In this document: one piece after another, positions 1 through 64,000 of the stretch
Layout: each line of letters starts with the position of its first letter
How positions within the stretch are numbered: position 1 is the first letter of the stretch
NCBI GenBank assembly: GCA_947179485.1
Contig: OX359246.1
Coordinates: 10,168,001 to 10,232,000, forward strand
Length of the DNA stretch: 64,000 nucleotides
From: Allacma fusca
Taxonomy: Eukaryota; Arthropoda; Collembola; Symphypleona; Sminthuridae
Direction: 5' to 3'
Translations under genes and position numbers: made by a program
The notes under the pieces: model-generated
Seen by the model: the letters and a program-made list of their open reading frames with translations, nothing else
The model's database searches: none
Told to the model about the DNA's origin: nothing

Positions 1-406
1 TTATCATCAAACAAAATGATAAGCCAACGAATAAATTAAACCATTGAAGTTGATCTGTGGATAATGAGAAGATTAAAATAAAAGTGATTTATTTATGAAA
101 TCAAAAGAAACTGAAAGGAAATTAAAGTAAGATTAAAAGATTGATTGGGTTGATCCGAAGACCAGAACAAGACTAAAAATATGTTCTTACAAATCTTCTG
201 GACTAGATGCACTAGTCCTAATGATTGCTGATTTCTAAAATTAATACATACATAAGAAATGGGTAACGGAAGTTACCAAGGCCGCTGACTGGATACAGTC
301 AGCAAATAATAAATTTTAATGATTTAGCTCGCAGGCTAAACTGTACTTTAAAATGATCCTTAAATTATTGTATGGAAAAACATACTTAATTCATCTTAAC
401 CTAACA
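1..406 (-). repeat. 3' LTR of the gypsy element (cut by window start)
   Basis: Nearly identical to 8,498-8,890. On the minus strand it begins TGTTAGG at position 406 and contains the long shared block covering 16-406. The first about 15 bases diverge from the other copy or are cut off by the window edge. Confidence 0.92.
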
Positions 407-683
407 TCCCGGGCAATAAATAGAAAATTTGGCCTCAAATTTTGACGAAGTACATAACAAAAGGAAACAAAATATGTGAATAGGGGAAAGAAAAAAAAAT
501 TAGTGAAATGTAACAAACTAAAATGAATTAGTGAAATAAAAATTCAAACAATCGAGTGTTAGCTGAATGCTCAAAATTGTGATTAACAAACTATATTTAA
601 CCTGAAGAGAAACAAAATGTGTTTAAAAAAAAATTTAGAAAAAATTGTTTAGTATAGTTAGAACACCTGAAAAAAAAATTATT

Positions 684-2063
684 TTATTGGGAAAGATGAT
701 CTACCGCTTTGGAGAGGGTAGTAACTTGACAAGAGGGGTTTAAAGGAAGCATAACCTGCGTCCCGGTTGACGGGTCGCTGGTAAAGAATGCTGGGAGAGC
801 ATGATCTCGCCGTCTTGTGATACGGCGGGCCAAGAAAATCCGGCACCCGCCGTAGCAAAAGAGGCCTATGCCCATTAAAAATGTCATAAGAAAACCGAGG
901 ACTGAAAAAATACGGAAAATAAATGTCCAAGGGCCAGAATTTACTTCAAACTCCAAAGGGGGAGGGCATGGAGGTGAAGTTGTGACAGGTAGTTGTACCT
1001 GCTTGAGAACTGTTGGTAACATTGTTGAGGGAATTTCAGAGGAAATTCCGTCATCGATGTTGTTAAAATAGGAAGGTGTCGTATCAAGTAGGGGTGGAGG
1101 AACTGTTGCCATGACATACTCATGACGAATGGTCAAATTAGAATTAGTAGAGGAAGGAGATTCCGGGAAGGAGTTGGATGGGGAGGGAATATAATCCAGG
1201 ACTTTGGTCACTACAGGAGCAGCAACCATAAGTCCAGTACCGGCAGCTAACATTTTTACACCAGAATTTTTCTTAGCTACATTATTCTTGGAATTTTTAT
1301 CAAAATTAAAATTATCATGCTTATCGTACAATTTGGTGTCCGGAAGTGTGTGGATACTGATGGAGTTTTGAAGAGGTTGTAAAGCAAGACGGGAGCTGGC
1401 TGAGGATGCATGCTTCAAGGGGGTAGTTTTCTTGTTGGATCCCATCAGTTGGGCGAGATTGGGAAGGCTTCCCCAACCTCCGGGGATTGGAGCAGCCTCA
1501 AATCCGGTGGAGCAGAGGAAGAAGAACATACAGATGAGGAATGTTGTGTATGTAAACGAGAACCGATGAACTGTCCGGCTTCGTTGAGTAGTAGCTGGGG
1601 GTAGAGATGTGTGGATGGTAGTAGTGACGGTGTTATTTGCAGGAGGGGGTCTGAATGAAGGTGAGTTTCGGGCGATAGGAAATGTGGGGTTTGTAATGAA
1701 CGGTCGTCCTTGGGTCTGAAATCGTGGACGACCCTTGGGCTTGCGGGAGGAGTTCTGAGCGTCGACGACGTGTTGAGGCACAGGGGTACCGTCGGCGTAG
1801 ATTGGGTAATCACGATACCTGGGAATTCGTTCTGGGGTTGATTGAGGAGCATTTCGCACCTTTTGTTGGGGTCTGAATGCTCCGCGGTGTTTGTTAGGGT
1901 TAGTTGAAAACTTTATGAAAATATTGGGGGCATTGTGGAACGGGGTGAGTCCGACGGCTATTTCCTCTGACGTCTGGGGTGGAGATTTGACTGCTAGAAT
2001 CGTATGCTTGGGCTTGCCGAATAGCTTCTTTGACTGTTTCTTCTGCCGGTTCAGGAGGTCCAT
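684..2063 (-). CDS. Env-like third ORF of the gypsy element
   Basis: 459 codons open after the integrase, where envelope genes sit in errantiviruses and similar elements. Residues 1-165 are basic and proline-rich. A hydrophobic stretch follows (about 170-190, FLICMFFFLCSTGF) that could be an internal signal or transmembrane segment. A long Ser/Pro/Asn region with several N-X-S/T sites comes next, then a second strong membrane segment near residues 385-410 (FSVLGFLMTFLMGIGLFCYG) followed by a basic RRITRRR anchor and a 45-residue tail. No furin site or fusion peptide is certain and I do not recognise a specific envelope family. Position and two membrane segments support an env-like role; function is inferred. 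Confidence 0.5.
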   Translation of the reverse strand: MDLLNRQKKQSKKLFGKPKHTILAVKSPPQTSEEIAVGLTPFHNAPNIFIKFSTNPNKHRGAFRPQQKVRNAPQSTPERIPRYRDYPIYADGTPVPQHVVDAQNSSRKPKGRPRFQTQGRPFITNPTFPIARNSPSFRPPPANNTVTTTIHTSLPPATTQRSRTVHRFSFTYTTFLICMFFFLCSTGFEAAPIPGGWGSLPNLAQLMGSNKKTTPLKHASSASSRLALQPLQNSISIHTLPDTKLYDKHDNFNFDKNSKNNVAKKNSGVKMLAAGTGLMVAAPVVTKVLDYIPSPSNSFPESPSSTNSNLTIRHEYVMATVPPPLLDTTPSYFNNIDDGISSEIPSTMLPTVLKQVQLPVTTSPPCPPPLEFEVNSGPWTFIFRIFSVLGFLMTFLMGIGLFCYGGCRIFLARRITRRRDHALPAFFTSDPSTGTQVMLPLNPSCQVTTLSKAVDHLSQ

Positions 2064-2583
2064 TTACATGAGATCCTCCTTCAGGAATGTCGAGATGACA
2101 ATCTGCGCGTCCACCTGAATTACTGGAACTGCACTCAGGTGAAGAGGGGGTGGATCCCTCATTTCCTGTAGTAGATTCCGGGATTGTACTGCATAAGAGT
2201 AGCTTGCTGAGCAGTATGTTGCTCGAAATTGTTCCATTAATGGGGGAATTGTGCTGGGGAGGAGTATCCCCGCCGCCACATGACGAAAAGTCCGATGGTA
2301 AATGGGAATAAGAGGATCCGAGTGAGTCATCATCTGACCCTGCAGGCTGGTGTACTGAAAGGGGAAGATCCGAACTGTGGCTTCGGCCACGGGGCAATAT
2401 ACCGGTGTCTGGGGAAGTCCTGGAAGCTGAACTGGAATGAGCTCTATCCATGGATTTTCTCCCAGAAGAATTGAGGTCCGAATTGCTAGAGTGGAGGAGA
2501 ACTTTTGGACTCCCGGAATCGTCGGATAAGACGGGAGGAGTGGGTTTGTTGGTGGAAGAAAGCTGGACATGATCCGAAGGCAT
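1900..2583 (-). CDS. Extra gypsy frame after pol, Ser/Pro-rich, unknown
   Basis: The frame is open from 2,685; a plausible start is the ATG at 2,583 (protein begins MPSDHVQLSS). It is about 227 aa, very rich in Ser, Pro, Gly and Asn with acidic patches, and has no recognised domain. It overlaps the start of the env-like frame (684-2,063) in a different phase. It could be the N-terminal part of a third gene joined to the env-like frame by splicing or a lost frameshift, or the two could be separate. Compositional bias makes coding status uncertain. Confidence 0.45.
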   Translation of the reverse strand: MPSDHVQLSSTNKPTPPVLSDDSGSPKVLLHSSNSDLNSSGRKSMDRAHSSSASRTSPDTGILPRGRSHSSDLPLSVHQPAGSDDDSLGSSYSHLPSDFSSCGGGDTPPQHNSPINGTISSNILLSKLLLCSTIPESTTGNEGSTPSSPECSSSNSGGRADCHLDIPEGGSHVNGPPEPAEETVKEAIRQAQAYDSSSQISTPDVRGNSRRTHPVPQCPQYFHKVFN

Positions 2584-2729
2584 TAGGTAATTTGTAAAGA
2601 AATGAAGCACAAAAACGGGGGTATATTTAGAAAAATGTAACTGCAAGTAACTGAAACAAATGTTAAATAAAAACTCCGAAGACACAGTGAGTTGTAGGTG
2701 AGAGAGGGGAGAAAAAAAAATTTGTGTAG

Positions 2730-4364
2730 TTAAGTACGTGGTACTTGTGCTTGAATGCGAGCAGAACGACGTGGATGGGGATGAGACACAGGGTGAACTT
2801 TTGAACGGGGTTTAACAACTTTAGGAGGTGCAGTGGAAGAAGAAGAAGTTTTGGTTGACTGACTATCGGACGACTGAGAGAGGGAATCGGAGGGTGAAGA
2901 ATGCATATAATCCTGCCAAGCTTGAAATTCATCTTGATCATCGGTCGTATGTATGCACTCAGGGTGGACAATACCATCACCCAAGTCTATGTTTACAATC
3001 TTAAGTTGAGAGAGGTGACATTTTATGACCGGACGGAGTTTGTGGGAAGGAAAGGTTAGTACAAGATCAGCATTATTGAATTTGTCTATATAGATTATAG
3101 TATAGGGACCTATCCAGCGACAAAGAAGCTTGTCAGACAAGCCTATTTTGCGCTGGGGGAGGAAGTATCTCACATGAGAACCGATTTTAAAGTCGAGGGC
3201 ATTATACATGGAATCAAAACGTGCTTTGGCCTGTGCTTGAGCACTTTTGATGAGTTGGGAAATACGATGATGTAAAGCTTGCACTTTACTGGGAGATAAT
3301 TGCTGGAAGGACATAAGATTATTGGGGATAGAATTAAGAAGAGGAGCTGGAGGAGCTCGGCCGAAAAATGCTTCGAAGGGAGAAATTTTTGTTACTGAAT
3401 GGGCTGAGGTATTATAAGCAGCAATGACATAGGGAGTAAAAATATGCCAATCTTGCTGATTATCAGATACAAATTTACTAAGCATAATTGCAATGGTTTG
3501 GTTGAGTCTCTCAACGGAACCATGAGAACGGGGATGATGTGGCATACTCACATTATGGGTAATATTGAAACGTTGGAGAAGAGAAGAAACTGCTGATGAC
3601 TTAAATTCCGCAGCTCCGTCGGAAATGAGCGTGGACATTCCAGGGAATGCAAGAATAAAAGATTCGAGCTGCATTGCGATATGGGATGATTCTCGGCACG
3701 GTAAAAGTGCTGAGTGCACCCATTTAGTGAATAAATCTGTAAGGACAAAAATGTAAATGTTTCCACGTATGGTTTCACGGAACGGGCCAAGTAAATCCAT
3801 GGCATATGTACTGCCTGGAGTCTTGACTGGAATGGGTTTAAGGCTATCCATACGGAGTTTTGTTAAATGCTGGCGACTTTGACAGTCACCGCATTGAGTA
3901 CAATGACGAAAAGTATCAGCTGTCATTGCACGCCACCAATAGTAAGGACGGATACGGGCTAAAGTTCGCTTAAAATTTAAATGACCAGAAAGGGGATGAT
4001 TATGTGCGTTGTGTAAGAGGGTTGGAATTAAAGCCTTGGGAACAAGAAGTAATTTGGGAGCTCGGGGGTTGAATTGGATAAAATAAATTCCATTTTCATT
4101 TTGTAACAATTTAGAGCGTTTTTTAATTATTATACGAGAAATCGTTGGGTCAAGTTTTTGGGCATCAAGAAGATTAGTGGTGTCAATTAGAGGGACTGAA
4201 GGGGATGATTCAAGTGCAACTAGCCCAGGGATGTGTATATCCACATCCGTATCATTGGGAGTAGCGAGGGCGTAGGGGCATCGGGAGACGCCATCCACGT
4301 TGCGGTGGAGGGAACCTTTTTTATATTTAATAACATAACGATACTCCTGTAAAATAATACTCAT
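2730..4364 (-). CDS. pol: Gypsy pol, integrase part
   Basis: 544 codons open. The N-terminal HHCC zinc domain is visible (HNAHNHPLSGH ... CTQCGDC). The DDE core has YAMDLLGPF, LISDGAAEF and GSVERLNQ, supplying the catalytic D, D and E. A GPY/F-type module follows (CRWIGPYTIIY). The C-terminal about 90 residues are serine-rich and end in a basic RRSAR stretch. No chromodomain is recognised. The true protein would start inside the upstream pol frames, so 4,364 is only the first ATG of this frame. Confidence 0.92.
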   Translation of the reverse strand: MSIILQEYRYVIKYKKGSLHRNVDGVSRCPYALATPNDTDVDIHIPGLVALESSPSVPLIDTTNLLDAQKLDPTISRIIIKKRSKLLQNENGIYFIQFNPRAPKLLLVPKALIPTLLHNAHNHPLSGHLNFKRTLARIRPYYWWRAMTADTFRHCTQCGDCQSRQHLTKLRMDSLKPIPVKTPGSTYAMDLLGPFRETIRGNIYIFVLTDLFTKWVHSALLPCRESSHIAMQLESFILAFPGMSTLISDGAAEFKSSAVSSLLQRFNITHNVSMPHHPRSHGSVERLNQTIAIMLSKFVSDNQQDWHIFTPYVIAAYNTSAHSVTKISPFEAFFGRAPPAPLLNSIPNNLMSFQQLSPSKVQALHHRISQLIKSAQAQAKARFDSMYNALDFKIGSHVRYFLPQRKIGLSDKLLCRWIGPYTIIYIDKFNNADLVLTFPSHKLRPVIKCHLSQLKIVNIDLGDGIVHPECIHTTDDQDEFQAWQDYMHSSPSDSLSQSSDSQSTKTSSSSTAPPKVVKPRSKVHPVSHPHPRRSARIQAQVPRT

Positions 4365-4422
4365 ACGAGTGAGACGGGCAGATGGATCCCTCTGGCATTT
4401 TAAATAACATAATGCATGATGA

Positions 4423-4659
4423 TCAGAGACAATAGTGAAAGGGTGTAAATAAAGAAAACGTTTTCACAGCAAAAGCAACAGCTAAGCATTCTTTTTCAGT
4501 TATACTCCAATTCTTTTCAGCTGGAGTGAGAGAGCGTGATACATAAAAAATGGGGTGTTCTCCATCCTCAAATACCTGATGGAGTATACCTGCTAACCCT
4601 GCATTGCTAGCATCCGTATATAAGATACAAGGCTTTGTTTCATCATAATGACGAAGCAC
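4423..4659 (-). pseudogene. pol: Gypsy pol, RNase H fragment
   Basis: A short frame reading CILYTDASNAGLAGIL and WSITEKECLAVAFAVK is the Ty3-type RNase H: the TDAS aspartate and the ITEKE glutamate are catalytic. It follows the reverse transcriptase after a frameshift and is followed by a second frameshift near 4,440, after which the integrase frame starts with the connection sequence. About the last third of the domain is in the next frame. Confidence 0.85.
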
Positions 4660-5543
4660 AGGGGCGGTACAAAGGGAATTTTTAATTCATCAAAGGATTT
4701 TTGACAATCGGGGGACCAATGATAAAGGGAATGCTTTTTTAATAATTGTTGTAAAGGAGCAGCTTTTTGAGCAAAACCAGAAATAAAACGTCTATAATAG
4801 CCTATAGTTCCTAAAAATTTTCGGAGGGAGTCAATATTATGGGGCCGGTTTTGTTGCATGATCGCAGCAACTTTGGCAGATTCTGTGGAAAGACCTTGTT
4901 GGGAAAGAAAATATCCAAAAAGGGCATGTTCTTGCATGGCAAAATTACATTTGGCTGGATTTAGACGCAAATTAGCTAAAGAGAGGGCTGTGAGAACTAA
5001 ATCGAGGGCAATTAAATGAGATGGAAAATCTTTGCTATATGGAATGATATCATCAATGTATGAAACAGCATGGGTAAACCGGAGATTACCCAAGGTTTTC
5101 ATAGCTAAGCGTTGAAAATATGCGGGAGCATTTTTAAGTCCAAAACAAACACGGAGATACATATACAGACCGAATTCTGTAATGATTGCCATATAATGTT
5201 GGTCGTCTGGGTGAATAGCGGCTTGATAATAACCACTAAATAAATCCAAAGGGGAAAAATAAGCAGCATGACGTAATTGAAATAATAGGTCATCAATACG
5301 AGGGAGGGGGAAAAGTTCGTCAATTGTAACCTTATTTAATTTCTTGAAATCACATACTAGACGCCATTTTGTCTTTTGTTTGACAAGAAAGACGGGAGTG
5401 GAATAGTTGGAATTATCGCAAGGAACAATAATACCAGCATCAATTAATATGTCAAGTTCAGCTTTGAGGTAATCACGTTCAGCTGTACTAAGTCTATAAG
5501 GCTTAGCCTGAACGGGGGTGGAAGAATATAAACGAATACGCAT
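4593..5543 (-). pseudogene. pol: Gypsy pol, reverse transcriptase part
   Basis: About 316 codons with the reverse transcriptase blocks in order: a KWRLVCDFKKLN block, LPRIDDLL, FSPLDLFSGYYQ, CFGLKNAPAYFQ, the catalytic YIDD box, and the thumb/connection motif LRKFLGTIGYYRRFI. The two aspartates of YIDD and that of SPLDLFSGY are present. Frame is lost near 4,660, where the RNase H continues in a different frame, so this is a fragment of a longer pol gene. Family assignment is firm. Confidence 0.92.
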
Positions 5544-6400
5544 GGGGGAAAAGTGCAGATTTTTAAATCATGTAAGGACCACGCGAACAAATAGGAAAAT
5601 TTATTTAGAAGGACAATTATGTGAGATTTCTGGGTAGGGGTAAGTTGAGAATTGATATGTATGTTTTGAAGTTGAGCTTGTGTAAGTGGAGGAACATTTG
5701 TAGGAATGTCGGGAGGGAGAGTTAATGGAGCAACGGACTCATATGTATTTAACGTGCCTAAAGTTGTACCTGCTGGTAAGGTCTGAACTTTATTAGACAT
5801 GTTGCACACAAGTACATGACGGGGCGGCATATTGACGAGAGCTGGGAGAAAAATATTATACTGTGTGGATATAGATGAGTAAGCTACAAAACAAAGTGAT
5901 GGAGATGTAAAAATGGGTGTAGTGGGAACATAGAATTGACGACGCGGAGGAAGTTGGAGAGTAAAGAGAGATTTTATAGGTACAGAACAACCACAATGCG
6001 AAGTACAAGGGGCTGTATATGCGTGTCTGCGTATATAATGAGAGTGTGTGGAGTTGAAGAGGGAATGATGATAAACGTCGACTGTAAGTTTATACTGTGA
6101 AAGGAAAGTGCAACCTAATATGAATGAGGGTGTGAGAAGATCCAAAACTTGAGCTTTTGCTGAATACGGGACATTGTCAATATGAAAATGTAGCATTACA
6201 GTAAAGCGTGTACATAAATGATTTTGGTCTGCAGTTAAAATATAACGGGGAGGGCAAGGAACGAGCACTGAATTAAGAGGAACACTTTGTTTATGAATTA
6301 AATTATGAGAAGCTCCAGTGTCAATAAGAGCGTCTAAAATTACATCATTAATTGAGCATAGTACATAAGGGCAATGAGATGGGTCGGAAACATTTATTCA
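5444..6400 (-). pseudogene. pol: Gypsy pol, aspartic protease and linker part
   Basis: A retropepsin active-site motif, LIDTGAS, lies near 6,310-6,330 in this frame, followed by ILGCTFLSQY (near 6,110), the expected hydrophobic second motif. Upstream the same frame is closed by TGA at 6,398-6,400, where a tryptophan codon would fit the flanking sequence. The frame ends at 5,444, while the reverse transcriptase continues in another frame that overlaps it at 5,444-5,543, so at least one indel separates them. Role: cleavage of gag and pol. This copy is broken. Confidence 0.8.
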
Positions 6401-6639
6401 GGAAATGTTATCAATGGGTAAGCTTGTTGAGGAGGTTGTTGCGTCTGAACTTGGGGTTGTTGTGGAGGGGTGAGAGAAATCTCGAGACGTTGGATGTTCG
6501 AGCGGGGATGATTGTTGTAACCGCCTCGGCGGTTGTTGGACTGATTGTTATTCTGAGGCATTAATGGAGGGGGTCGATTGTTTTGATATCGATTCTGATT
6601 TTGATAATAATTTTGTTGCCGGGGGCCCTGACCTTGATT

Positions 6640-8007
6640 TTAAGAGCCCCTTGCAGCGTTTCCCGAACGGCATTCACGAGCCATGTGACCTTGACGGCCA
6701 CAATTATAACATTGAATGGAACGATTTTGGGACTGATTTCCAGAATTATTATTATAATTGTTATTGGGACAGAAATTTCCACCCCCACGAGAGGGTTGAG
6801 AATTTCCGGAGGCTTGTTGAGCCTGATTATTGGAATGGGATGGAGCGCCACGGCCTCGGCCACGACCTCCTCTACCACGATTGTTTGCAAAGCTTACTTG
6901 AGCATTGGGGGCGTCACTAATGCCAAGTTTCGCAATTGTTTCTTCAAGTGCTTGAATTTTTGTTTCAGCCGTATTAGCAGGGGCAGAAACGGCAGCGAAT
7001 ACTTTTTGTTCGCAAAAACGGACCAATGCAGCCATGCTGGTGTAACTATAACCAGCGGCTTGGGCTTTCATATGAGGGAGTAGTCCCTCAATGCCCCAAG
7101 CAACTTTGTCTTCATTTGACATACTGGGGTTGTAACGTGTGCAAATGTAATCAATATCATATAAAAATTTTGCACAACTTTCTCCTTCTTTTTGGGAGCG
7201 AGTTTTTAATTGATTTAGGTAAACCGTGCGATCTTTCGCATAACGGTCCTTAAAAACTCTGAAAAATGACGCAATATCTGTGATTGTGGGGGGTTGCTTG
7301 GCGATTTCTGCTTGATACCAAGTATAGGGGTCACGAACCAATAAATTGGGCATATGACCTTGAAGAGTCTTCCAATCCCAAGAATATTGGGCGACGACTC
7401 TTTCAATGTCAAGTACAAAATCATTGATATCATGACAGGTGGGGTCAAACTGACTTAACTTTTTAAATTGCACAATAGAATGGATGGGAGCTGTGTTAAC
7501 AACCACGGTGGTTGTGGCCGTAGTAGTCATGATCTTGCGTAAATTTTTACTGGCAAATCTGATTTTTAAATTAAAAGAAATGGGATTAAAGTTTCTAGTT
7601 TTTAAAGGTTTAGGAGGAAGTAATGGGAAGGGTGGAGGGCCTGGTGTAATCGGGATATTATCTACAAAATCCCAAAAACCTAAAAGATCGGGCTCGGGAG
7701 TCTTTAGGAATGTTTTACCGTTCAAAACGTGACTATGAAAATCTAGGGCGCTTTTTTGTACAAATGGGGTAGGTTTCGAAAGTTTACTTATAGGGGGAGG
7801 AATCGGTGGTAAAATTATCTTTAACTTTTCTGATACAGATTCACAGGTGGGATCGGAGGGTTTTCGTTTGCGTTTATCTGCGCGTAACTTTAATAATCTG
7901 TCTAATGCACTTGCATCTAGCTCGGGCTGGGAATTAGAACGAGTCTGTCTACCTTGTGTTTTGGGTATTGTTGAAGGAATCTCTTTTTTGGGCTTCTTAT
8001 CGGACAT
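6640..8007 (-). CDS. gag: Gypsy gag polyprotein with CCHC zinc knuckle
   Basis: Open frame of 455 aa. The N-terminal about 90 residues are charged and proline-rich. The middle contains the usual gag capsid pattern (a region with WDWKTLQGHM and AWGIEGLLPHM). Residues about 385-435 are Gly/Arg/Asn/Gln-rich, followed by one zinc knuckle, CYNCGRQGHMAREC, close to the C terminus. This is the structural protein that packages the element RNA. The frame differs from that of the protease region downstream, so pol would need frameshifting or is displaced by mutation. The first ATG after the leader (8,007) is used as start. No internal stop is seen. Confidence 0.88.
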   Translation of the reverse strand: MSDKKPKKEIPSTIPKTQGRQTRSNSQPELDASALDRLLKLRADKRKRKPSDPTCESVSEKLKIILPPIPPPISKLSKPTPFVQKSALDFHSHVLNGKTFLKTPEPDLLGFWDFVDNIPITPGPPPFPLLPPKPLKTRNFNPISFNLKIRFASKNLRKIMTTTATTTVVVNTAPIHSIVQFKKLSQFDPTCHDINDFVLDIERVVAQYSWDWKTLQGHMPNLLVRDPYTWYQAEIAKQPPTITDIASFFRVFKDRYAKDRTVYLNQLKTRSQKEGESCAKFLYDIDYICTRYNPSMSNEDKVAWGIEGLLPHMKAQAAGYSYTSMAALVRFCEQKVFAAVSAPANTAETKIQALEETIAKLGISDAPNAQVSFANNRGRGGRGRGRGAPSHSNNQAQQASGNSQPSRGGGNFCPNNNYNNNSGNQSQNRSIQCYNCGRQGHMARECRSGNAARGS

Positions 8008-8405
8008 ATGTCATTGGGGAATAATGCATTTAATCTTTGTACGTACCTTTTATCCAGTAATCCGCACTGACTCACAGGGTTGCCTTTTTGCAAAACCTGG
8101 GGTAGGGGATTTTTATCCAGTATACTTGTAATTACCTTTATAACAACGGGGAAATGTCTTTACGTGTGCCTTCTGTCAGGTCACATCAAAATTAGGAAGG
8201 TGAGCAATATTACGTTCATTGGGTCTTCCTGGCAGCTGCTTTAATCTTCAAACTGGATTTCTATATTCAAACTCAAAATCAAGGGGTATTTGTGCACAAT
8301 TAATCAAACATGCTTTATCAAATCAATTACTTAAAATAGCGCGCACCCGGGGAGTCTTGTTTGGAATTGGGATATAAGATTTTCATGGGCCACCATTTTG
8401 GTTTA
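8008..8405 (-). other. Gypsy leader between 5' LTR and gag
   Basis: About 400 bp without an open frame. It holds the candidate primer binding site (8,387-8,395) and otherwise no feature I can name. Confidence 0.6.
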
Positions 8406-8890
8406 TGTTGGCGTGTATCAATATGAGACAAGTATGGATGTCAAAATGTATGAATATTAAATAAATATGAAAGTCTATTAATAATTTATGAGAATCAAAA
8501 TGATAAGCCAACGAATAAATTAAACCATTGAAGTTGATCTGTGGATAATGAGAAGATTAAAATAAAAGTGATTTATTTATGAAATCAAAAGAAACTGAAA
8601 GGAAATTAAAGAAAGATTAAAAGATTGATTGGGTTGATCCGAAGACCAGAACAAGACTAAAAATATGTTCTTACAAATCTTCTGGACTAGATGCACTAGT
8701 CCTAATGATTGCTGATTTCTAAAATTAATACATACATAAGAAATGGGTAACGGAAGTTACCAAGGCCGCTGACTGGATACAGTCAGCAAATAATAAATTT
8801 TAATGATTTAGCTCGCAGGCTAAACTGTACTTTAAAATGATCCTTAAATTATTGTATGGAAAAACATACTTAATTCATCTTAACCTAACA
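8406..8890 (-). repeat. 5' LTR of the gypsy element
   Basis: On the minus strand the LTR starts TGTTAGG at 8,890. Its other end is not fixed by the first copy because that copy is truncated; I place it at a CCAACA near 8,406, giving TG...CA ends and about 485 bp. Just inside lies TGGTGGCCC (8,387-8,395), a candidate primer binding site resembling the tRNA-Trp type TGGTGACCC used by some gypsy groups; this is an inference. Confidence 0.75.
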
Positions 8891-9403
8891 ATATTAACTA
8901 ATTTTTGCTAATTACTCAAACAAATCATTTGGTTTACATGTGGATATTCACTTTAATAACTATTAATATAGTTAGTCATGTAACTATAGGAATCTTTATA
9001 ACACTTTAAAATCCTATAAATCCTAGCCAACAATTCCTATAGGAAATTTTGGCTTGAGTCCTATACACCTGAAATCCTATAGCATCCCAAGCTATATTTT
9101 CGCACGGGAACGAAGCAACAATTAATAATTAGGTAAAAACGTCTTTGACATAATAGGTTTCGACTGAAATCACTCATAACAAGATATTTGAACAAATGTG
9201 ATGGAATAGGATATAATGGATTTATTGTAAATGTAAAATTTAAATCCCTAAATTATTTGGAAGTACGTTGATCAAAACAAGAACATCTGAATCTAAAACA
9301 ATATGCATATAAATACAACAATCAATTGAATGGCATCCAAAATCATTTCATCTCTACAGTTTGTATTGGATTTGTATCACTAACGAAACATTTTGAGCCT
9401 AAA
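8891..9403. other. Flank between gypsy element and receptor copy 1
   Basis: No coding frame. The first 200 bp contain several repeated bits of an ATAGGAATCCTATAG type that also occur in the nested element at 59,109-60,160, so a decayed relative may lie here. From about 9,240 on it matches the upstream region of receptor copies 2 and 3. Confidence 0.4.
9308..9315 (+). promoter_or_regulatory. TATA box of receptor copy 1
   Basis: TATAAATA about 90 bp before the first coding ATG, with a plausible initiator region 25-35 bp downstream. The surrounding about 150 bp is conserved in the upstream regions of copies 2 and 3, where the box itself is weaker. Confidence 0.5.
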
Positions 9404-12232
9404 ATGAGAGGTACGAAAAATTACTTTTAAAATTGCGTAAATATTTAGGGTAGGGAAATAATTTATTAAAATTTTGATTCATCACATTAGTGCAAAGGAA
9501 CTTGGTGTCTGGTGCAAGGTTTAGAAAATACGTATGAGTATTCTTTCATGATAAATATTTTGTATAAATTTGCAATTTACAGCCAGCAAGAGCCTTCTGA
9601 TAAACGGACGAACATGCGCGGAATCAAATAAAAATAATAGGATGCTGGACGACGCAAACATTATAATTACAAGTAAAATAAAACTATATCTCAGCAAGGC
9701 ACTAAACATTGGTGTGCCAACAGGTGCACAACCATTTAAATGGAACAAAAAACTTCAAAGAACAGAAATGGGATCAAGTCGTCAACAGGTCCTCTGGCGG
9801 TTGAATATGGTCCTTGCATTGTCTCATGCAATTTTTGTCTACATTCGATGCATTCAGATTGAGCTGGAAATTATCCCTGTAACCAAATACCAACAATTTT
9901 ACATGAGGTTCATGGCAGTATGTTATTCACTGGGTGGTTTGCTTCATTTTGGAGTAATTTACAAGAGGACTGATATAGTTGCACTCATCAACAAGTACAT
10001 GGAAACGATCGCAAACTTTGAACGTAAGTACTTTCTACTCGCCAGAAGTTTTCCTAATAATTAAAAAAAATGGGGCTCGACATTAGTTACCGCCAGATAG
10101 TTTAATCTTCATATGCATGTCCGTTCCAGCTTCTTTTACGAGCACGGTTATATCGAGAGTTCACCTAAGTTTATTAATGCTTGGTTAAATAAATTTCTTG
10201 AAGGGAGATGTGCCGAAGGGAATGCTAGGTCTCCAAAAATTATCACTGTCATTGAAGTAATGATGCAACTGGTAAATCACAGCTTTCGGGGTGTGTGGCT
10301 TGTAATGACGGTTCTGGCATCAGCAAGGCCCAGATCGCAGGAGCAATTCTCATCAATATTTTTGGACGATGACTCTCAAAGCCGGTTTTACATTACTGTG
10401 TTAATTTTGAATGAAGTATTCATGGCTCATATCATTTACGTTTTCTACGCATCCGGCACTGTCGTAACACAATCCATGATATTTTATATTACATGCTTGG
10501 CGGTACTCGATCTGATTAAAACGTAAGTCTTTGGATATTATAGAATATGTAACGTGGGCAAAAAGGTAAAATGATCTGGTTGATTATTAATTAGTATCAA
10601 AAATCATCTGTATCTCTTGCGTCTCAAACGCAAAATGATCCAATGGTGCATTACAAACAGCTTTTTTAAGCAAAATATTTCACACCCAGTTATACCAAAA
10701 TAATTTACTTGCGCATGGTAGTACAACTTAAACTCGGATGTGCATTTAACAGACCGGTTTAAATTTTCTATTTGAGGTCACAATTTAGCAGTAACCTGAA
10801 ACTTCAAATCAACTTCAAATTCCAGTTTGAACTCAAGGTTATTTCAATTGTAATTTAAAATTTGCTGTATTCTTTAGTTTAAATCAAGTTAAACTTACAA
10901 ATCGAGGTTAACCTCAAATTTATTTAACTTCAACTGAAGGGTCGCATCATATTCAAATGAGAATATCAGCTTAACATAAAATTCGTGTTTCAAGTCAAAT
11001 TTAATTGAACTCGAGTAATATTTCAGTTTAACTCGAATAACACCCCAGTTTAGCTCGAGTGCAACTTAAAACTAGAGATTGAACTCAAATGTAACTTGAA
11101 ATTCAAATTTGTACTCGCGTGAACCTCATGTCGAATTTGAAATTTCAATTTGAGCTTGGAAGTAATTGGTAATTTGAGTTTGAAATAAATTGTTACTTAA
11201 GCGTAATTTGATATTCCAGCTTCAACTCGAGTACATCATCAAGTTGGAGTTTGAACTCAAATGCAACTTCAAAGCAGTTTTAAAAAGTAATTCGTATATT
11301 GCGTTTATTAGAAATTTTATATAAATCATTTTGTTTTTAAAATTGTATGCACTTATTGTCAGTTAATTTTACTTTTAGATGATTTTGATTCTAATCGTAA
11401 ATGCAGCTTAATCATTTCTCCTTTTCAAAGACTAAATGTGTATTTATATTTATTTAACTTATATGTATTAATTTACAATATATTTAAATAAAAATAGAAA
11501 CTATATGCAATGCTAACTTTACTGGCCTGTAAATATTCACTAGAAGCCTTAACCATACTTTCTGAACAGATTCTATGTTGTTAAATAATATTGATAATTA
11601 TCCCAAAATAATTTTATAGATAAAATTTGGTATGATTTTAAGCGTTCATGCTATCTAATAATTCTGAATCACCGTTATTTCGTCACTGAAGGGGCAAAAT
11701 GGTCTACATATGCATGTTTGTGTATAGCACTTTTACTGGATTTAAAATGAAATTTGAATATTTTTTTTACAGTCCAGAAGTATCTCAGGGAGTTGTAATT
11801 AGACAAACGTCGATAGTGTCCACCTGCAGATGGCTTCGTATGATACTGGATCAATTCTGCGAGATTTACGCAGGGTTCGTACTACCGGGTTCTAAACTTT
11901 TACTCATGCTGAGTTGTGTACTTTGCACGTATGGTGCGGTCAAAATGGAGGGATTCCCATCCCTGGCGCTCGTACTTCTCGCTTCTTTCGCCTTTGGGTA
12001 TCTTGTGTTATTTTATACACTTCTGGCTGAAGTTCATGCTCGTAGTTTAGCATTGAAAGTATATTTGAAGGGTTCCCGGATAAGAGACCCATGGCTAGGA
12101 AGAGCGCTGGACTCAGTGCCCATAATGTCCATTAAGCTAAGTCTTGCATATATTATCGACAGAGAAATGATCCTAACTATGGTTAACATTATTGTTAGCC
12201 AAACAATTACATTTTTGTTACTGAATCCATAG
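9404..12232 (+). CDS. Seven-TM chemoreceptor (gustatory-receptor-like), copy 1
   Basis: Four coding exons: 9,404-9,410, 9,583-10,023, 10,204-10,522, 11,773-12,232; 1,227 nt, 408 aa. Donors are GTACGA, GTAAGT, GTAAGT; acceptors end TTACAG, CTTGAAG, TTTACAG. Phases agree throughout and are supported by the same borders in copies 2-4. The protein has several hydrophobic segments (for example VLALSHAIFVYIR, FLDDDSQSRFYITVLILNEVFMAHIIYVFYA, LALVLLASFAFGYLVLFYTLL) and a last membrane segment ending TITFLLLNP, comparable in place to the TYhhhhhQF signature of insect gustatory receptors, though not a close match. Length and topology fit the insect 7TM chemoreceptor superfamily. Expected role: ligand-gated channel or receptor in sensory neuron dendrites. 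The 7-nt first coding exon is unusual. Subfamily is unresolved. Confidence 0.68.
10720..11290. repeat. Degenerate short tandem repeats in intron 2 of copy 1
   Basis: Loosely repeated words such as TTGAACTCAA, AACTTCAAAT and ACTCGAGT in about 20-30 bp spacing over nearly 600 bp. No open frame. Copies 2 and 3 do not have it, which explains why intron 2 of copy 1 is so long. Confidence 0.6.
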
Positions 12233-12293
12233 AATGAAGATAAAAATAGGATCGTGCGTTAAGTGGGCGTGCTTCTACTGAATAATTAATTAA

Positions 12294-12310
12294 ATCAATA
12301 AAATAAATTA
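12294..12310 (+). terminator. Poly(A) signals of receptor copy 1
   Basis: Overlapping AATAAAATAAA motifs about 65 bp after the stop codon at 12,230-12,232. Confidence 0.5.
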
Positions 12311-12529
12311 AGTTTCGATTTTCATAAGACTTATTTAATATGGCACAAATGTTGATTAATAAAATTACATTTACTGGACCCTGTTCTGGATTCCGGTTAA
12401 AATATACATAGTTTAACCTATTTATTTAAGCCATTTTCAGTACTTTCACAAAATCCGGTGTCTTTAAAATATGTACCATCGCTCAAGCATGTCATTCTAT
12501 GATTTCGTGCAAATGCAAACCTATTTGGT

Positions 12530-12719
12530 CTACATATGCATGTTTTGTATAGCACTTTTAGGGGATTTAAAATAAAAATTGAATATTTTTTTGCAGTCCA
12601 GAAGCATCTCAGGGAGTTGTAATTAGACAAAAGTCGATAGTGTCCACCTGCAGATGGCTTCGTATGATACTGGATCATTTCTGCGAGATTTATGCAGGGA
12701 TCGTGCTACCCGGTGCAAA
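12530..12719 (+). pseudogene. Truncated duplicate of receptor intron 2/exon 3
   Basis: Matches about 11,697-11,890 of copy 1: the end of intron 2, an acceptor (TTTGCAG) and the first about 40 codons of exon 3 (STCRWLRMILDHFCEIYAG). It breaks off at 12,719 and has no other exons. Bases at the end (ATCGTGCTACCCGGTGC) are closer to copy 2 than to copy 1, so the source may be a third paralogue. Confidence 0.85.
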
Positions 12720-12732
12720 GAAGTGTAGGGTT

Positions 12733-13673
12733 ATGTGGAAGCTGGTAGTGAGAAAAGAGTGGCTGAGGAAAAGGTAGCTCCGCCCACGCGGTAGATTTAG
12801 TAGTTTGAGTTGTACTGGGTGTGTGTGTGGGAGCAGGAGTAACTCAGGTAAGTTTTTTTTCCTTTTTATAATCTTAGTTTAATTAATAATTATTAGTTTA
12901 ACATATAATTTATTATAATTATAACACCAATTTGGGTTTAAAAGAAGCTCTATTTAAAAAATGCACTAACAGGGGAAGTGACAACTAATGTATATAAATG
13001 CAGCTAGAACCTAAAATGACTTGTATTGGGTTCAAGTAATTGTTTGAAATGATTCTTAAGATAACAAACGCAATTGAGGGTTATTAAACATTGTTATTAA
13101 ACTATAGTCGCATTTAAGGCCATATTGAACGTGCTTTGTTTTAGTTTTAGCTCGGGAACACTGACAGGACCAGTGAGAATTAATTAATCCGAACATGACG
13201 ATTTGCAAATGTACATATGAGCAAAGCAAACAAACATCATCGTAGTCAAAATATCAACGGCTGATTATTCAAAGCAGAGATTTAGAGCCAGATGATTTAC
13301 ACGGAAACATTTGTGTAAAACAAAAAAAAAACAAAAAAACTTCGAAAGGATTTTCGAAGTTAACCTTAGGTAACCCCCTGTCAAACTTTCAAAAAAAATC
13401 AAACTTTCAGATGTCCTACTGCCCGAACCCAGAGGAGGTGGCACGAAGTTTGTGGTTTGTGTGAACACTATTAGTAGTGTCTACAAATCCACCAATTTTC
13501 ATTTAGTTCTGCAGTTTACATCAGAAGACTTTGCTTGTTAGCATAATTATTTGAAACGACATTTAGCATAGGTTTCGTAATGACGCTTGGCGTAAGTATT
13601 TGAAGAAATATTTCTTCTTTTTTCTGTCCTAGAATAGGAAGTATCTGCATTCAGTGCTTAGGCGTGTTTTAGT
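12733..13673. other. Non-coding stretch
   Basis: No convincing gene or repeat. One minus-strand frame of 67 codons (13,265-13,468) has no recognisable content and is probably chance. Confidence 0.5.
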
Positions 13674-14140
13674 CGGTAGTTGAAAAAGTTCGGTATCCTG
13701 GTATCCAGGATACTTGGGCAACTGACCCTCACCCGTTGGGCAAATGGATTTGTTGGGCAAGTAAGACTCAGTTGGGCAAATGAAAATTTTCATACCTACT
13801 AGGGGTCGAATTTTTTTTAAAATTAAGTTGGGCAAATAAAATTTTTTTGTACCTACTAGAGGTTCAGTTGGGCAATTGAAAATGTTTGTACCTATTAGAG
13901 GTTCAGGTGGGCAAATGAAAATGTTCGTACCTACTAGGGTTCGAATTTGTTTTGAAATTCAGTTGGGCATTTTTTAAATTCAATTGGGCAAATCAAAATT
14001 CTTGTTCCTAGTACTAGGGGTCGAATTTGTTTTTGAAACCTAGTTGGGCAGGTGCTACTTTCAGTTGACCACCCCTTTGTGGTTGGGCAATTGATCCTTA
14101 TTTTAGGATACTTGGGCATTTAGAACTTTTTCCACTACCG
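13674..14140. mobile_element. Short non-autonomous DNA transposon (MITE), 8-bp target duplication
   Basis: Imperfect inverted ends starting CGGTAGTTGAAAAAGTTC on the left and CGGTAGTGGAAAAAGTTC (complement) on the right. Both sides are flanked by GTTTTAGT (13,666-13,673 and 14,141-14,148), an exact 8-bp duplication. That length fits hAT, P or Merlin type transposases. The core is a minisatellite. No transposase is encoded. Confidence 0.82.
13738..14060 (+). repeat. Minisatellite of TTGGGCAAAT-type units
   Basis: Six to seven degenerate units of roughly 40-60 bp, each with TTGGGCAAATGAAAAT followed by GTACCTACTAGGGGT, and some with a TCGAATTTG block. It lies inside the MITE and has apparently expanded there. 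Confidence 0.8.
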
Positions 14141-14449
14141 GTTTTAGTGTTTTATTTTTCAAAGTTGTTTATGGAAAATCAGGTTCGAAGCTCCGCTCAT
14201 ACTAACCCATGAAACACCCACTACCTTAAATCGAACAAACTATGCGGAATTGTGCTTGGCACTGGTGACAACACACGGAGAAAAAAGATGTAGTGTTTAT
14301 AAGCCATAAACAATATCGATTCTTTTGGTTTTTCAGCTCGCGAAGACCATGAATCAGGCCATGGAATGTTAGCGATGATGACGAGTATCTGTACTTAATC
14401 CCAGGTTCGGACAACGATAAAAGTAATTCATTACTTACTCTTCTGAAAC

Positions 14450-15610
14450 ATTTAAAAATAACCTAAAACACCTTGAACTTTTCGATCGACTATAAACTTA
14501 AAACATTTGTCTTGTCTATCAAACAAAAAACTTTTGAAGAACAACAACTGAAGTTTTTAAAGCAATTCATATTGTAGATTTATTAAGTATGTACGTTAAA
14601 ATAGATTTTAAATGCAATAATAGTTTAGTAACAATATTTTTCATTCCTTTAATTACAGAAACATGTATGAATAAAGCAAATAAAATGCAACCATCACAAG
14701 GGTTGCCGTACCCTCCAAATCGACGGCATCATACTTGCAAATGTATGTGCAATATTCCCCAAACACTGTGATTTATCCAGAATATATAGCTTGTTAAATA
14801 GCCGGTTTTGGTCGACAGATACCGACGCAGGGAAGCATAGCTGTAGCTGCTGGCGTACCCCTTCAAGAATCCACTGATAAACTGATTACGAGAATTGTAA
14901 GATACGAAAGTTTACATATAACTGAATACTGTAGCTTGAACCATTTTTGATTGCTTTCATTGATCATGGCTACCCAGCACCATTAATTAAACCGATTGTT
15001 CTGACATCACCGGAAATACAATCATTAAGGGAAGCGTTACAGCATAACGACTTCTAATATTTTTGTTACAGTTCCTATAAGATAAACAGGTCTAATCAAT
15101 CGGGCGCCAGTTAAATTAGGCATTTAATGTTACACACCTTTATTCAGTCTTTTCATTTGGATTGTCAAGTTTCCTGTAATTAATGAAATAAAAGTTACAC
15201 AACACATTTTCAAACGTAACTGATTAGTTAGCTGGATGGTCGTATATCTGGACGGTAAAGTAAGCTAAATAATAATAGTCATAAATAAAATAATTACTGC
15301 CGTAATTTGACAAGTTTATTTGATCGAAATACATACGTACATAGATGTTTGACAGGCAAATAAAATTGCAAGCATGTATATACAAGAGCCATTCTAAGGA
15401 AACAGACAACTAGAGAAACAATATTGCAAAAAACTTAATTCAGTTCAGCAACGGAAACCTAGTTAAGACAGTTGATCAAAACAAGAATATCTGAATCTAA
15501 AACCGGAAGCAAATATACAGCAATCAATTGAATCAAATTCGAACTTCATTTCAACTTCACTTTGTTTTGGATTTGTATTATTAATTAGATCAAAATATTT
15601 TGAGCCTAAA
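14450..15610. repeat. Duplicated 5' flank of receptor copy 2
   Basis: Blocks match 58,070-58,330 and 60,186-61,020 upstream of receptor copy 3 in the same order, for example GTATGAATAAAGCAAATAAA (14,664 vs 58,246) and ACATCACCGGAAATAC (15,005 vs 60,344). The pogo-like element splits the other copy. No conserved open frame is seen, so this is flanking DNA carried along when the receptor was duplicated. Confidence 0.8.
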
Positions 15611-16446
15611 ATGAAAGGTACGAAAATTTACTTTCAAATTTGAGAAAATAGTTAGGACCAGAAAATAATTTATTAGTCAAGTGATTCATCACATTAGGGC
15701 AAAGGAACTTGGCGTCTGGTGTAAGGTTTAGAAAATACGTATGAGTATTCTCTTATGATAAATATTTTGTATGAATTTGCAATTTACAACCAGAAAGGGC
15801 CATGTGATAAAAGGACGATCATGCGCGGAATCAAATAAATCCAATAAAATAATGGACGACGCAAACGTTATAATTACAAGTAAAATAAAATTATATCTCA
15901 GCAAGGCACTAACAATTGGAGTGACAACAGGTGCACAACCGTTCAAATGAAACAAAAACCTTCAAAGACCAGAAATGGGATCCAGTCGTCAACAGGTCCT
16001 CTGGGGGTTGAATATGGTCCTTGCATTGTCTCATGTAATTTTGTCTACATTCGATGCATTCAGATTGAGCTGGAAATTATCCCTGTAACCAAATACCAAC
16101 ACTTTTACATGAGGTTCATGGCAGCGGGTTATTCAATGGGTGGTTTGCATTATTTTCTAATAATTTACAAGAGGACTGAGATAGTTTCACTCATCAACCA
16201 GTACATGGAAACGATCGCAAACTTTGAACGTAAGTACATTCTACTCGCCAGTAGTTTTCCTAATAATTATAAAAATAGTTGGGCTCGACAGTTTTTACCT
16301 CAAGTTAGTTTAATCTCCATATGTATGTCCATTCCAGCTTCTTTTACGAGCACTGTTATATCGAGAGTTCATAGAAGTTTGTTAATGCTTGGTTAAATGA
16401 ATGTCTTGTATTGAAGGGAGATGTGGCGAAGGGAATGCTAGGTCTC
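15611..16446 (+). pseudogene. Chemoreceptor copy 2, 5' part, interrupted by the Polinton
   Basis: Aligns with copy 1: first exon 15,611-15,617 (ATG AAA G), exon 2 region to the donor at 16,230, and the first 30 bp of exon 3 (16,417-16,446). Damage independent of the insertion: the acceptor before exon 2 is changed (TTACAG to TTACAA near 15,786), a TGG codon is TGA in the sequence after GCACAACCGTTCAAA near 15,947, and one T is missing in the run near 16,040 (CATGTAATTTTGTC against CATGCAATTTTTGTC in copy 1). The 3' part resumes at 39,351. The gene has therefore been lost by several hits. Confidence 0.9.
16441..16446. repeat. Left target site duplication of the Polinton
   Basis: GGTCTC, repeated at 39,351-39,356. 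The uninterrupted copy 1 has a single GGTCTC (10,228-10,233) in the same context: GCTA before, CAAAAATTAT after. Confidence 0.97.
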
Positions 16447-16597
16447 AGTAGTTAGGTTTGGATACCTTTTTTTAGGACGTGTCGGTGGATGGGATTTTTT
16501 TACCCGTGAGTCGGATAGGAATTTTTGGCGTGGTCCTATCCTTTAACACACCGGTCCTATCCTTTAACATGTGTGTGTGTGTTAAAGAATAGGAAGA
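16447..16597 (+). repeat. Left terminal inverted repeat of the Polinton
   Basis: Starts AGTAGTTAG and shares with the complement of the right end the blocks GGATAGGAATTTTT-like and GGTCCTATCCTTTAACA. It holds one extra about 24-bp copy of the CGGTCCTATCCTTTAACA block plus a (GT)n run, so it is longer than the right repeat. Confidence 0.92.
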
Positions 16598-16612
16598 AGG
16601 ATGCTTGAGCTT

Positions 16613-16682
16613 GGCCCGAACACTGGAAAAACAGGAGGTAGTACAATAAATTTGTGCTGCTTCCTTCAGCGTTCGGGTCCTT
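16613..16682. repeat. Hairpin next to the left Polinton end
   Basis: GGCCCGAACACTG (16,613 on) pairs with CAGCGTTCGGGTCC (16,668 on), with further pairing of AGGAGGTAG and CTGCTTCCTT in between. Role unknown. Confidence 0.5.
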
Positions 16683-17034
16683 TAAGGGCGGAGATGCAGT
16701 AAATCACTGCAAAGGGTCTTAGCGCTGAGTACTCTGCAGGGATGACATTTATTGCACAGAAGTGCAGCTGCATGAGTACTCAACGACAATTTTTTAATTA
16801 AGCATGAACTTTTGAGTGTGGGAAAAATGCAACGGATAATTTTAGGAAAATCACTTTGGGAGAGGAGATTTCTGATGTGAATGATATGTATAAATTTAGT
16901 TTAACTTTGTGATTGGAGTTGAGCGGGTCCAGAAAAATATTTAGATTGTTGTGAAAAAATATTGTAGTTGTTTGAAAAACTTATATTAATTGCTCAGATA
17001 TCTGGTGATATTTATATGTGAACTTGGTTATTGT

Positions 17035-17245
17035 GAGCTGATTAAAAATCTGGGTTAAAAAATTACTTTCGAACTTGAAAAGAAGAACTGAGGAAAAATT
17101 GTGAATTGTGTGAAACTAAAATCTTCCTCAGTAAGATAAAATTGAGCTGATTAAAATCTGAGTTAAAAATTACTTTCGAACTTGAAAAGAAGAACTCAGG
17201 AAAAATTGTGAATTGTGTGAAACTAAAATCCTTTTCAGCAAGACA
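17035..17245 (+). repeat. Tandem duplication, about 107-bp unit, two copies
   Basis: GAGCTGATTAAAA ... TTACTTTCGAACTTGAAAAG ... GTGTGAAACTAAAATC occurs twice in a row with few differences. No open frame. It lies in the non-coding left part of the Polinton. Confidence 0.9.
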
Positions 17246-17791
17246 AAATATGGGATCATATTCAAAGGTTGGTTCTTATCTGATTCTTTTGTGCACGAAA
17301 ATGTGCATTATTTAATGAGTAAATACAACCAGCGATAAAGCCGTTAGTTTCAGCTTGAACGCAAATTAAGCCTTATTTTATTACAACTCGGAGTAAAAAT
17401 TAATGGCTTGAGCCTGTATAGTCTTAATTCTTCTTAATAGTTTCGTTTCTTATTTGGGCTTATTTACATACATCATGTTCTCCAAAACTTCAAACTAACC
17501 GTATGCTTATAATTGTAAAATATAATAAATTGCAAAACGGGCTCGTTGAATAGACATCCATTTATCTGATAGAGGATCTTGTAGAAGTAAATTTATCTCT
17601 TTATAATTTAAAATATCTTGACATATATATGTTCAGGGCTAATAAATAAACAGGATGAACATCTGCGTATCACCTGAAAATTAAGCATTCTCAGTAAGGA
17701 AATAGGGTGAGGGAGGCGATACTCCGACTTCAATAACTTATTGTGCTCTCATTCCCCACACTAAATTCATTGCAATTTTCTTAAAATTTCC
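17246..17791. other. Non-coding part of the Polinton left arm
   Basis: AT-rich with no gene recognised. A possible acceptor (TTTTCAG, minus strand near 17,683) could belong to a lost downstream exon of the SEC14-like gene. Confidence 0.35.
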
Positions 17792-18373
17792 TTAAACTCC
17801 AAAATGTCTCCAAAATGCCTGGTCAATGTATCGACTGAGATTGTGCAAGCTCTCCCCTCCTTGCTCCACAACTTTCCGTAAGTTTCATTTCCCAAATTCC
17901 ACAACCCAAACTACAGGATTCAAAAGGTTTAAAAATTTTAGAGTTACCAAAGCATTTTATTTAAGAATAATAATAATTATTACAATTCTATAAAATAATT
18001 GACTACACTCAATTGAAAATAAACACTTACTCGGTCTGTTTTCGTCATCATAGCCCGTCAAGTAGTATGGGAATCGAAGCTGGAGATCCACCGGAGGGAC
18101 CCATTTATCTAGAGCGTTGTCAAACTGAAAGCAACAAGTTTTGACATTTAAGGCCTATTCTGATACTCTGCAATATACATATTTTGTACTACAAAATTCC
18201 CACAAAATTGAAAATACCCATTGGATCTATTACACTTGTCAATTAACATCAAAAAAATATTAGAATCAAGAGTTTACCTTCACTACTGCCCGTTTATGTG
18301 GACTATTGCCCGAAACGCAGGAGGACATGGACCACAAAAATAAGACACAGCTAATTAAAATGAACTTCTCCAT
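17792..18373 (-). pseudogene. Secreted CRAL-TRIO (SEC14-like) gene fragment carried in the Polinton
   Basis: Three exons: 18,278-18,373, 18,031-18,124 and 17,792-17,910, with good splice sites (donors GTAAAC and GTAAGT; acceptors CTTTCAG and CTGTAG) and consistent phases. Exon 1 codes for 32 residues that read as a signal peptide (MEKFILISCVLFLWSM). Exon 2 holds KWVPPV and RFPYYLTGYDDENRP, and exon 3 VVEFGK and SLHNLSRYIDQAFW; this succession is typical of the start of the CRAL-TRIO lipid-binding domain in arthropod SEC14-like proteins. A TGA replaces an expected tryptophan codon at 17,885-17,887, and the rest of the domain (about 120 residues) is missing. SEC14-like proteins bind and transfer small lipids; this copy is a broken piece of cellular cargo. 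Confidence 0.72.
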
Positions 18374-20201
18374 CCTAGTCTTTGATAAATTCCTCAAAGT
18401 ATAGAGATTCTGAGAGCGGAGACAGAAATCAGTTGTTGTTTCAGCAATTCCTCAGACTTGAGTATGTAATTATTACTGTCTGTAAAGCAAATAAATTTAT
18501 TCACTCATGGGGTTGTTGCTTGCGCAAGGGAAACATAGTAAAATGTAGATCTTAAAAAGTTAGGGAAAAAATATGACGGAGCTAATTACCCCTGTTGTAG
18601 TTTAAAGAGTAGGGTCCTTTCTCGCAGGAGGAACGGTGGAAAAAAGAGATTTTCGAAAGATTTATCAGGCAGGGCCCTGTGCAAATGGCGATGAAGCTCT
18701 CTTCCCACTGTCGTCAATAGGTGTCCATTAAGAAAAATAATAAATTTGACTTGTACTGTATACAGACAAACTGAATGGAACAATTTGAGAGAGACGGCTT
18801 TCAAATATGTAACCACAAAAACAAAAATTACACACACACACGATATTGTTTCATGAACGTGCGATTGTTACTGCTCTCAACTCCCACAAAGTCTATGGAA
18901 ACTCTCATCCGTCTAATAAACCTCCACAGTCTTTCTTCTCACGGTTGGTGCGTTTCTACGAATCCCTTCAATAAGGGTTGTAATTCTAAAGGAAAATTAT
19001 TATCAAAGGAGTAAGTACTCAGACTTCCCAGGAACTCTACTGTTTTAGTATACTAGAGAAGACAAACAAGAAAAAAAGGAGCCACTCAATTGACAAATAT
19101 AAAAGAGCTTAGAAGCGTCAAACTTTGAAGTGCTATGTACTAAAAAGCACTGTATTCTTAGAAATGTAAAATGTAACACGAACTTATATAAAAATATACA
19201 CGTGCGTCTCCCCGTCTCTGATTTCAAGCTGAGTCAATTTTTAAAGGGTTGACGGGATTTAAGGGCGGCTTTCATTCCAGCCCCAGGTCAGTAAACAATT
19301 GTTACGGCGTAAAAGCCCAGAGTACAGTACATGCAGGGAAGGATCCTTTTTTGTCAACTAACCCTTAGGTTACTTGGGATTTTCCATGGGTGAGAGGGGA
19401 TTTATTCTGAGGATCCTGTTCGAAGGAACCTGTCCAGCTTTGGCTTATCCTAAGGGTTGCTTGTGGAGAGTGATTCAAAAACAATGTTTTAATTCGATAA
19501 AAATAACCATATGTATATACATATAAACTTGTGGTTTCATATGTATGCGGTGTACACCTTTTGGGAGATGCATTTAAAGGGGAAAAGGCTAAAGGCTTTT
19601 AATGACTCATCCTATGTATATACTTATACTTGATAATTTTCTCGAGAGAAATCAATGTAATGTACTTGAAGCCCTTATCTTGTGCTGGTAACCTCCAAAA
19701 GTAATTGTGAACAATTCTGCACTCTAAAGTTTCTTGACTTACGATAATGTGTAGGTAGGATTTGTATCGGTTATAGCATTGACGTACACTGGGACTATAG
19801 AGTACAACCTATGTATGTACGCCCATTACCCACATGTGCACTTAATGCATTAGCACTGGAATAGTGTTCAGTGGTAGTAAACAATTTGGCTGGAAGGTAT
19901 GTTATAGTTGCTCAAGCCTTCTCCTCACAATCAGACTCTCTCCCTATTGTGAGCATAAAATATCAGCACTGGCTTCATTGTATCTTAACAATAGGAAAAA
20001 ATACATTCCAATGATGCTACTTGAGTGTATAGGAGATACTGGAAGGAAAACAAGCGGAGTTGGCCATGACCGCTTCTCACACTCGAGCTTTTCTCTTCAA
20101 TGTGACTACTGTTTTTCCAGAGAGCCCTTTACATTTGTCTACAAGTAATTACATATCTCTCCAAGAAAGTATTTTGGTGGATAAAATGCTACTCATTATC
20201 C
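18374..20201. other. Left arm of Polinton, no recognised gene
   Basis: Several short frames on both strands, none with recognisable content. A short (CA)n run sits at 18,831-18,841. Confidence 0.4.
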
Positions 20202-20507
20202 TTAACATGCATTTCCTCCTGGATGATACAGTGCATACGCATACTTCCCCGGCTCGTGGAACTTTATCGTGAGGACATAAAAGAAATTTGGGTCAAGCGA
20301 AATTCTTGCTCTGGGGTTTTTTTCCCAAAAGTCCATGATAGTATTTAAATATCCTTTTTTATACGAAAACAAAACTTTTACAGGGATGTAATTATATGTA
20401 AGTACACCCGAAGAAAAGAAAATTGGAAATTGAGACTCTTCCCGGAACATCTTTCCCCAAAAATCCTCATAAAGATCTCTTAATTTCTGAGTACAATTAA
20501 GTCTCAA
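20202..20507 (-). CDS. Unrecognised exon-like frame
   Basis: About 95 residues from a possible acceptor (TTGTACTCAG near 20,485) to a stop: KLRDLYEDFWGKMF, then FSSGVLTYNYIPVKVLF, FWEKNPRARISLDPN and FHEPGKYAYALYHPGG. Composition is that of a folded, beta-rich protein rather than chance sequence, but I do not recognise the family and see no partner exon for certain. It could be a last exon of cargo like the genes to its right. Confidence is low. Confidence 0.3.
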   Translation of the reverse strand: MRLNCTQKLRDLYEDFWGKMFREESQFPIFFSSGVLTYNYIPVKVLFSYKKGYLNTIMDFWEKNPRARISLDPNFFYVLTIKFHEPGKYAYALYHPGGNAC

Positions 20508-22097
20508 GGAAACTTCAAGAAAATATTCTTCTTTGGGTTTTTTCTAATACGAGGACATGGCAGACGAGTTTTCCTCTTAATGTTATATCACTGTCTAAAT
20601 ATATAATTACCCTTCCCAAAATGCACATGAGCAACATATATGTCAAATGTTACTAATCACATATCCTTATTGTTAGCTTTGTGTTGCCATTTCATAAATA
20701 TAGACATTTTTGCTGGCTTACGTGACAAGCAGATTCTTTTTATTTACAAATTCTAGGGAAGCTGAGAATAAGCAAAATTATCCCGATGGATTTCTTCATA
20801 AGGAATTTCAAATGTAAACTCTGTAAAATTGGAAGTCTTCAAGCGCGTGGGTTATGTAGGAATGATGAGAGTTGAATTGTTATTAGTAGCAAGGTATATA
20901 CTCAGACATGAACAACCCAGGGAAAATCTCACCCCAAATTGCATATTGCATCAGAGACGTATCAATTTAAAACTCGAAATCAAAGATAATTCTTGTGGGA
21001 ACAATACAGTTATGGTTGGGGATATTTGAAGTATAATGGCACATATATGGGAAAAGTCATAAATTGAGGATAATGGCTTGTATTTCTCCGTCATGGTGCT
21101 GGTTGGAGGGTTTAGTGTTAATGAAGTTTGGCAAAGCATCAATGGTAATAAACATAATCATTATGCTACGGTCAACTGACTTAATGTCACGCACCAGAAT
21201 GATAACGAGTAATTGTAATTAGTTTGTAGGTACAGCACACAGAATGGACACTTGAGGTGCTGGCTTTTAACGCATTGATATTGCATTAAAAATTATGTAC
21301 ATTTGAAATCGACGCTCCTCATTCCTACAGATGCACGTTATTCTAGATTAGGCTTTCTTAAATAAAGCATATTTCTGTGACACCATGCACATTTTAAAAA
21401 GACGTTGACTCCCATTTCGTTAAAATGGGGAATATTAGAATTGCTGGAGAATGACAAAGTGAAATTTGGGAGACGGGATGTACAGCAAGCAACGGTTGGA
21501 CTGAATATTGGAAAGAGATATCATATTTGATTTAATTATATTTGGGGAGAATCTGCCGGCGTTAATAATGAAGTAATTTTACGAGGTTGCTTTTACCTAT
21601 ACGGGACGTAGCTATACACATGAGGGCAATTGATATGGCTGACCTATATATGTATGTATGTTTACACCTCTATATAATTATCCTTAATCACCAACGAATT
21701 ATGGAAGTATACGATGAAAGTGCATGAATAGAAAAGAACTGAAATTTCCTTAGAAGCATGAAAATGCACGATTAAAGTGCTTGAATATAAGTATACATAC
21801 AAAATTCCAGACAATTTTGAGAATGTACGAACAAAGTACGAATATGAGACAATGTTGTTAATATTCACATATCAGTTTGTCCCTGTTACCAATTTTAATT
21901 TAATAATTTTATTGTCTTAAATAAAGTACATGAACGATAAATGTGTTACAAAAAGCACAATCACGAAAATGTGAACACAATGTGCAAATTTTGGTTCGAA
22001 ATTCTACAAATTATAATCAGTCTTGTATTCAGTCCTATAGTTACCACATACGTATTCATAGTAGTGCACATGTAAAATTGCTTATTCTTCCACTTGT
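20508..22097. other. Polinton left arm, no recognised gene
   Basis: AT-rich, with no convincing frame or repeat. Confidence 0.4.
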
Positions 22098-23428
22098 TCA
22101 AGCAATGGTGGGTCCAACAGTCGAATCCGCGTTTTCGCGAATTAGAACTTCCAAAGTTCCTCTGACCAGAGGATTCTTGCTTTCCGGAAGTAGATGAAGT
22201 TGAGTGGGATGCTGCTGATGTACAGCTCGACCATCTCCATCATCATCCGAGTCTTCAGATGACACAACTTCGTAGCACTTGCGTGGATCAAAGTCATCAT
22301 CATCCTCTGACGTTTGATTCACACCAGAAGGGGCAGCCCCAACTTGGCCACTCATTGAATCCATGAAATTGACCTCACTACGAATATCGTGGTAGTCAGT
22401 GGTTTGAAATACCATATCATGGGGAATTTCTCCAGTGACCTGGTTGACTATTGGCGTAGCGATTACACCTGCAGCCGCTGGCAATGGCCCTCCAGTCTCG
22501 GACTCCAAGCCCAGCAGATCATTCAGTATCTGATTAAAAGTAGGAGAATTCGGAGGAGCCCAGATTGCTGCTGATGTTCCCGGAATTGGTTGATTCGAGT
22601 CTAAATAAACACAGGTTCTTTCTGAATGAGTTGCTTGGATGCTTGAAAATTTATCAAAATAGTAACTTCTCACCCGCAATGCTCAAAGAAAGTCCAGGGG
22701 AATCAATATCGTACCCATCGACGGTCAATGTCATGCTAGCTTTCTTGACCTCCAGTCTTTGACGAATTTCAGCTGGAAGAGTTGATGGTTGCTCAACTTT
22801 TATAATCCCATTGGGAATTAGCAATCCCACGTCGGGTTCCACTGAAAGGATTACAATCGAGTTGTACTAAATAATATTACTTTAGAACTGGAGCAAAGGT
22901 ATCAATTTATTGGCACAAAAATATACTTACAAAATATGGTGCTCGTTGGCAGGCCATACTCATCCAGTCTAACCAGCAGTGGGCCGTTCGTTCCCTCGCA
23001 GCTTTGCAATATAGGATCACTCGAAGTCACTGTTAATATTACAAAATTGATATGTGTTTTATAAAAACTCCTACCTTCAAGCAAAGTGAATAACCAGTCT
23101 TAAATAATAATTAAACATTTCTTACTCCGAAGTATTGTATACCAATCAAAATTGGATTTGCCAATTCGGTGCCTGGGAACTGTGTCCCAGAACGTTCTGA
23201 TGCTTGCTTCGCTATTTTGCACGGGACAATGGAACTTGTAGAGCTTTTTAGACTCCATCCCGCCTTCCTCCAGGTAGCCCTCCTGGAACTTAAGCAGCAG
23301 ACACCGGAAATGAAATGCATGTACTCTCTGGTTCACACCCTGAGATTTTTTGTGTTGCACGTAATGAAAACTTCCCCAGACGTTTTTCCCGAACATATGA
23401 AAATCGTCCAACAATGTCACAGTAGCCC
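22098..23428 (-). CDS. Unknown four-exon gene with acidic C-terminal region, in Polinton
   Basis: Exons 23,126-23,428, 22,931-23,029, 22,674-22,841 and 22,098-22,621 join through introns of only 96, 89 and 52 bp. All three junctions are phase 1, with GTAAGA, GTAAGT, GTGAGA donors and TTAACAG, CTTTCAG, ATTCAG acceptors. The joined protein is over 360 aa. The first exon is rich in aromatic and charged residues (LLDDFHMFGKNVWGSFHYVQ), the last has a Pro-rich start and an acidic stretch (SEDDDDFDP, SEDSDDDGDG). A short upstream frame at 23,460-23,535 begins MYCKICERHVDMPSGY and may be the 5' end in another frame, separated by one base or an intron. No family recognised. The acidic tail would suit a regulator, but that is a guess. 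The preserved splice frame argues that it was functional recently. Confidence 0.55.
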
Positions 23429-23815
23429 CTAATTGCTGGAGATATGTTGGAGTCTTAAAGGAACTATAATTTTCTTTTCGATCTTGTAGCCTGATGGCAT
23501 ATCAACGTGACGCTCGCAAATCTTGCAGTACATTTTCGGGTTTGAGAAAAATATTAGTCTTTTCAGGATGAAAGTATGAAAGGAACTGAAGTCTGATCAG
23601 ATCAAGACAGTACGTGAGCTAGCCAGTGAAAAAATTAAGTCGGAAAAACTCTGCATACGATCAAAATCAAATGGAGTTTATTCTACAGACACACGGCATT
23701 GTCGTAAAATTGTCGTAAAATAAGAAAATTGAATAAAGGAAATGCATCAGAATTAATATATTCAAAAATGTATATACGTATATATGTAATTGTTGGGGAT
23801 TGAGGGTGTGAGGAT

Positions 23816-24162
23816 TCACTCAAGAAGGACATTCTCGTATGTACACAAACCTTCATGACGAGTCTCTGGCACTTGCTCATATTCTGGTTCTGACATAAAT
23901 GAGCTGTCAACACTCTCACCCATTCCTGTGTATGAGACGAGAGCGAGTTCCTCTCCTCCTGACTCGGTCTGCTCCGGTTGTCTCATCACCCGCCAACTCT
24001 TTTTCCGGCACCAAATGATGATCACGACCATCAAAGCTGACAACACCACTAGCAGGAATAGCAATGCAATAAATATTGTTGCACTAATAGTTTCTATTAT
24101 ACTGTCCGCATATGCATAAAAACAGAATACAAATAAGCTGTACCCCAATAGGCGCCTGCAAA
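23816..24162 (-). CDS. C-terminal exon of a one-pass membrane protein, in Polinton
   Basis: After an acceptor (ATTTGCAG, near 24,163) the frame gives a short outer piece, a strong membrane segment (TIFIALLFLLVVLSALMVVI), a basic stop-transfer cluster (WCRKKSWRVMR) and a cytoplasmic tail of about 60 residues with acidic and tyrosine motifs (YTGMGE, YEQV, YENVLL). This is the usual layout of a type I receptor or viral glycoprotein tail. Upstream, 24,170-24,360 holds other short frames with cysteines, including VCNYRGSCYDC, that may be remains of the outer domain in shifted frames. Identity not recognised. Confidence 0.45.
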
Positions 24163-24163
24163 T

Positions 24164-24754
24164 AATGCATTTTGTTCAGGGCAATCCGACACGGTTCGAG
24201 AAATGCTTTTCACCGGATCGTCAATAACCGCCGGGTTGGTCACACAGCAAAATGCCTGGTGGATTGTTTGAATATAAAAACTTCCCCCTGAATACAGTCA
24301 TAGCAGCTGCCCCTGTAGTTGCAGACTAATTCACACAAGAAGAGAATATGATGGCAGAGCAATAAGTAAATATTCTCGCTATTGCAACAAAATAAATTTA
24401 TGTGTGGATAATTAAAGATTTCGTACTATTAATAATTGTTTCCATGGTACGAAATGTTGGGTACAAATATGAAATGAGCCAAAAAAGTAGTGTAAATGAT
24501 GCAACCTCAAAACGTACTGAAAACGAGATTGAGTCCCTTCGAGCAAATATTACGCATTAGGGTGAGTCCTTATCTTGTACGTGCTTAAATATGCAACATA
24601 AGATTGTTTGGAGATGCTCGTGCATTGTGGGGTTTTTCTAACATAGATTTTATTTGTATACACAAAAGAAATATAAATACATAATATAGATAAATGTATC
24701 TTGGGCTTGAATCTAAAAAGCTTCAATCGAAAACTGTACATATGCCCTGACTAG
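24164..24754. other. Between membrane-protein exon and Polinton core genes
   Basis: Possible remains of the ectodomain at 24,170-24,360 (see the membrane-protein entry); the rest shows no gene. Confidence 0.3.
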
Positions 24755-25464
24755 CTAATAGTCAATCATCAGCTCTTTCTCCTCATCTTCGGTATCATCT
24801 GCAGCAGCAAACTCGAACACGAATGATTCGAGGTTTCGCATGGCCTGCAAGTTGAATGTCAAGGTGGGGCCTAGCCAGGTCTTGTATTTGATGGCCAACG
24901 CATCACTTATGCCCCGATTGAGGAGTAGTTCAAATGCTCCTCTTATGCGGTTGTAAATCAGCCTGGCACGAACAGACGAGCTCACAAAGTCTGGCTCATG
25001 CCAAAAACTGTGCTTTAGTAAGTCCGGGTGATCTAGTGCACGGGATGGCCTTTTCTCAAAAAAGGGATGAGGTCCTCAAAATTTTGCCCAGGTAGGGGAT
25101 GCCGATTTAACTGGTCAAGAATGGGGCCGAGGAATGTAAGCAGCTGCCGTCCCTCGTGTTCGCTAAAGTTGATGGTAGTGACACTTCCCGTTTAATTGTT
25201 TCGTCCAAGGTGAATAAAGTTGCAGCGATGGCGGGAGTTGAAAGCCATACGTGCTAGAATTTCAGAATCAATAAAGTATGACTCTTTGCTTTTCTCAAAA
25301 AAATCCCAGGTGAATGGCGACTCATGACTAGCTGGAACTTGCTCGGGTTTAAAAGACTTTGAGGCGTCAAATGGTTTCAGCTTTGGGCGAAATCTCTCTG
25401 CCTCACTAGATGCTTGCCCACTTTCACTTTTTGTAAAACGCTGAGAAAGATTAAACTTTTTCAT
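24755..25464 (-). pseudogene. Polinton protein of unknown function, broken
   Basis: One gene of about 235 codons seems to run from ATG 25,464 (MKKFNLSQRFTKSESG) to the stop at 24,755 (KELMIDY). It is interrupted by an in-frame TAA at about 25,192-25,194 and by a frameshift near 25,055 in the run CCCTTTTTTGAG. The N-terminal 65 residues are charged and disordered. The middle (CNFIHLGRN, then VTTINFSEHEGRQLLTFLGP) could be a small beta-rich DNA-binding fold, perhaps PC4-like, but I cannot show that. The C terminus is acidic. It is transcribed away from the helicase gene, with 284 bp between them that would hold both promoters. Confidence 0.5.
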
Positions 25465-25748
25465 ATTTGAAATATTTCACTTGTAAGGTGAATAAGAGCA
25501 AATAGTTTGAGAAAGTGTGGACTTCCGTATATTGTTTCGAGTTTATATACCAGCCGAATGAGTCACCAGCTTTCTCGGTTCAGCTTGTCTTCAGGATTTT
25601 CTGTATGAGAGATATTCACCAAATGTAGAAATTCGTCCGAGGTAAAACAAGAAAATCAGTATGCGATATTTGTATGAATAAATTATCTGCTATTCTTCCA
25701 TCCATTCTTAATACTGAGCAGTGCGTGAAAATATCTCAGTGAACCAAA

Positions 25749-27287
25749 ATGAGTAACTTTGTGCTCAATAAAAATATTTTTGATATGTGGAAGTTGGGAT
25801 GGATTCCCACCTGTACCACCCCACCTAGCATTCCTTTTGAAGATTTAACACTTCAACAAAGACAAGTTGTTGACCTTGTTGAAAAGCATGCCCAACAGTC
25901 GGTCATTGAACAGTTTCAGAGTCCTTTAAGACTTCTAATTACTGGCGGCTGTAACACTGGCAAAAGTGTTTTGTGCCATTACCTAAAGTATATGCTAGAA
26001 AAATGTGCAGTCAGGAACAAACAATTTTCATTTATTGTTTGTACATACACAGGTGTGTCGGCATTTGACTTAGAAGGACGAACTCTTCATTCTGCAATAG
26101 GCTTGCCAATTAACTGCAAGGAGGAAGATTTAGAAGCTTTCATTCGTGCAGTAAATATACGCTCTAGGAGAGCAAAGGAACTCGGGAAAATTAAGTTTAT
26201 ATTAATTGACGAATTTTCAAATGTGGGGTCAAGATGTTTATACACCATTGACCAACTGTTGAAAACGTATGATCCTTCAAACAGTGAGAAGCCCTTTGCC
26301 GGAAGATCCGTCTGTCTTCTTGGAGACATTTTTCAAATTGGGCCTATAGGTGACTCACCTCTCTTTAATTCAGCCCCGTCAAGCGAATTCCCATATTGCA
26401 AGAGGGGTTACGAGTTGTACAACTTATTCACTAATGTCTTTGTTCTAAAAACAATATTTCGTCAAATTGGTTGTCAAATACCTCAGACGGAGTATCTGCA
26501 TTTTCTGGAACGCATAAGACAAAATGAAGTAACAGGGCAAGATGTGTTATTCTTGCGGTCAAGAATGAAGTCCAAGTTAAGTGCAGAAGATCAAAAAAGG
26601 CTCCAATTCAGTCTTCACGTTTTTCCTCGTCGCTTCCAGGCGTGTAACCACAATGAATATATGCTCAAGAAACAATTTCAGCAAGACCAAATTGTTTCTA
26701 TTCCAAATGGGTTTGAAACATTAAACATTGCTGTCGGATGCCCTGTCGTACTGCTAAAGAATATCATGATTCCTTGGGGGTTGTGTAACGGGAGTTGCGG
26801 GAGAGTGACAGATATTATTTTCAATACCCATCAGGACAAGATCATGCCACTGTGCATACTTGTCGACTTTCCTCAATATACAGGAGCTCACCAGTATACC
26901 AGTCGTCGGGGAAATAAGGGCATTCCTGTATTTAAGTACAGTGAATACAACCCGCTGGACAAGCATGTAAGGCAGTTCGATGTGTATCCCTTGCGTTTAT
27001 GCTATGGTATACCGATTTATAAAGTAGTGGGTGTCAATGTCAGTTCAATTGCAATTTTCCTGGGTTCGAGGCAAAACTCGCCTGGTATGGACTATGTTGC
27101 TTTGAGCAGAGTGCACGACCCTGATCAATTAATGATCCTGGACGAAATATTTAGAGATGATAGATTTACATATGATGGTAGAAGGTCCCGGCTCGTTCAA
27201 TTCAAAGAGAGGCGGCTTATAGCTCTAGAAAATAAGGGTAATCACCCCAACATAGCAGCATTTCTTGCTAAAAAATGTATTATGTGA
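25749..27287 (+). CDS. PIF1-type DNA helicase in the Polinton
   Basis: 512 aa, intact. Superfamily 1 helicase motifs in order: Walker A TGGCNTGKS (about residues 65-73), an aromatic/threonine block TYTGVSAFDLEGRTLHSAI (about 100-118), Walker B FILIDEFSNVG (about 150-160), motif III LLGDIFQIGPIGD (about 191-203), a QIVSIPNGF / GCPVVLLKN OB-like middle, and motif VI DYVALSRVHD (about 449-458). These are PIF1/RRM3 family marks. Expected role: ATP-driven 5'-3' unwinding during replication of the element. It is transcribed opposite to the structural genes and faces the protease across a short repeat. A helicase is not part of the standard Polinton gene set, so it may help a polymerase with strand displacement or have been gained in this lineage. 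Start is the ATG after a TATA-like TTTATATA at 25,543. Confidence 0.93.
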   Translation: MSNFVLNKNIFDMWKLGWIPTCTTPPSIPFEDLTLQQRQVVDLVEKHAQQSVIEQFQSPLRLLITGGCNTGKSVLCHYLKYMLEKCAVRNKQFSFIVCTYTGVSAFDLEGRTLHSAIGLPINCKEEDLEAFIRAVNIRSRRAKELGKIKFILIDEFSNVGSRCLYTIDQLLKTYDPSNSEKPFAGRSVCLLGDIFQIGPIGDSPLFNSAPSSEFPYCKRGYELYNLFTNVFVLKTIFRQIGCQIPQTEYLHFLERIRQNEVTGQDVLFLRSRMKSKLSAEDQKRLQFSLHVFPRRFQACNHNEYMLKKQFQQDQIVSIPNGFETLNIAVGCPVVLLKNIMIPWGLCNGSCGRVTDIIFNTHQDKIMPLCILVDFPQYTGAHQYTSRRGNKGIPVFKYSEYNPLDKHVRQFDVYPLRLCYGIPIYKVVGVNVSSIAIFLGSRQNSPGMDYVALSRVHDPDQLMILDEIFRDDRFTYDGRRSRLVQFKERRLIALENKGNHPNIAAFLAKKCIM

Positions 27288-27339
27288 ATATTGTACTGAA
27301 TAAACTAATGTGTAAATTTTGTAAATGCGAATGAATTAC

Positions 27340-27490
27340 CGCGATATTTTCACCACCACCACCACAAAACTCTTTATTATCATGGACATATTTTCTTTAC
27401 ATTATAATGGTAATATTTTTGTTTACATTACCCTGGCAATATTTTTATTTACATTATTACGGCAATTTTTATTTACATCTCATCCTTAAC
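27340..27490. repeat. Short tandem repeat between convergent helicase and protease genes
   Basis: A (CAC)n run is followed by four imperfect units of about 32-35 bp, each TTTACATTA..GGCAATATTTTT. This is the only spacer between two convergent genes (stops at 27,287 and 27,509), so it probably carries the 3' ends of both. AATAAA lies at 27,299. Confidence 0.75.
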
Positions 27491-27508
27491 TGCTAATATA
27501 ATATGGCT

Positions 27509-28060
27509 TTAAAATTTGCATCTCAAACATTTGTTTGCTTTCATTTTAGAAAGAGGAAAGCAGCACTGAACTTTATGTTCGTCATTGTAAAGTCCATTTT
27601 CCTTCAAATTAGGAATGTTGCGAACAAAGTTCTTCACAAAATTTTCGTTGTTCGAAAAATTAGATTGAAACAGGCGTAAAATTTTTTCGTACGAAATTCC
27701 TATAGATCTCAGGTAGGAAAAGTATAGGCAGAAATGTCCACACACATCAGTATATGGGCCTTGCAGTGGCAAGCAATTTTCCTGTAGAAGTTTCCCAGAA
27801 GGCCGTTGTAGGTTCTTGTAGCTTTTTCTGGGCTTCCCAAATGAATCAAAGTATTCGTAGGAATTGTCAGATGTAATGAAGTAAGCAATCCAGTGAGTGC
27901 CTCTATCTTGAGCTAGATCAGTATTCACTATTTCTACACAAGGATACGTTGTAATTTTCTGATCATGTAGTCGATCAGCGGGTACAACAAAGTATTGAAC
28001 TTTGGTGTTACGTGTAGATAATAACAACCGAAGTCCCTCCATCAGAGAATGAGTATTCAT
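27509..28060 (-). CDS. PRO: Adenain-like cysteine protease (PRO) of the Polinton
   Basis: 183 aa, intact. The C5/ULP1-type catalytic set is readable: His in RGTHWIAYF (about residue 55), the acidic residue in YEYFDSFG (about 70), Gln in LPLQGPYTDVCGHFCLYF (about 100) and Cys in CGHFC (about 107). This protease matures capsid proteins in adenoviruses and Polintons. It lies directly after the capsid gene, with 1 bp between its ATG (28,060) and the capsid stop (28,062), as in other Polintons. C terminus is basic and cysteine-containing (KMKANKCLRCKF). Confidence 0.93.
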   Translation of the reverse strand: MNTHSLMEGLRLLLSTRNTKVQYFVVPADRLHDQKITTYPCVEIVNTDLAQDRGTHWIAYFITSDNSYEYFDSFGKPRKSYKNLQRPSGKLLQENCLPLQGPYTDVCGHFCLYFSYLRSIGISYEKILRLFQSNFSNNENFVKNFVRNIPNLKENGLYNDEHKVQCCFPLSKMKANKCLRCKF

Positions 28061-28061
28061 T

Positions 28062-29450
28062 TTAATGGTCGAAAATAATTTGTTTGTTTGAGTCGATTTC
28101 TATGATGGACTGATATTGAGCATAAATTACTACGTTAATTGGCTCGTCCAAAGGTTCTCGAAACTTTAGCTGCACCTTAATTTGTCCTCTTCGGTTGACA
28201 CTTAATGCGTTTCCACTATTAGGGAGAAGCTCAACAGCTGTCAGAACGTTACCTAATCTATAGTTATCTCTATTAATCCCGTTCCCTAAAGAAGGATTAC
28301 TTGCCGTTTTTTCAAGGCTACGTACAGCTAGTAAGTCGTCGTCGACTCCACTCCACACTATGACATCCTTGCCATTCACTTTTGCAGTTGAGCTTTTTCT
28401 AAAGTTGAAGGGGAACACTCTGTGCTCCACTGTTTCACCGTTCCAAGTGAATCCGAGCTCACAAATGTTTTTATCCATGTAGTTAAATGGGGATTTAGAT
28501 AGTTTCCCGAGAAAGGATGTGCTGGAAACAAGTCCGACGACAGGTATGCGAGGAATTTTGCCAATAACAACAGAATCTGTAGTTATGCTTGTAAGGCCCT
28601 GAGCAATGGTGAACGTCTTTAGCTCGACCTCTGTAGTAGGATATTTAAAAGTAATCCCAAGTGAAAGTTGGTGTCTGTGGGCACCCACAATAGGTTTTGA
28701 AATGACCTTTTTAGAGGCGAAGAACGTAGCATTAGTTATTTGATAGGAATAAGGACAGCCGTTGAAACCAGTTTTGGTATCATAGGCTGCGGTTAGGCAA
28801 AGCTCGGGCAAATTCCTGCGCAATAAAATCCGGATTTCTGTTCCTGCTGGAAGAAATCTCGGTTGGTTGAATATGTTGGCAACAAGTTGCCCTATCATTG
28901 TGAATGATTGCGACGTTTTTGTCTTCTCATATCTCTTGGCAAATCCCGGGTCTGAAGCAGAGTATGCCTCAGGCTTTTCGTCAGGGTAATAAAATTCATT
29001 CAGAAGTTTACCTTGTTTCTCATTTGGGCTAGAAGCAAGTAATCGTTGCAGATAAGCAATTTGGGAATAATAGTTTCCCGAGTCGGAGACCAGTTGCCCG
29101 TTCAAATAAATTTCCAGATTAGAAAACATTGTCTGGAAAAAAAGATTTGACGGTGCGACGATATCATTATCGTCACATAGTGTTCCGTCTTGCTTAACAA
29201 TTCGGCATGTTAATGCTAGGAATGAGTCAGATGGGTCGTAGTACCCTGAGGTATCAAGTTGTATAGAAAATTCTAACGGGTTGTAGTTTTCCTGTATAGA
29301 AACAAGGGGATACGCTTGAGTGTAATCTGAACTCAGTTGTGTAGTTAGATCAGTAGGAGGCAAATCAAATAGCTGCACCTCACTTCGTGCACTCTGTTGG
29401 GATCCCTCGTATACCGTGGGTTTTTCCTCAGAGACAGAGTTTACATCCAT
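28062..29450 (-). CDS. MCP: Polinton major capsid protein (hexon-like)
   Basis: 462 aa, intact. The N-terminal part matches the pattern of metazoan Polinton capsid proteins: QLFDLPPTDL, then YPLVSIQENYNPLEFSI, LTCRIVKQDGTLCDDND, VAPSNLFFQTMFSNLEIYLN and GQLVSDSGNYYSQIAYLQRL. Such proteins fold as double jelly rolls and form the pseudo-hexameric capsomers. The later half has the usual strand-rich second barrel (RHQLSLGITFKYPTTEVELK, HRVFPFNFRKS). No stop or frameshift. Gene order core-like, MCP, PRO is as expected. It keeps one of the clearest pieces of evidence that Polintons are virus-like. Confidence 0.88.
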   Translation of the reverse strand: MDVNSVSEEKPTVYEGSQQSARSEVQLFDLPPTDLTTQLSSDYTQAYPLVSIQENYNPLEFSIQLDTSGYYDPSDSFLALTCRIVKQDGTLCDDNDIVAPSNLFFQTMFSNLEIYLNGQLVSDSGNYYSQIAYLQRLLASSPNEKQGKLLNEFYYPDEKPEAYSASDPGFAKRYEKTKTSQSFTMIGQLVANIFNQPRFLPAGTEIRILLRRNLPELCLTAAYDTKTGFNGCPYSYQITNATFFASKKVISKPIVGAHRHQLSLGITFKYPTTEVELKTFTIAQGLTSITTDSVVIGKIPRIPVVGLVSSTSFLGKLSKSPFNYMDKNICELGFTWNGETVEHRVFPFNFRKSSTAKVNGKDVIVWSGVDDDLLAVRSLEKTASNPSLGNGINRDNYRLGNVLTAVELLPNSGNALSVNRRGQIKVQLKFREPLDEPINVVIYAQYQSIIEIDSNKQIIFDH

Positions 29451-29454
29451 ATTT

Positions 29455-29812
29455 TAACCAGATTTGCGTCTGACGCAGCGCCTCTTTCCTGTTTTCCTCC
29501 CAAACCCAATTTGAATACGTTTTCTCCCACTTCTCTTAGACGAAACTCTACGCTTCCGGCGTCGCCTTTTTCCGGCACCGGCTTGGACGTTTTTTGACGT
29601 TCGTTTAAATCCCCCGCCTGTCTGTGAACGAGTTCGCTTTTTTGTTGCTGCTGATGTTCCAGCACTTTTGGCGGAATTAGATAAGATGATGCTTCAGGGT
29701 TTAAACCGTGAGAAGCCATATATGTAAAGGTGTTGTCGCCTCCACTTCCTGTTTGTGTCTGATGCCCTGGTTCAAGGACACAAGCCTTTTCGTCACAGAG
29801 AACCTTACGCAT
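29455..29812 (-). pseudogene. Basic core-like protein of the Polinton, one frameshift
   Basis: From ATG 29,812 (overlapping the upstream PY-type stop by 8 bases) the frame codes for about 55 residues ending in a glutamine run (VLEHQQQQ). After a six-A run near 29,636-29,641 the sensible reading is in the next frame: a very basic stretch with KRRRRKRRVSSKRSGRKR and GRKTGKRRCVRRKSG, stop at 29,455. The composition resembles adenovirus core or protamine-like DNA-condensing proteins. The original frame continues open to 29,441 with an unremarkable sequence, which makes the shift easy to miss. Either an A was lost from the run or translation slips there. Confidence 0.6.
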
Positions 29813-31412
29813 ATTTTGGTTTGAAATGGAGAGTTACTGCCGTTTCAGCGTCTCCAAAATCAATAGGTTTTAGATTCTCGTCGACAAAATTTATGCGAGC
29901 CTCCGTGACTTGTTTATTCCTTAGGGGTAAATATATGACTGGGTTAAAATTAACCTCAGTTTCATTATTATAGTCCTCGTTGAAATTCAGTTCTCGTAGA
30001 ATGGGAACTTTTTGTCCTTCATATGTCTGATTTTCAATTATATTTGACAGTACCAGAAACCTTTTCATACTCCCAAGAATGTCCGCATCTCCTTCATGCT
30101 CTTCTTCCCATTCAATTTCTTCTTCCTGCTCCACAATCATTTTCCGAGCGGGAAACCTACTATTTCTCTTAAATTTGGCTTCAATGGGAAGCCCAAAGTA
30201 GTTTCGTAAGTCGGCTGGCAGCTGGATTGTGACGTCAGGCGGTATTTCATTGAGAACTATTTCTCCATCATCGTATGAGAATTGGATAGGGAACTGATCG
30301 TGGTGCTGATCAATGAATGTGTTATTCAATTCCGTAAATACGTCGCCAATGCTTTGCGATTTAGGCTCTTTCATGGCCAAAAATTGCAGTGAAAAGTACC
30401 GAGCATTAATGAAACGATTCTTAAGTGGGATAATGTTATCGAAAGCGGTACTGTTAAACGGAGTATCCGATGTGTATTTAGTGCCAAAATAAAATCGGTC
30501 ATTATTGAAACCGAGGCTGTCCAGTAACTCCTGAGGGAGTATTATGTAATTCAGGGGGTTAGATGTGGGAAGGCTAACAATCATTGTACATTTGTTTTCC
30601 GTGTCGAAGGAAAACATTACATTCAACCCTCGTTTAGATAGCACAGATGTGAGTCTGGCGAAGAAGGGTTTGAATTGTTCGTTAAGGTTTTTATGAAACG
30701 CAAAAAGAGAGCTAAATTGCTGATCTATCATAATAAAGTTCCTATTATATTCTCCATTTGTTTTGAACGTTCTAACAGAAAAGTCTGTATCGTTTGTATA
30801 TCGATCGAACATTGATGGATCGATTACATTACTTCCCACATAAGCGCCCTCAAAGAAGCTTCTCCGATTGAAGCCGAATAAAGATGCAAAAGCGTTTGAA
30901 AATAGAACCCAACTAGCAGTGTCTTGATTTTTTACATACAATGTTGGTACAAAATTTTTCCCGTCTGCATCAACATATGTTTGAGCTATCAAGACGTTAA
31001 TTAGTTTGCCAACACCGTTATTAAATTTCTCGGTAAATTCATAAAGGGTTTCTTTGCTCTGTTTCCGAATTGGATATTCTGCAATAATAGGGTTTTTGTA
31101 GTCTGGAAACAGGGGCCCAACCGGAATAGCCGCATGATGTAGTGGGGTGAATTTTTTCCGTGATCGCTTGAATCTCCTTTCCCTACCTTTTCTCGTCGGG
31201 TGTGATTCGAGTGATTTGGGTTGTTTAGATGTGTATCTTAAATTCAGCAGCCCAACGTTGTAATGATGTTTGTTATATGCAACGTCTGTTGGTAACTGCT
31301 GAACAATGTCACTAGTATTTTTAAACGCTGGTAAGTTACCCGTATTTTTCAGATAAACAAAATGTTCGTTATCACTAAACGGAACGAATTGTTTGAGATT
31401 GTTATGAATCAT
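29805..31412 (-). CDS. PY: Polinton PY-type structural protein
   Basis: 535 aa from ATG 31,412, intact. The N terminus (HFVYLKNTG ... KNTSDIVQQLPTDV ... NVGLLNLRY) follows the pattern of PY proteins of animal Polintons, where a short beta region precedes a long variable part. The C terminus (NFNPVIYLPLRNKQVTEARI, then DFGDAETAVTLHFKPK) is also family-like. An acidic insert (EQEEEIEWEEEHEGD) lies near residue 440. Probably a virion component; its function is not known. TATA-like TATATAAT lies on the minus strand at 31,468-31,475, 56 bp before the ATG. A longer frame from 31,439 lacks an ATG start. Confidence 0.75.
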   Translation of the reverse strand: MIHNNLKQFVPFSDNEHFVYLKNTGNLPAFKNTSDIVQQLPTDVAYNKHHYNVGLLNLRYTSKQPKSLESHPTRKGRERRFKRSRKKFTPLHHAAIPVGPLFPDYKNPIIAEYPIRKQSKETLYEFTEKFNNGVGKLINVLIAQTYVDADGKNFVPTLYVKNQDTASWVLFSNAFASLFGFNRRSFFEGAYVGSNVIDPSMFDRYTNDTDFSVRTFKTNGEYNRNFIMIDQQFSSLFAFHKNLNEQFKPFFARLTSVLSKRGLNVMFSFDTENKCTMIVSLPTSNPLNYIILPQELLDSLGFNNDRFYFGTKYTSDTPFNSTAFDNIIPLKNRFINARYFSLQFLAMKEPKSQSIGDVFTELNNTFIDQHHDQFPIQFSYDDGEIVLNEIPPDVTIQLPADLRNYFGLPIEAKFKRNSRFPARKMIVEQEEEIEWEEEHEGDADILGSMKRFLVLSNIIENQTYEGQKVPILRELNFNEDYNNETEVNFNPVIYLPLRNKQVTEARINFVDENLKPIDFGDAETAVTLHFKPKYA

Positions 31413-31467
31413 GCTGACTTTAATGAAACCGGGCTGCAAATGAAGATGTAAATCCTCCAGCGTACAA

Positions 31468-31475
31468 TTATATAC
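31468..31475 (-). promoter_or_regulatory. TATA box for the PY-type gene
   Basis: TATATAAT on the minus strand, 56 bp upstream of the chosen ATG at 31,412. Confidence 0.4.
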
Positions 31476-31522
31476 AAGTTTTTATTTGTTTTCAATTTTT
31501 TGTTTTCACATTACATCCTAAA

Positions 31523-32468
31523 CTAATTTCCTGGGCTAATACTAACTAGATTTAAATCGTAATCATAAAACTGGCCTTGAACTTCTTCATTTGACTTATC
31601 TACTAGTTTATACGTAAGGATAAGTATTTACAACTTTTGACACACTAAATATTTCGCGACTATAGTTCTCTGAGTAGCCCTTTTCAAACAGAAGCTTTGC
31701 TCTGGAGATGCGAACAGAATCTCCAATCGAAAATTTTGGTGGAGATCTTGGAGCCTGGGCCTCTGCTATGTGCTGTCTATACAAGTGCCTCCACGTCTCA
31801 AATGAGTTTTTGATGGTAATTGTATTAGGAGTACGACCGATAGAACTGTGAAACGAATTATTATACGTGTCTGTAAAGGTTTGCAGTACTTTGCTGATGT
31901 TCTTTGTGTTTTTCTGAGTCATAAATCTCTGAAGTTTTGTGAAAAGAGTTCTAATGAAACGCTCGGCAATAGAAGCTTTGACAATTGAATGGATATGATA
32001 GGGTATTATTTCATATTTATCCAAAAATGTTTTAAAAGCAGAAGAGGTAAACTCTTTCCCTCGATCGCTAAATAAGTACATTGGCTTTGCCCGTGCTTCT
32101 TTAAATATAGATGTAAATGCCGAAATCATAGATTCTGAGTTCTTGTTTTTAAGAAGCCGGGTATAAGCTTTTTTGCTAAAGCTATCTACCACCACGAGCA
32201 CAAAATAATTGCACTCATTATATGGAGCAATATTTTCAATGTCTTTCAAATCAGTGCTCCAAATTTCATTGATAAAGTTCACCATAATTCGCCGACGTTT
32301 GTATTTCCGTCTGATTTGCCTGTGTAATGAATATCCCTCTAATTTTCGAAGCTACCGTTGTACGGCTTCCTTGTCCTGAAATTCTGGATGGTTTTTAAGG
32401 AAACCGGATAACCCGGAAAACGCGCCGGCCAGTCGTTGGTTTAGATAACTCTCAACAATTTCACTCAT
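31523..32468 (-). pseudogene. INT: Polinton retroviral-type integrase, broken
   Basis: ATG at 32,468 (MSEIVESYLNQRLAG). An in-frame TAG at 32,352-32,354 stands where tryptophan fits. Then come a basic region (RRKYKRRR) and the rve core: NEIWSTDLKDI, MYLFSDRGKEFTSSAF and SIVKASIAERFIRTLF give the D, D, E triad. PPKFSIGDSVRISRAK follows. Near 31,608 two bases appear to be lost; in the shifted frame the conserved C-terminal module resumes (NEEVQGQFYDYDL) and stops at 31,523. A lone HHCC domain is not evident, as in other Polintons. The enzyme would insert the element and make the 6-bp duplications. TTTTTATATA (32,484-32,493) is only 16 bp from the ATG, so the real start may lie lower. Confidence 0.9.
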
Positions 32469-32555
32469 CACACTGACACGGCGTTTTTATATATTCCCTG
32501 TTCTCACAATATTTACCAGGAGTTTACCATGCTCAACAGTAATTGCATTAATTGT

Positions 32556-33083
32556 TCATTTCCACCTTCGTTTTCCACTCACTCGATTCACACTCTTATT
32601 ATAAGAACTCTTGCCCACACGTTTAACTTTCTTTCTCCCTTTGCCTTTCTGAATTTTGCGGGGTCTTAAGTTTCTCCTGGGCAATTCTTGTGGTTTATCT
32701 GGGATAAGATCATTTGTTTGTTCCGGATGGTTAGGCAGGGTTGATTGTTTATTTTCGGATGAAGTCGGATTGTCCAAATCTTCAAACACTTTCCACTCTG
32801 GTTCTAACTTGAAATGTCCGGTTTTAAATTTGCAGCAACAAATATCCAGGGGCTTGAACCTTTTCGTTGCTGACTTAATAGAATCTGTAGAATGTTCAAT
32901 GTCAGAATTTTCTGTTATAGGCGGATCTATATGCTCTTTGTCCTTTATATCCTGATCCATTATTTGCTTTTCAAGTTCTTTTTTTCTATCATTAGTAATC
33001 ACTTCACCACTGTTAAGTATTTTCATTAACTCGGAATAAAGCTTAGGATCAATTAATCTCACTTTGGAGTAAACACTAAGCAA
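32556..33083 (-). CDS. Polinton accessory protein, acidic middle and basic tail
   Basis: 175 aa, open. The start (SKVRLIDPKLYSELMKIL) resembles short Polinton proteins encoded next to the ATPase that begin with a K/R-hydrophobic-P-x-L pattern; that is a weak link. The middle is acidic with one cysteine cluster (DICCCKFKTGH). The C-terminal 50 residues are strongly basic (RRNLRPRKIQKGKGRKKVKR), suggesting DNA contact. Its first bases overlap the end of the ATPase gene by 25 bp in another frame. Confidence 0.6.
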   Translation of the reverse strand: MLSVYSKVRLIDPKLYSELMKILNSGEVITNDRKKELEKQIMDQDIKDKEHIDPPITENSDIEHSTDSIKSATKRFKPLDICCCKFKTGHFKLEPEWKVFEDLDNPTSSENKQSTLPNHPEQTNDLIPDKPQELPRRNLRPRKIQKGKGRKKVKRVGKSSYNKSVNRVSGKRRWK

Positions 33084-33726
33084 TATTCAGTGGGGAAACG
33101 ATTTGATCCAACCCAGTACTTGAACTGTTTATGTTTCGTGTGAAAGTCTAGGATCAAGTAACCGTATTCCCTGGAAGTCACTGCCTTTAAATACGCTTCG
33201 GTTAGGAATGAAGCCTTTCCGGGAAAAATTTGTTTTGCCAGAGTAGAAATCGTCGATCGGTCTCTTGGAATATCAAACAGGCATGTCCACTGAGTATTTA
33301 TGTTAATGTCGCGCATACCCTTTGCATTCTGTTTCTTTTCTGTAAAATTAGTATTATAGATGCACCCCGGTGGTGAGAATGTTTAGTAAAAAAGTTTGTG
33401 ACTAGGGTATTATCTTCACCTTGACCAATTTCACTTTGCTGGTCATCCAGAATAATTAAACAGGGATCCGAGGCTAAGTCCTCAATGTCTTTTACATTTG
33501 ATGTAAAAATGATACCCGGATCTTCGTCCTGGAGCTTACGAAAGTTTGGTTGATAATCTGAGTATACATATATGACTTTGTCTATTGGTGTGTCAAAAAT
33601 TTCTTTTCTTTTTCTTATGATGTCTAGTGTTAATACGGTCTTACCTGTTGGCCCCTGTACAGTTGCAGTACAGGGGTGAGCAATTTGGAAATCAATGAAA
33701 TCCATGGTGTTTGAATAACATGACAA
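33059..33726 (-). pseudogene. ATPase: Polinton packaging ATPase (A32/FtsK-HerA type), one frameshift
   Basis: The first frame (33,298-33,726) has Walker A VQGPTGKTVLTL, YVYSDYQP, Walker B PCLIILDDQQSEI and the sensor-like TNFFTKHSHHRGASIILILQ. The second frame (33,059-33,316) carries the end: MRDININTQWTCLFDIPRDRST, then AYLKAVTSREYGYLILDFH. The two overlap and differ by one base near 33,310-33,330. This ATPase packages DNA into capsids in related viruses. The gene follows polymerase B with 35 bp between them. Initial context around ATG 33,726 (MSCYSNTMDFIDFQIAHPC) is as expected for the family. Confidence 0.88.
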
Positions 33727-33761
33727 CAGCGAATGGCATGTAATTAAAAATGCGTTGCTTT

Positions 33762-36700
33762 TTATTGGAAACAGTTGCGGGTACTTTCGTCTAGCTTATA
33801 ATGCCCCAGTGGAAGGCTAAAATTAATATCGTTGGGGTCACAGTATGCCCTATATACATCTAAATTATGAAAAGCCACCTTGTTCACTGTTATACAGTAT
33901 AAGTTATGCTTAATACTACGTATGTATTTAACGTCTAGTTTAACAATTTTATTGTTTTGAACTACGTCCGCATACTGTTCATGAGAGAAAGATTTCAATG
34001 AAGGGAATGGTATGCCCTTGGACTTCATTTCTTCTTTTCTATCATTATACAATATAGAGTATTGTTTGGATTTTAGTGTGACTACTTGGGAGATATCAAA
34101 ACTTTCAATTTTCCATTTGCCAGATACTCCTGCATTTACATTCTTAAAACTTTCCATCTCTGGGTGGGCTTTAAAAAATTCGTGACCTGAGTGTATTTTT
34201 GAAAAATCGAAAAAATCTTTATAGGAAACTAGGTCTTTCCATAACCTATTCTCGGGATCTGTAATTATGCTGATTGAGCTATCGGTATCGCAGTATAGGT
34301 TATATATCCGGTTACCGAAGACCCTTTTTAGTTGCTGGTAATACCCATAATAGAAAATGACTTTGGCCAAATCAAGTACTGTCACGCCTGCCTGAATAGG
34401 TTTATTTAAAACTACGTTCTTAGGGCTAAGCATTACAATGCTTACTTTCTCAGAGATGGGAAGAAAATCTTTACATTCGGGCAGTGACAATAAATGCCTT
34501 GATTGAGCCCGTGAACTACAAAATTTTATTTTCATGTGGTTTCTATTCGACTCGAGGCATTTTCCGAAAATCTGGTTATTCTGATTTTTCAAAAACTGTC
34601 TCATAGATTCACTTTTTGCCTCCTTTCTCATGTCAATGTTGTGTTGTATGTACTTGCGGAAATAAGCTTTTTCAGTGAAAGAGATTACTGTGTGTATTTT
34701 TTTCAAAGTCATACCCATTTCTGAATAATATTTAAGAGCCTTATAATGCAAGACATAATTTTCTCTATCATAGCAAAGTAGCAGTAAACGTGGTTGTGTA
34801 GTGAACGAGGATTGAGAGGCCTTACTAAGTTTGGATAAATTGTGTTGCTGGTTTTCTCCCAACTCTTCAAATTTTATAACACGGCGCTCTGGTGCTAATG
34901 GCAAATCAACTGTCTTGTCTTGAACTTCGGGTGGATATCCCAGTGTTACTTGTAGAAAGTACCCTTTCCCATCTTTGCTTTCACATAATTTCCAATCAAT
35001 ACGATCAAGATCATTAACACTTTCCCATCTGTAATTCGAATGAGGATATTTATCCAGCAACGCTGTAGCATACAGGCTTACTTTATCATTGTAAATCAAA
35101 TGAGTTCTATTCTTCGTTGGATCATAACCAAAGGTACTTCTATCATTATTAGCGGTCTGAATTTTCCTAGTGCAGAAGGAAAACCCGCCCCGTATTGCTT
35201 TGGAAAGTAATTCTATCATTTTAAAATCCCGTATGTACTCAATTTCGGATCCCGTATGATATAACAAACATTGGAACGAGTACCCACTACCTGTACACAT
35301 GTATGTTGGGTCAAGCCCGTACATACTCATTCCATTCATTCGGAAATTTTCCCAAATTACTGCAAGTAATAGTGTATTCCGAATATGTGCACTTTTCATT
35401 TGCTTAGTCGTTGTTAAAATATTCCCTATCAGGAATGCCACCATTCAGGACATCCGACGAGGTCAAATATCTATACGGAAACGGGAGTTTTTCAAAGAGC
35501 AAACTTATAGATTTTTCGGAAATGTCTTGCCGATGTTTTTTGATTTGGCGGTTATCCATATCGTTTTTTAATACAAACGGGATACTTAGATTCACCAGAT
35601 CGAGTGTTTTGGCATTCTCTTTCTTTAGAGCCTCAGCTAAAGTGCTTAGTTTAGAAGGACAAAATTGGCACGAATAGATAAAACGAACTTTCACCTTTCG
35701 ATTTCCTTGCCAGCCTTTCTGATTGGAATGTCCCTTGTTGTATTTATAATTAAATGTTGGCACTAGCACATCCCGTGCTGGAATTTCTAATTGAACAAAT
35801 TTTTAAGTTCCTTTGCTGATAACAGATATGTCTTTAGGATCGAATATTGAGCTTTCCAAATTTTTAATTAATAAATGCAAATCAAACCCTGCTCCGTTAT
35901 GGGCCACACATACTAATTTAATTTTTAAATTACAACCTGCACAAATTGTGTTGAGATATCTGCCGGTGGTATGGCAATGGTGATAGCACTTAATTATTTT
36001 CTTTTCTTTTCCGGTAGTTTGCATTTTGTATTCTTCTTGCATTTCTGATTCCTCAAGCTCTTCATCCTCTTCTCTTTCCACCGTAGTATTTGTAAACACT
36101 CGTTTGCAGAAATCGCAATCGGTCTTATTTTCATGTCTAAAAATTTCTTCCGCTGAAGGAACTACGAAATTGTTTGTTGTTCTTACTGACCACAGAATAT
36201 CCTCCGCATGTTTAAACCCCCTTTCGAAAAAATGTTGCATCGGATTTTCACCATCATAGTATTCTAGAGCATAGATTTTCTTAGCTTCTCCAATGTAGTT
36301 CACAATGCAAAGTGAGTAACTGATTGGTTTGAATTCATTTTCAATAGTTGTCGAGTTTCCTAAACTTTTATTAACCGGATTATTCACTGTCGTAGAGCAG
36401 CATTCAAAGTTCCAATAAAGTACATAATGGTACGGTAGTGTCAGTTCTGGTCTTGTAAATTTAAGTGTTTCGCCGTCCTTTGGAAGCTTTTCAACGATTT
36501 CCTTGTCTGTCCCGCAAACCTGCCTATGATCTGAACATTTCTTTTCGGAACCAAAGTAGCGAAAGCAGAGATCACAAAAGTATGCCTTTGCTGGTTTTCG
36601 ATAGCTTAAAAATTTGTTTAAATCGGTTATAAGAGCTAGATGGTATGCCCGTTTTTTCCCAACTTTCTTATGGATCAAAAACAAGTTAACAGTCTTTGCT

Positions 36701-37407
36701 CGTCTTGACTTACTTGACCTTATCATCACTACTTCCCCCTTTTTATGACTTAACACATTCACGGATACACCATTATTTTCTTCAAATTGGGGAAGGTCGT
36801 TGTAAATATTTATAGCCGATTTTATATTACAAAAATCTATACGACCAAAATATGTTTTCCATGTTTTGTAGCAAGCTAGATTTTTATTAGAAGTCCCTGT
36901 GATCGCATTTTCTTCTACCTGCTTATTCCAATACAGACCGGCGGCAATACAATATTTAAAGCAATGTTCATCATTGTTTTTAAAGTTAATAAATCCCTGT
37001 CTAGACTTGAATGGCATTTCTAAATGCCCGCTAGCACTCGAGTTCATAAAGAGCCGGATTTCACCCAGCTTTATTTCGAATGTTTCCACTTTTAATATTC
37101 GCCATCCGGACCCGTATTCCAGAAAACAATTCTTTTTTTCGATAATATCCGAGGCACATTGTAGTAATATGACCCGTATAGAAGCGGGGCATTGTAGCTC
37201 ATAATGGGATGACTTGAAGTATATCCTCAACTGTTTGTAACCTATTTTACCATTCTCTTCTTGAACTTCTTTTTCCATTTGCACCCCGACACTTATTTCA
37301 ACCTTAGAAAGTGTGTGTATTTCGTACAGTTCTCGAAGCAATTTATTTACGGCAGATTCAACTTCTGAAAATGTGATTTCGATTTCAGGAATTTGCAAAA
37401 AAGGCAC
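33762..37407 (-). pseudogene. POLB: Polinton DNA polymerase B, broken in three pieces
   Basis: N-terminal piece 35,803-37,407 contains a CDLCFRYFGSEKKCSDHRQVC zinc-finger region and the exonuclease part: YWNFECC at Exo I (Asn where the catalytic Asp should be) and AHNGAGFDLHLL at Exo II. A TAA at 35,803-35,805 interrupts it; the same frame goes on to 35,404. After a frameshift near 35,420 the C-terminal piece (33,762-35,444) has the family block ENFRMNGMSMYGLDPTYM, AIRGGFSFC, motif A region IYNDKVSLYATA, motif B region NQIFGKCLESN and motif C LYCDTDSS. This is the protein-primed viral type. The Exo III aspartate region also looks changed. The enzyme replicates the element; this copy cannot make it in one piece. 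Confidence 0.92.
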
Positions 37408-37506
37408 AAACCAGATATACAGATAGTCGTATTAGCTTCATGGTGGTTGTTTTTAAACTGTTTTGCATTCACATTTTTACACGAGTTATATGTTAATTTA
37501 TTACAG

Positions 37507-38934
37507 AACTCTGTTTCGCTTTCACTTGGAGAAGAAGCTTGGAGTGAGCTACTCGGTAGGGGAAAACCTACTATAACTCTCAACCGAGTTGTAATTCACG
37601 AGGATACTACCCCAAGGAAGAAACGTTGTATCCCAATCCAAGACTACAGCGATGACGAAAGTGAGAGCCATCCTGATGTATCCGACAGTTCTTTGACTCG
37701 TGAAGCAGTACAATGCTACGCTTCAAACAATGTAATTGGAATCTGTTTTGTTATTTTTCTAATTCGAGATATACTCATAGCTTCAACAATGACTTTATTG
37801 ATTTACTATTAAGCCATTTATTTACTTTCGATATATTCGTAGGAACTCAATTCTGTCCTTCACTTACAAATGAAGGTTGGAGAACTGAAAAATTACTTGA
37901 AAGAACGAACCGACGACAACATCAGACTTACTGCCGAAGTTCTAAAATTACAAGACAGTAACAACCGGGGTCGGGCGAATTACGGTGAACTCAAGACCAA
38001 ACTTGCCGGTAAAGAGCTGGAGGTTCGTGAGAAGCAAGATATCATCAATGCCAGGGACGAGGTAATCCTGATTAAGGAAGAAGTGATCCGGGTCCAAGAA
38101 GAGGCTATCCGGGTTAAAGAAGAAGAACTTACTCTTCTCAGGGCTCAACTTGTTGATGCACAAACTCGCGCCAGGAACTGCGAGGTAGTTAATTTAGTCG
38201 TATTATCCCTACTATCATCCCTTGTTAACTTGATTTATTTAAACAACTTTAGCTGCAATGCATCGTTGTTTTTCAATTAAACTTGTTGTTATCTAGACCT
38301 CTTCGTCGGGAGTCGTCAACTACAACTATTATGCCCATAACACCCTCCTACTCCGTGGGTAGGACAAAATTTCCAGAACCCGTCCCACCAGCCGTGTGCA
38401 AGGACTACTCCACTTCCCCGTTCCACTCGACCCTCGTATTTCAATAACAAAGTAAGTTCGCTATGTCTCTCCTTATGTCATAAATTATGCACTAATATCC
38501 CTCAATTACGACATTAAATTAATATTTACAGTTACCGATTGGGTTTCAACCCAGTGTCGGCATGTTCTATATATTTTGTTCCCCCAAACCCCTGGAACAA
38601 TATATGCAAGCAACTGAAGCTGTGATGGCACAGCTCCGCTCTCTGTTTGGGCATGAATCAAAGATCACCCTGCTCAGAAGGAGTTGCAGGGTGTACTTCG
38701 ATTCGCTTGCAAATGCGCAAGAAGCATTTGATAAGCTATCACAAACTGGCACAGGGAAAGTGCTTACAACCGTTATGGGGGTTGAGATTTATGTGAGAAA
38801 AACTTTCGTTCTCATTGATTGATTTTCATCCTAAAATAATACGCCAAATTCAGTTTTCAATAAATATGTATTGTTTTTTCTTATTCTTGCAGATCTCCCA
38901 ACCAGTGATTAACAACATCATCAAGCCCGCCTAA
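37507..38934 (+). CDS. Unknown multi-exon gene with coiled coil, right arm of Polinton
   Basis: Exons at 37,507-37,731, 37,843-38,184, 38,297 to about 38,450, 38,532-38,792 and 38,893-38,934 with good splice signals; exons 1, 2, 4 and 5 are all phase 0. Exon 1 has a basic/acidic stretch (PRKKRCIPIQDYSDDESESH). Exon 2 is an almost pure coiled coil (LKLQD ... ELKTKLAGKELEVREKQD, then repeated VIRVQEEAIRVKEEELTLL). Exon 4 is a small alpha/beta domain (KITLLRRSCRVYFDSLANAQ) reminiscent of an RRM, not proven. The last exon adds ISQPVINNIIKPA. Exon 3 does not keep one clean frame (TAG in the expected one), so it is damaged or spliced differently. A 5' exon must lie further left, near or inside the polymerase start (37,407). 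Not a known Polinton gene. Confidence 0.55.
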
Positions 38935-39222
38935 ATGCCATTTATTTATATTTCATTTTTAGATTTGCTTTCATTTCATTTATTTGCATGCCATATTTAT
39001 AGTTTTTAATATTTTAGATGTTTCAATGATGTATTAGTTCGTAACATGCATTTATACTATTTATAATGCATATATATTTTCATTCAATAGATTTTAATCT
39101 TAATACCGGCCCTATTTTGTATTATATTTAGATATAGTTATTAAACCATTGGTATCTAAAGCACCCGGAAATTGGTCCTAATACTTTAACATTACAATAC
39201 CCCTAGCATTGGAAAAGTACAC
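38935..39222. other. Polinton right arm, non-coding
   Basis: AT-rich, with repeated ATTTAT/CATTTAT words. No gene. Confidence 0.5.
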
Positions 39223-39350
39223 TCTTCCTATCTTTTAACATACACACATGTTAAAGGATAGGACCATGGTAAAAATTCCTATCGGACTAACGGGGGTAAA
39301 AAATCCATTCCAACTACATGTCATAAAAAGGTCATTCATAGCTAACTACT
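39223..39350 (-). repeat. Right terminal inverted repeat of the Polinton
   Basis: Complement begins AGTAGTTAG and follows the left repeat for about 128 bp, ending near TAGGAAGA. Confidence 0.92.
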
Positions 39351-39356
39351 GGTCTC
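39351..39356. repeat. Right target site duplication of the Polinton
   Basis: GGTCTC, the second copy of the 6-bp duplication; the receptor exon resumes immediately with CAAAAATTATT. Confidence 0.97.
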
Positions 39357-40371
39357 CAAAAATTATTACTGTCATTGAAATAATGATGCAGCTGGCAAAT
39401 CACAGCTTTCGGACTGTGTGGCTTGTAATGACGGTTCTGGAATCAGCAAGGCCCAGATCGCAGGAGCAATTCTCATTAATATTTTTGGACGATGACTCTC
39501 AAAGCCGGTTTTACATTACTGTATTAATTTTGAATGGAGTATTCATGGCTCATGTCATTTACGTTTTCTACGCATCCGGCTCTGTCACAACCCAGCCAAT
39601 TATATTTTATATTACATGCTTGGCGATACTTGATATGATTAAAACGTAAGTCTTTGTTAATTATTAATTGCACATCGTCGTCGAAGATGTAAAATGATCT
39701 TTACTGATTCGTAAATATTCACTAGGAGCCTTAAACAATGCTTTTTGAACATAATCATTGTTGCTAAATATTGTGGATAACTACGTCAAGATTGGTTTTT
39801 GGATAAAATTTTGTATAATTTTAAACGTTCACGATATCTAATATTTATGAATGTCCGAAACTATTTGTGCCTCTAGTGTAAGCGGTTCAATTATAATTAT
39901 TGGATTTAAAATGAAAATTGAATATTTTTATACAGTTCAGAAACTTCTGAGGGAGTCGTAAATAGGAAAACGTCGATAGTGTGCACCTGCAGATGGCTTT
40001 GTTTGATACTGGATCATTTCTGCGAGATTTATGGAGGGATCGTACTACCGGGTGCTCAACTTTTACTCATGCTGAGTTGCGTACTTTGCACGTATGGTGC
40101 GGTCAAAATGGAGGGTATCCCATCCCTGGCGCTCGGACTTCTCGCTTCTTTCGCCTTTGGGTTTATTGTGTTATTTTATACACTTCTGGCTGAAGTTCAT
40201 GTTCGTAGTTTAGCATTGAAAGTATACTTGAAGGGTTCCCGGATTAGAGACCCATGGCTCCGAAGAGCGCTGGACTCAGTGCCCATAATGTCCATTAAGC
40301 TAAGTCTTGCATATTTTATCGACAGAGAAATGATATATGAACATATTTATAGAAACATATATGGTAAATAA
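39351..40371 (+). pseudogene. Chemoreceptor copy 2, 3' part
   Basis: Continues exon 3 of copy 2 (39,351-39,645, donor GTAAGT; protein pieces ARPRSQEQFSLIFLDDDS, GVFMAHVIYVFYASGS). Then comes a short intron and the last exon from 39,936 (acceptor TATACAG), with LCTYGAVKMEGIPSLALGL and RDPWLRRALDSVPIMSI. After IDREM the sequence departs from copies 1 and 3 and ends YEHIYRNIYGK, so the last membrane segment is missing. Intron 2 is 290 bp, against 1.25 kb in copy 1. The start of the gene is at 15,611, 23.7 kb away because of the Polinton. Confidence 0.9.
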
Positions 40372-40861
40372 TGTTCTATACTTTTAAAATCTAATTAAAT
40401 TTCTGCTTTAAAATTTTGTGTTTGATTCCCAGCAAAAATGTTTTCAAAAAATATTTTGACTTTGGTTCTTAGAAAATTTTAAGTGATTTCCAGGAAATCC
40501 TTAAACAAGTTGAGACTTCTGCGCATGACCGCAAAATTGAAAAACAAATCTGGAAATAGTTGATACGCGAGTTAACATTTCCATATGTATTTAGAATTTT
40601 AATGCAAGATTTTGTTTTGATTTTTGAAAAGCTTGAAACGTCATAGGGGAAGTGCATAATTCTCATTATATATGTCAGTATAAATGTTTCTAGGCACCAT
40701 TTACTAGATCGGAAAGAGACTTGCGTACAATATACACACAGGGAGAACTGACATTCGCGTTTACCTGAACATTAATTTTTTTTTCTTCTACGAGCTCTTG
40801 CGTATTGTGCAGAGATATTTTGAGGTGCTACTACAAAAAGACATGCAGAGATTTAACTTAC
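40372..40861. other. Junction between receptor copies 2 and 4
   Basis: AT-rich, no gene. The last exon of copy 4 would be expected here on the minus strand but I do not find it. Confidence 0.5.
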
Positions 40862-41827
40862 CAAAGTTCGGCAAGTATTGTTAAACACGTTAGACTTGTG
40901 AAGGCCGTCTGAGCTACTATAGAACCAGATGAGTAGAAAAGAAAAACAATGTGAGCCATAAATATTCCGTTCAAAATACCAACCATGTACAATTCTCTTC
41001 CGGAAAAGTCATCTAAAAACAAGGAAGAAATCTGCTCTTGGGAACGGGGTCTCAACGATGAAAGAATCGTCACCATCAGCCATGCTCCTTCAAAACTGTA
41101 ATGTACAAGTTCCATTACAATCCCAATGCCAGTGATTGTTTTTGAAGGGCTCGAATGTACTTTAACGAATTTTTCTGAAAAAAGTAAATTCTACAAATTA
41201 CTGTTATTGTCAATAATTACGCTAAATTTCAAGGTCAACCGGGAAACAAAAACTTGAGGGGAATAAAAGAACCCACCCCAGATATTAAAATTATTAATAT
41301 CGTTCTCTTCACTAGAAATTATACGATTATTGCACAAACAGAGCTTAAACGCCAGGATTATTTTTGTGTGTGAAAGAAATGCAGTAGGAAAATAAAAAAT
41401 TACAATTACAATAATTCACTGTACTTTCAAAATTTGCGATGGTTTCCAGCTACTGGTTGACAAAAGCAGTCATCTCATGTCTCCTGCGAATTATTCCAAT
41501 GTGTAGAACTGCTCCCAACGAATAACACGCTCCCATAAACCTCATATAAATGAGTTGATACTTTGTAACTTGAATCCAATTTAGCTCTATTTGGAGGATT
41601 CGAATGTAAACAAATATAACATGAGACAATGCAAGGAAAATGTTAAAACCCCACAAAACTTGCTGTCTCCATGAGCCCGTCTCTGCTCTTTGAAGTTCAA
41701 AGTTCCAGTTGAAGGGATGTGCACCAATCGCTGCTCCTTTGCTTAGGGTATTCCTGAGATAGAAAACTATTTTTCTTGTTATTATAATCCCGGATTGTGA
41801 AGCTCTTCTATTCAACGACTTCCCCAT
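40862..41827 (-). pseudogene. Chemoreceptor copy 4, inverted and lacking its last exon
   Basis: Two exons: 41,425-41,827 (GTACAG donor) and 40,862-41,174 (acceptor TTTTTTCAG, donor GTAAGT). Borders and phases are the same as in copy 1. The protein is clearly related (GFNIFLALSHVIFVYIR, YMRFMGACYSLGAVLHIG, LRPRSQEQISSLFLDD, NGIFMAHIVFLFYSSGS) but is the most diverged copy. A TAG stands in place of the tyrosine codon at 41,450-41,452. No last exon is found downstream, so at least about 150 C-terminal residues are missing. The start chosen (MGKSLNRRASQS) may have a short upstream exon as in copy 1. Confidence 0.85.
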
Positions 41828-43450
41828 CTCGCATGAAGACTTATTATTGGTATTGTTAGCAAAAGTTTAAACTGTATTCTAAACTGATTTTCATGTTTCC
41901 CTACCGAATTGGTACAGGCATGAGGTGTTCCTTCAGCGGTGGTAAACGCATTAAATATTTGCTTGTAGGTTGGAGTCCACGGTAGCTCATTTATAATTTC
42001 GCGTAATTATTCTACAATGTAAGATTTGAAACCGTAGTCTAAGTGCAATAATTGTCGCATATTAATATAATATAAATTATAAGTAACTAAACGCCCCAAA
42101 ATCAATTATATGCGTATATACTAACGTTTAAAGCTGTTACTGGCAGGTCACATTCGGGCTAGGAAATGAAAGTTACATACCGGCAAAATTATTTGTATGT
42201 ACAAAACAAGGACAATATTATTGTTGTCATCATAATTACAAAATTAGTACTGAGGAGAGAATGCAGAAAACATGCATACTTGTCTAGCCGTCCGAATCCC
42301 AAATTATTTTGTCTACATGTTTGACATAGTAGGCTACGGGTGTGAACGTAATGCAGTTATTTAAATATATTAGTGTCGACGAGGAAATTCTAGAGATAGT
42401 ACAAAAGACATAATTGGGGAAGCTAATCCAAATGCATTAGTTTTCCCCGTGCTCATGCAAATAATTAACTGAAAGTGGAACGCAATATAATATTATAATT
42501 ATTCTAGATGAAATGAGCATCGAACCATGAATAATACATGCATATGTTATTCCCAGTTTCGTCTTTTTTAGAGCTTTATACCAGTCAAGTATTTTAAGAC
42601 AACTTGGTGTGAACTCAAAAAGTTTTTAGAAAACAAATACTCTTGAACTTGATGATTCAAGTCTTTAAAATGCTTGAGTATTCAAGTAAACCATTTTCAT
42701 TTTGCACAACTTAGACGTAATAACAACTTCAAACCCGGCGAACTTAAACGTGACCTGAAAGTACTTTGAAAATGAGTAGATAATGCAAGAATAGCGTCCG
42801 TATTTTTAAATCATAGATAGTCGCTTGGATGTCAATATATCAGTTCCCATGTTGAAGAGACATTTATTGGGAACGCTGGTAGCAGACACTCCAAGAAAAT
42901 CGGTGGTCATTATTGAAAGATTTGGAAATTTTAAAACTGGTATGTTAGTATGATGAACTGAAATTTTAAAATAGGAGTAAAACATGTGTATTTTTGACAT
43001 AATGAAATATTTCACGATAAACATTTACATCCAATATTATTCTGTCGTAATCAAATCTTCATCAATGTTATTCTTTGATCAGGAATAAACATAAGTTGCA
43101 GAAGGATCCATGTTTTCAATATTCCGGGTTCCATGTGTGTGTGTGTTTACCAGTAAATGTTTACACGGACGTACCTTACCCCATAATGTACACCAGACCG
43201 TTTAAATCAGGTTAGAATTTATTCAATTTGTCACAAGCTAACTTCGCTTCTTCCAGTATAGAAGCATCTTGACCACTTTTATTCTGTAAATATACAAGTT
43301 GCAACCGTTCTTCAAATAGCTTAACAAACACCGTAGTAGTCATAAATATTCATATAATCAGCGGCTGTGAGACACGTACTTTGAATAAACTGTTGTGACA
43401 TCATGGGATTATTAACCTGGAAAAGAAAGCAATACTCATTAAGTGCCTTA
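41828..43450. other. Intergenic DNA, no feature recognised
   Basis: AT-rich. A (TG)n run at 43,136-43,146. No gene or transposon end was found. Confidence 0.5.
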
Positions 43451-44041
43451 TGTTCAGTTCTCATGGCAGGAATAAATCGCATATGTTGTTCGTACGAGTA
43501 AATCGAAGCGCGATTTGGTCGTACGACAAATCTTTTCGCAACTGTCTTATATTCTTAAAAAAACTGGCGGTTCTCATGGGCACGTTTCCATTGTTCTCAC
43601 ATGACTGACTATTTTGGACATAGTGTCAAGTGAATTGCCATACTTGATGACTGTCGTTTAGTATTTTCGGTGTTGTTTCTGTGTAAATACTATCAGTTTT
43701 TGTTATTTTGGGAAATATCATGGATGATAAAACTAAGTTACTACTGCTTGCCACAACATCATCAGCAATTTGTTGTGCTGCGGAATTGGAAAAAAGTAAA
43801 ACTACAAAAAATAAAAAATATTGGGTGCGGCCGTTTTTACAGAATAGAAAATCAACAGGGGAATTCTTTGTTGCGGTAAGTTTATTTTGCAATTCCTTGA
43901 AATGTAGTGAAATTTTATGAAGCAGTTGTTGTTGTTGAGTTTGGGAAATTACATTATATTTCCAATAATAGAAATATATTTGCAATTAAGATACCGCAAA
44001 TGCTCAAGGAGGACCCGTAGTACTACACTGAGATTTTCCGA

Positions 44042-44560
44042 ATGACGCCTGAATTGTTTGAAGTCCTGTTGGGAAAAGTTGGGCCATTACTTAAAAAACA
44101 AGACGTTGTCAGGGAGCCAGTGTCCCCATCCGAACGACTGCATTTGACTTTGGCATACCTTGCCAGCGGTGACAGCCAAAAATCAATCTCCAAAAATTAT
44201 AGATTGGGAAGGAGTTCAGTTTGCAACATAATACATGAAACAACTCTGGCTATCTATTCGGCGTTGGAACAGGAATACTAAAAGTTTCCAACAATACAAA
44301 AATGGTCGAGTATTGCATACGATTTTTCCGCATTATGGAATTTTCCCAACTGCTGTGGGGCCATCGATGGAAAACATTTTGCGATCCCCGCTCCTCCGAA
44401 TTCGGGAAGCACCTATTTTAATTACAAAGGTTTTTTTCTGTTGTCCTATTTGCAGTATGCGATGCCCAATATAACTTCACCGTAATATCAATTGGTTCAG
44501 CTGGTTCAGAAAGTGACGATGGCATTTTTTCCAAATCTTCCAAAAAGCGAAGCTGCAGAT
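44042..44560 (+). pseudogene. Harbinger (HARBI1-like) transposase fragment
   Basis: MTPELFEVLLGKVGPLL, SERLHLTLAYLASGDSQKSI and RLGRSSVCNIIHETT are the N-terminal helical region. A TAA at 44,279-44,281 interrupts; the same frame continues with [15 protein letters not shown] and [12 protein letters not shown] (first catalytic Asp in AIDGKH). After a one-base shift near 44,430 the second Asp (VCDAQY) and GSAGSESDDGIF follow. The C-terminal third, with the catalytic Glu, is missing because the sequence runs straight into the end of the MADF gene on the other strand. Related nucleases cut and paste PIF/Harbinger elements. Confidence 0.9.
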
Positions 44561-45451
44561 TCTTCGGCGACAACCGAAACTTGAGACTGAGAAGCAGCGT
44601 CAGTAATTTTATCAATTACTGCTCCCCATCGATCCTCGATACTTATCTTGGGCCGCTTCAAATCCTACGTACAAAAATTGAAACCGTATTAAATTAAATT
44701 TTACTACGGGGCCAAGTTATGAAAGGTTACTATGTTACTAATAAAGGTTTGGTCAAAGTCAGAAATGATTTCCACCACGGAAGTGTTTTCCTGGAACGTT
44801 ACCTGTTCACGTGTGAATTCCCTATTACAATCTTCTTCTATAATACTGTTTTCATAAGTTCTAAAAATAATTTCCAATTCAAAAAGTATAATGAATTGTT
44901 TTAATTTATGGGGTACATGTCCATGTTGCAAGAACGTTTTCCTGGAAACTAATCAATGAAATACGGTAATTTATACTTACTGGAGGGGAACATTTACATC
45001 CTTTAAAAACTGTAAATGACAGAACCATGTCCAAGAGGATTGTCCCTCCTCACCAGTTTCGTTTCCGGTGCCACTCGGAGGTTTCTTGCTTTCACGGTAG
45101 AAAGTATCCCGCAGATTTCGCCATTTCTTTTTAACCGTAGTTACTGTAAGCAATACAATTTTAAATTGATTTATTATAGTAACTGAATGTCCAATGTCAA
45201 TGTAGTCAATGTACTGACAACCAATTACGGGTCCTACGACAGCATATTGAGTCATAATAAATAACAAGTAATTATTTAAAGAAAAATAAATTATTTCGAA
45301 TGAAAAACTTACCATTAGACTTGAGTTTCGTTGAAACTTCCTTCCACATTCCTACCACAAACTTTTGTTGCTTTTTTTCTGGATTATTTTTATCGTAAAG
45401 ACATGGACGAAGGTATACTTCTTGAATCAATTGTTCTTCAAATGATGCCAT
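44509..45451 (-). CDS. MADF-domain DNA-binding protein of the Harbinger element
   Basis: Exon 1 45,313-45,451 (MASFEEQLIQEVYLRPCLYD, WKEVSTKL), exon 2 44,981-45,143 (VKKKWRNLRDTFYRESKK, WTWFCHLQFL) and probably a last exon at 44,509-44,664 (RPKISIEDRWGAVIDK, stop after NAIVTF). Exon 1/2 splice sites and phase are good; the phase at the last junction does not fit, so that border is uncertain. The MADF domain (a Myb/SANT relative with W...LYD...W...KW..LRD) is what PIF/Harbinger elements use to guide the nuclease to the ends and into the nucleus. Confidence 0.8.
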
Positions 45452-45701
45452 AGTGTAAAAGGTTTGAAAATGTATGCAAATAATATAAATTCTAATCAAA
45501 ACACTAAAATTTTGAGACGTTCCGACGTGCCATGTACAATTTGTCGGAAAAACCATGTAATCGCGCCTTCGCAAAAGTTGAAAGAATTCAACTTATGCGA
45601 TCGTGCGATTTTCGCATGAACTATTGGTCGTACGACCGCATCGTACGAAGATTTCGTACATCGGTTCTCATGAACACCGCATCCATGAGAACTGATCATT
45701 A

Positions 45702-46749
45702 GAATATAGAACGCATGGGTTAGAACTGAACTGTCGTCTCATGATATATTCTTAATTTAACCATTGGGAGAAAATTATGTTCTAAATAAATAGTATACAA
45801 ATAATTTTTTGTGGGTTAAAACATAAAGTAAAGTATAAGACAATCCAGCATGAAAACAGAAATGTTATATAATTTGACGTGACACCTTTGTTGATAGTAA
45901 TGCAAATGATAAAAAGACATATCTCAACAAAATTTATAATTTCTTCAACCATTTACCTCTGAATAAAAATTGTAAACAATAAGTAACTTCTCATGGTCAC
46001 ATCTAGAGCCATTGAATATAGGAGTCTCAATTATGAATAAAACATTAAACCGAATGTACATATATGTAGTTGGTTAATTCATGTATACACACCTCCCTTA
46101 GACATAACCCCTAAAACATATGTACATCTTTTCTGTATTTTATAGTTAGTAGTTTAGTTAAAATTTTACTGGCATGTCAATGAGAAGCGATGTGCTTGGA
46201 TTATTATTGAGATCACAAAAATCAAGTAAAATATCTCTGAGAATGCCGCATTTCCACATTTTGTGATGCATTTTTTATCTTAAATGAAAATTATTGTATT
46301 TTAACATTATTGAATTGCACGTTTTAAATTTAAGATTTTTAGCAATAATTGCAACCAACAACTCCTCTCACGCATAACGAAGTCAAGTAAAATCGATGGA
46401 TTATTATTTAGTGTACTTCAAATATGTTTATGGTTAATGGTAAAATTAAAGTTATTAAAAATTTCTATTGCTCTGCTTTTTAAAAACAATTGCACTAGTT
46501 TAGATCCAAATGGTAATAGTCATGTGTTATGTAAATCCCTTTGTCCTCACAATGGGCTCTATATTTCACCAGAAAGTTGTTCCGGTATGTAACAGACTAC
46601 ACTACGGATTGAAAACTGAAAAATGTGGTTTTCGTTAGGATAGTCATAAGGTTTCTTATTTACTTTTTTTTCGGTTTATCCAAAAAAACATTTACGACTT
46701 GAAACCATTTTCACTTAGGTAACAATTTTTGACAATTTTTGACAATTTT
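45702..46749. other. Intergenic DNA before the copia element
   Basis: AT-rich, no gene. No LTR-like sequence matching the copia 3' end is present, which is why the copia copy is called 5'-truncated. A triple TTTTTGACAA repeat lies at 46,725-46,750 at the break. Confidence 0.5.
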
Positions 46750-46757
46750 TTTCAATA

Positions 46758-47546
46758 CGAGCAGACAAGTCAGCGATAGGCATTATGTTAACTGCCCTGG
46801 ACTCAAAAGCCACCGTTCTCACACGGTCATGTACATCTTCATTTGAAATGTGGAACAAATTAAAATCAGCGTATGGGGTATCCAATGAAAGTTCGTTAGA
46901 TGACCTCAAGGACCAGTACAGAGAAGTCAAAATCACCCCAGGTACCAACGGATTGGAAATTCTGGACAAGATTCTTGATCTACAAGGACTGATCAACGCT
47001 CAATTACCCCCAGGCAAACACCCTTTGGACGATGATGACGCAATTACACAAACCATACACGCAATGAGAAGCTCATACTATGAGAGTTTTGTTACTGTAT
47101 GGAGAGGAAAGCCGTATGCGGAAAGGACACTAGCTACCTTCCAATCACAGCTTAGATTGTTCATCACGTATAAACCAACAGACGGACCATCTGAACGGGC
47201 AATGTTTGCAGGGCACCCTAAGGCTCAAGGAGGGAATCCTACAGCCAATGGGAACAATGCCCAGAATGGAAAGGCTAAGAAAAAGCCAGGCACCTGTCAC
47301 AATTGTGGCAAGAAAGGCCATTGGAAGGCCGAATGCCGCTCCGAGAAAAAAGAGCGAAAGAAGCAACCCCCAAAGGAGCAAAAGCAGGAGGAGAAAAAGG
47401 ATGAGAAATCCAAAACTCCACAAAAGCCTCAAGAAATTAGAGCTTGTATGCTCAGGCCAATTTACACTCCTGGGAAGACAATAGCCCTCAGCTCATCACA
47501 CTTCAAGCCCGCAACGGGACAAATCAGGCGCTCAGCATTCCAATAG
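46758..47546 (+). pseudogene. gag: Copia gag, N-terminally truncated
   Basis: The frame enters at the conserved copia gag region (residues ADKSAIGIMLTALDSKA, then SSFEMWNKLKSAYG), so about the first 60-80 residues are missing. It continues through SQLRLFITYKP and one zinc knuckle CHNCGKKGHWKAEC, followed by a long Lys/Glu/Gln-rich tail. It ends at TAG 47,544-47,546. In intact copia elements gag and pol are one frame and a tryptophan usually stands a few residues before the protease Asp; a TGG-to-TAG change explains this stop. Confidence 0.88.
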
Positions 47547-48506
47547 GTTTGCGACACTGGGGCCTCGGTACATTTGTGCGGCCAATGGGATTGGTTTTCA
47601 GAATATAATGAATTTGAACAACCTTGGAAACTCATGGCGGTAGGCGACAAACACGTAGATTGCCCGGGAAGGGGAACTGTCGTGGTAGAAGCCAAAATCC
47701 GTAATAACTGGGAGCCAGTTATACTAGAAAATGTGATTTACTACCCTGGAGGGATAAATCTATTTTCAGTTGGAACATACAACAAGACGGGATACAGATA
47801 TGTAATGGATGGAAATCGCTCAGTGTTTATCAACAAAACGACTGGAGAAGAAACCCTAAGTGCAACTGAAGTACAGGACAAAATCCACATTATGAACTTC
47901 CGAAGACCCTATGTATTTCCAAAGGCTCTCGCAGTATTAGGATTATTCCGGCCGATAAGTCAACGCTGGCACGAGAGGATGGGACATCTCAACTTTGATT
48001 TCCTCAGAAAAACATTTGACAAGAAAGCGGCTTATATCAAGGATGATGACCGTATAGAGCCCGCGTACAAATGTGAAATTTGTGCCATAACAAAAATGAA
48101 TAATGATTCATTTAAAACTCAAACACACGACAAGGAGTATGTTACGGGGGAACTGTTACATGCTGACCTTGTCCATGCTGCTGCCGTCTCAAATCAGAAC
48201 TGCAGATACTACCTACTAGTAAAGGATCATGCCTCAAACTATAGGATGGGATATTTTCAGACGGACAAAACAGCTGACAAGACAGTCAACAACCTCAGAG
48301 ATGCAGTGAATTACATCTCCACCCAAACGAGTAGACCAGTTAAAAAGTTAAAGTCGGATAATGGGACGGAATTTAAGAACTCACAATGGGCCAAATTCTG
48401 CTCGGAAAAAGGAATTGACCACATGTTCACCCCAGCCTACTCTCCCCAATCTAATGGAAAGAGAGAGATGTTCAGACCATCACTAAAATGGCTCGAGCAA
48501 TGCTAG
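47547..48506 (+). pseudogene. pol: Copia protease and integrase core
   Basis: VCDTGASVHLCG right after the gag stop is the aspartic protease active site. The integrase zinc region follows (WHERMGHLNFDFLRK ... YKCEIC), then the DDE core: LLHADLVHA, LKSDNGTEFKNSQW and YSPQSNGKRE. Around 48,465-48,475 one base is missing; the next frame continues with the helix after the catalytic Glu. Role: integration of the cDNA. Confidence 0.92.
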
Positions 48507-49870
48507 TCGAGGCTGGACTCGGAGAAAATCACTGGCAAGATACTGTATCAATGGCAGTATACATACTCAACAGAGTATTAAGCTCAACAAATCCAAAAGA
48601 GTCACCATATCAAATGGTGCGAGGCAAAAGGCCAAATATGTCTCATTTGAGAATTTTTGGGTGCCCAGCAATTAGTTGGAAACAAAAGGAAGCACCAAAA
48701 TGGGAAAAACAAGGTCGGAAAGGTCTGTACATTGCAAATGTACCAGAATCAAAACAATACAAATTTTGGGACACAGTGGAAAATGAGTATTTTTACCACC
48801 GCACCGCAGAATATTATGAGGAAGCAATGACACCCAATGCAGGAGCAAGAAAAAATTTGGGAAAAATTTTTCTTGATAAACTCCCAGCAAGTGTGGTTCA
48901 AGAAGTGGAGGCCATTTCATCAGACGATGAAGTTGAAGAAATTAGAATTGTTAAATTTTTGCCCAACCCACTACACACTCCACAGATGCCGGCTCGCATC
49001 CCAGCTCCACCCAGCCCACAACCAGTCTTCTCTCCTCCGAGACACACGTCCACACCCATGAAAAGGACTACAATACATCCGGGAGGAATCACGAAAAAGT
49101 ATAAAGAGTCTATAAGGGCGAGGAGCCCTTCACTTTTAAAAACTTTAGCTCCGGAGGTACCAACCCGTCCGGAATCTCCCATCCCAGGGAGTAGTACTCA
49201 GCCTCCAGCTCCGGCTCAAGTACAACCAGCTGACTCTGACAGTGATGCACTAGTCATTGACGCTGGAAGTGGAAGTCTGACTACAGATACAGAGTCAGAT
49301 GAAGAGTTTCGCTCAGCTACGATGAATTCCACTCAAAACATTCCTCATGTCTCATGGAACGATGAAGTAAATCAGTCACATGAAGAAGCACTAGCAGATG
49401 CCTCAAGGGATACGGAAATAATCTCTCAAGGAAATTCACCTCCACCGACTCCGGGGGGAAGTGGCAGAACTCAACCACAACCGATTCTCAGACGTACTAC
49501 ACGCACAACAGCGGGAACGTTAGGACCCAAGTTCCAAGCAGGATACTTTGTAGGAGTAGATACAGTATATGCTGTAGGCCAGCTCCCTCCAAAAGGCTCA
49601 GAAATTCCAGCGAACTATAAAGTGCTGAAATCCTTTAAAGATGTCAGGTACAACAGGTTCAAGTTCGAATGGCAAGAGGCAATGGACTCAGAACACTGCA
49701 GTTTAATTGAAAATGGAACTTGGAGACTTGTCAAAAAGCCCCACAATGCCAAACTGCTCAGAAACAGATGGATCTTTGTGGAAAAGAAACTTCCTGAAGG
49801 CGGCATTCGGAGGAAAGCACGCTTAGTTGTCAAAGGCTATGGTCAAAGGAAAGACATTGACTTTCATTAA
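48488..49870 (+). pseudogene. pol: Copia integrase C-terminal part, linker and RT start
   Basis: 460 codons. Begins with MARAMLVEAGLGENHWQD and VYILNRVLSSTNPKESPYQ, the usual continuation of a copia integrase, then HLRIFGCPA. A long Pro/Ser-rich linker comes next (APPSPQPVFSPPRHTST and more), then the first RT block WQEAMDSEH, NGTWRLVKKP and ARLVVKGYGQRKDIDF. TAA at 49,868-49,870 ends it where glutamate (codon GAA) is normal in this family; the frame then continues without interruption in the next entry. Confidence 0.9.
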
Positions 49871-49900
49871 ACCTTTGCACCAGTTGTACGTTATGAGACA

Positions 49901-52885
49901 GTGAGAGCAGTATTTTTTGCTATTGCCCAGGAGAACTTACAAGTCATACAATTTGACGTAAGTACGGCATTTTTAAACGCTCCTCTAGACGAGGAGGTTT
50001 ATATGGAACAGCCAGAGGGTTACGAGGTTTCGGGGGGATATGTGTGTAAACTTGAGAAAGGTTTATATGGACTGAAACAAAGCCCCAGAAACTGGCACAA
50101 GCACATCAAAGCAAAACTTCTCTCTCTTGGATTTGAAAAATCCTCCTACGACTCATGCCTCTTCACATATCACAGCGGTGCAACCAAAATGCTACTGGCT
50201 CTTTATGTGGACGATGGACTCTTGGCCGGCACAAGCAAGACCGCCATGGACTTAATTCTGAAAGAACTCAGAGCAACCTACAAAATGACGTCAACAGAAG
50301 ATGTCAAGAAATTCCTGGGAATGGAAATCAATATCACAGACACTCAAGTTATGCTACATCAAGAGGCATACATTATGGAAGTGGCTAAACGGTTCCGGAT
50401 GGAGAACTGTGACACTTCAAGTATACCTATGTCAGCAAATGTCGACTTGGAAGTGGAGATGTTTTCTCGTGATCATGACCCATCCCTTCCCTATCAAGAA
50501 TTAGTAGGAGCCCTACTGTTTATTTCAAGATGCACCCGACCAGACATATCCTTTGCTGTGGGAAAACTGTCTCGCTACTTTCAGTGCTATGAAAAGCGAC
50601 ATTGGGAAGCGGCCAAAAAGGTGTTGAGATACCTAGTGACTACTAAGAAACTGGGACTCTGTTACACTAAGATGGAGCATACGAGTCTGAAAGGCTATAG
50701 TGACTCGGATTTTGCTGGAGATAAAAAGACCCGGAAGTCTACTTCAGGCATTATCTACACTCTGAACGACTCTCCTCTGCACTGGAAAAGTCAGAGGCAA
50801 ACCCTAATCGCACACTCCTCCACAGAGGCTGAATATGTGGCACTCAGTGAAGCTAGCAAGATGGGAGAATGGCTCAGAAATCTACTATCGGACATGGAAA
50901 TTTTTAATGCTACGTTGCCATTCCCAATTTATACTGACAACCAGAGCAGTATGAAGTTAGCAGCAAATCCGGAATTTCATGACCGGACCAAGCACATCGA
51001 CGTGCGTCACCACTACATCCGAGGATTAGTGGAAACAGGACAAGTAGAAATAAACTACATGGCTACAGGAAGATTAGTGGCTGATATTTTAACTAAGCCA
51101 CTGGGACGGAGTCAATTCGAGCCGAAAATGGAACTCCTCTCTCTCACTCGGAAAATTACGGAGCCAGTGAAGGAACCAAGTCAGCCTACACCCAGCGCAA
51201 GCACAGCGACAAGAATTTGTGCACTGTCAACTTTATGGAATGTAATACTTTTCATATTATTTTTTCCCCTGGTATTCTGTCAAAAGTTCCAGGAGGGAAA
51301 TGCTGTAGTATGGAGAAGGAGCCCCACTCCCGCAATTGAAGGTTACAACTCGGTTGTGATGAGGATAGGTCTCATATCACCCTGCAAGTTCCTCCCAACG
51401 GATGGCCTGACAACCATGGCAACGGAGCGAATCGCCAAGCAATGTGAGAAACAGTATGAAAAACTGTTCTTAGATGAATTGCGACTAGCCTGCCCTCCAA
51501 AGGATACCAGGTTAAGGATGGTGAAGAGGGAACCATTTACCATTATATTCTTAATTATTCTGGTATGCTCAGCAAGTGCAGGAATAGGTATTGGCCAGTA
51601 TGCATTACACAAAATTGACAAAATGGAAATAACTCAATTGGAAATTGAGAGAACCCTGGACGATCTGGAAGCAAAGGTGCAGATAAACAGTGCCAATTTG
51701 CAGAAATTAAAGTTCGAAGTGGATAAAATGGCACAGACCATTAACAACTTAATTAATGACGTCCATTTATTTCAAGAAAAAGTCATTGAGATAATTTTTT
51801 TGGTTTCCTACATAACATCAAGACTGTTAGTAGGACGGGGGGTAGTGCAAGAGACCCGAAGGCTCTGGAGTAAGAAGAAGATGAACAACAACTTTTTCGA
51901 CTTCATGAACGTCACACTCCCCTGTGGTGTAAATTGCCCCATCGAATATGCAGAATTCCGTAGATGTTCGTTGGATCGAGAAGATTCCGAACTGGAACTG
52001 ATGTTCGCCGTCCCTGTAATGAGTAACATGACGGTATTAGAAGCCGATCCATTCTACCTCATGCTGAAGGATAAGGGACAAACATGCTGGTTAGAGTACA
52101 TAGGACCATTGAATGCTCTCCTCTCACCTGATGAGGACTGTCTCCGAGCTGTAGATATGAGGAGGGAATCCTCATCTCAGCTGTTCGCTTCCCGCTCAAG
52201 TGAATGTATGGACTTGGAAACGGCCAAGGACGAGGGCAAATTTTATAAGCCCCTCCGCTGCTTACCGAGCAAACCTGGAGACGAGAAAGAATTTGTACAA
52301 ATTAAGGTCCATAATAACAAATTCTACATATACTGCCCTGGACGGGAGTATGTTCGAGGAGGGGACAAGAACAGAGTTAAATGTCCAAACAAAGTTTTTA
52401 CTCTGCCCCTAACTGCCACATTCTCTATAGACAATCAAACTTATCGAGGAGATATTTTGGATTTAGTTTATAATGAGAAAGAAGACCCTTTGCTCCACGA
52501 GAAGATCGAATGGCATGTTTCCCCAGTAGTCAAGTGGGATGACTTGAACGAGACGTTCCCTATCCTGGAGGCGTTGGACAAGAATCACTGGACACGGCAA
52601 ACTGGAGACGAGATGTATGGTGCTGGTTCCTGGATAATCCTGAGCTTGATAATGGTTTTCATCGGACTAATTGGCGCTTTTATAGGCTGGAAGAAATGCA
52701 AGAAAGTGCTGAAGCCAAGAAAAATCAAACGGGCCAAGCGAAGATATCCCAAGGTTGCGAAGACAGAATCACCACCGGAAGCTGAGATGTTCCAGATGGA
52801 AGACATGGGCGAAGAGGACAAGATTGAAGAAGTCCCATCGGCAGCGAAAAGATTTCTCCACGTGGAAGAAATCTCCATAGGCTAA
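49901..52885 (+). CDS. Copia RT and RNase H fused in frame to an env-like glycoprotein
   Basis: 994 codons. Residues 1-410: RT (QFDVSTAFLNAPLDEEVYM, KLEKGLYGLKQSPRNW, catalytic YVDD) and RNase H (GYSDSDFAGDKKTRKSTSG, HSSTEAEY, VADILTKPLGRS). From about 430 an added part of some 560 residues: a signal-like segment (LWNVILFILFFPLVFC, about 445-460), about 90 residues with cysteines, a basic RLRMVKRE before a second hydrophobic segment (IIFLIILVCSASAGIGIGQY, about 547-566) and a heptad-like coiled coil. Then follows a cysteine-containing region with N-glycosylation sites (NVT, NMT, NQT, NET), a membrane anchor (IILSLIMVFIGLIGAFIGW, about 907-925) and a basic/acidic tail. The layout is that of a class I-like envelope, but no specific family can be named. 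The ATG at 49,901 is internal; the frame opens after the TAA at 49,868. Confidence 0.85.
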   Translation: MRAVFFAIAQENLQVIQFDVSTAFLNAPLDEEVYMEQPEGYEVSGGYVCKLEKGLYGLKQSPRNWHKHIKAKLLSLGFEKSSYDSCLFTYHSGATKMLLALYVDDGLLAGTSKTAMDLILKELRATYKMTSTEDVKKFLGMEINITDTQVMLHQEAYIMEVAKRFRMENCDTSSIPMSANVDLEVEMFSRDHDPSLPYQELVGALLFISRCTRPDISFAVGKLSRYFQCYEKRHWEAAKKVLRYLVTTKKLGLCYTKMEHTSLKGYSDSDFAGDKKTRKSTSGIIYTLNDSPLHWKSQRQTLIAHSSTEAEYVALSEASKMGEWLRNLLSDMEIFNATLPFPIYTDNQSSMKLAANPEFHDRTKHIDVRHHYIRGLVETGQVEINYMATGRLVADILTKPLGRSQFEPKMELLSLTRKITEPVKEPSQPTPSASTATRICALSTLWNVILFILFFPLVFCQKFQEGNAVVWRRSPTPAIEGYNSVVMRIGLISPCKFLPTDGLTTMATERIAKQCEKQYEKLFLDELRLACPPKDTRLRMVKREPFTIIFLIILVCSASAGIGIGQYALHKIDKMEITQLEIERTLDDLEAKVQINSANLQKLKFEVDKMAQTINNLINDVHLFQEKVIEIIFLVSYITSRLLVGRGVVQETRRLWSKKKMNNNFFDFMNVTLPCGVNCPIEYAEFRRCSLDREDSELELMFAVPVMSNMTVLEADPFYLMLKDKGQTCWLEYIGPLNALLSPDEDCLRAVDMRRESSSQLFASRSSECMDLETAKDEGKFYKPLRCLPSKPGDEKEFVQIKVHNNKFYIYCPGREYVRGGDKNRVKCPNKVFTLPLTATFSIDNQTYRGDILDLVYNEKEDPLLHEKIEWHVSPVVKWDDLNETFPILEALDKNHWTRQTGDEMYGAGSWIILSLIMVFIGLIGAFIGWKKCKKVLKPRKIKRAKRRYPKVAKTESPPEAEMFQMEDMGEEDKIEEVPSAAKRFLHVEEISIG

Positions 52886-52953
52886 GAATTACTTTATAAT
52901 TATGTGTACTTATTTAATTCTGGGATTAACAATTATTTTATTTCAGCTCACAT

Positions 52954-52962
52954 TAAGGAGGG
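52954..52962 (+). other. Polypurine tract of the copia element
   Basis: AAGGAGGG immediately before TGTTG, as required for plus-strand priming. Confidence 0.7.
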
Positions 52963-53420
52963 TGTTGAAAGGCATGATTGAAATGTCTATCAATGCACTT
53001 TCTATCGAAGTAATGTTAGCAAGTAATATTAATAGATTGTTTATAGTTAGTGCGTGTTATTGTAAGATGTTCGGCCTCGACCGGACATCAGCACTTGCAC
53101 ACAAGTGTCAACACAGCACATAGTTTTAAGTCAAAGAGTTAAAAGGGATTTCACAAGTAAGTGTGAAATCCGGAAGCTGTTATTGTAAGAATACAGTTTT
53201 AACCTTTCTAATGTTTTTAGGAATCGCCTACCAAAACATATTGTGTTCTACATTGATGTTATTATTATTGGAAATATGACATTTGGGCATTGTTGTGTTG
53301 TAAGAGAAGGCATTCTTGTATCTGGTATAAATATATGTTTATTTTAAATAAATCTTCAGTCTTAGAACTGATATTGGTGAAGCTACAACTTCTTTTCAGT
53401 CTCTTTCTTTCAATATGCTC
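52963..53420 (+). repeat. 3' LTR of the copia element (end uncertain)
   Basis: Starts TGTTGAAAGG after the polypurine tract. It contains TATAAATA (53,326) and AAATAAA (53,344), as expected for an LTR with promoter and poly(A) signal. With no second LTR to compare, the 3' border cannot be fixed: CCAAAACA at 53,238 is the shortest choice, about 53,420 the more likely one. Confidence 0.6.
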
Positions 53421-53529
53421 TTCTAACCCTGAAAGAACATCTAAGAGGAAACGTGATGAAAATAGAGCTCAGTGTAATTATGAATTGAATCATTCTAGTC
53501 TATTCTTCTGCAAATTTCTTCGCGCTAGT

Positions 53530-53625
53530 CAAGTCTAGTCCTATCCACACAATTCCTAGTATATTCCTAGTCTACTCCTAGTCAGTTCCTATTCCTATTC
53601 AATTTCTATTCAAGCCTCAAACTAA
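53530..53625. repeat. CTAGTC/CCTATTC simple repeats
   Basis: Irregular repeats of TAGTCTAGTCCTATTC type. The same kind of sequence occurs at 57,690-57,860. Confidence 0.6.
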
Positions 53626-53964
53626 AAGCAACCCTAAGATCCTGGTTCAGAAGTTCATGGATAAAATGGGGAAGGTTGGGATGAGGAGATAGTATGACGC
53701 AGGCGCGTAGCCTAGGGGGGCAAAGGGGGCAATTGTCCCCTCCCCATTCGAAATAAAATACTCTCAAATCACTCAAAAAGTTAAAAATAAATCAGTCCAT
53801 ACCGAGACATGCAAACCTTTTTAGTGATTTGACAGTTAAATTTTTTTTTATTTGTAAAAACAATCACTTTGAAACTCAACATATGCAGTATTCCATGTAA
53901 ATATCTGTGTATAAACAGCATAACTCAAGAATAACCCATGAAATTTGCATGTTTCGTGTGAATG

Positions 53965-54160
53965 ATTTATTACCCACAGCTCCTCCCGTCATTAATTGAC
54001 CCATCCATACGCGCGAAAATCGTATCGCAATGTTTGTCCATTGCGAGAGCAAAGGATTTCTAGGTCAATAAATTTCTATCGAAATGGAAAAGCATTTCGA
54101 TACGATTTTTGCGAGTATGGATGGGTCACCTTTTGATGGGAAGAAGACGGGTAATAAACC
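53965..54160. repeat. Fold-back repeat inside the hAT element
   Basis: ATTACCCACAG..CCCGTC and TGACCCATCCATACGCG on the left are matched by CGAGTATGGATGGGTCA and GACGGGTAATAA on the right, giving a nested palindrome with arms of about 60 bp. Possibly a MITE inserted in the hAT element. Confidence 0.8.
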
Positions 54161-54442
54161 ATTCACTAAAGAGACGTTTTAGGTGATTCTAGAGTATATT
54201 TTTATTGTGTTCATCCTTGCTTAGCGGGTGATTTGAATGCATTGCGAAATCCCGATTTCACTTTGACCTTTGCCTCGTCGATTTGACTTCAATCTTCAAC
54301 GGCAACAAAAGTATGGTAACAGCGACTTTAAATATTTTCATATTAAAAGCTTTTAGCTTCTGTAACTTACACGCATCGCTTCGAGGGAATTTTTAAGCTG
54401 GATAGAATTAGTAAATTAGTGAATTGTATTTAATTCTTCATT

Positions 54443-54514
54443 ATGAAAAGGTCAAGCACGCCTGATATCCGCAGTTTCTTTTCGAAGCACACAGTCGCAG
54501 GAACAGTAGGTTAA
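54443..54514 (+). pseudogene. N-terminal remnant of a hAT/ZMYM-like transposase
   Basis: MKRSSTPDIRSFFSKHTVAG then stop. The MKR...IRSFFSK start is common in hAT-family transposases and ZMYM1-like host proteins derived from them. The remainder is deleted. Confidence 0.55.
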
Positions 54515-54716
54515 GCACCAGCTGAAACGATTGAAGCGAACCCAGGTCTCGAAATTCTCCGAAATCGGATCAAGCCCAATTGAAAATCTGGTCCAAAATT
54601 ATTCAACTTTGATGGAATCGTAAAACGTGAAGAATAAAAAAATCTGAAATTCAGTTTGCAAAATTTGATGCATTTTACATTTGTGAATTGGATTTCCCAT
54701 AGAATATGTCAGTTCA

Positions 54717-54977
54717 CATATCTTCGGCGAAACTTGCTAACCGGCCATAATTTAAAATGCCTAAAATGAAAACCGGCTATAGCGCTACCGCTACAAACTC
54801 TAAAGTGAAACCCGGCCATAATTTTCCTGTGCTGTAGAGCATAAACCCCGGTCCACAGAGAGGAGAGGAAGCGGGGAATTATGGCCGGTTTTCACATTTG
54901 AGATTTCAGCTTTATCGCCGTTTTTCGTTCTAAGCATTTTAAATTATAGCCGGTTAGCAAGTTTCGTCGACGATATG
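54717..54977. repeat. Second fold-back repeat inside the hAT element
   Basis: ATATCTTCGGCGAAACTTGC / TAACCGGCCATAATTTAAAATGC on the left is matched by the complement GCATTTTAAATTATAGCCGGTTAGCAAG / TTTCGTCGACGATAT on the right. The motif CCGGCCATAATT recurs inside. About 260 bp overall. Confidence 0.8.
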
Positions 54978-55040
54978 TACGTTCTAATTAATGTTGCCCC
55001 TCCCCCTTGGCCAATTCCTGGCTACGCGCCTGGTATGAGG

Positions 55041-55369
55041 GATCTGTCAAATACCTGGGTGAGGGATTTAATGTGGGGCGAAAGACGGTATATGCACCCA
55101 GTAATTCATTACAATTTGTAATAAAAAAATACCCCCAAAATTTGGTGAACCAAACCAACAACAAATCCGCATAACTAACACATTAGATTTCCTCAGTACT
55201 TCTGGGCACACTCCCTGAGTCAGTGCATGTACCAGTGTTGCCCAAAAATATGAGTGCGAGAACCATGTAGGGCACTCATGAACTAAAAAACAAATGTGAG
55301 TGCTTGCACTGCACTCCTTCCAAAGAAAGTTCGCACTATTATTAACATAAAAATTACCGACGACTAGTC
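55041..55369. other. Unassigned repetitive DNA
   Basis: Contains CAGTGTTGCCC (55,231) and several GAGTGC/CACTCA words that reappear after the second hAT element at 56,300-56,380; perhaps a decayed element split by it. No gene. Confidence 0.4.
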
Positions 55370-55377
55370 GTCGCAAA

Positions 55378-56272
55378 CAGTGATGGGTAACGTTATTGGT
55401 TAACGTTAATGAATAACGTTATTATCGATAAAATCCTAGTAACGATTAATTAGAAATAACGTTTAACATATTCCCCTTGACTAACAAAAACGTAACGAAA
55501 ACCGAAACCCCTGGACAGCAAAACATAAACCGAATCACAATAACGTTATTATCCGTTATTAAAAATCTTTAATAAATGATCTAATTGTATTTCTGATAAT
55601 GATACACAAGTATACATTTGCAAAAATATAGAAACTGTTCCATATTTCCATGTTAGATTTAATTTTATATTTTAAAAATTCCGGGTGATTACAGCATGCC
55701 CAACATAAATTTTACCATGTTAAATCCCATAAGAAATTTTCATTTTCGAAAGTCCAAAATCCAATCTTTTGAAACGTGGTTCTAGCTACCTTCTTGACCT
55801 TAGATTGGTCAATAATGATCACAATTAGGTTTTTGGCCTCATATTGGTCCATGTTGGCCACAATTATTTCTTTGGCTTCTTTGCTCATGAATTAGGTCTT
55901 AAAACTTCTGCGCGATTTCCCGCGCAAACCAGGGCAAGATGGCATAAACTTTTGGTTTCGCTGGGACCTTGGACCAGGTACCTAAGCTCCCACAAAATTT
56001 CATTCCGATCCCGAATGGGCATGGGGTGAGGGTTACTTGTTAGAGAAGTTTTATATTACTTTAAATCCAGAAAAATACTTTTCATTAACCGTATTCACTG
56101 TTGTTAATACTAACCGTTATTAACCGATTAACGCTATTGAATCCAACTGCTAACCGTTTATAACCATAACCGAATTCATAAAAAACCAATAACGAAAACG
56201 AAAACCGAATTTAGACTGTCATTAACTTTTGAGTACTTAACGTAAACCCAAATTTTCGGTTACCCATCACTG
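55378..56272. mobile_element. Non-autonomous hAT element, exact 8-bp duplication
   Basis: Ends CAGTGATGGGTAAC and GTTACCCATCACTG, flanked on both sides by GTCGCAAA (55,370-55,377 and 56,273-56,280). 895 bp, rich in TAACGTTATT words near both ends. A 61-codon frame inside (55,844-56,029) is not a transposase. Confidence 0.93.
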
Positions 56273-56409
56273 GTCGCAAATAAAACATTGACAGATTTTC
56301 CCGGTGAGTGCATTCACTTGTGCAGCTCAAAAATGAGTACAATTGACAACTCAAGCACTCATCAACTAAAACTAACCGCTCATAATTGAAAATGATTGCT
56401 TAAGTTTAA

Positions 56410-56584
56410 TGTAGTAGCTCCTCATGGGTGTTAATAAAAATTGATACACAAGCAATATTTCAGTAGCAGATTAAAAAACTGAAACTAGATATTTGCTGAC
56501 AAAAATTCTTTCAGTTTCGTAATTTGCTAAAGAAATATTGCATGTGTATCAATTTTTATCAAAATAAGTGAGGAGCTACTGAAG
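56410..56584. repeat. Inverted repeat, AGTAGCTCCTCA type
   Basis: AGTAGCTCCTCATGGG ... AAAAATTGATACACA ... AATATTTC on the left pairs with GAAATATTGCATGTGTATCAA ... TGAGGAGCTACT on the right. Confidence 0.75.
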
Positions 56585-57390
56585 TTACCATGTTCCCAAA
56601 TGATAACCCTAAATAATCATGCTTTCATGTGGTAAAATTTACATTTTTGCTGAAAGAGCTACATAATACTTGTAAAAAAAGTTATAAATGGGGTGGTCAA
56701 GACGTGGGTGAAGAACTCAAATGAATTATGTGCGCTTTCGATTTAAAACAAACCTATCTTCAACCGGTTTCACCTAAAGGTCGAAACGGTTTAATTCATT
56801 TCAGTTTTTTCATTTCATTTCAATTCACATGCTGAACTGAATGGAAACTAAATTTTCAATTCAGTCCAGTTTTTTCCAATTCAGTTCAATTCAAAATTTT
56901 GAACTGAATTGAACTGAACCGAAAATTTCCAATTCCGGGCTTGAATTTTACTGATAAAATTATTTTGAAGTTGTATCTATGTTAGATTAAACTCACCACG
57001 TTGATATTAAATTATGGACGATCAGGTTAGTTTTTATTAGCTAAATCCCAAAACTAGTAACAAATGTGACCTTTGACCACTCATATCTCGGGAACTAGAG
57101 ATTCGTTGTAAATTGTTTGCCAATGTTGCGTAATCTACTACTGATATATTTCATGTGTACCAACTTTTATCAAAACTAAAAAGGAGCTACTAAAGTAAAT
57201 TTAATCCCAAAATATAAATGTAAAAAAAATGTCTTCATACATGGTAATATTTTCATTTTTGTTTAAAAAGCTATACTGTACTTGTAAAAAGTTATAAATG
57301 GGCTGACAAATCTTCGGTGAAGGGCTAAAATGAATTAGATGCGCTTTGATTACAAGTAAAATTATCTTCAACAGGTTTCACCAAAAGTAC
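56525..57390 (+). repeat. Two direct repeat blocks around an AT-rich insert
   Basis: 56,525-56,780 and 57,130-57,390 share ATGTGTAYCAA, GGAGCTACT, AAAGTTATAAATGGG, ATGAATTA..TGCGCTTT and TCTTCAAC.GGTTTCACC. In between is a TTCAGTTCAATTCA-rich palindromic tract (56,790-56,930). Confidence 0.7.
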
Positions 57391-57689
57391 AATGATCTAA
57401 GTATAAATAATAAATAAATTTGTACAGCGTGTATACAATTTTGCTTTCAGTCATAAATGAAACTAGTTTACTCACAATCAGCCTCTTCAACGACGAAATA
57501 CTACTTGCTAGCTGCTGCTGGAGTGCAAGAAGCAAGGATACCCTTTCGTTTTCATGCGTAAAGTTCGTGTACATATTTATGACAAAAGAATACGAAGTAT
57601 TTTTTGTGAAAACGAGTGCTAGAGCTCGCAATATGCAGGCTTATTTGAGCGAAATCTGTGAACAGGAATAGGTATATTTTCCTAGTCAA

Positions 57690-57860
57690 GTCTATTCTAT
57701 TCTATGTGTTTTCATTACTTGACTAGTCTATTCTAGTCTAGTCCTTCTAAACTTCGCATATCGCTAGTCTATTCGAGTCTATTCATTTCGCTCCCTATTA
57801 ACGACTAGTCTAGTCTATTCCCTATTTTCCTAGTCAAGTCGGACTAGACTAGAGCACCAG
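57690..57860. repeat. CTAGTCTATTC simple repeats
   Basis: About ten irregular copies of CTAGTCTATTCTA. Same kind as 53,530-53,625; could be matching ends of a larger decayed element. Confidence 0.7.
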
Positions 57861-58069
57861 TGCTTGAACGTATGATGAACGTTCGTTCACATTCAAAATA
57901 AGTTCTTCTGAGTTCAATTCAAATTCATTCAATCAAAATTTTGCATTTACCTATTTCGTTCAAGTTCGTTGAATAACAAAGAGAATAAGCGTAAGTTCAG
58001 TTCAGTTCACCCCTTTATGAACGACTGCAAGTATGCTTAAAACACTTTAGCGAACTTGCATTTAAAATG

Positions 58070-58333
58070 CCTTGAACTTTTCGGACGACTAAAAATACTT
58101 ACAACATTTGAGTCTTGTCTATCAAACGAAAGTGCTTTTAAACATCAACAAATTCTTAAAACAATCCCGGGTGTAGCAATGCAACGTTTGTTAAATTAGA
58201 AGTATAATGCGATAATATTTTGTGTTCATTCTATTGCAGAAACATGTATGAATAAAGCAAATAAAAAACAGCCAATCACAAGGGACTGAAATACTCTCCA
58301 AACTGACGGCATCATACTTGCATATGTGTTATA
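58070..58333. repeat. Duplicated 5' flank of receptor copy 3 (first piece)
   Basis: Matches 14,470-14,745 upstream of copy 2 (CCTTGAACTTTTCG, GTATGAATAAAGCAAATAAA, GACGGCATCATACTTGCA). The match is cut by the pogo-like element and resumes after 60,186. Confidence 0.8.
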
Positions 58334-59108
58334 CAGTCAAATCTCTCTATAAGGGAATACTCTATAAGGGAAAACTCACTATAAGGGACATAATTGGTTG
58401 GTCCCGGCAAAATGCCCATATAACTACATGTATAAGACTCGGCTTATAAGGGATATGTTTATAAGGGAAACCTCCCTATTAGGGAACATATTTCAAGGTA
58501 CGGTGGAGTGGTACACACATTCTATAACGGATTTTCAAAAAATAATTGGTATGTGTGCAGTCGTTTCCACCAGAATTTGGAAACAAAACGTGAAAACTGC
58601 ATACTAAGCTTATTTTTGCACTTCAGTTTCCAGTTAACCAGGATGTCTGGGGAGATTATAACCATCAATATTGTATAAATTTGATAATATTTATTGACCA
58701 CTAATTAAAATCAAGGAATACGTGACTTTACAATGTGCAGCACTAAACGCAAAACCTTGAATAATTTTTGAAATACAATCCGGCAAATAGGAGAGTAAAG
58801 TGTATTGAAAAAAGAATTTTTTAAGTTCTTTTTCAAGATTTTTGGAGTTGGATTTCAAGAATTGAAGTGGTAACAACCGTTCAACAGATTTTTGAAGTTG
58901 GATATCAAGAATTGAAGTGGTTACATACTAAAAATTAACAAATCTACCAACTACATGTATTTTTAGTGATTTTTCAATTTTTCATAAACATGTGTAGTTA
59001 CTTTTTGGATAAGTTAGTGTGCTTTCTTTATAGTGTATTTAATTCCGTTATAAGCCTATAAGGGACAATCTTTATAGCGGACAAAATATGACAGTCCCCA
59101 GAGTATCC

Positions 59109-60160
59109 CCAGTCACTCCAAATGTATAGGATCCTACATGTAAAATCTATAGGATAAAAGTATCAGATCTGCGGACGATATCTCAAACGATTTTACTACA
59201 GGATCCTATACTATCCCATAGTTACTAGTCCCAACCTCGCATGGGATTTTCTCTAGCTTGTCCTATAGTTGAAAATTTATTATTATCTTATGCACTTCTC
59301 TACTTCTACTCCATTTTCCTCCGAAATTAAAACTACATAGCCATCTGTACTACAGTTAGTTTAATTTTTAGACAATTGTAAATATTTACAATATTTACAA
59401 TTGTCTAAACAATTAAGCCAACTGCCATTAACGTTTTCATACATATACATCTCAAATTGTCAATATTAATACACCCTTCACTGCAGTTCTGTGGAAATAA
59501 CATGTAACACTACAAAATAAAATTGCAGTCACAAGTAAATAATTTCACGTATGAATTGAAAAAAAAGAACAAAACACACACTTTTTGTATTTTTCGCTTG
59601 TCTTACTATTACTAATTGTAAGTTAAAATTGAAACAATCTACAGAACAGGTAAGCCGATTTGACGTTCATCACAACCAAAGAACATGTGAATGACAACTG
59701 CTGTTGATTAAGTATGGCGAATTTGGCGGTTATAATATATGTCTTGTACAAACGATGAGGAGCGCAGAATCCTTGTCAAAGCAAGTACAGGATTTTTATA
59801 AAAATGTCCTATGGTATCCGAAACCATAGGATTTTTCTGACAATGTCCTATAGTACTCGAACTTGCAGGATATGCGGCACCCAACTTATAGGATTTTTTT
59901 AAAAACTTCCTATGGTACCCCCCGCTTATAGGATTTTTCTGAAAATGTCCTATGGTACTCGCACTTGCAATATTTGTGCTACCCAACTTATAGGATTTTT
60001 CCAAAAACTTCCTATGGTACCCTCTCTTATAAGAATCGAGTGCCAGTTTCTGACGAGCTGAATTATTTGTATAAGATCCTATATGGCTTGTGGGATTTCT
60101 GGTACATTTTCTCACAGAACTTGCATCCTATAGGAATCCCATACAGTTTGGAGTGACTGG
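59109..60160. mobile_element. Element nested in the pogo-like element
   Basis: Inverted ends CCAGTCACTCCAAATGTATAGG and, complement, CCAGTCACTCCAAACTGTATGG. The target duplication is not clear. Inside it has many TATAGGATTTTT / CCTATGGTAC words; no transposase. Confidence 0.7.
59790..60040. repeat. Tandem repeat, about 118-bp unit, two copies
   Basis: Each unit has TATAGGATTTTTCTGA.AATGTCCTAT, GTACTCG.ACTTGCA and CACCCAACTTATAGGATTTTT. It creates a repetitive minus-strand frame of 135 codons (59,708-60,115) that is not a gene. Confidence 0.8.
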
Positions 60161-60185
60161 GTCCGTTATAGCGAGAGTTGACTGT

Positions 60186-61024
60186 ATTCAACAAACACTG
60201 TAGTTTAAAAAGAATGAAGCATTGTGAAGTATGCGATTTTGCCCGAAAGGTACAGAAGCACTGCAGCTGCTGGTGTAATCGTAAGTTAAGAACGTTTACA
60301 TATAACTACTGTAGCCAGCGCCATTAATTAAACTGAATGTTCTTACATCACCGGAAATACGATCGTTGATGGAAACGTGACAGCATAATGACTTCTAGTA
60401 ATTTTATTATAGTTCCCCTAAGGTAAATCCGTCGAATCAATCGGGCGCAGGTTAAATTTGGCATTTAATATTATACACCTTTATTCAGTCTTTTTTCATT
60501 TGGACAGTTCAGTTTCCAGTAATTAACGCATTATACTGGAGTTTTTGTAGCATTTGGCCTTTTAATAGGTTATATAATTATAACAACCGTAACTTTCATA
60601 TACGAAGTCTCACATGCCAGTTGGCTGTCATTCAATCGAAACTGATTAGTTAGCTGGAAAATTGTGTATCTTGACGGCAAAATAAGCTATAATCATAAAT
60701 AGAATAATTATCCCTGTTGTATTTGCCAAGTTTAATTGATCTAAATACATACGCAGCTATTTTGACAGGCAAATAAAATGGCAAACATGAATGTACAAGA
60801 GCCATCCTGAGGAAGCACACAACAAAAGGATCATTATTTCAAAAATTCGAATGAGTTCAGCAAGTGAAACCCAGTTAATACAGTTGATCAAAATAAGAGC
60901 CTCTGAATCGGAAACAATAATCACGTGTACAGAAATTAATTGAATGAAATCGAAACTTGATTTCATCTCTACACTATGTTTTAGATTTTTATCATTAATT
61001 AGATCGAAACATTTTCAATCTAAA
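60186..61024. repeat. Duplicated 5' flank of receptor copy 3 (second piece)
   Basis: Matches 14,860-15,610 in order (ACATCACCGGAAATAC, GACTTCTA.TAATTTT, AATCAATCGGGCGC, CTGATTAGTTAGCTGGA). Includes the promoter region of copy 3. Confidence 0.8.
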
Positions 61025-63455
61025 ATGAAAGGTAAGGAAATTTATTTTTAAATTTGAGAAAATAGTTATGCCGGAAAATGATTTATGATGTGATTCAGCA
61101 CATTAGGGCAAAGGAATTTGGCGTCTAGTGTAAGGTTTAGAATTTACTTATGAGTATTCTTTTATGATAAATATTTTGTATAAATGTGGAACTTACAGTC
61201 AGAAAGAGCCTTGTGATCAACGGACCAGCATGCGCGGATCAAATAAAACCAACAAAATAATGGACGCCGCAAACGTTATAATTACAAGTAAAATAAAATT
61301 ACATCTCAGCAAGGCACTTACAATTGGAGTGACAACAGGTGCACAACCATTCAAATGGAACAAAAGTCTTCAAAGACCAGAAATGGGATCAAGTCGCCAG
61401 CAGATCATGTGGCGGTTGAACATGATCCTTGCATTGACTCACGTAATTTTTGTCTACATTCGATGTTTTCAAGTTGAGATGGAGGTAATTCCTGTGACGA
61501 AATATCAATTTATTTACATGAGGTTTGTGGGAGCGTACTACTCTCTCGGAGCTATTCTTCACTTTGGGGTAATTCACAAGAGGACTGAGATAGTAGAGTT
61601 CGTCAACCAGATTATGGAAACTGTCTCAAAGTGAGGGTAAGTATAAGAGCAATAATTCTCTAAACGACGGGGAAATATTTAGTAAGGGTTATTTCAGCAG
61701 TTAATTTCTATCTGTATGTTCAATGTACCGTAGCTCCAACTCGGAGTTCTGTCTTATGGGGTATTTTTTAATTTAAACCGGTGTCTATTTCTTGTAACAC
61801 AGGGAGATCCGTGAGAGAAAGTGGGAATAGTCAGAAAATCATTACAATTATTGAAGTCACATTGGAGCTGATTAATCGAAGCTTTGCAGGGGCTTGGGTT
61901 GTGATGACGATTCTTGCCTCAGCAAGGCCCCGTTCTCATGAGCAGATCTCTTCCATTTTTTTGGATGATGACTCTGAAAACCAGGTTTACTTGATTGTGT
62001 TATTCTTGAACGGAGTATTCATGGCTCACATTATTTATGTTTTCTATGCATCCGGCTCTGTCATTACCATCACAGGTATAATTATTACCACATGCCTGGC
62101 TGTACTCGCGGAATTGATGAAGTAAGTCTCAAAATCGGATACATCTGTATAATGTACTGCTAAGGTTCTCAACGAATAGGATAATTCACTCATCCTATCT
62201 GTATCCTAAACGATTCGAATTTTGACCGATAAAACCGAAGCGTTTCTGATCAAACACGCTTCCATCGGATTGAAAATAACCTTATCCGAAGCTTATCCGT
62301 AAATTCTCGGATGACATGTTTATCCTATCGAAAACCGTCGGATACAAAAAAGGAGCTATCCGATCCTATCCAAATATCAAAGTATAGAAATTGAAATTGC
62401 TCCTAGGATTTGGTCTTTAGTTTTAAATAAACTACTGTTAGCTTATAACGTTTTGTAATGACAGAGGAAACCCTGCACATATGTTTGTTTGGCAAAACAT
62501 ATATCATAAACAATTTAAGAATTGAGTTCTTTTGTTTCGCCTATCGAGAATCCTCAATAATTAACTTACTGCAAAGCTTTAACAATTTGAAGCCTGTAAG
62601 AACAGGTAACTAGAATGAGCAGCCGAATTTCTAGTCAAAACATAAATATTTTATGACATGTTTATATTCGCAAGGGTCGGTTCTAGGTTTGCTACAAAAA
62701 CTGTATGAACTGAACTAAGGATACACGTTTTGAGCAATCGCTGAACTAATGTCGCGTCGGCGATGGAAGCCGATATTAGTTATCTAAATAGTCGTCATGC
62801 TCTCAAAAGTTTGCGGATATTCTCGGATATCCTTCTGATTAGCCGTAAAACAAAAGGTCACCATCCAATCCCTTTTAATAATTTATGGAGTAGTATCCGC
62901 TCCTGTCCGTGATTTTTTCGAATGGGAATGGCATAACCGTTCGTATAAATTTCGGATCGGATAATCCTCATTTTTATTCTATGCGTATTCGATCCGTATC
63001 GGTTCGGATGTATCCGATCCGTCGAGAACCTTACTATATAGGGATAATATTGCTCCCATGACCCCATCTACCTGTCTAGTTCTTAAAAAGAAGTTATTGA
63101 AATTAGATATGTATCGAAGATTTTACTCATTGTGGGTTGTATTTTTTGCACGCATGGTGCTGTCAAAATGGAAGGAATTCCATCCCTGGCGCTTGGACTT
63201 CTCGCTATTTTTAGCTTTGGGTTTGGTGTGGGAATGTTTAGGCTACTAGCCGAAGTGCATGCTCGTAGTTTAGCATTGAAGGTTTTTTGGAAGGGGATCG
63301 AAATCAGGGACCCATGGCTACGACGAGCACTGGACTCAGTACCTGTAATGTCAATAAAATTAAGGCGAGCGTATTTTGTCGACAAGCAAATGGTACTTAC
63401 AATGGTTGACGTCGTTGTGAGTCAAACTGTCACATTTTTGTTGCTCAATCCGTGA
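61025..63455 (+). pseudogene. Chemoreceptor copy 3, probably damaged
   Basis: First exon 61,025-61,031 (ATG AAA G, donor GTAAGG), second from 61,199, third 61,803-62,121 (acceptor AACACAG, donor GTAAGT), last about 63,107-63,455 ending LLLNP. The protein matches copy 1 over most of its length (TGAQPFKWNKSLQRPEMG, ARPRSHEQISSIFLDDDS, LALGLLAIFSFGFGVGM). Problems: one base is missing in exon 2 near 61,234 (GCGGATC for GCGGAATC), so the first exon is out of frame, though an internal ATG at 61,260 would serve. The exon 2 end has TGA unless the GTGAGG donor at 61,631 is used. About 38 residues at the start of the last exon are gone. The rest is well conserved, so loss is recent or the gene is spliced in a way I cannot see. 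Confidence 0.75.
62163..63031. mobile_element. MITE in intron of receptor copy 3, TA duplication
   Basis: Ends AGGTTCTCAACGAATAGG and, complement, AGGTTCTCGACGGATCGG, with TA on both sides (62,161-62,162, 63,032-63,033). 869 bp, with many ATCCGAT/CGGATA words near both ends. No protein. Fits Tc1/mariner-type mobilisation. Confidence 0.85.
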
Positions 63456-63531
63456 TAACACTAGATGGCTGGGTTAAGTTGGTAAATCATTCCTGTCATA
63501 TATAAATATTCCTGTTGGATATTTAATTATG

Positions 63532-63537
63532 AATAAA
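63532..63537 (+). terminator. Poly(A) signal of receptor copy 3
   Basis: AATAAA 77 bp after the stop codon at 63,453-63,455, followed by T-rich sequence. Confidence 0.5.
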
Positions 63538-63540
63538 ACT

Positions 63541-64000
63541 TTATTTATTTCATTTCATCGTTTCCATTTTGTTTATTTACAATTTTATATCTGACTCTCA
63601 CATTCAATAAATTGAATACTGTGGAAACAACGACAGTCCAAATTCTTCCTCGAATCACTTTTTCATTTTCAGTTGTGGCAAGACATACTTGCAGTTTGTC
63701 ACGATTTGATAAAGCATTTTGAATCGTGGGGGCAAATGGAATTCAATTGAAATCATGACTTGATTAACATGGTATTGCTGAATCAGTGAAAATATTGGCT
63801 GTTCGCAATCACAGGCACAAATAGGTTGTAAATAGCAAGCAACAAAACAATCAATATTTACAGCTCCATGAAATTAATGTTTCAATTTTTTAAATGTTTG
63901 TGCAATACCTAATTACGTTGATTGTCTGAATGCAGAATCGTAAACTTTTTTGACCGAGCTGAAGTCAAAATTCGTGAATGAAATAAATATTTTCTATTCC
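63541..64000. other. 3' flank, no feature recognised
   Basis: AT-rich, with no open frame of note. Confidence 0.5.

Follow-up and report, generated by a model that had tools for sequence, protein, structure and literature searches.

A Polinton in the springtail Allacma fusca is a hybrid of two element types, most likely recombined before insertion

Does a large Polinton that has both of its ends, an exact target site duplication and an uninterrupted counterpart of its target site also descend from a single element type? We addressed this for an insertion in a 64,000-nucleotide stretch of the Allacma fusca genome, hereafter the window. A preliminary description had presented the insertion as complete and delimited to the base, and had not noticed its hybrid character. 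Coordinates of the features are given in Table 1.

Results

Insertion and target site

The Polinton proper covers 16,447-39,350 of the window (22,904 bp), and the span of 16,441-39,356 assigned to it earlier takes in both copies of the duplicated GGTCTC, which is exact on the two sides. The termini are AGTAGTTAG and CTAACTACT, with (AGT)2//(ACT)2 read as AGTAGT/ACTACT. The AG...CT ends and inverted repeats recognized in the preliminary description are real, the local score of 104 comparing with a maximum of 27 among 300 shuffles. In the outer 102 bp, 82 of 101 aligned bases are identical between the ends, and the clustering of identical bases does not go beyond chance (P = 0.22).

When the left and right flanks are joined with one GGTCTC, 531 of 585 aligned bases match paralogue A and the junction is free of gaps. 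The exon of paralogue A at 10,204-10,522 is preceded by AG and followed by GT, and the target starts 24 bases into it. The host gene is present in three tandem copies; the Polinton entered an exon of one of them in a single integration event, as one unit. An uninterrupted site does exist in the window at 10,228, as claimed, with the qualification that it belongs to a paralogue and is not an allele; the flanking host paralogues A and B are 7-10% divergent. The six host frames, scanned among 10 proteins, gave no match below E 0.1, and a chemoreceptor family would be a guess that we do not claim. A search of the 64-kb window for RNA families and tRNAs found none.

The base-exact borders, the Polinton identity and the insertion as one unit are all upheld. 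Sister copies with other borders would have spoken against them; the 16 sisters with both ends fetched all carry the AGTAGTTAG termini, and each is flanked by an exact 6-bp duplication. Together with the window copy, such duplications are found in 17 of 17 copies, with a sequence that differs among copies, and the notion that base-exact borders are rare for so large an element does not hold in the A. fusca genome.

Table 1. Features of the Polinton and its host locus in window coordinates
Feature	Position	Strand	Evidence or remark
Paralogue A of the interrupted host gene	9,623-12,229	+	Exons ~9.6-9.95, 10.20-10.52 and 11.7-12.2 kb
Uninterrupted target site in tandem paralogue A	10,228-10,233	+	
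Target site duplication GGTCTC, left copy	16,441-16,446		
Left terminal inverted repeat, type 1	16,447-16,605	+	96-98% to 12 further full-length left ends of the scored list
Left accessory region	16,606-25,742		Short, mostly broken frames
Left accessory frame	23,819-24,175	-	Strong transmembrane segment
PIF1/Dda-like superfamily 1 helicase	25,743-27,287	+	514-aa open frame
Protease, adenain-like (weak)	27,509-28,099	-	Peptidase_C5 E 0.016, below cut-off; S273R (PDB) E 0.03; motifs
Major capsid protein, double jelly-roll	28,062-29,453	-	23 relatives; model pLDDT 82.8; mavirus major capsid protein E 6.8e-14
PW-like small protein	29,441-29,833	-	Position only (order as in the accessible text of PMC8097293)
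Minor capsid protein candidate	29,805-31,481	-	Position only
RVE integrase	31,608-32,351	-	rve 8.5e-13; D34-D96-E130
PZ-like frame	32,556-33,086	-	Position; contains the type 1/type 2 switch
Mapped type 1 to type 2 switch	32,634-32,857		
Packaging ATPase (putative)	33,059-33,795	-	P-loop and LIILDD motifs, position fits; frame broken
Protein-primed DNA polymerase	33,762-37,431	-	Three frames; in-frame stop 35,803-35,805; frame change ~35.4 kb
Right accessory frames, kind not assigned	37,402-38,819	+	
Right terminal inverted repeat, type 2	39,201-39,350	-	254-bp probe
Target site duplication GGTCTC, right copy	39,351-39,356		
Paralogue C	61,134-63,455	+	Matching exon likewise uninterrupted

Gene content and decay

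With its 6-bp duplication, AG-starting terminal inverted repeats and RVE integrase, the element is a Polinton/Maverick, a member of a springtail family of roughly 20 copies that has the core gene order of vertebrate elements and is decayed here. The earlier term "complete" stands for the two ends only, as three internal stretches are missing and the polymerase and ATPase frames are broken. In comparison with 20 of 20 sister places, the window copy lacks ~0.34 kb at 33,061 in the ATPase; in comparison with sisters, it lacks ~78 bp at 35,376 and ~0.87 kb at 37,389 in the polymerase. The putative FtsK-like packaging ATPase is recognized by the P-loop and an acidic motif only, with no Pfam match above the cut-off. 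The polymerase, with no Pfam or credible PDB match, contains DKVSLY, YCDTDS and HNGAGFD as putative polymerase motifs. Exo I-like and Exo II patterns are present in five of six sister stretches, the sixth starting at the edge of the region concerned, and only Exo II matched in the window copy.

The helicase is a separate plus-strand gene, not fused to the polymerase, and matches Pfam PIF1 (2.3e-18), a Dda-like PHROG (2.2e-28) and a PDB entry (1.8e-23). Of 17 sister stretches, 12 contain it in full length, and in 11 of these 12 its frame is open. The minor capsid protein candidate has two relatives, both from A. fusca, and its single-sequence model is useless (pLDDT 31.8). Relatives of the capsid protein were also looked for in viral contigs, where 0 of 8 and 0 of 131 pattern matches in two scans encode one. 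When 40 accessory and core frames were scanned against Pfam, no E value was better than 0.015. We dropped the idea that 17.8-21.3 kb is private to the window copy: the stretch is common to three copies at 98% and to a fourth place at 94%, with 18,001-21,000 common to four other places. The ends of the fourth copy sharing it were looked for and not found.

Two element types in one insertion

For the comparison of ends, we used 17 copies, consisting of the window copy and 16 sisters with both ends fetched. Left out were a candidate pair (C12:39,040,688-39,064,393) and unpaired ends at C9:18.33, C12:21.05, C8:7.16, 7.30 and 7.33, C5:49.4, C1:35.2 and 52.5, and C10:4.5 Mb and on C33. The end-to-end likeness is 0.871 in the window copy versus 0.926-0.994 in the sisters, and this low value led us to the hybrid. 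Both ends are of one type in 16 of 16 sisters, and only the window copy among the 17 has two end types. Its right end, used as a 254-bp probe, is 95% and 92% identical to two places on C8, representing type 2, and 71-77% to type 1 right ends. In trees of the ends, the left end groups with six type 1 copies (99/99) and the right end with two type 2 copies (100/100).

The same pattern runs along the element. Of the 283 diagnostic sites, those in the left part divide into 105 of type 1 and 3 of type 2, and those in the right part into 5 of type 1, 164 of type 2 and 6 other; at the ends proper, 15 of 15 sites are type 1 on the left and 117 of 125 type 2 on the right. The common type 1 accounts for the ~16 kb from the left end, comprising the left terminal repeat, accessory genes, helicase, protease, capsid genes and integrase. 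The right part, with the packaging ATPase, polymerase, right accessory genes and right terminal repeat, is mainly of the rarer type 2. The switch near 32.6-32.9 kb sits between the integrase and the ATPase. Among the six sites that come first, at 31,016-31,047, five are type 2, and no typing is possible over 17.4-25.4 kb, since that stretch is absent from the short type 2 copy.

The right part is less clean when either type 2 copy alone serves as the reference, above all at 34.0-36.0 kb, where the ratios of type 1 to type 2 are 31:19 (T2_7.3) and 46:20 (T2_74.6), private changes of the type 2 reference being counted there as type 1. T2_74.6 is itself type 1-like at 33.06-33.51 kb (3:0). Given these two observations, the right part may consist of more than one tract, and the type 2 copies are mixed themselves. 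The left accessory parts vary among copies generally, and module exchange is thus not peculiar to the window copy.

Origin of the hybrid

Two related element types make up the window Polinton, and their recombination most likely preceded insertion, since the duplication and the empty site hold. Gene conversion after integration, in which a copy elsewhere later overwrote part of a plain type 1 (or type 2) insertion with the 6-bp duplication kept, would likewise leave the flanks untouched and has many sister copies as possible donors, but we consider it unlikely: the tract must span several kb, possibly discontinuously, and must reach within 10 bp of the element end. The outermost diagnostic base, base 10 counted from the right terminus, is already type 2; beyond it, only the shared AGTAGTTAG is homologous before unrelated host DNA.

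A mis-join of two element copies during assembly is far less probable still. The element is repetitive, internal mis-joins are possible in principle, and the hybrid is known here from the assembly sequence; however, a mis-join would pair the flanks of two loci, whereas here the same duplication lies on both sides and the paralogue has the two flanks next to each other. According to the accessible part of PMC10427803, qeAllFusc8.1 was built from 80-fold HiFi reads, which counts against an artefact if the window is from that assembly. The drift of one type's terminal repeats through age, implied by the earlier account, would suit a decayed copy with paralogues A and B 7-10% different but is hardly credible and we rejected it, as divergence is higher between the ends than between the flanks (19/101 versus 57/701; Fisher P = 0.0016) and, by the probe matches, diagnostic sites and end trees, the differences are those of another type.

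For recombination before integration, two related element genomes would replicate in the same nucleus and recombine near the border of the integration/capsid and replication modules. The integrase would then join the two ends of the hybrid to a staggered 6-bp cut, producing the duplication, and the integrated copy would subsequently decay.

Discussion

A hybrid with two kinds of ends, fixed in one insertion by its duplication and an empty paralogous site, provides direct evidence, at the level of single bases, for recombination between two Polinton genomes, most simply outside the chromosome. It bears on whether Polintons live as viruses or as transposons only. We tentatively suggest, at somewhat short of even confidence, that Polintons of different types encounter one another in the springtail as free, replicating genomes and swap whole modules, integration/capsid against packaging/replication, before integration, like viruses in a mixed infection, and that, contrary to a proposed either/or rule, elements of this lineage have a separate superfamily 1 helicase of their own for replication in addition to an exonuclease-bearing polymerase. 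The A. fusca genome has enough copies with exact borders for testing both points.

As far as the accessible text of PMC8097293 describes them, vertebrate Mavericks/Polintons share with the springtail element the 6-bp duplications, (AGT)2//(ACT)2 ends, accessory regions and the order polymerase-ATPase-PZ / integrase-minor capsid-PW-major capsid-protease; the springtail size falls within their 12.7-24.6 kb range, and most copies are broken. Unlike them, the springtail element has the two modules on one strand together with accessory regions, carries its helicase as a separate gene and is a hybrid of two types; that text yielded no passage on recombination between elements. Group II (insect) Mavericks are defined, in the accessible part of PMC10328495, by the lack of a VSR-like insertion in the polymerase. 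The fold of the major capsid protein is shared with the mavirus virophage at only 14-15% identity, a likeness known from that one gene.

In combining a double jelly-roll capsid protein, an RVE integrase and a superfamily 1 helicase, the element recalls the Polinton-like viruses and Tlr1 elements, for which the available portion of PMC11071308 reports a helicase fused to an exonuclease-less polymerase and proposes a compensatory relation of exonuclease and helicase. In the springtail, the helicase instead has its own gene on the opposite strand and the sisters keep the exonuclease motifs, and we rejected an assignment to Polinton-like viruses with a polymerase-helicase fusion on these grounds. 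The compensatory relation as stated in that portion meets a counter-example here, in which a separate helicase under constraint stands next to a polymerase with exonuclease motifs.

Borders, Duplication, and Empty Site

The preliminary description had reported a 22.9-kb Polinton inserted with exact borders, and our analysis confirms this observation. The element proper is 22,904 bp long and is enclosed by an exact 6-bp duplication, GGTCTC, directly inside which stand AGTAGTTAG on the left and CTAACTACT on the right. Its ends are, as stated there, inverted repeats, with a local alignment score of 104 (300 shuffles gave at most 27). In the outer 102 bp, 82 of 101 aligned bases are identical, and the similarity extends for ~150 bp, the left copy carrying a 23-bp insertion. 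A 136-codon open frame begins in the right terminal repeat, crosses the duplication, and continues into the host exon, and this fusion could be translated if transcribed.

The element interrupts paralogue B, one of three tandem host-gene paralogues (A, B, and C) within the window. When its flanks were joined with a single GGTCTC and aligned to paralogue A (9,990–10,577), 531 of 585 aligned bases were identical without a gap at the junction, which bears out the empty site proposed earlier. Paralogue C (61–63.5 kb) likewise lacks the insertion and is too divergent for claims at the base level. The target starts 24 bases inside an exon of B, so this paralogue is disrupted. The first matching exon of B also contains an in-frame stop and has lost 1 bp, changes found in neither A nor C, and A/B differences are even across codon positions (8, 6, 8 and 11, 7, 11). 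A profile scan of the host frames gave no assignment for the gene family.

Features in the window; the element's minus-strand genes are listed from right to left
Feature	Position	Strand	Evidence
Target site duplications	16,441–16,446; 39,351–39,356		GGTCTC
Element proper	16,447–39,350
Polymerase		minus	motifs alone
ATPase		minus	motifs alone
PZ-like frame		minus	position alone
Integrase		minus	firm: rve 8.5e-13
Minor capsid protein candidate, 558-aa frame		minus	position alone
PW-like frame		minus	position alone
Major capsid protein		minus	firm: AlphaFold2 model pLDDT 82.8; Foldseek PBCV-1 (best) 1.5e-14, mavirus 6.8e-14
Protease		minus	weak: Pfam E 0.016 (below cut-off), PDB E 0.03
PIF1/Dda-like helicase	25,743–27,287	plus	PIF1 2.3e-18; Dda-like 2.2e-28; PDB 1.8e-23
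Repeat–exon open frame	39,239–39,649	plus
Fourth host-gene-family piece, inverted	41,422–41,788	minus	70% complementary to 9,660–10,026
Copia-type retroelement	49,871–52,885, with 46,743–49,870	plus	RVT_2 6.7e-46; Pol_BBD; rve
LTR retrotransposon, gypsy-type reverse transcriptase	9–8,890		RVT_1 4.9e-22; 398-bp repeats at 9–406 and 8,493–8,890, 99.5% identical

Sister Copies in the Genome

A probe of the left end found the window copy and at least 12 further full-length matches at 96–98% (40 of 53 candidates scored), and one of the right end at least 42 matches (40 scored of 51 candidates). Ends paired in the correct orientation 17–25 kb apart defined sister copies; 16 were fetched and compared together with the window copy, unpaired or unfetched ends falling outside the count. 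The check for sisters with other borders upheld those of the element: an exact 6-bp duplication flanks each of the 16, and no two of the 17 duplications are the same. Each fetched sister has ends of a single type, the common type 1 in 15 (AGTAGTTAGGTTTG) and the rarer type 2 in one (AGTAGTTAGCTATGA). Within-copy end likeness is 0.926–0.994 in the sisters vs. 0.871 in the window copy.

Short family forms of 18 kb with exact duplications were found at C1:66,915,652–66,933,444, C10:310,585–328,373, and C8:74,647,827–74,665,821. Identical junctions (window 25,802/26,957, inside the helicase) occur in the short form C1a and in the type 2 copy; one deletion is thus found with both end types, a further sign of exchange. 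Three family ends lie inside 10.5 kb at C5:49,421,980–49,432,457, possibly a short non-autonomous form, and unplaced C33 (15,468 bp) has left ends of equal score at 8,666–8,919 and 15,200–15,453, in the same orientation and 6.5 kb apart, which may be tandem pieces or an assembly remainder. A second Polinton lineage, its integrase part 75–77% alike, occurs at at least 16 places, all off C5 (40 of 174 candidates scored), and as one piece on C5; overall it spreads over C1, C5, C8, C9, C10, and C12.

A Hybrid of Two Family Types

The window element is a recombinant Polinton, inserted in a single event exact to the base. The preliminary description had recognized the single-unit, base-exact insertion, which stands, and had missed that the two ends differ, type 1 on the left and type 2 on the right. 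The rightmost 254 bp are 95% and 92% alike to two C8 places, against 71–77% for the right ends of type 1 copies. The window copy was left out when diagnostic sites were defined; at these, the left 640 bp are type 1 at 15 of 15, and the right 1.3 kb are type 2 at 117 of 125 (2 type 1, 6 other). Maximum-likelihood trees group the left end with C12a, C8-50.6, C1b, C1c, C10b, and C10c (99/99), and place the right end beside both type 2 copies (100/100), closest to T2_74.6 (96/89). Along 283 sites, type 1 outnumbers type 2 by 105:3 between the left end and ~32.4 kb, and rightward of 33.4 kb type 2 prevails (5:164, 6 further sites being other; Fisher value 7e-66, only nominal because diagnostic sites are linked). 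The switch lies at 32,634–32,744 by sites where both type 2 copies agree and at 32,740–32,857 with T2_7.3 alone as reference, 18 of 18 sites being type 1 at 32,274–32,740 and type 2 predominating from 32,853.

Some results run against one clean switch. Five of six diagnostic sites at 31,016–31,047 are type 2. With single type 2 references, type 1 outweighs type 2 at 34.0–36.0 kb (31:19 and 46:20), since changes private to the reference score as type 1; at 33.06–33.51 kb T2_74.6 itself resembles type 1 (3:0), unlike T2_7.3 (4:15). Type 2 support is strong at 36.0–39.35 kb and, with T2_7.3, at 32.86–34.0 kb. The stretch 17.4–25.4 kb is absent from type 2 and hence beyond typing against it; 18,001–21,000 is 98% alike to C10b, C10c, and C1c. 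The left tree shows very unlike left subterminal parts between copies (C1d, C1e, and C1-41.7), which suggests that family members commonly exchange parts.

The hybrid most likely formed before integration: two free element genomes would have recombined and the product integrated as one unit. From the biology of protein-primed elements, we infer that they met as extrachromosomal replicons. The main rival, gene conversion after integration, would leave the duplication unchanged, yet its tract would have to extend to within 10 bp of the element terminus, and we consider it unlikely. An assembly mis-join of two copies is highly improbable: like crossing-over between integrated copies, it would give flanks with unlike duplications, and is contradicted by GGTCTC on both flanks, which are contiguous in paralogue A.

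Gene Content and Decay

Neither the polymerase nor the ATPase matched Pfam above the cut-off; PDB matches of a polymerase piece, 41 Mdm2 entries, were chance-like. The major capsid protein has 23 relatives; the three that carry a name are all Allacma fusca proteins, the best at 98%. The element had been called complete, which holds for its two ends and fails for its interior. The polymerase is split over three frames by one in-frame stop and one frame change, and the ATPase has one frame change. Missing relative to sisters are ~0.87 kb at 37,389–37,394 (three of three comparisons: L030, L027, L052/L031), 78 bp at 35,376 (three of three: L035, L038, L052), and ~0.34 kb at 33,061 (20 of 20 places matching both sides). 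Open reading is retained in the helicase, in the protease and the two capsid frames, and in the integrase core.

The helicase is a family gene and no accident of the window copy, since its frame is covered to at least 95% in 12 of 17 sister stretches and open in 11 of these (C12a has one out-of-frame indel), with a pN/pS of 0.26 pooled over all pairs of the 12 sisters and the window, a pooling that counts shared branches repeatedly. Pairs involving the window give 0.28–1.01 from few differences. The other five stretches retain 250–665 bases; in C1a, T2_74.6, and C9-18.3 the remnant starts at an identical point, a common internal deletion. Among the 47 matches listed from 5.8 billion proteins, the closest is 29% identical and none is named Allacma. 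Five of six sister polymerase stretches contain Exo I-like and Exo II patterns, and the sixth begins at the edge of the region.

Other Retroelements

The copia-type element has a 1,004-aa frame extending beyond the polymerase, and the extra part, with three hydrophobic segments, resembles an envelope-type protein joined to pol. A search of 44.5–54.5 kb for long terminal repeats found none. The LTR retrotransposon has an additional 459-aa frame at 687–2,063 with one hydrophobic segment.

Comparison with Known Systems

Our literature search found no report of Polintons in Collembola. In the part of PMC8097293 consulted, we found no passage on recombination between Mavericks or Polintons, which does not show its absence. 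In Mavericks, two gene modules meet between integrase and ATPase; the switch in our element falls between these genes, within the PZ-like frame. The window copy shares the core gene order of vertebrate Mavericks and ends in (AGT)2//(ACT)2, their most frequent end motif (PMC8097293). The consulted part of PMC11071308 proposes that exonuclease and helicase substitute for one another in such elements, whereas the springtail family has both.
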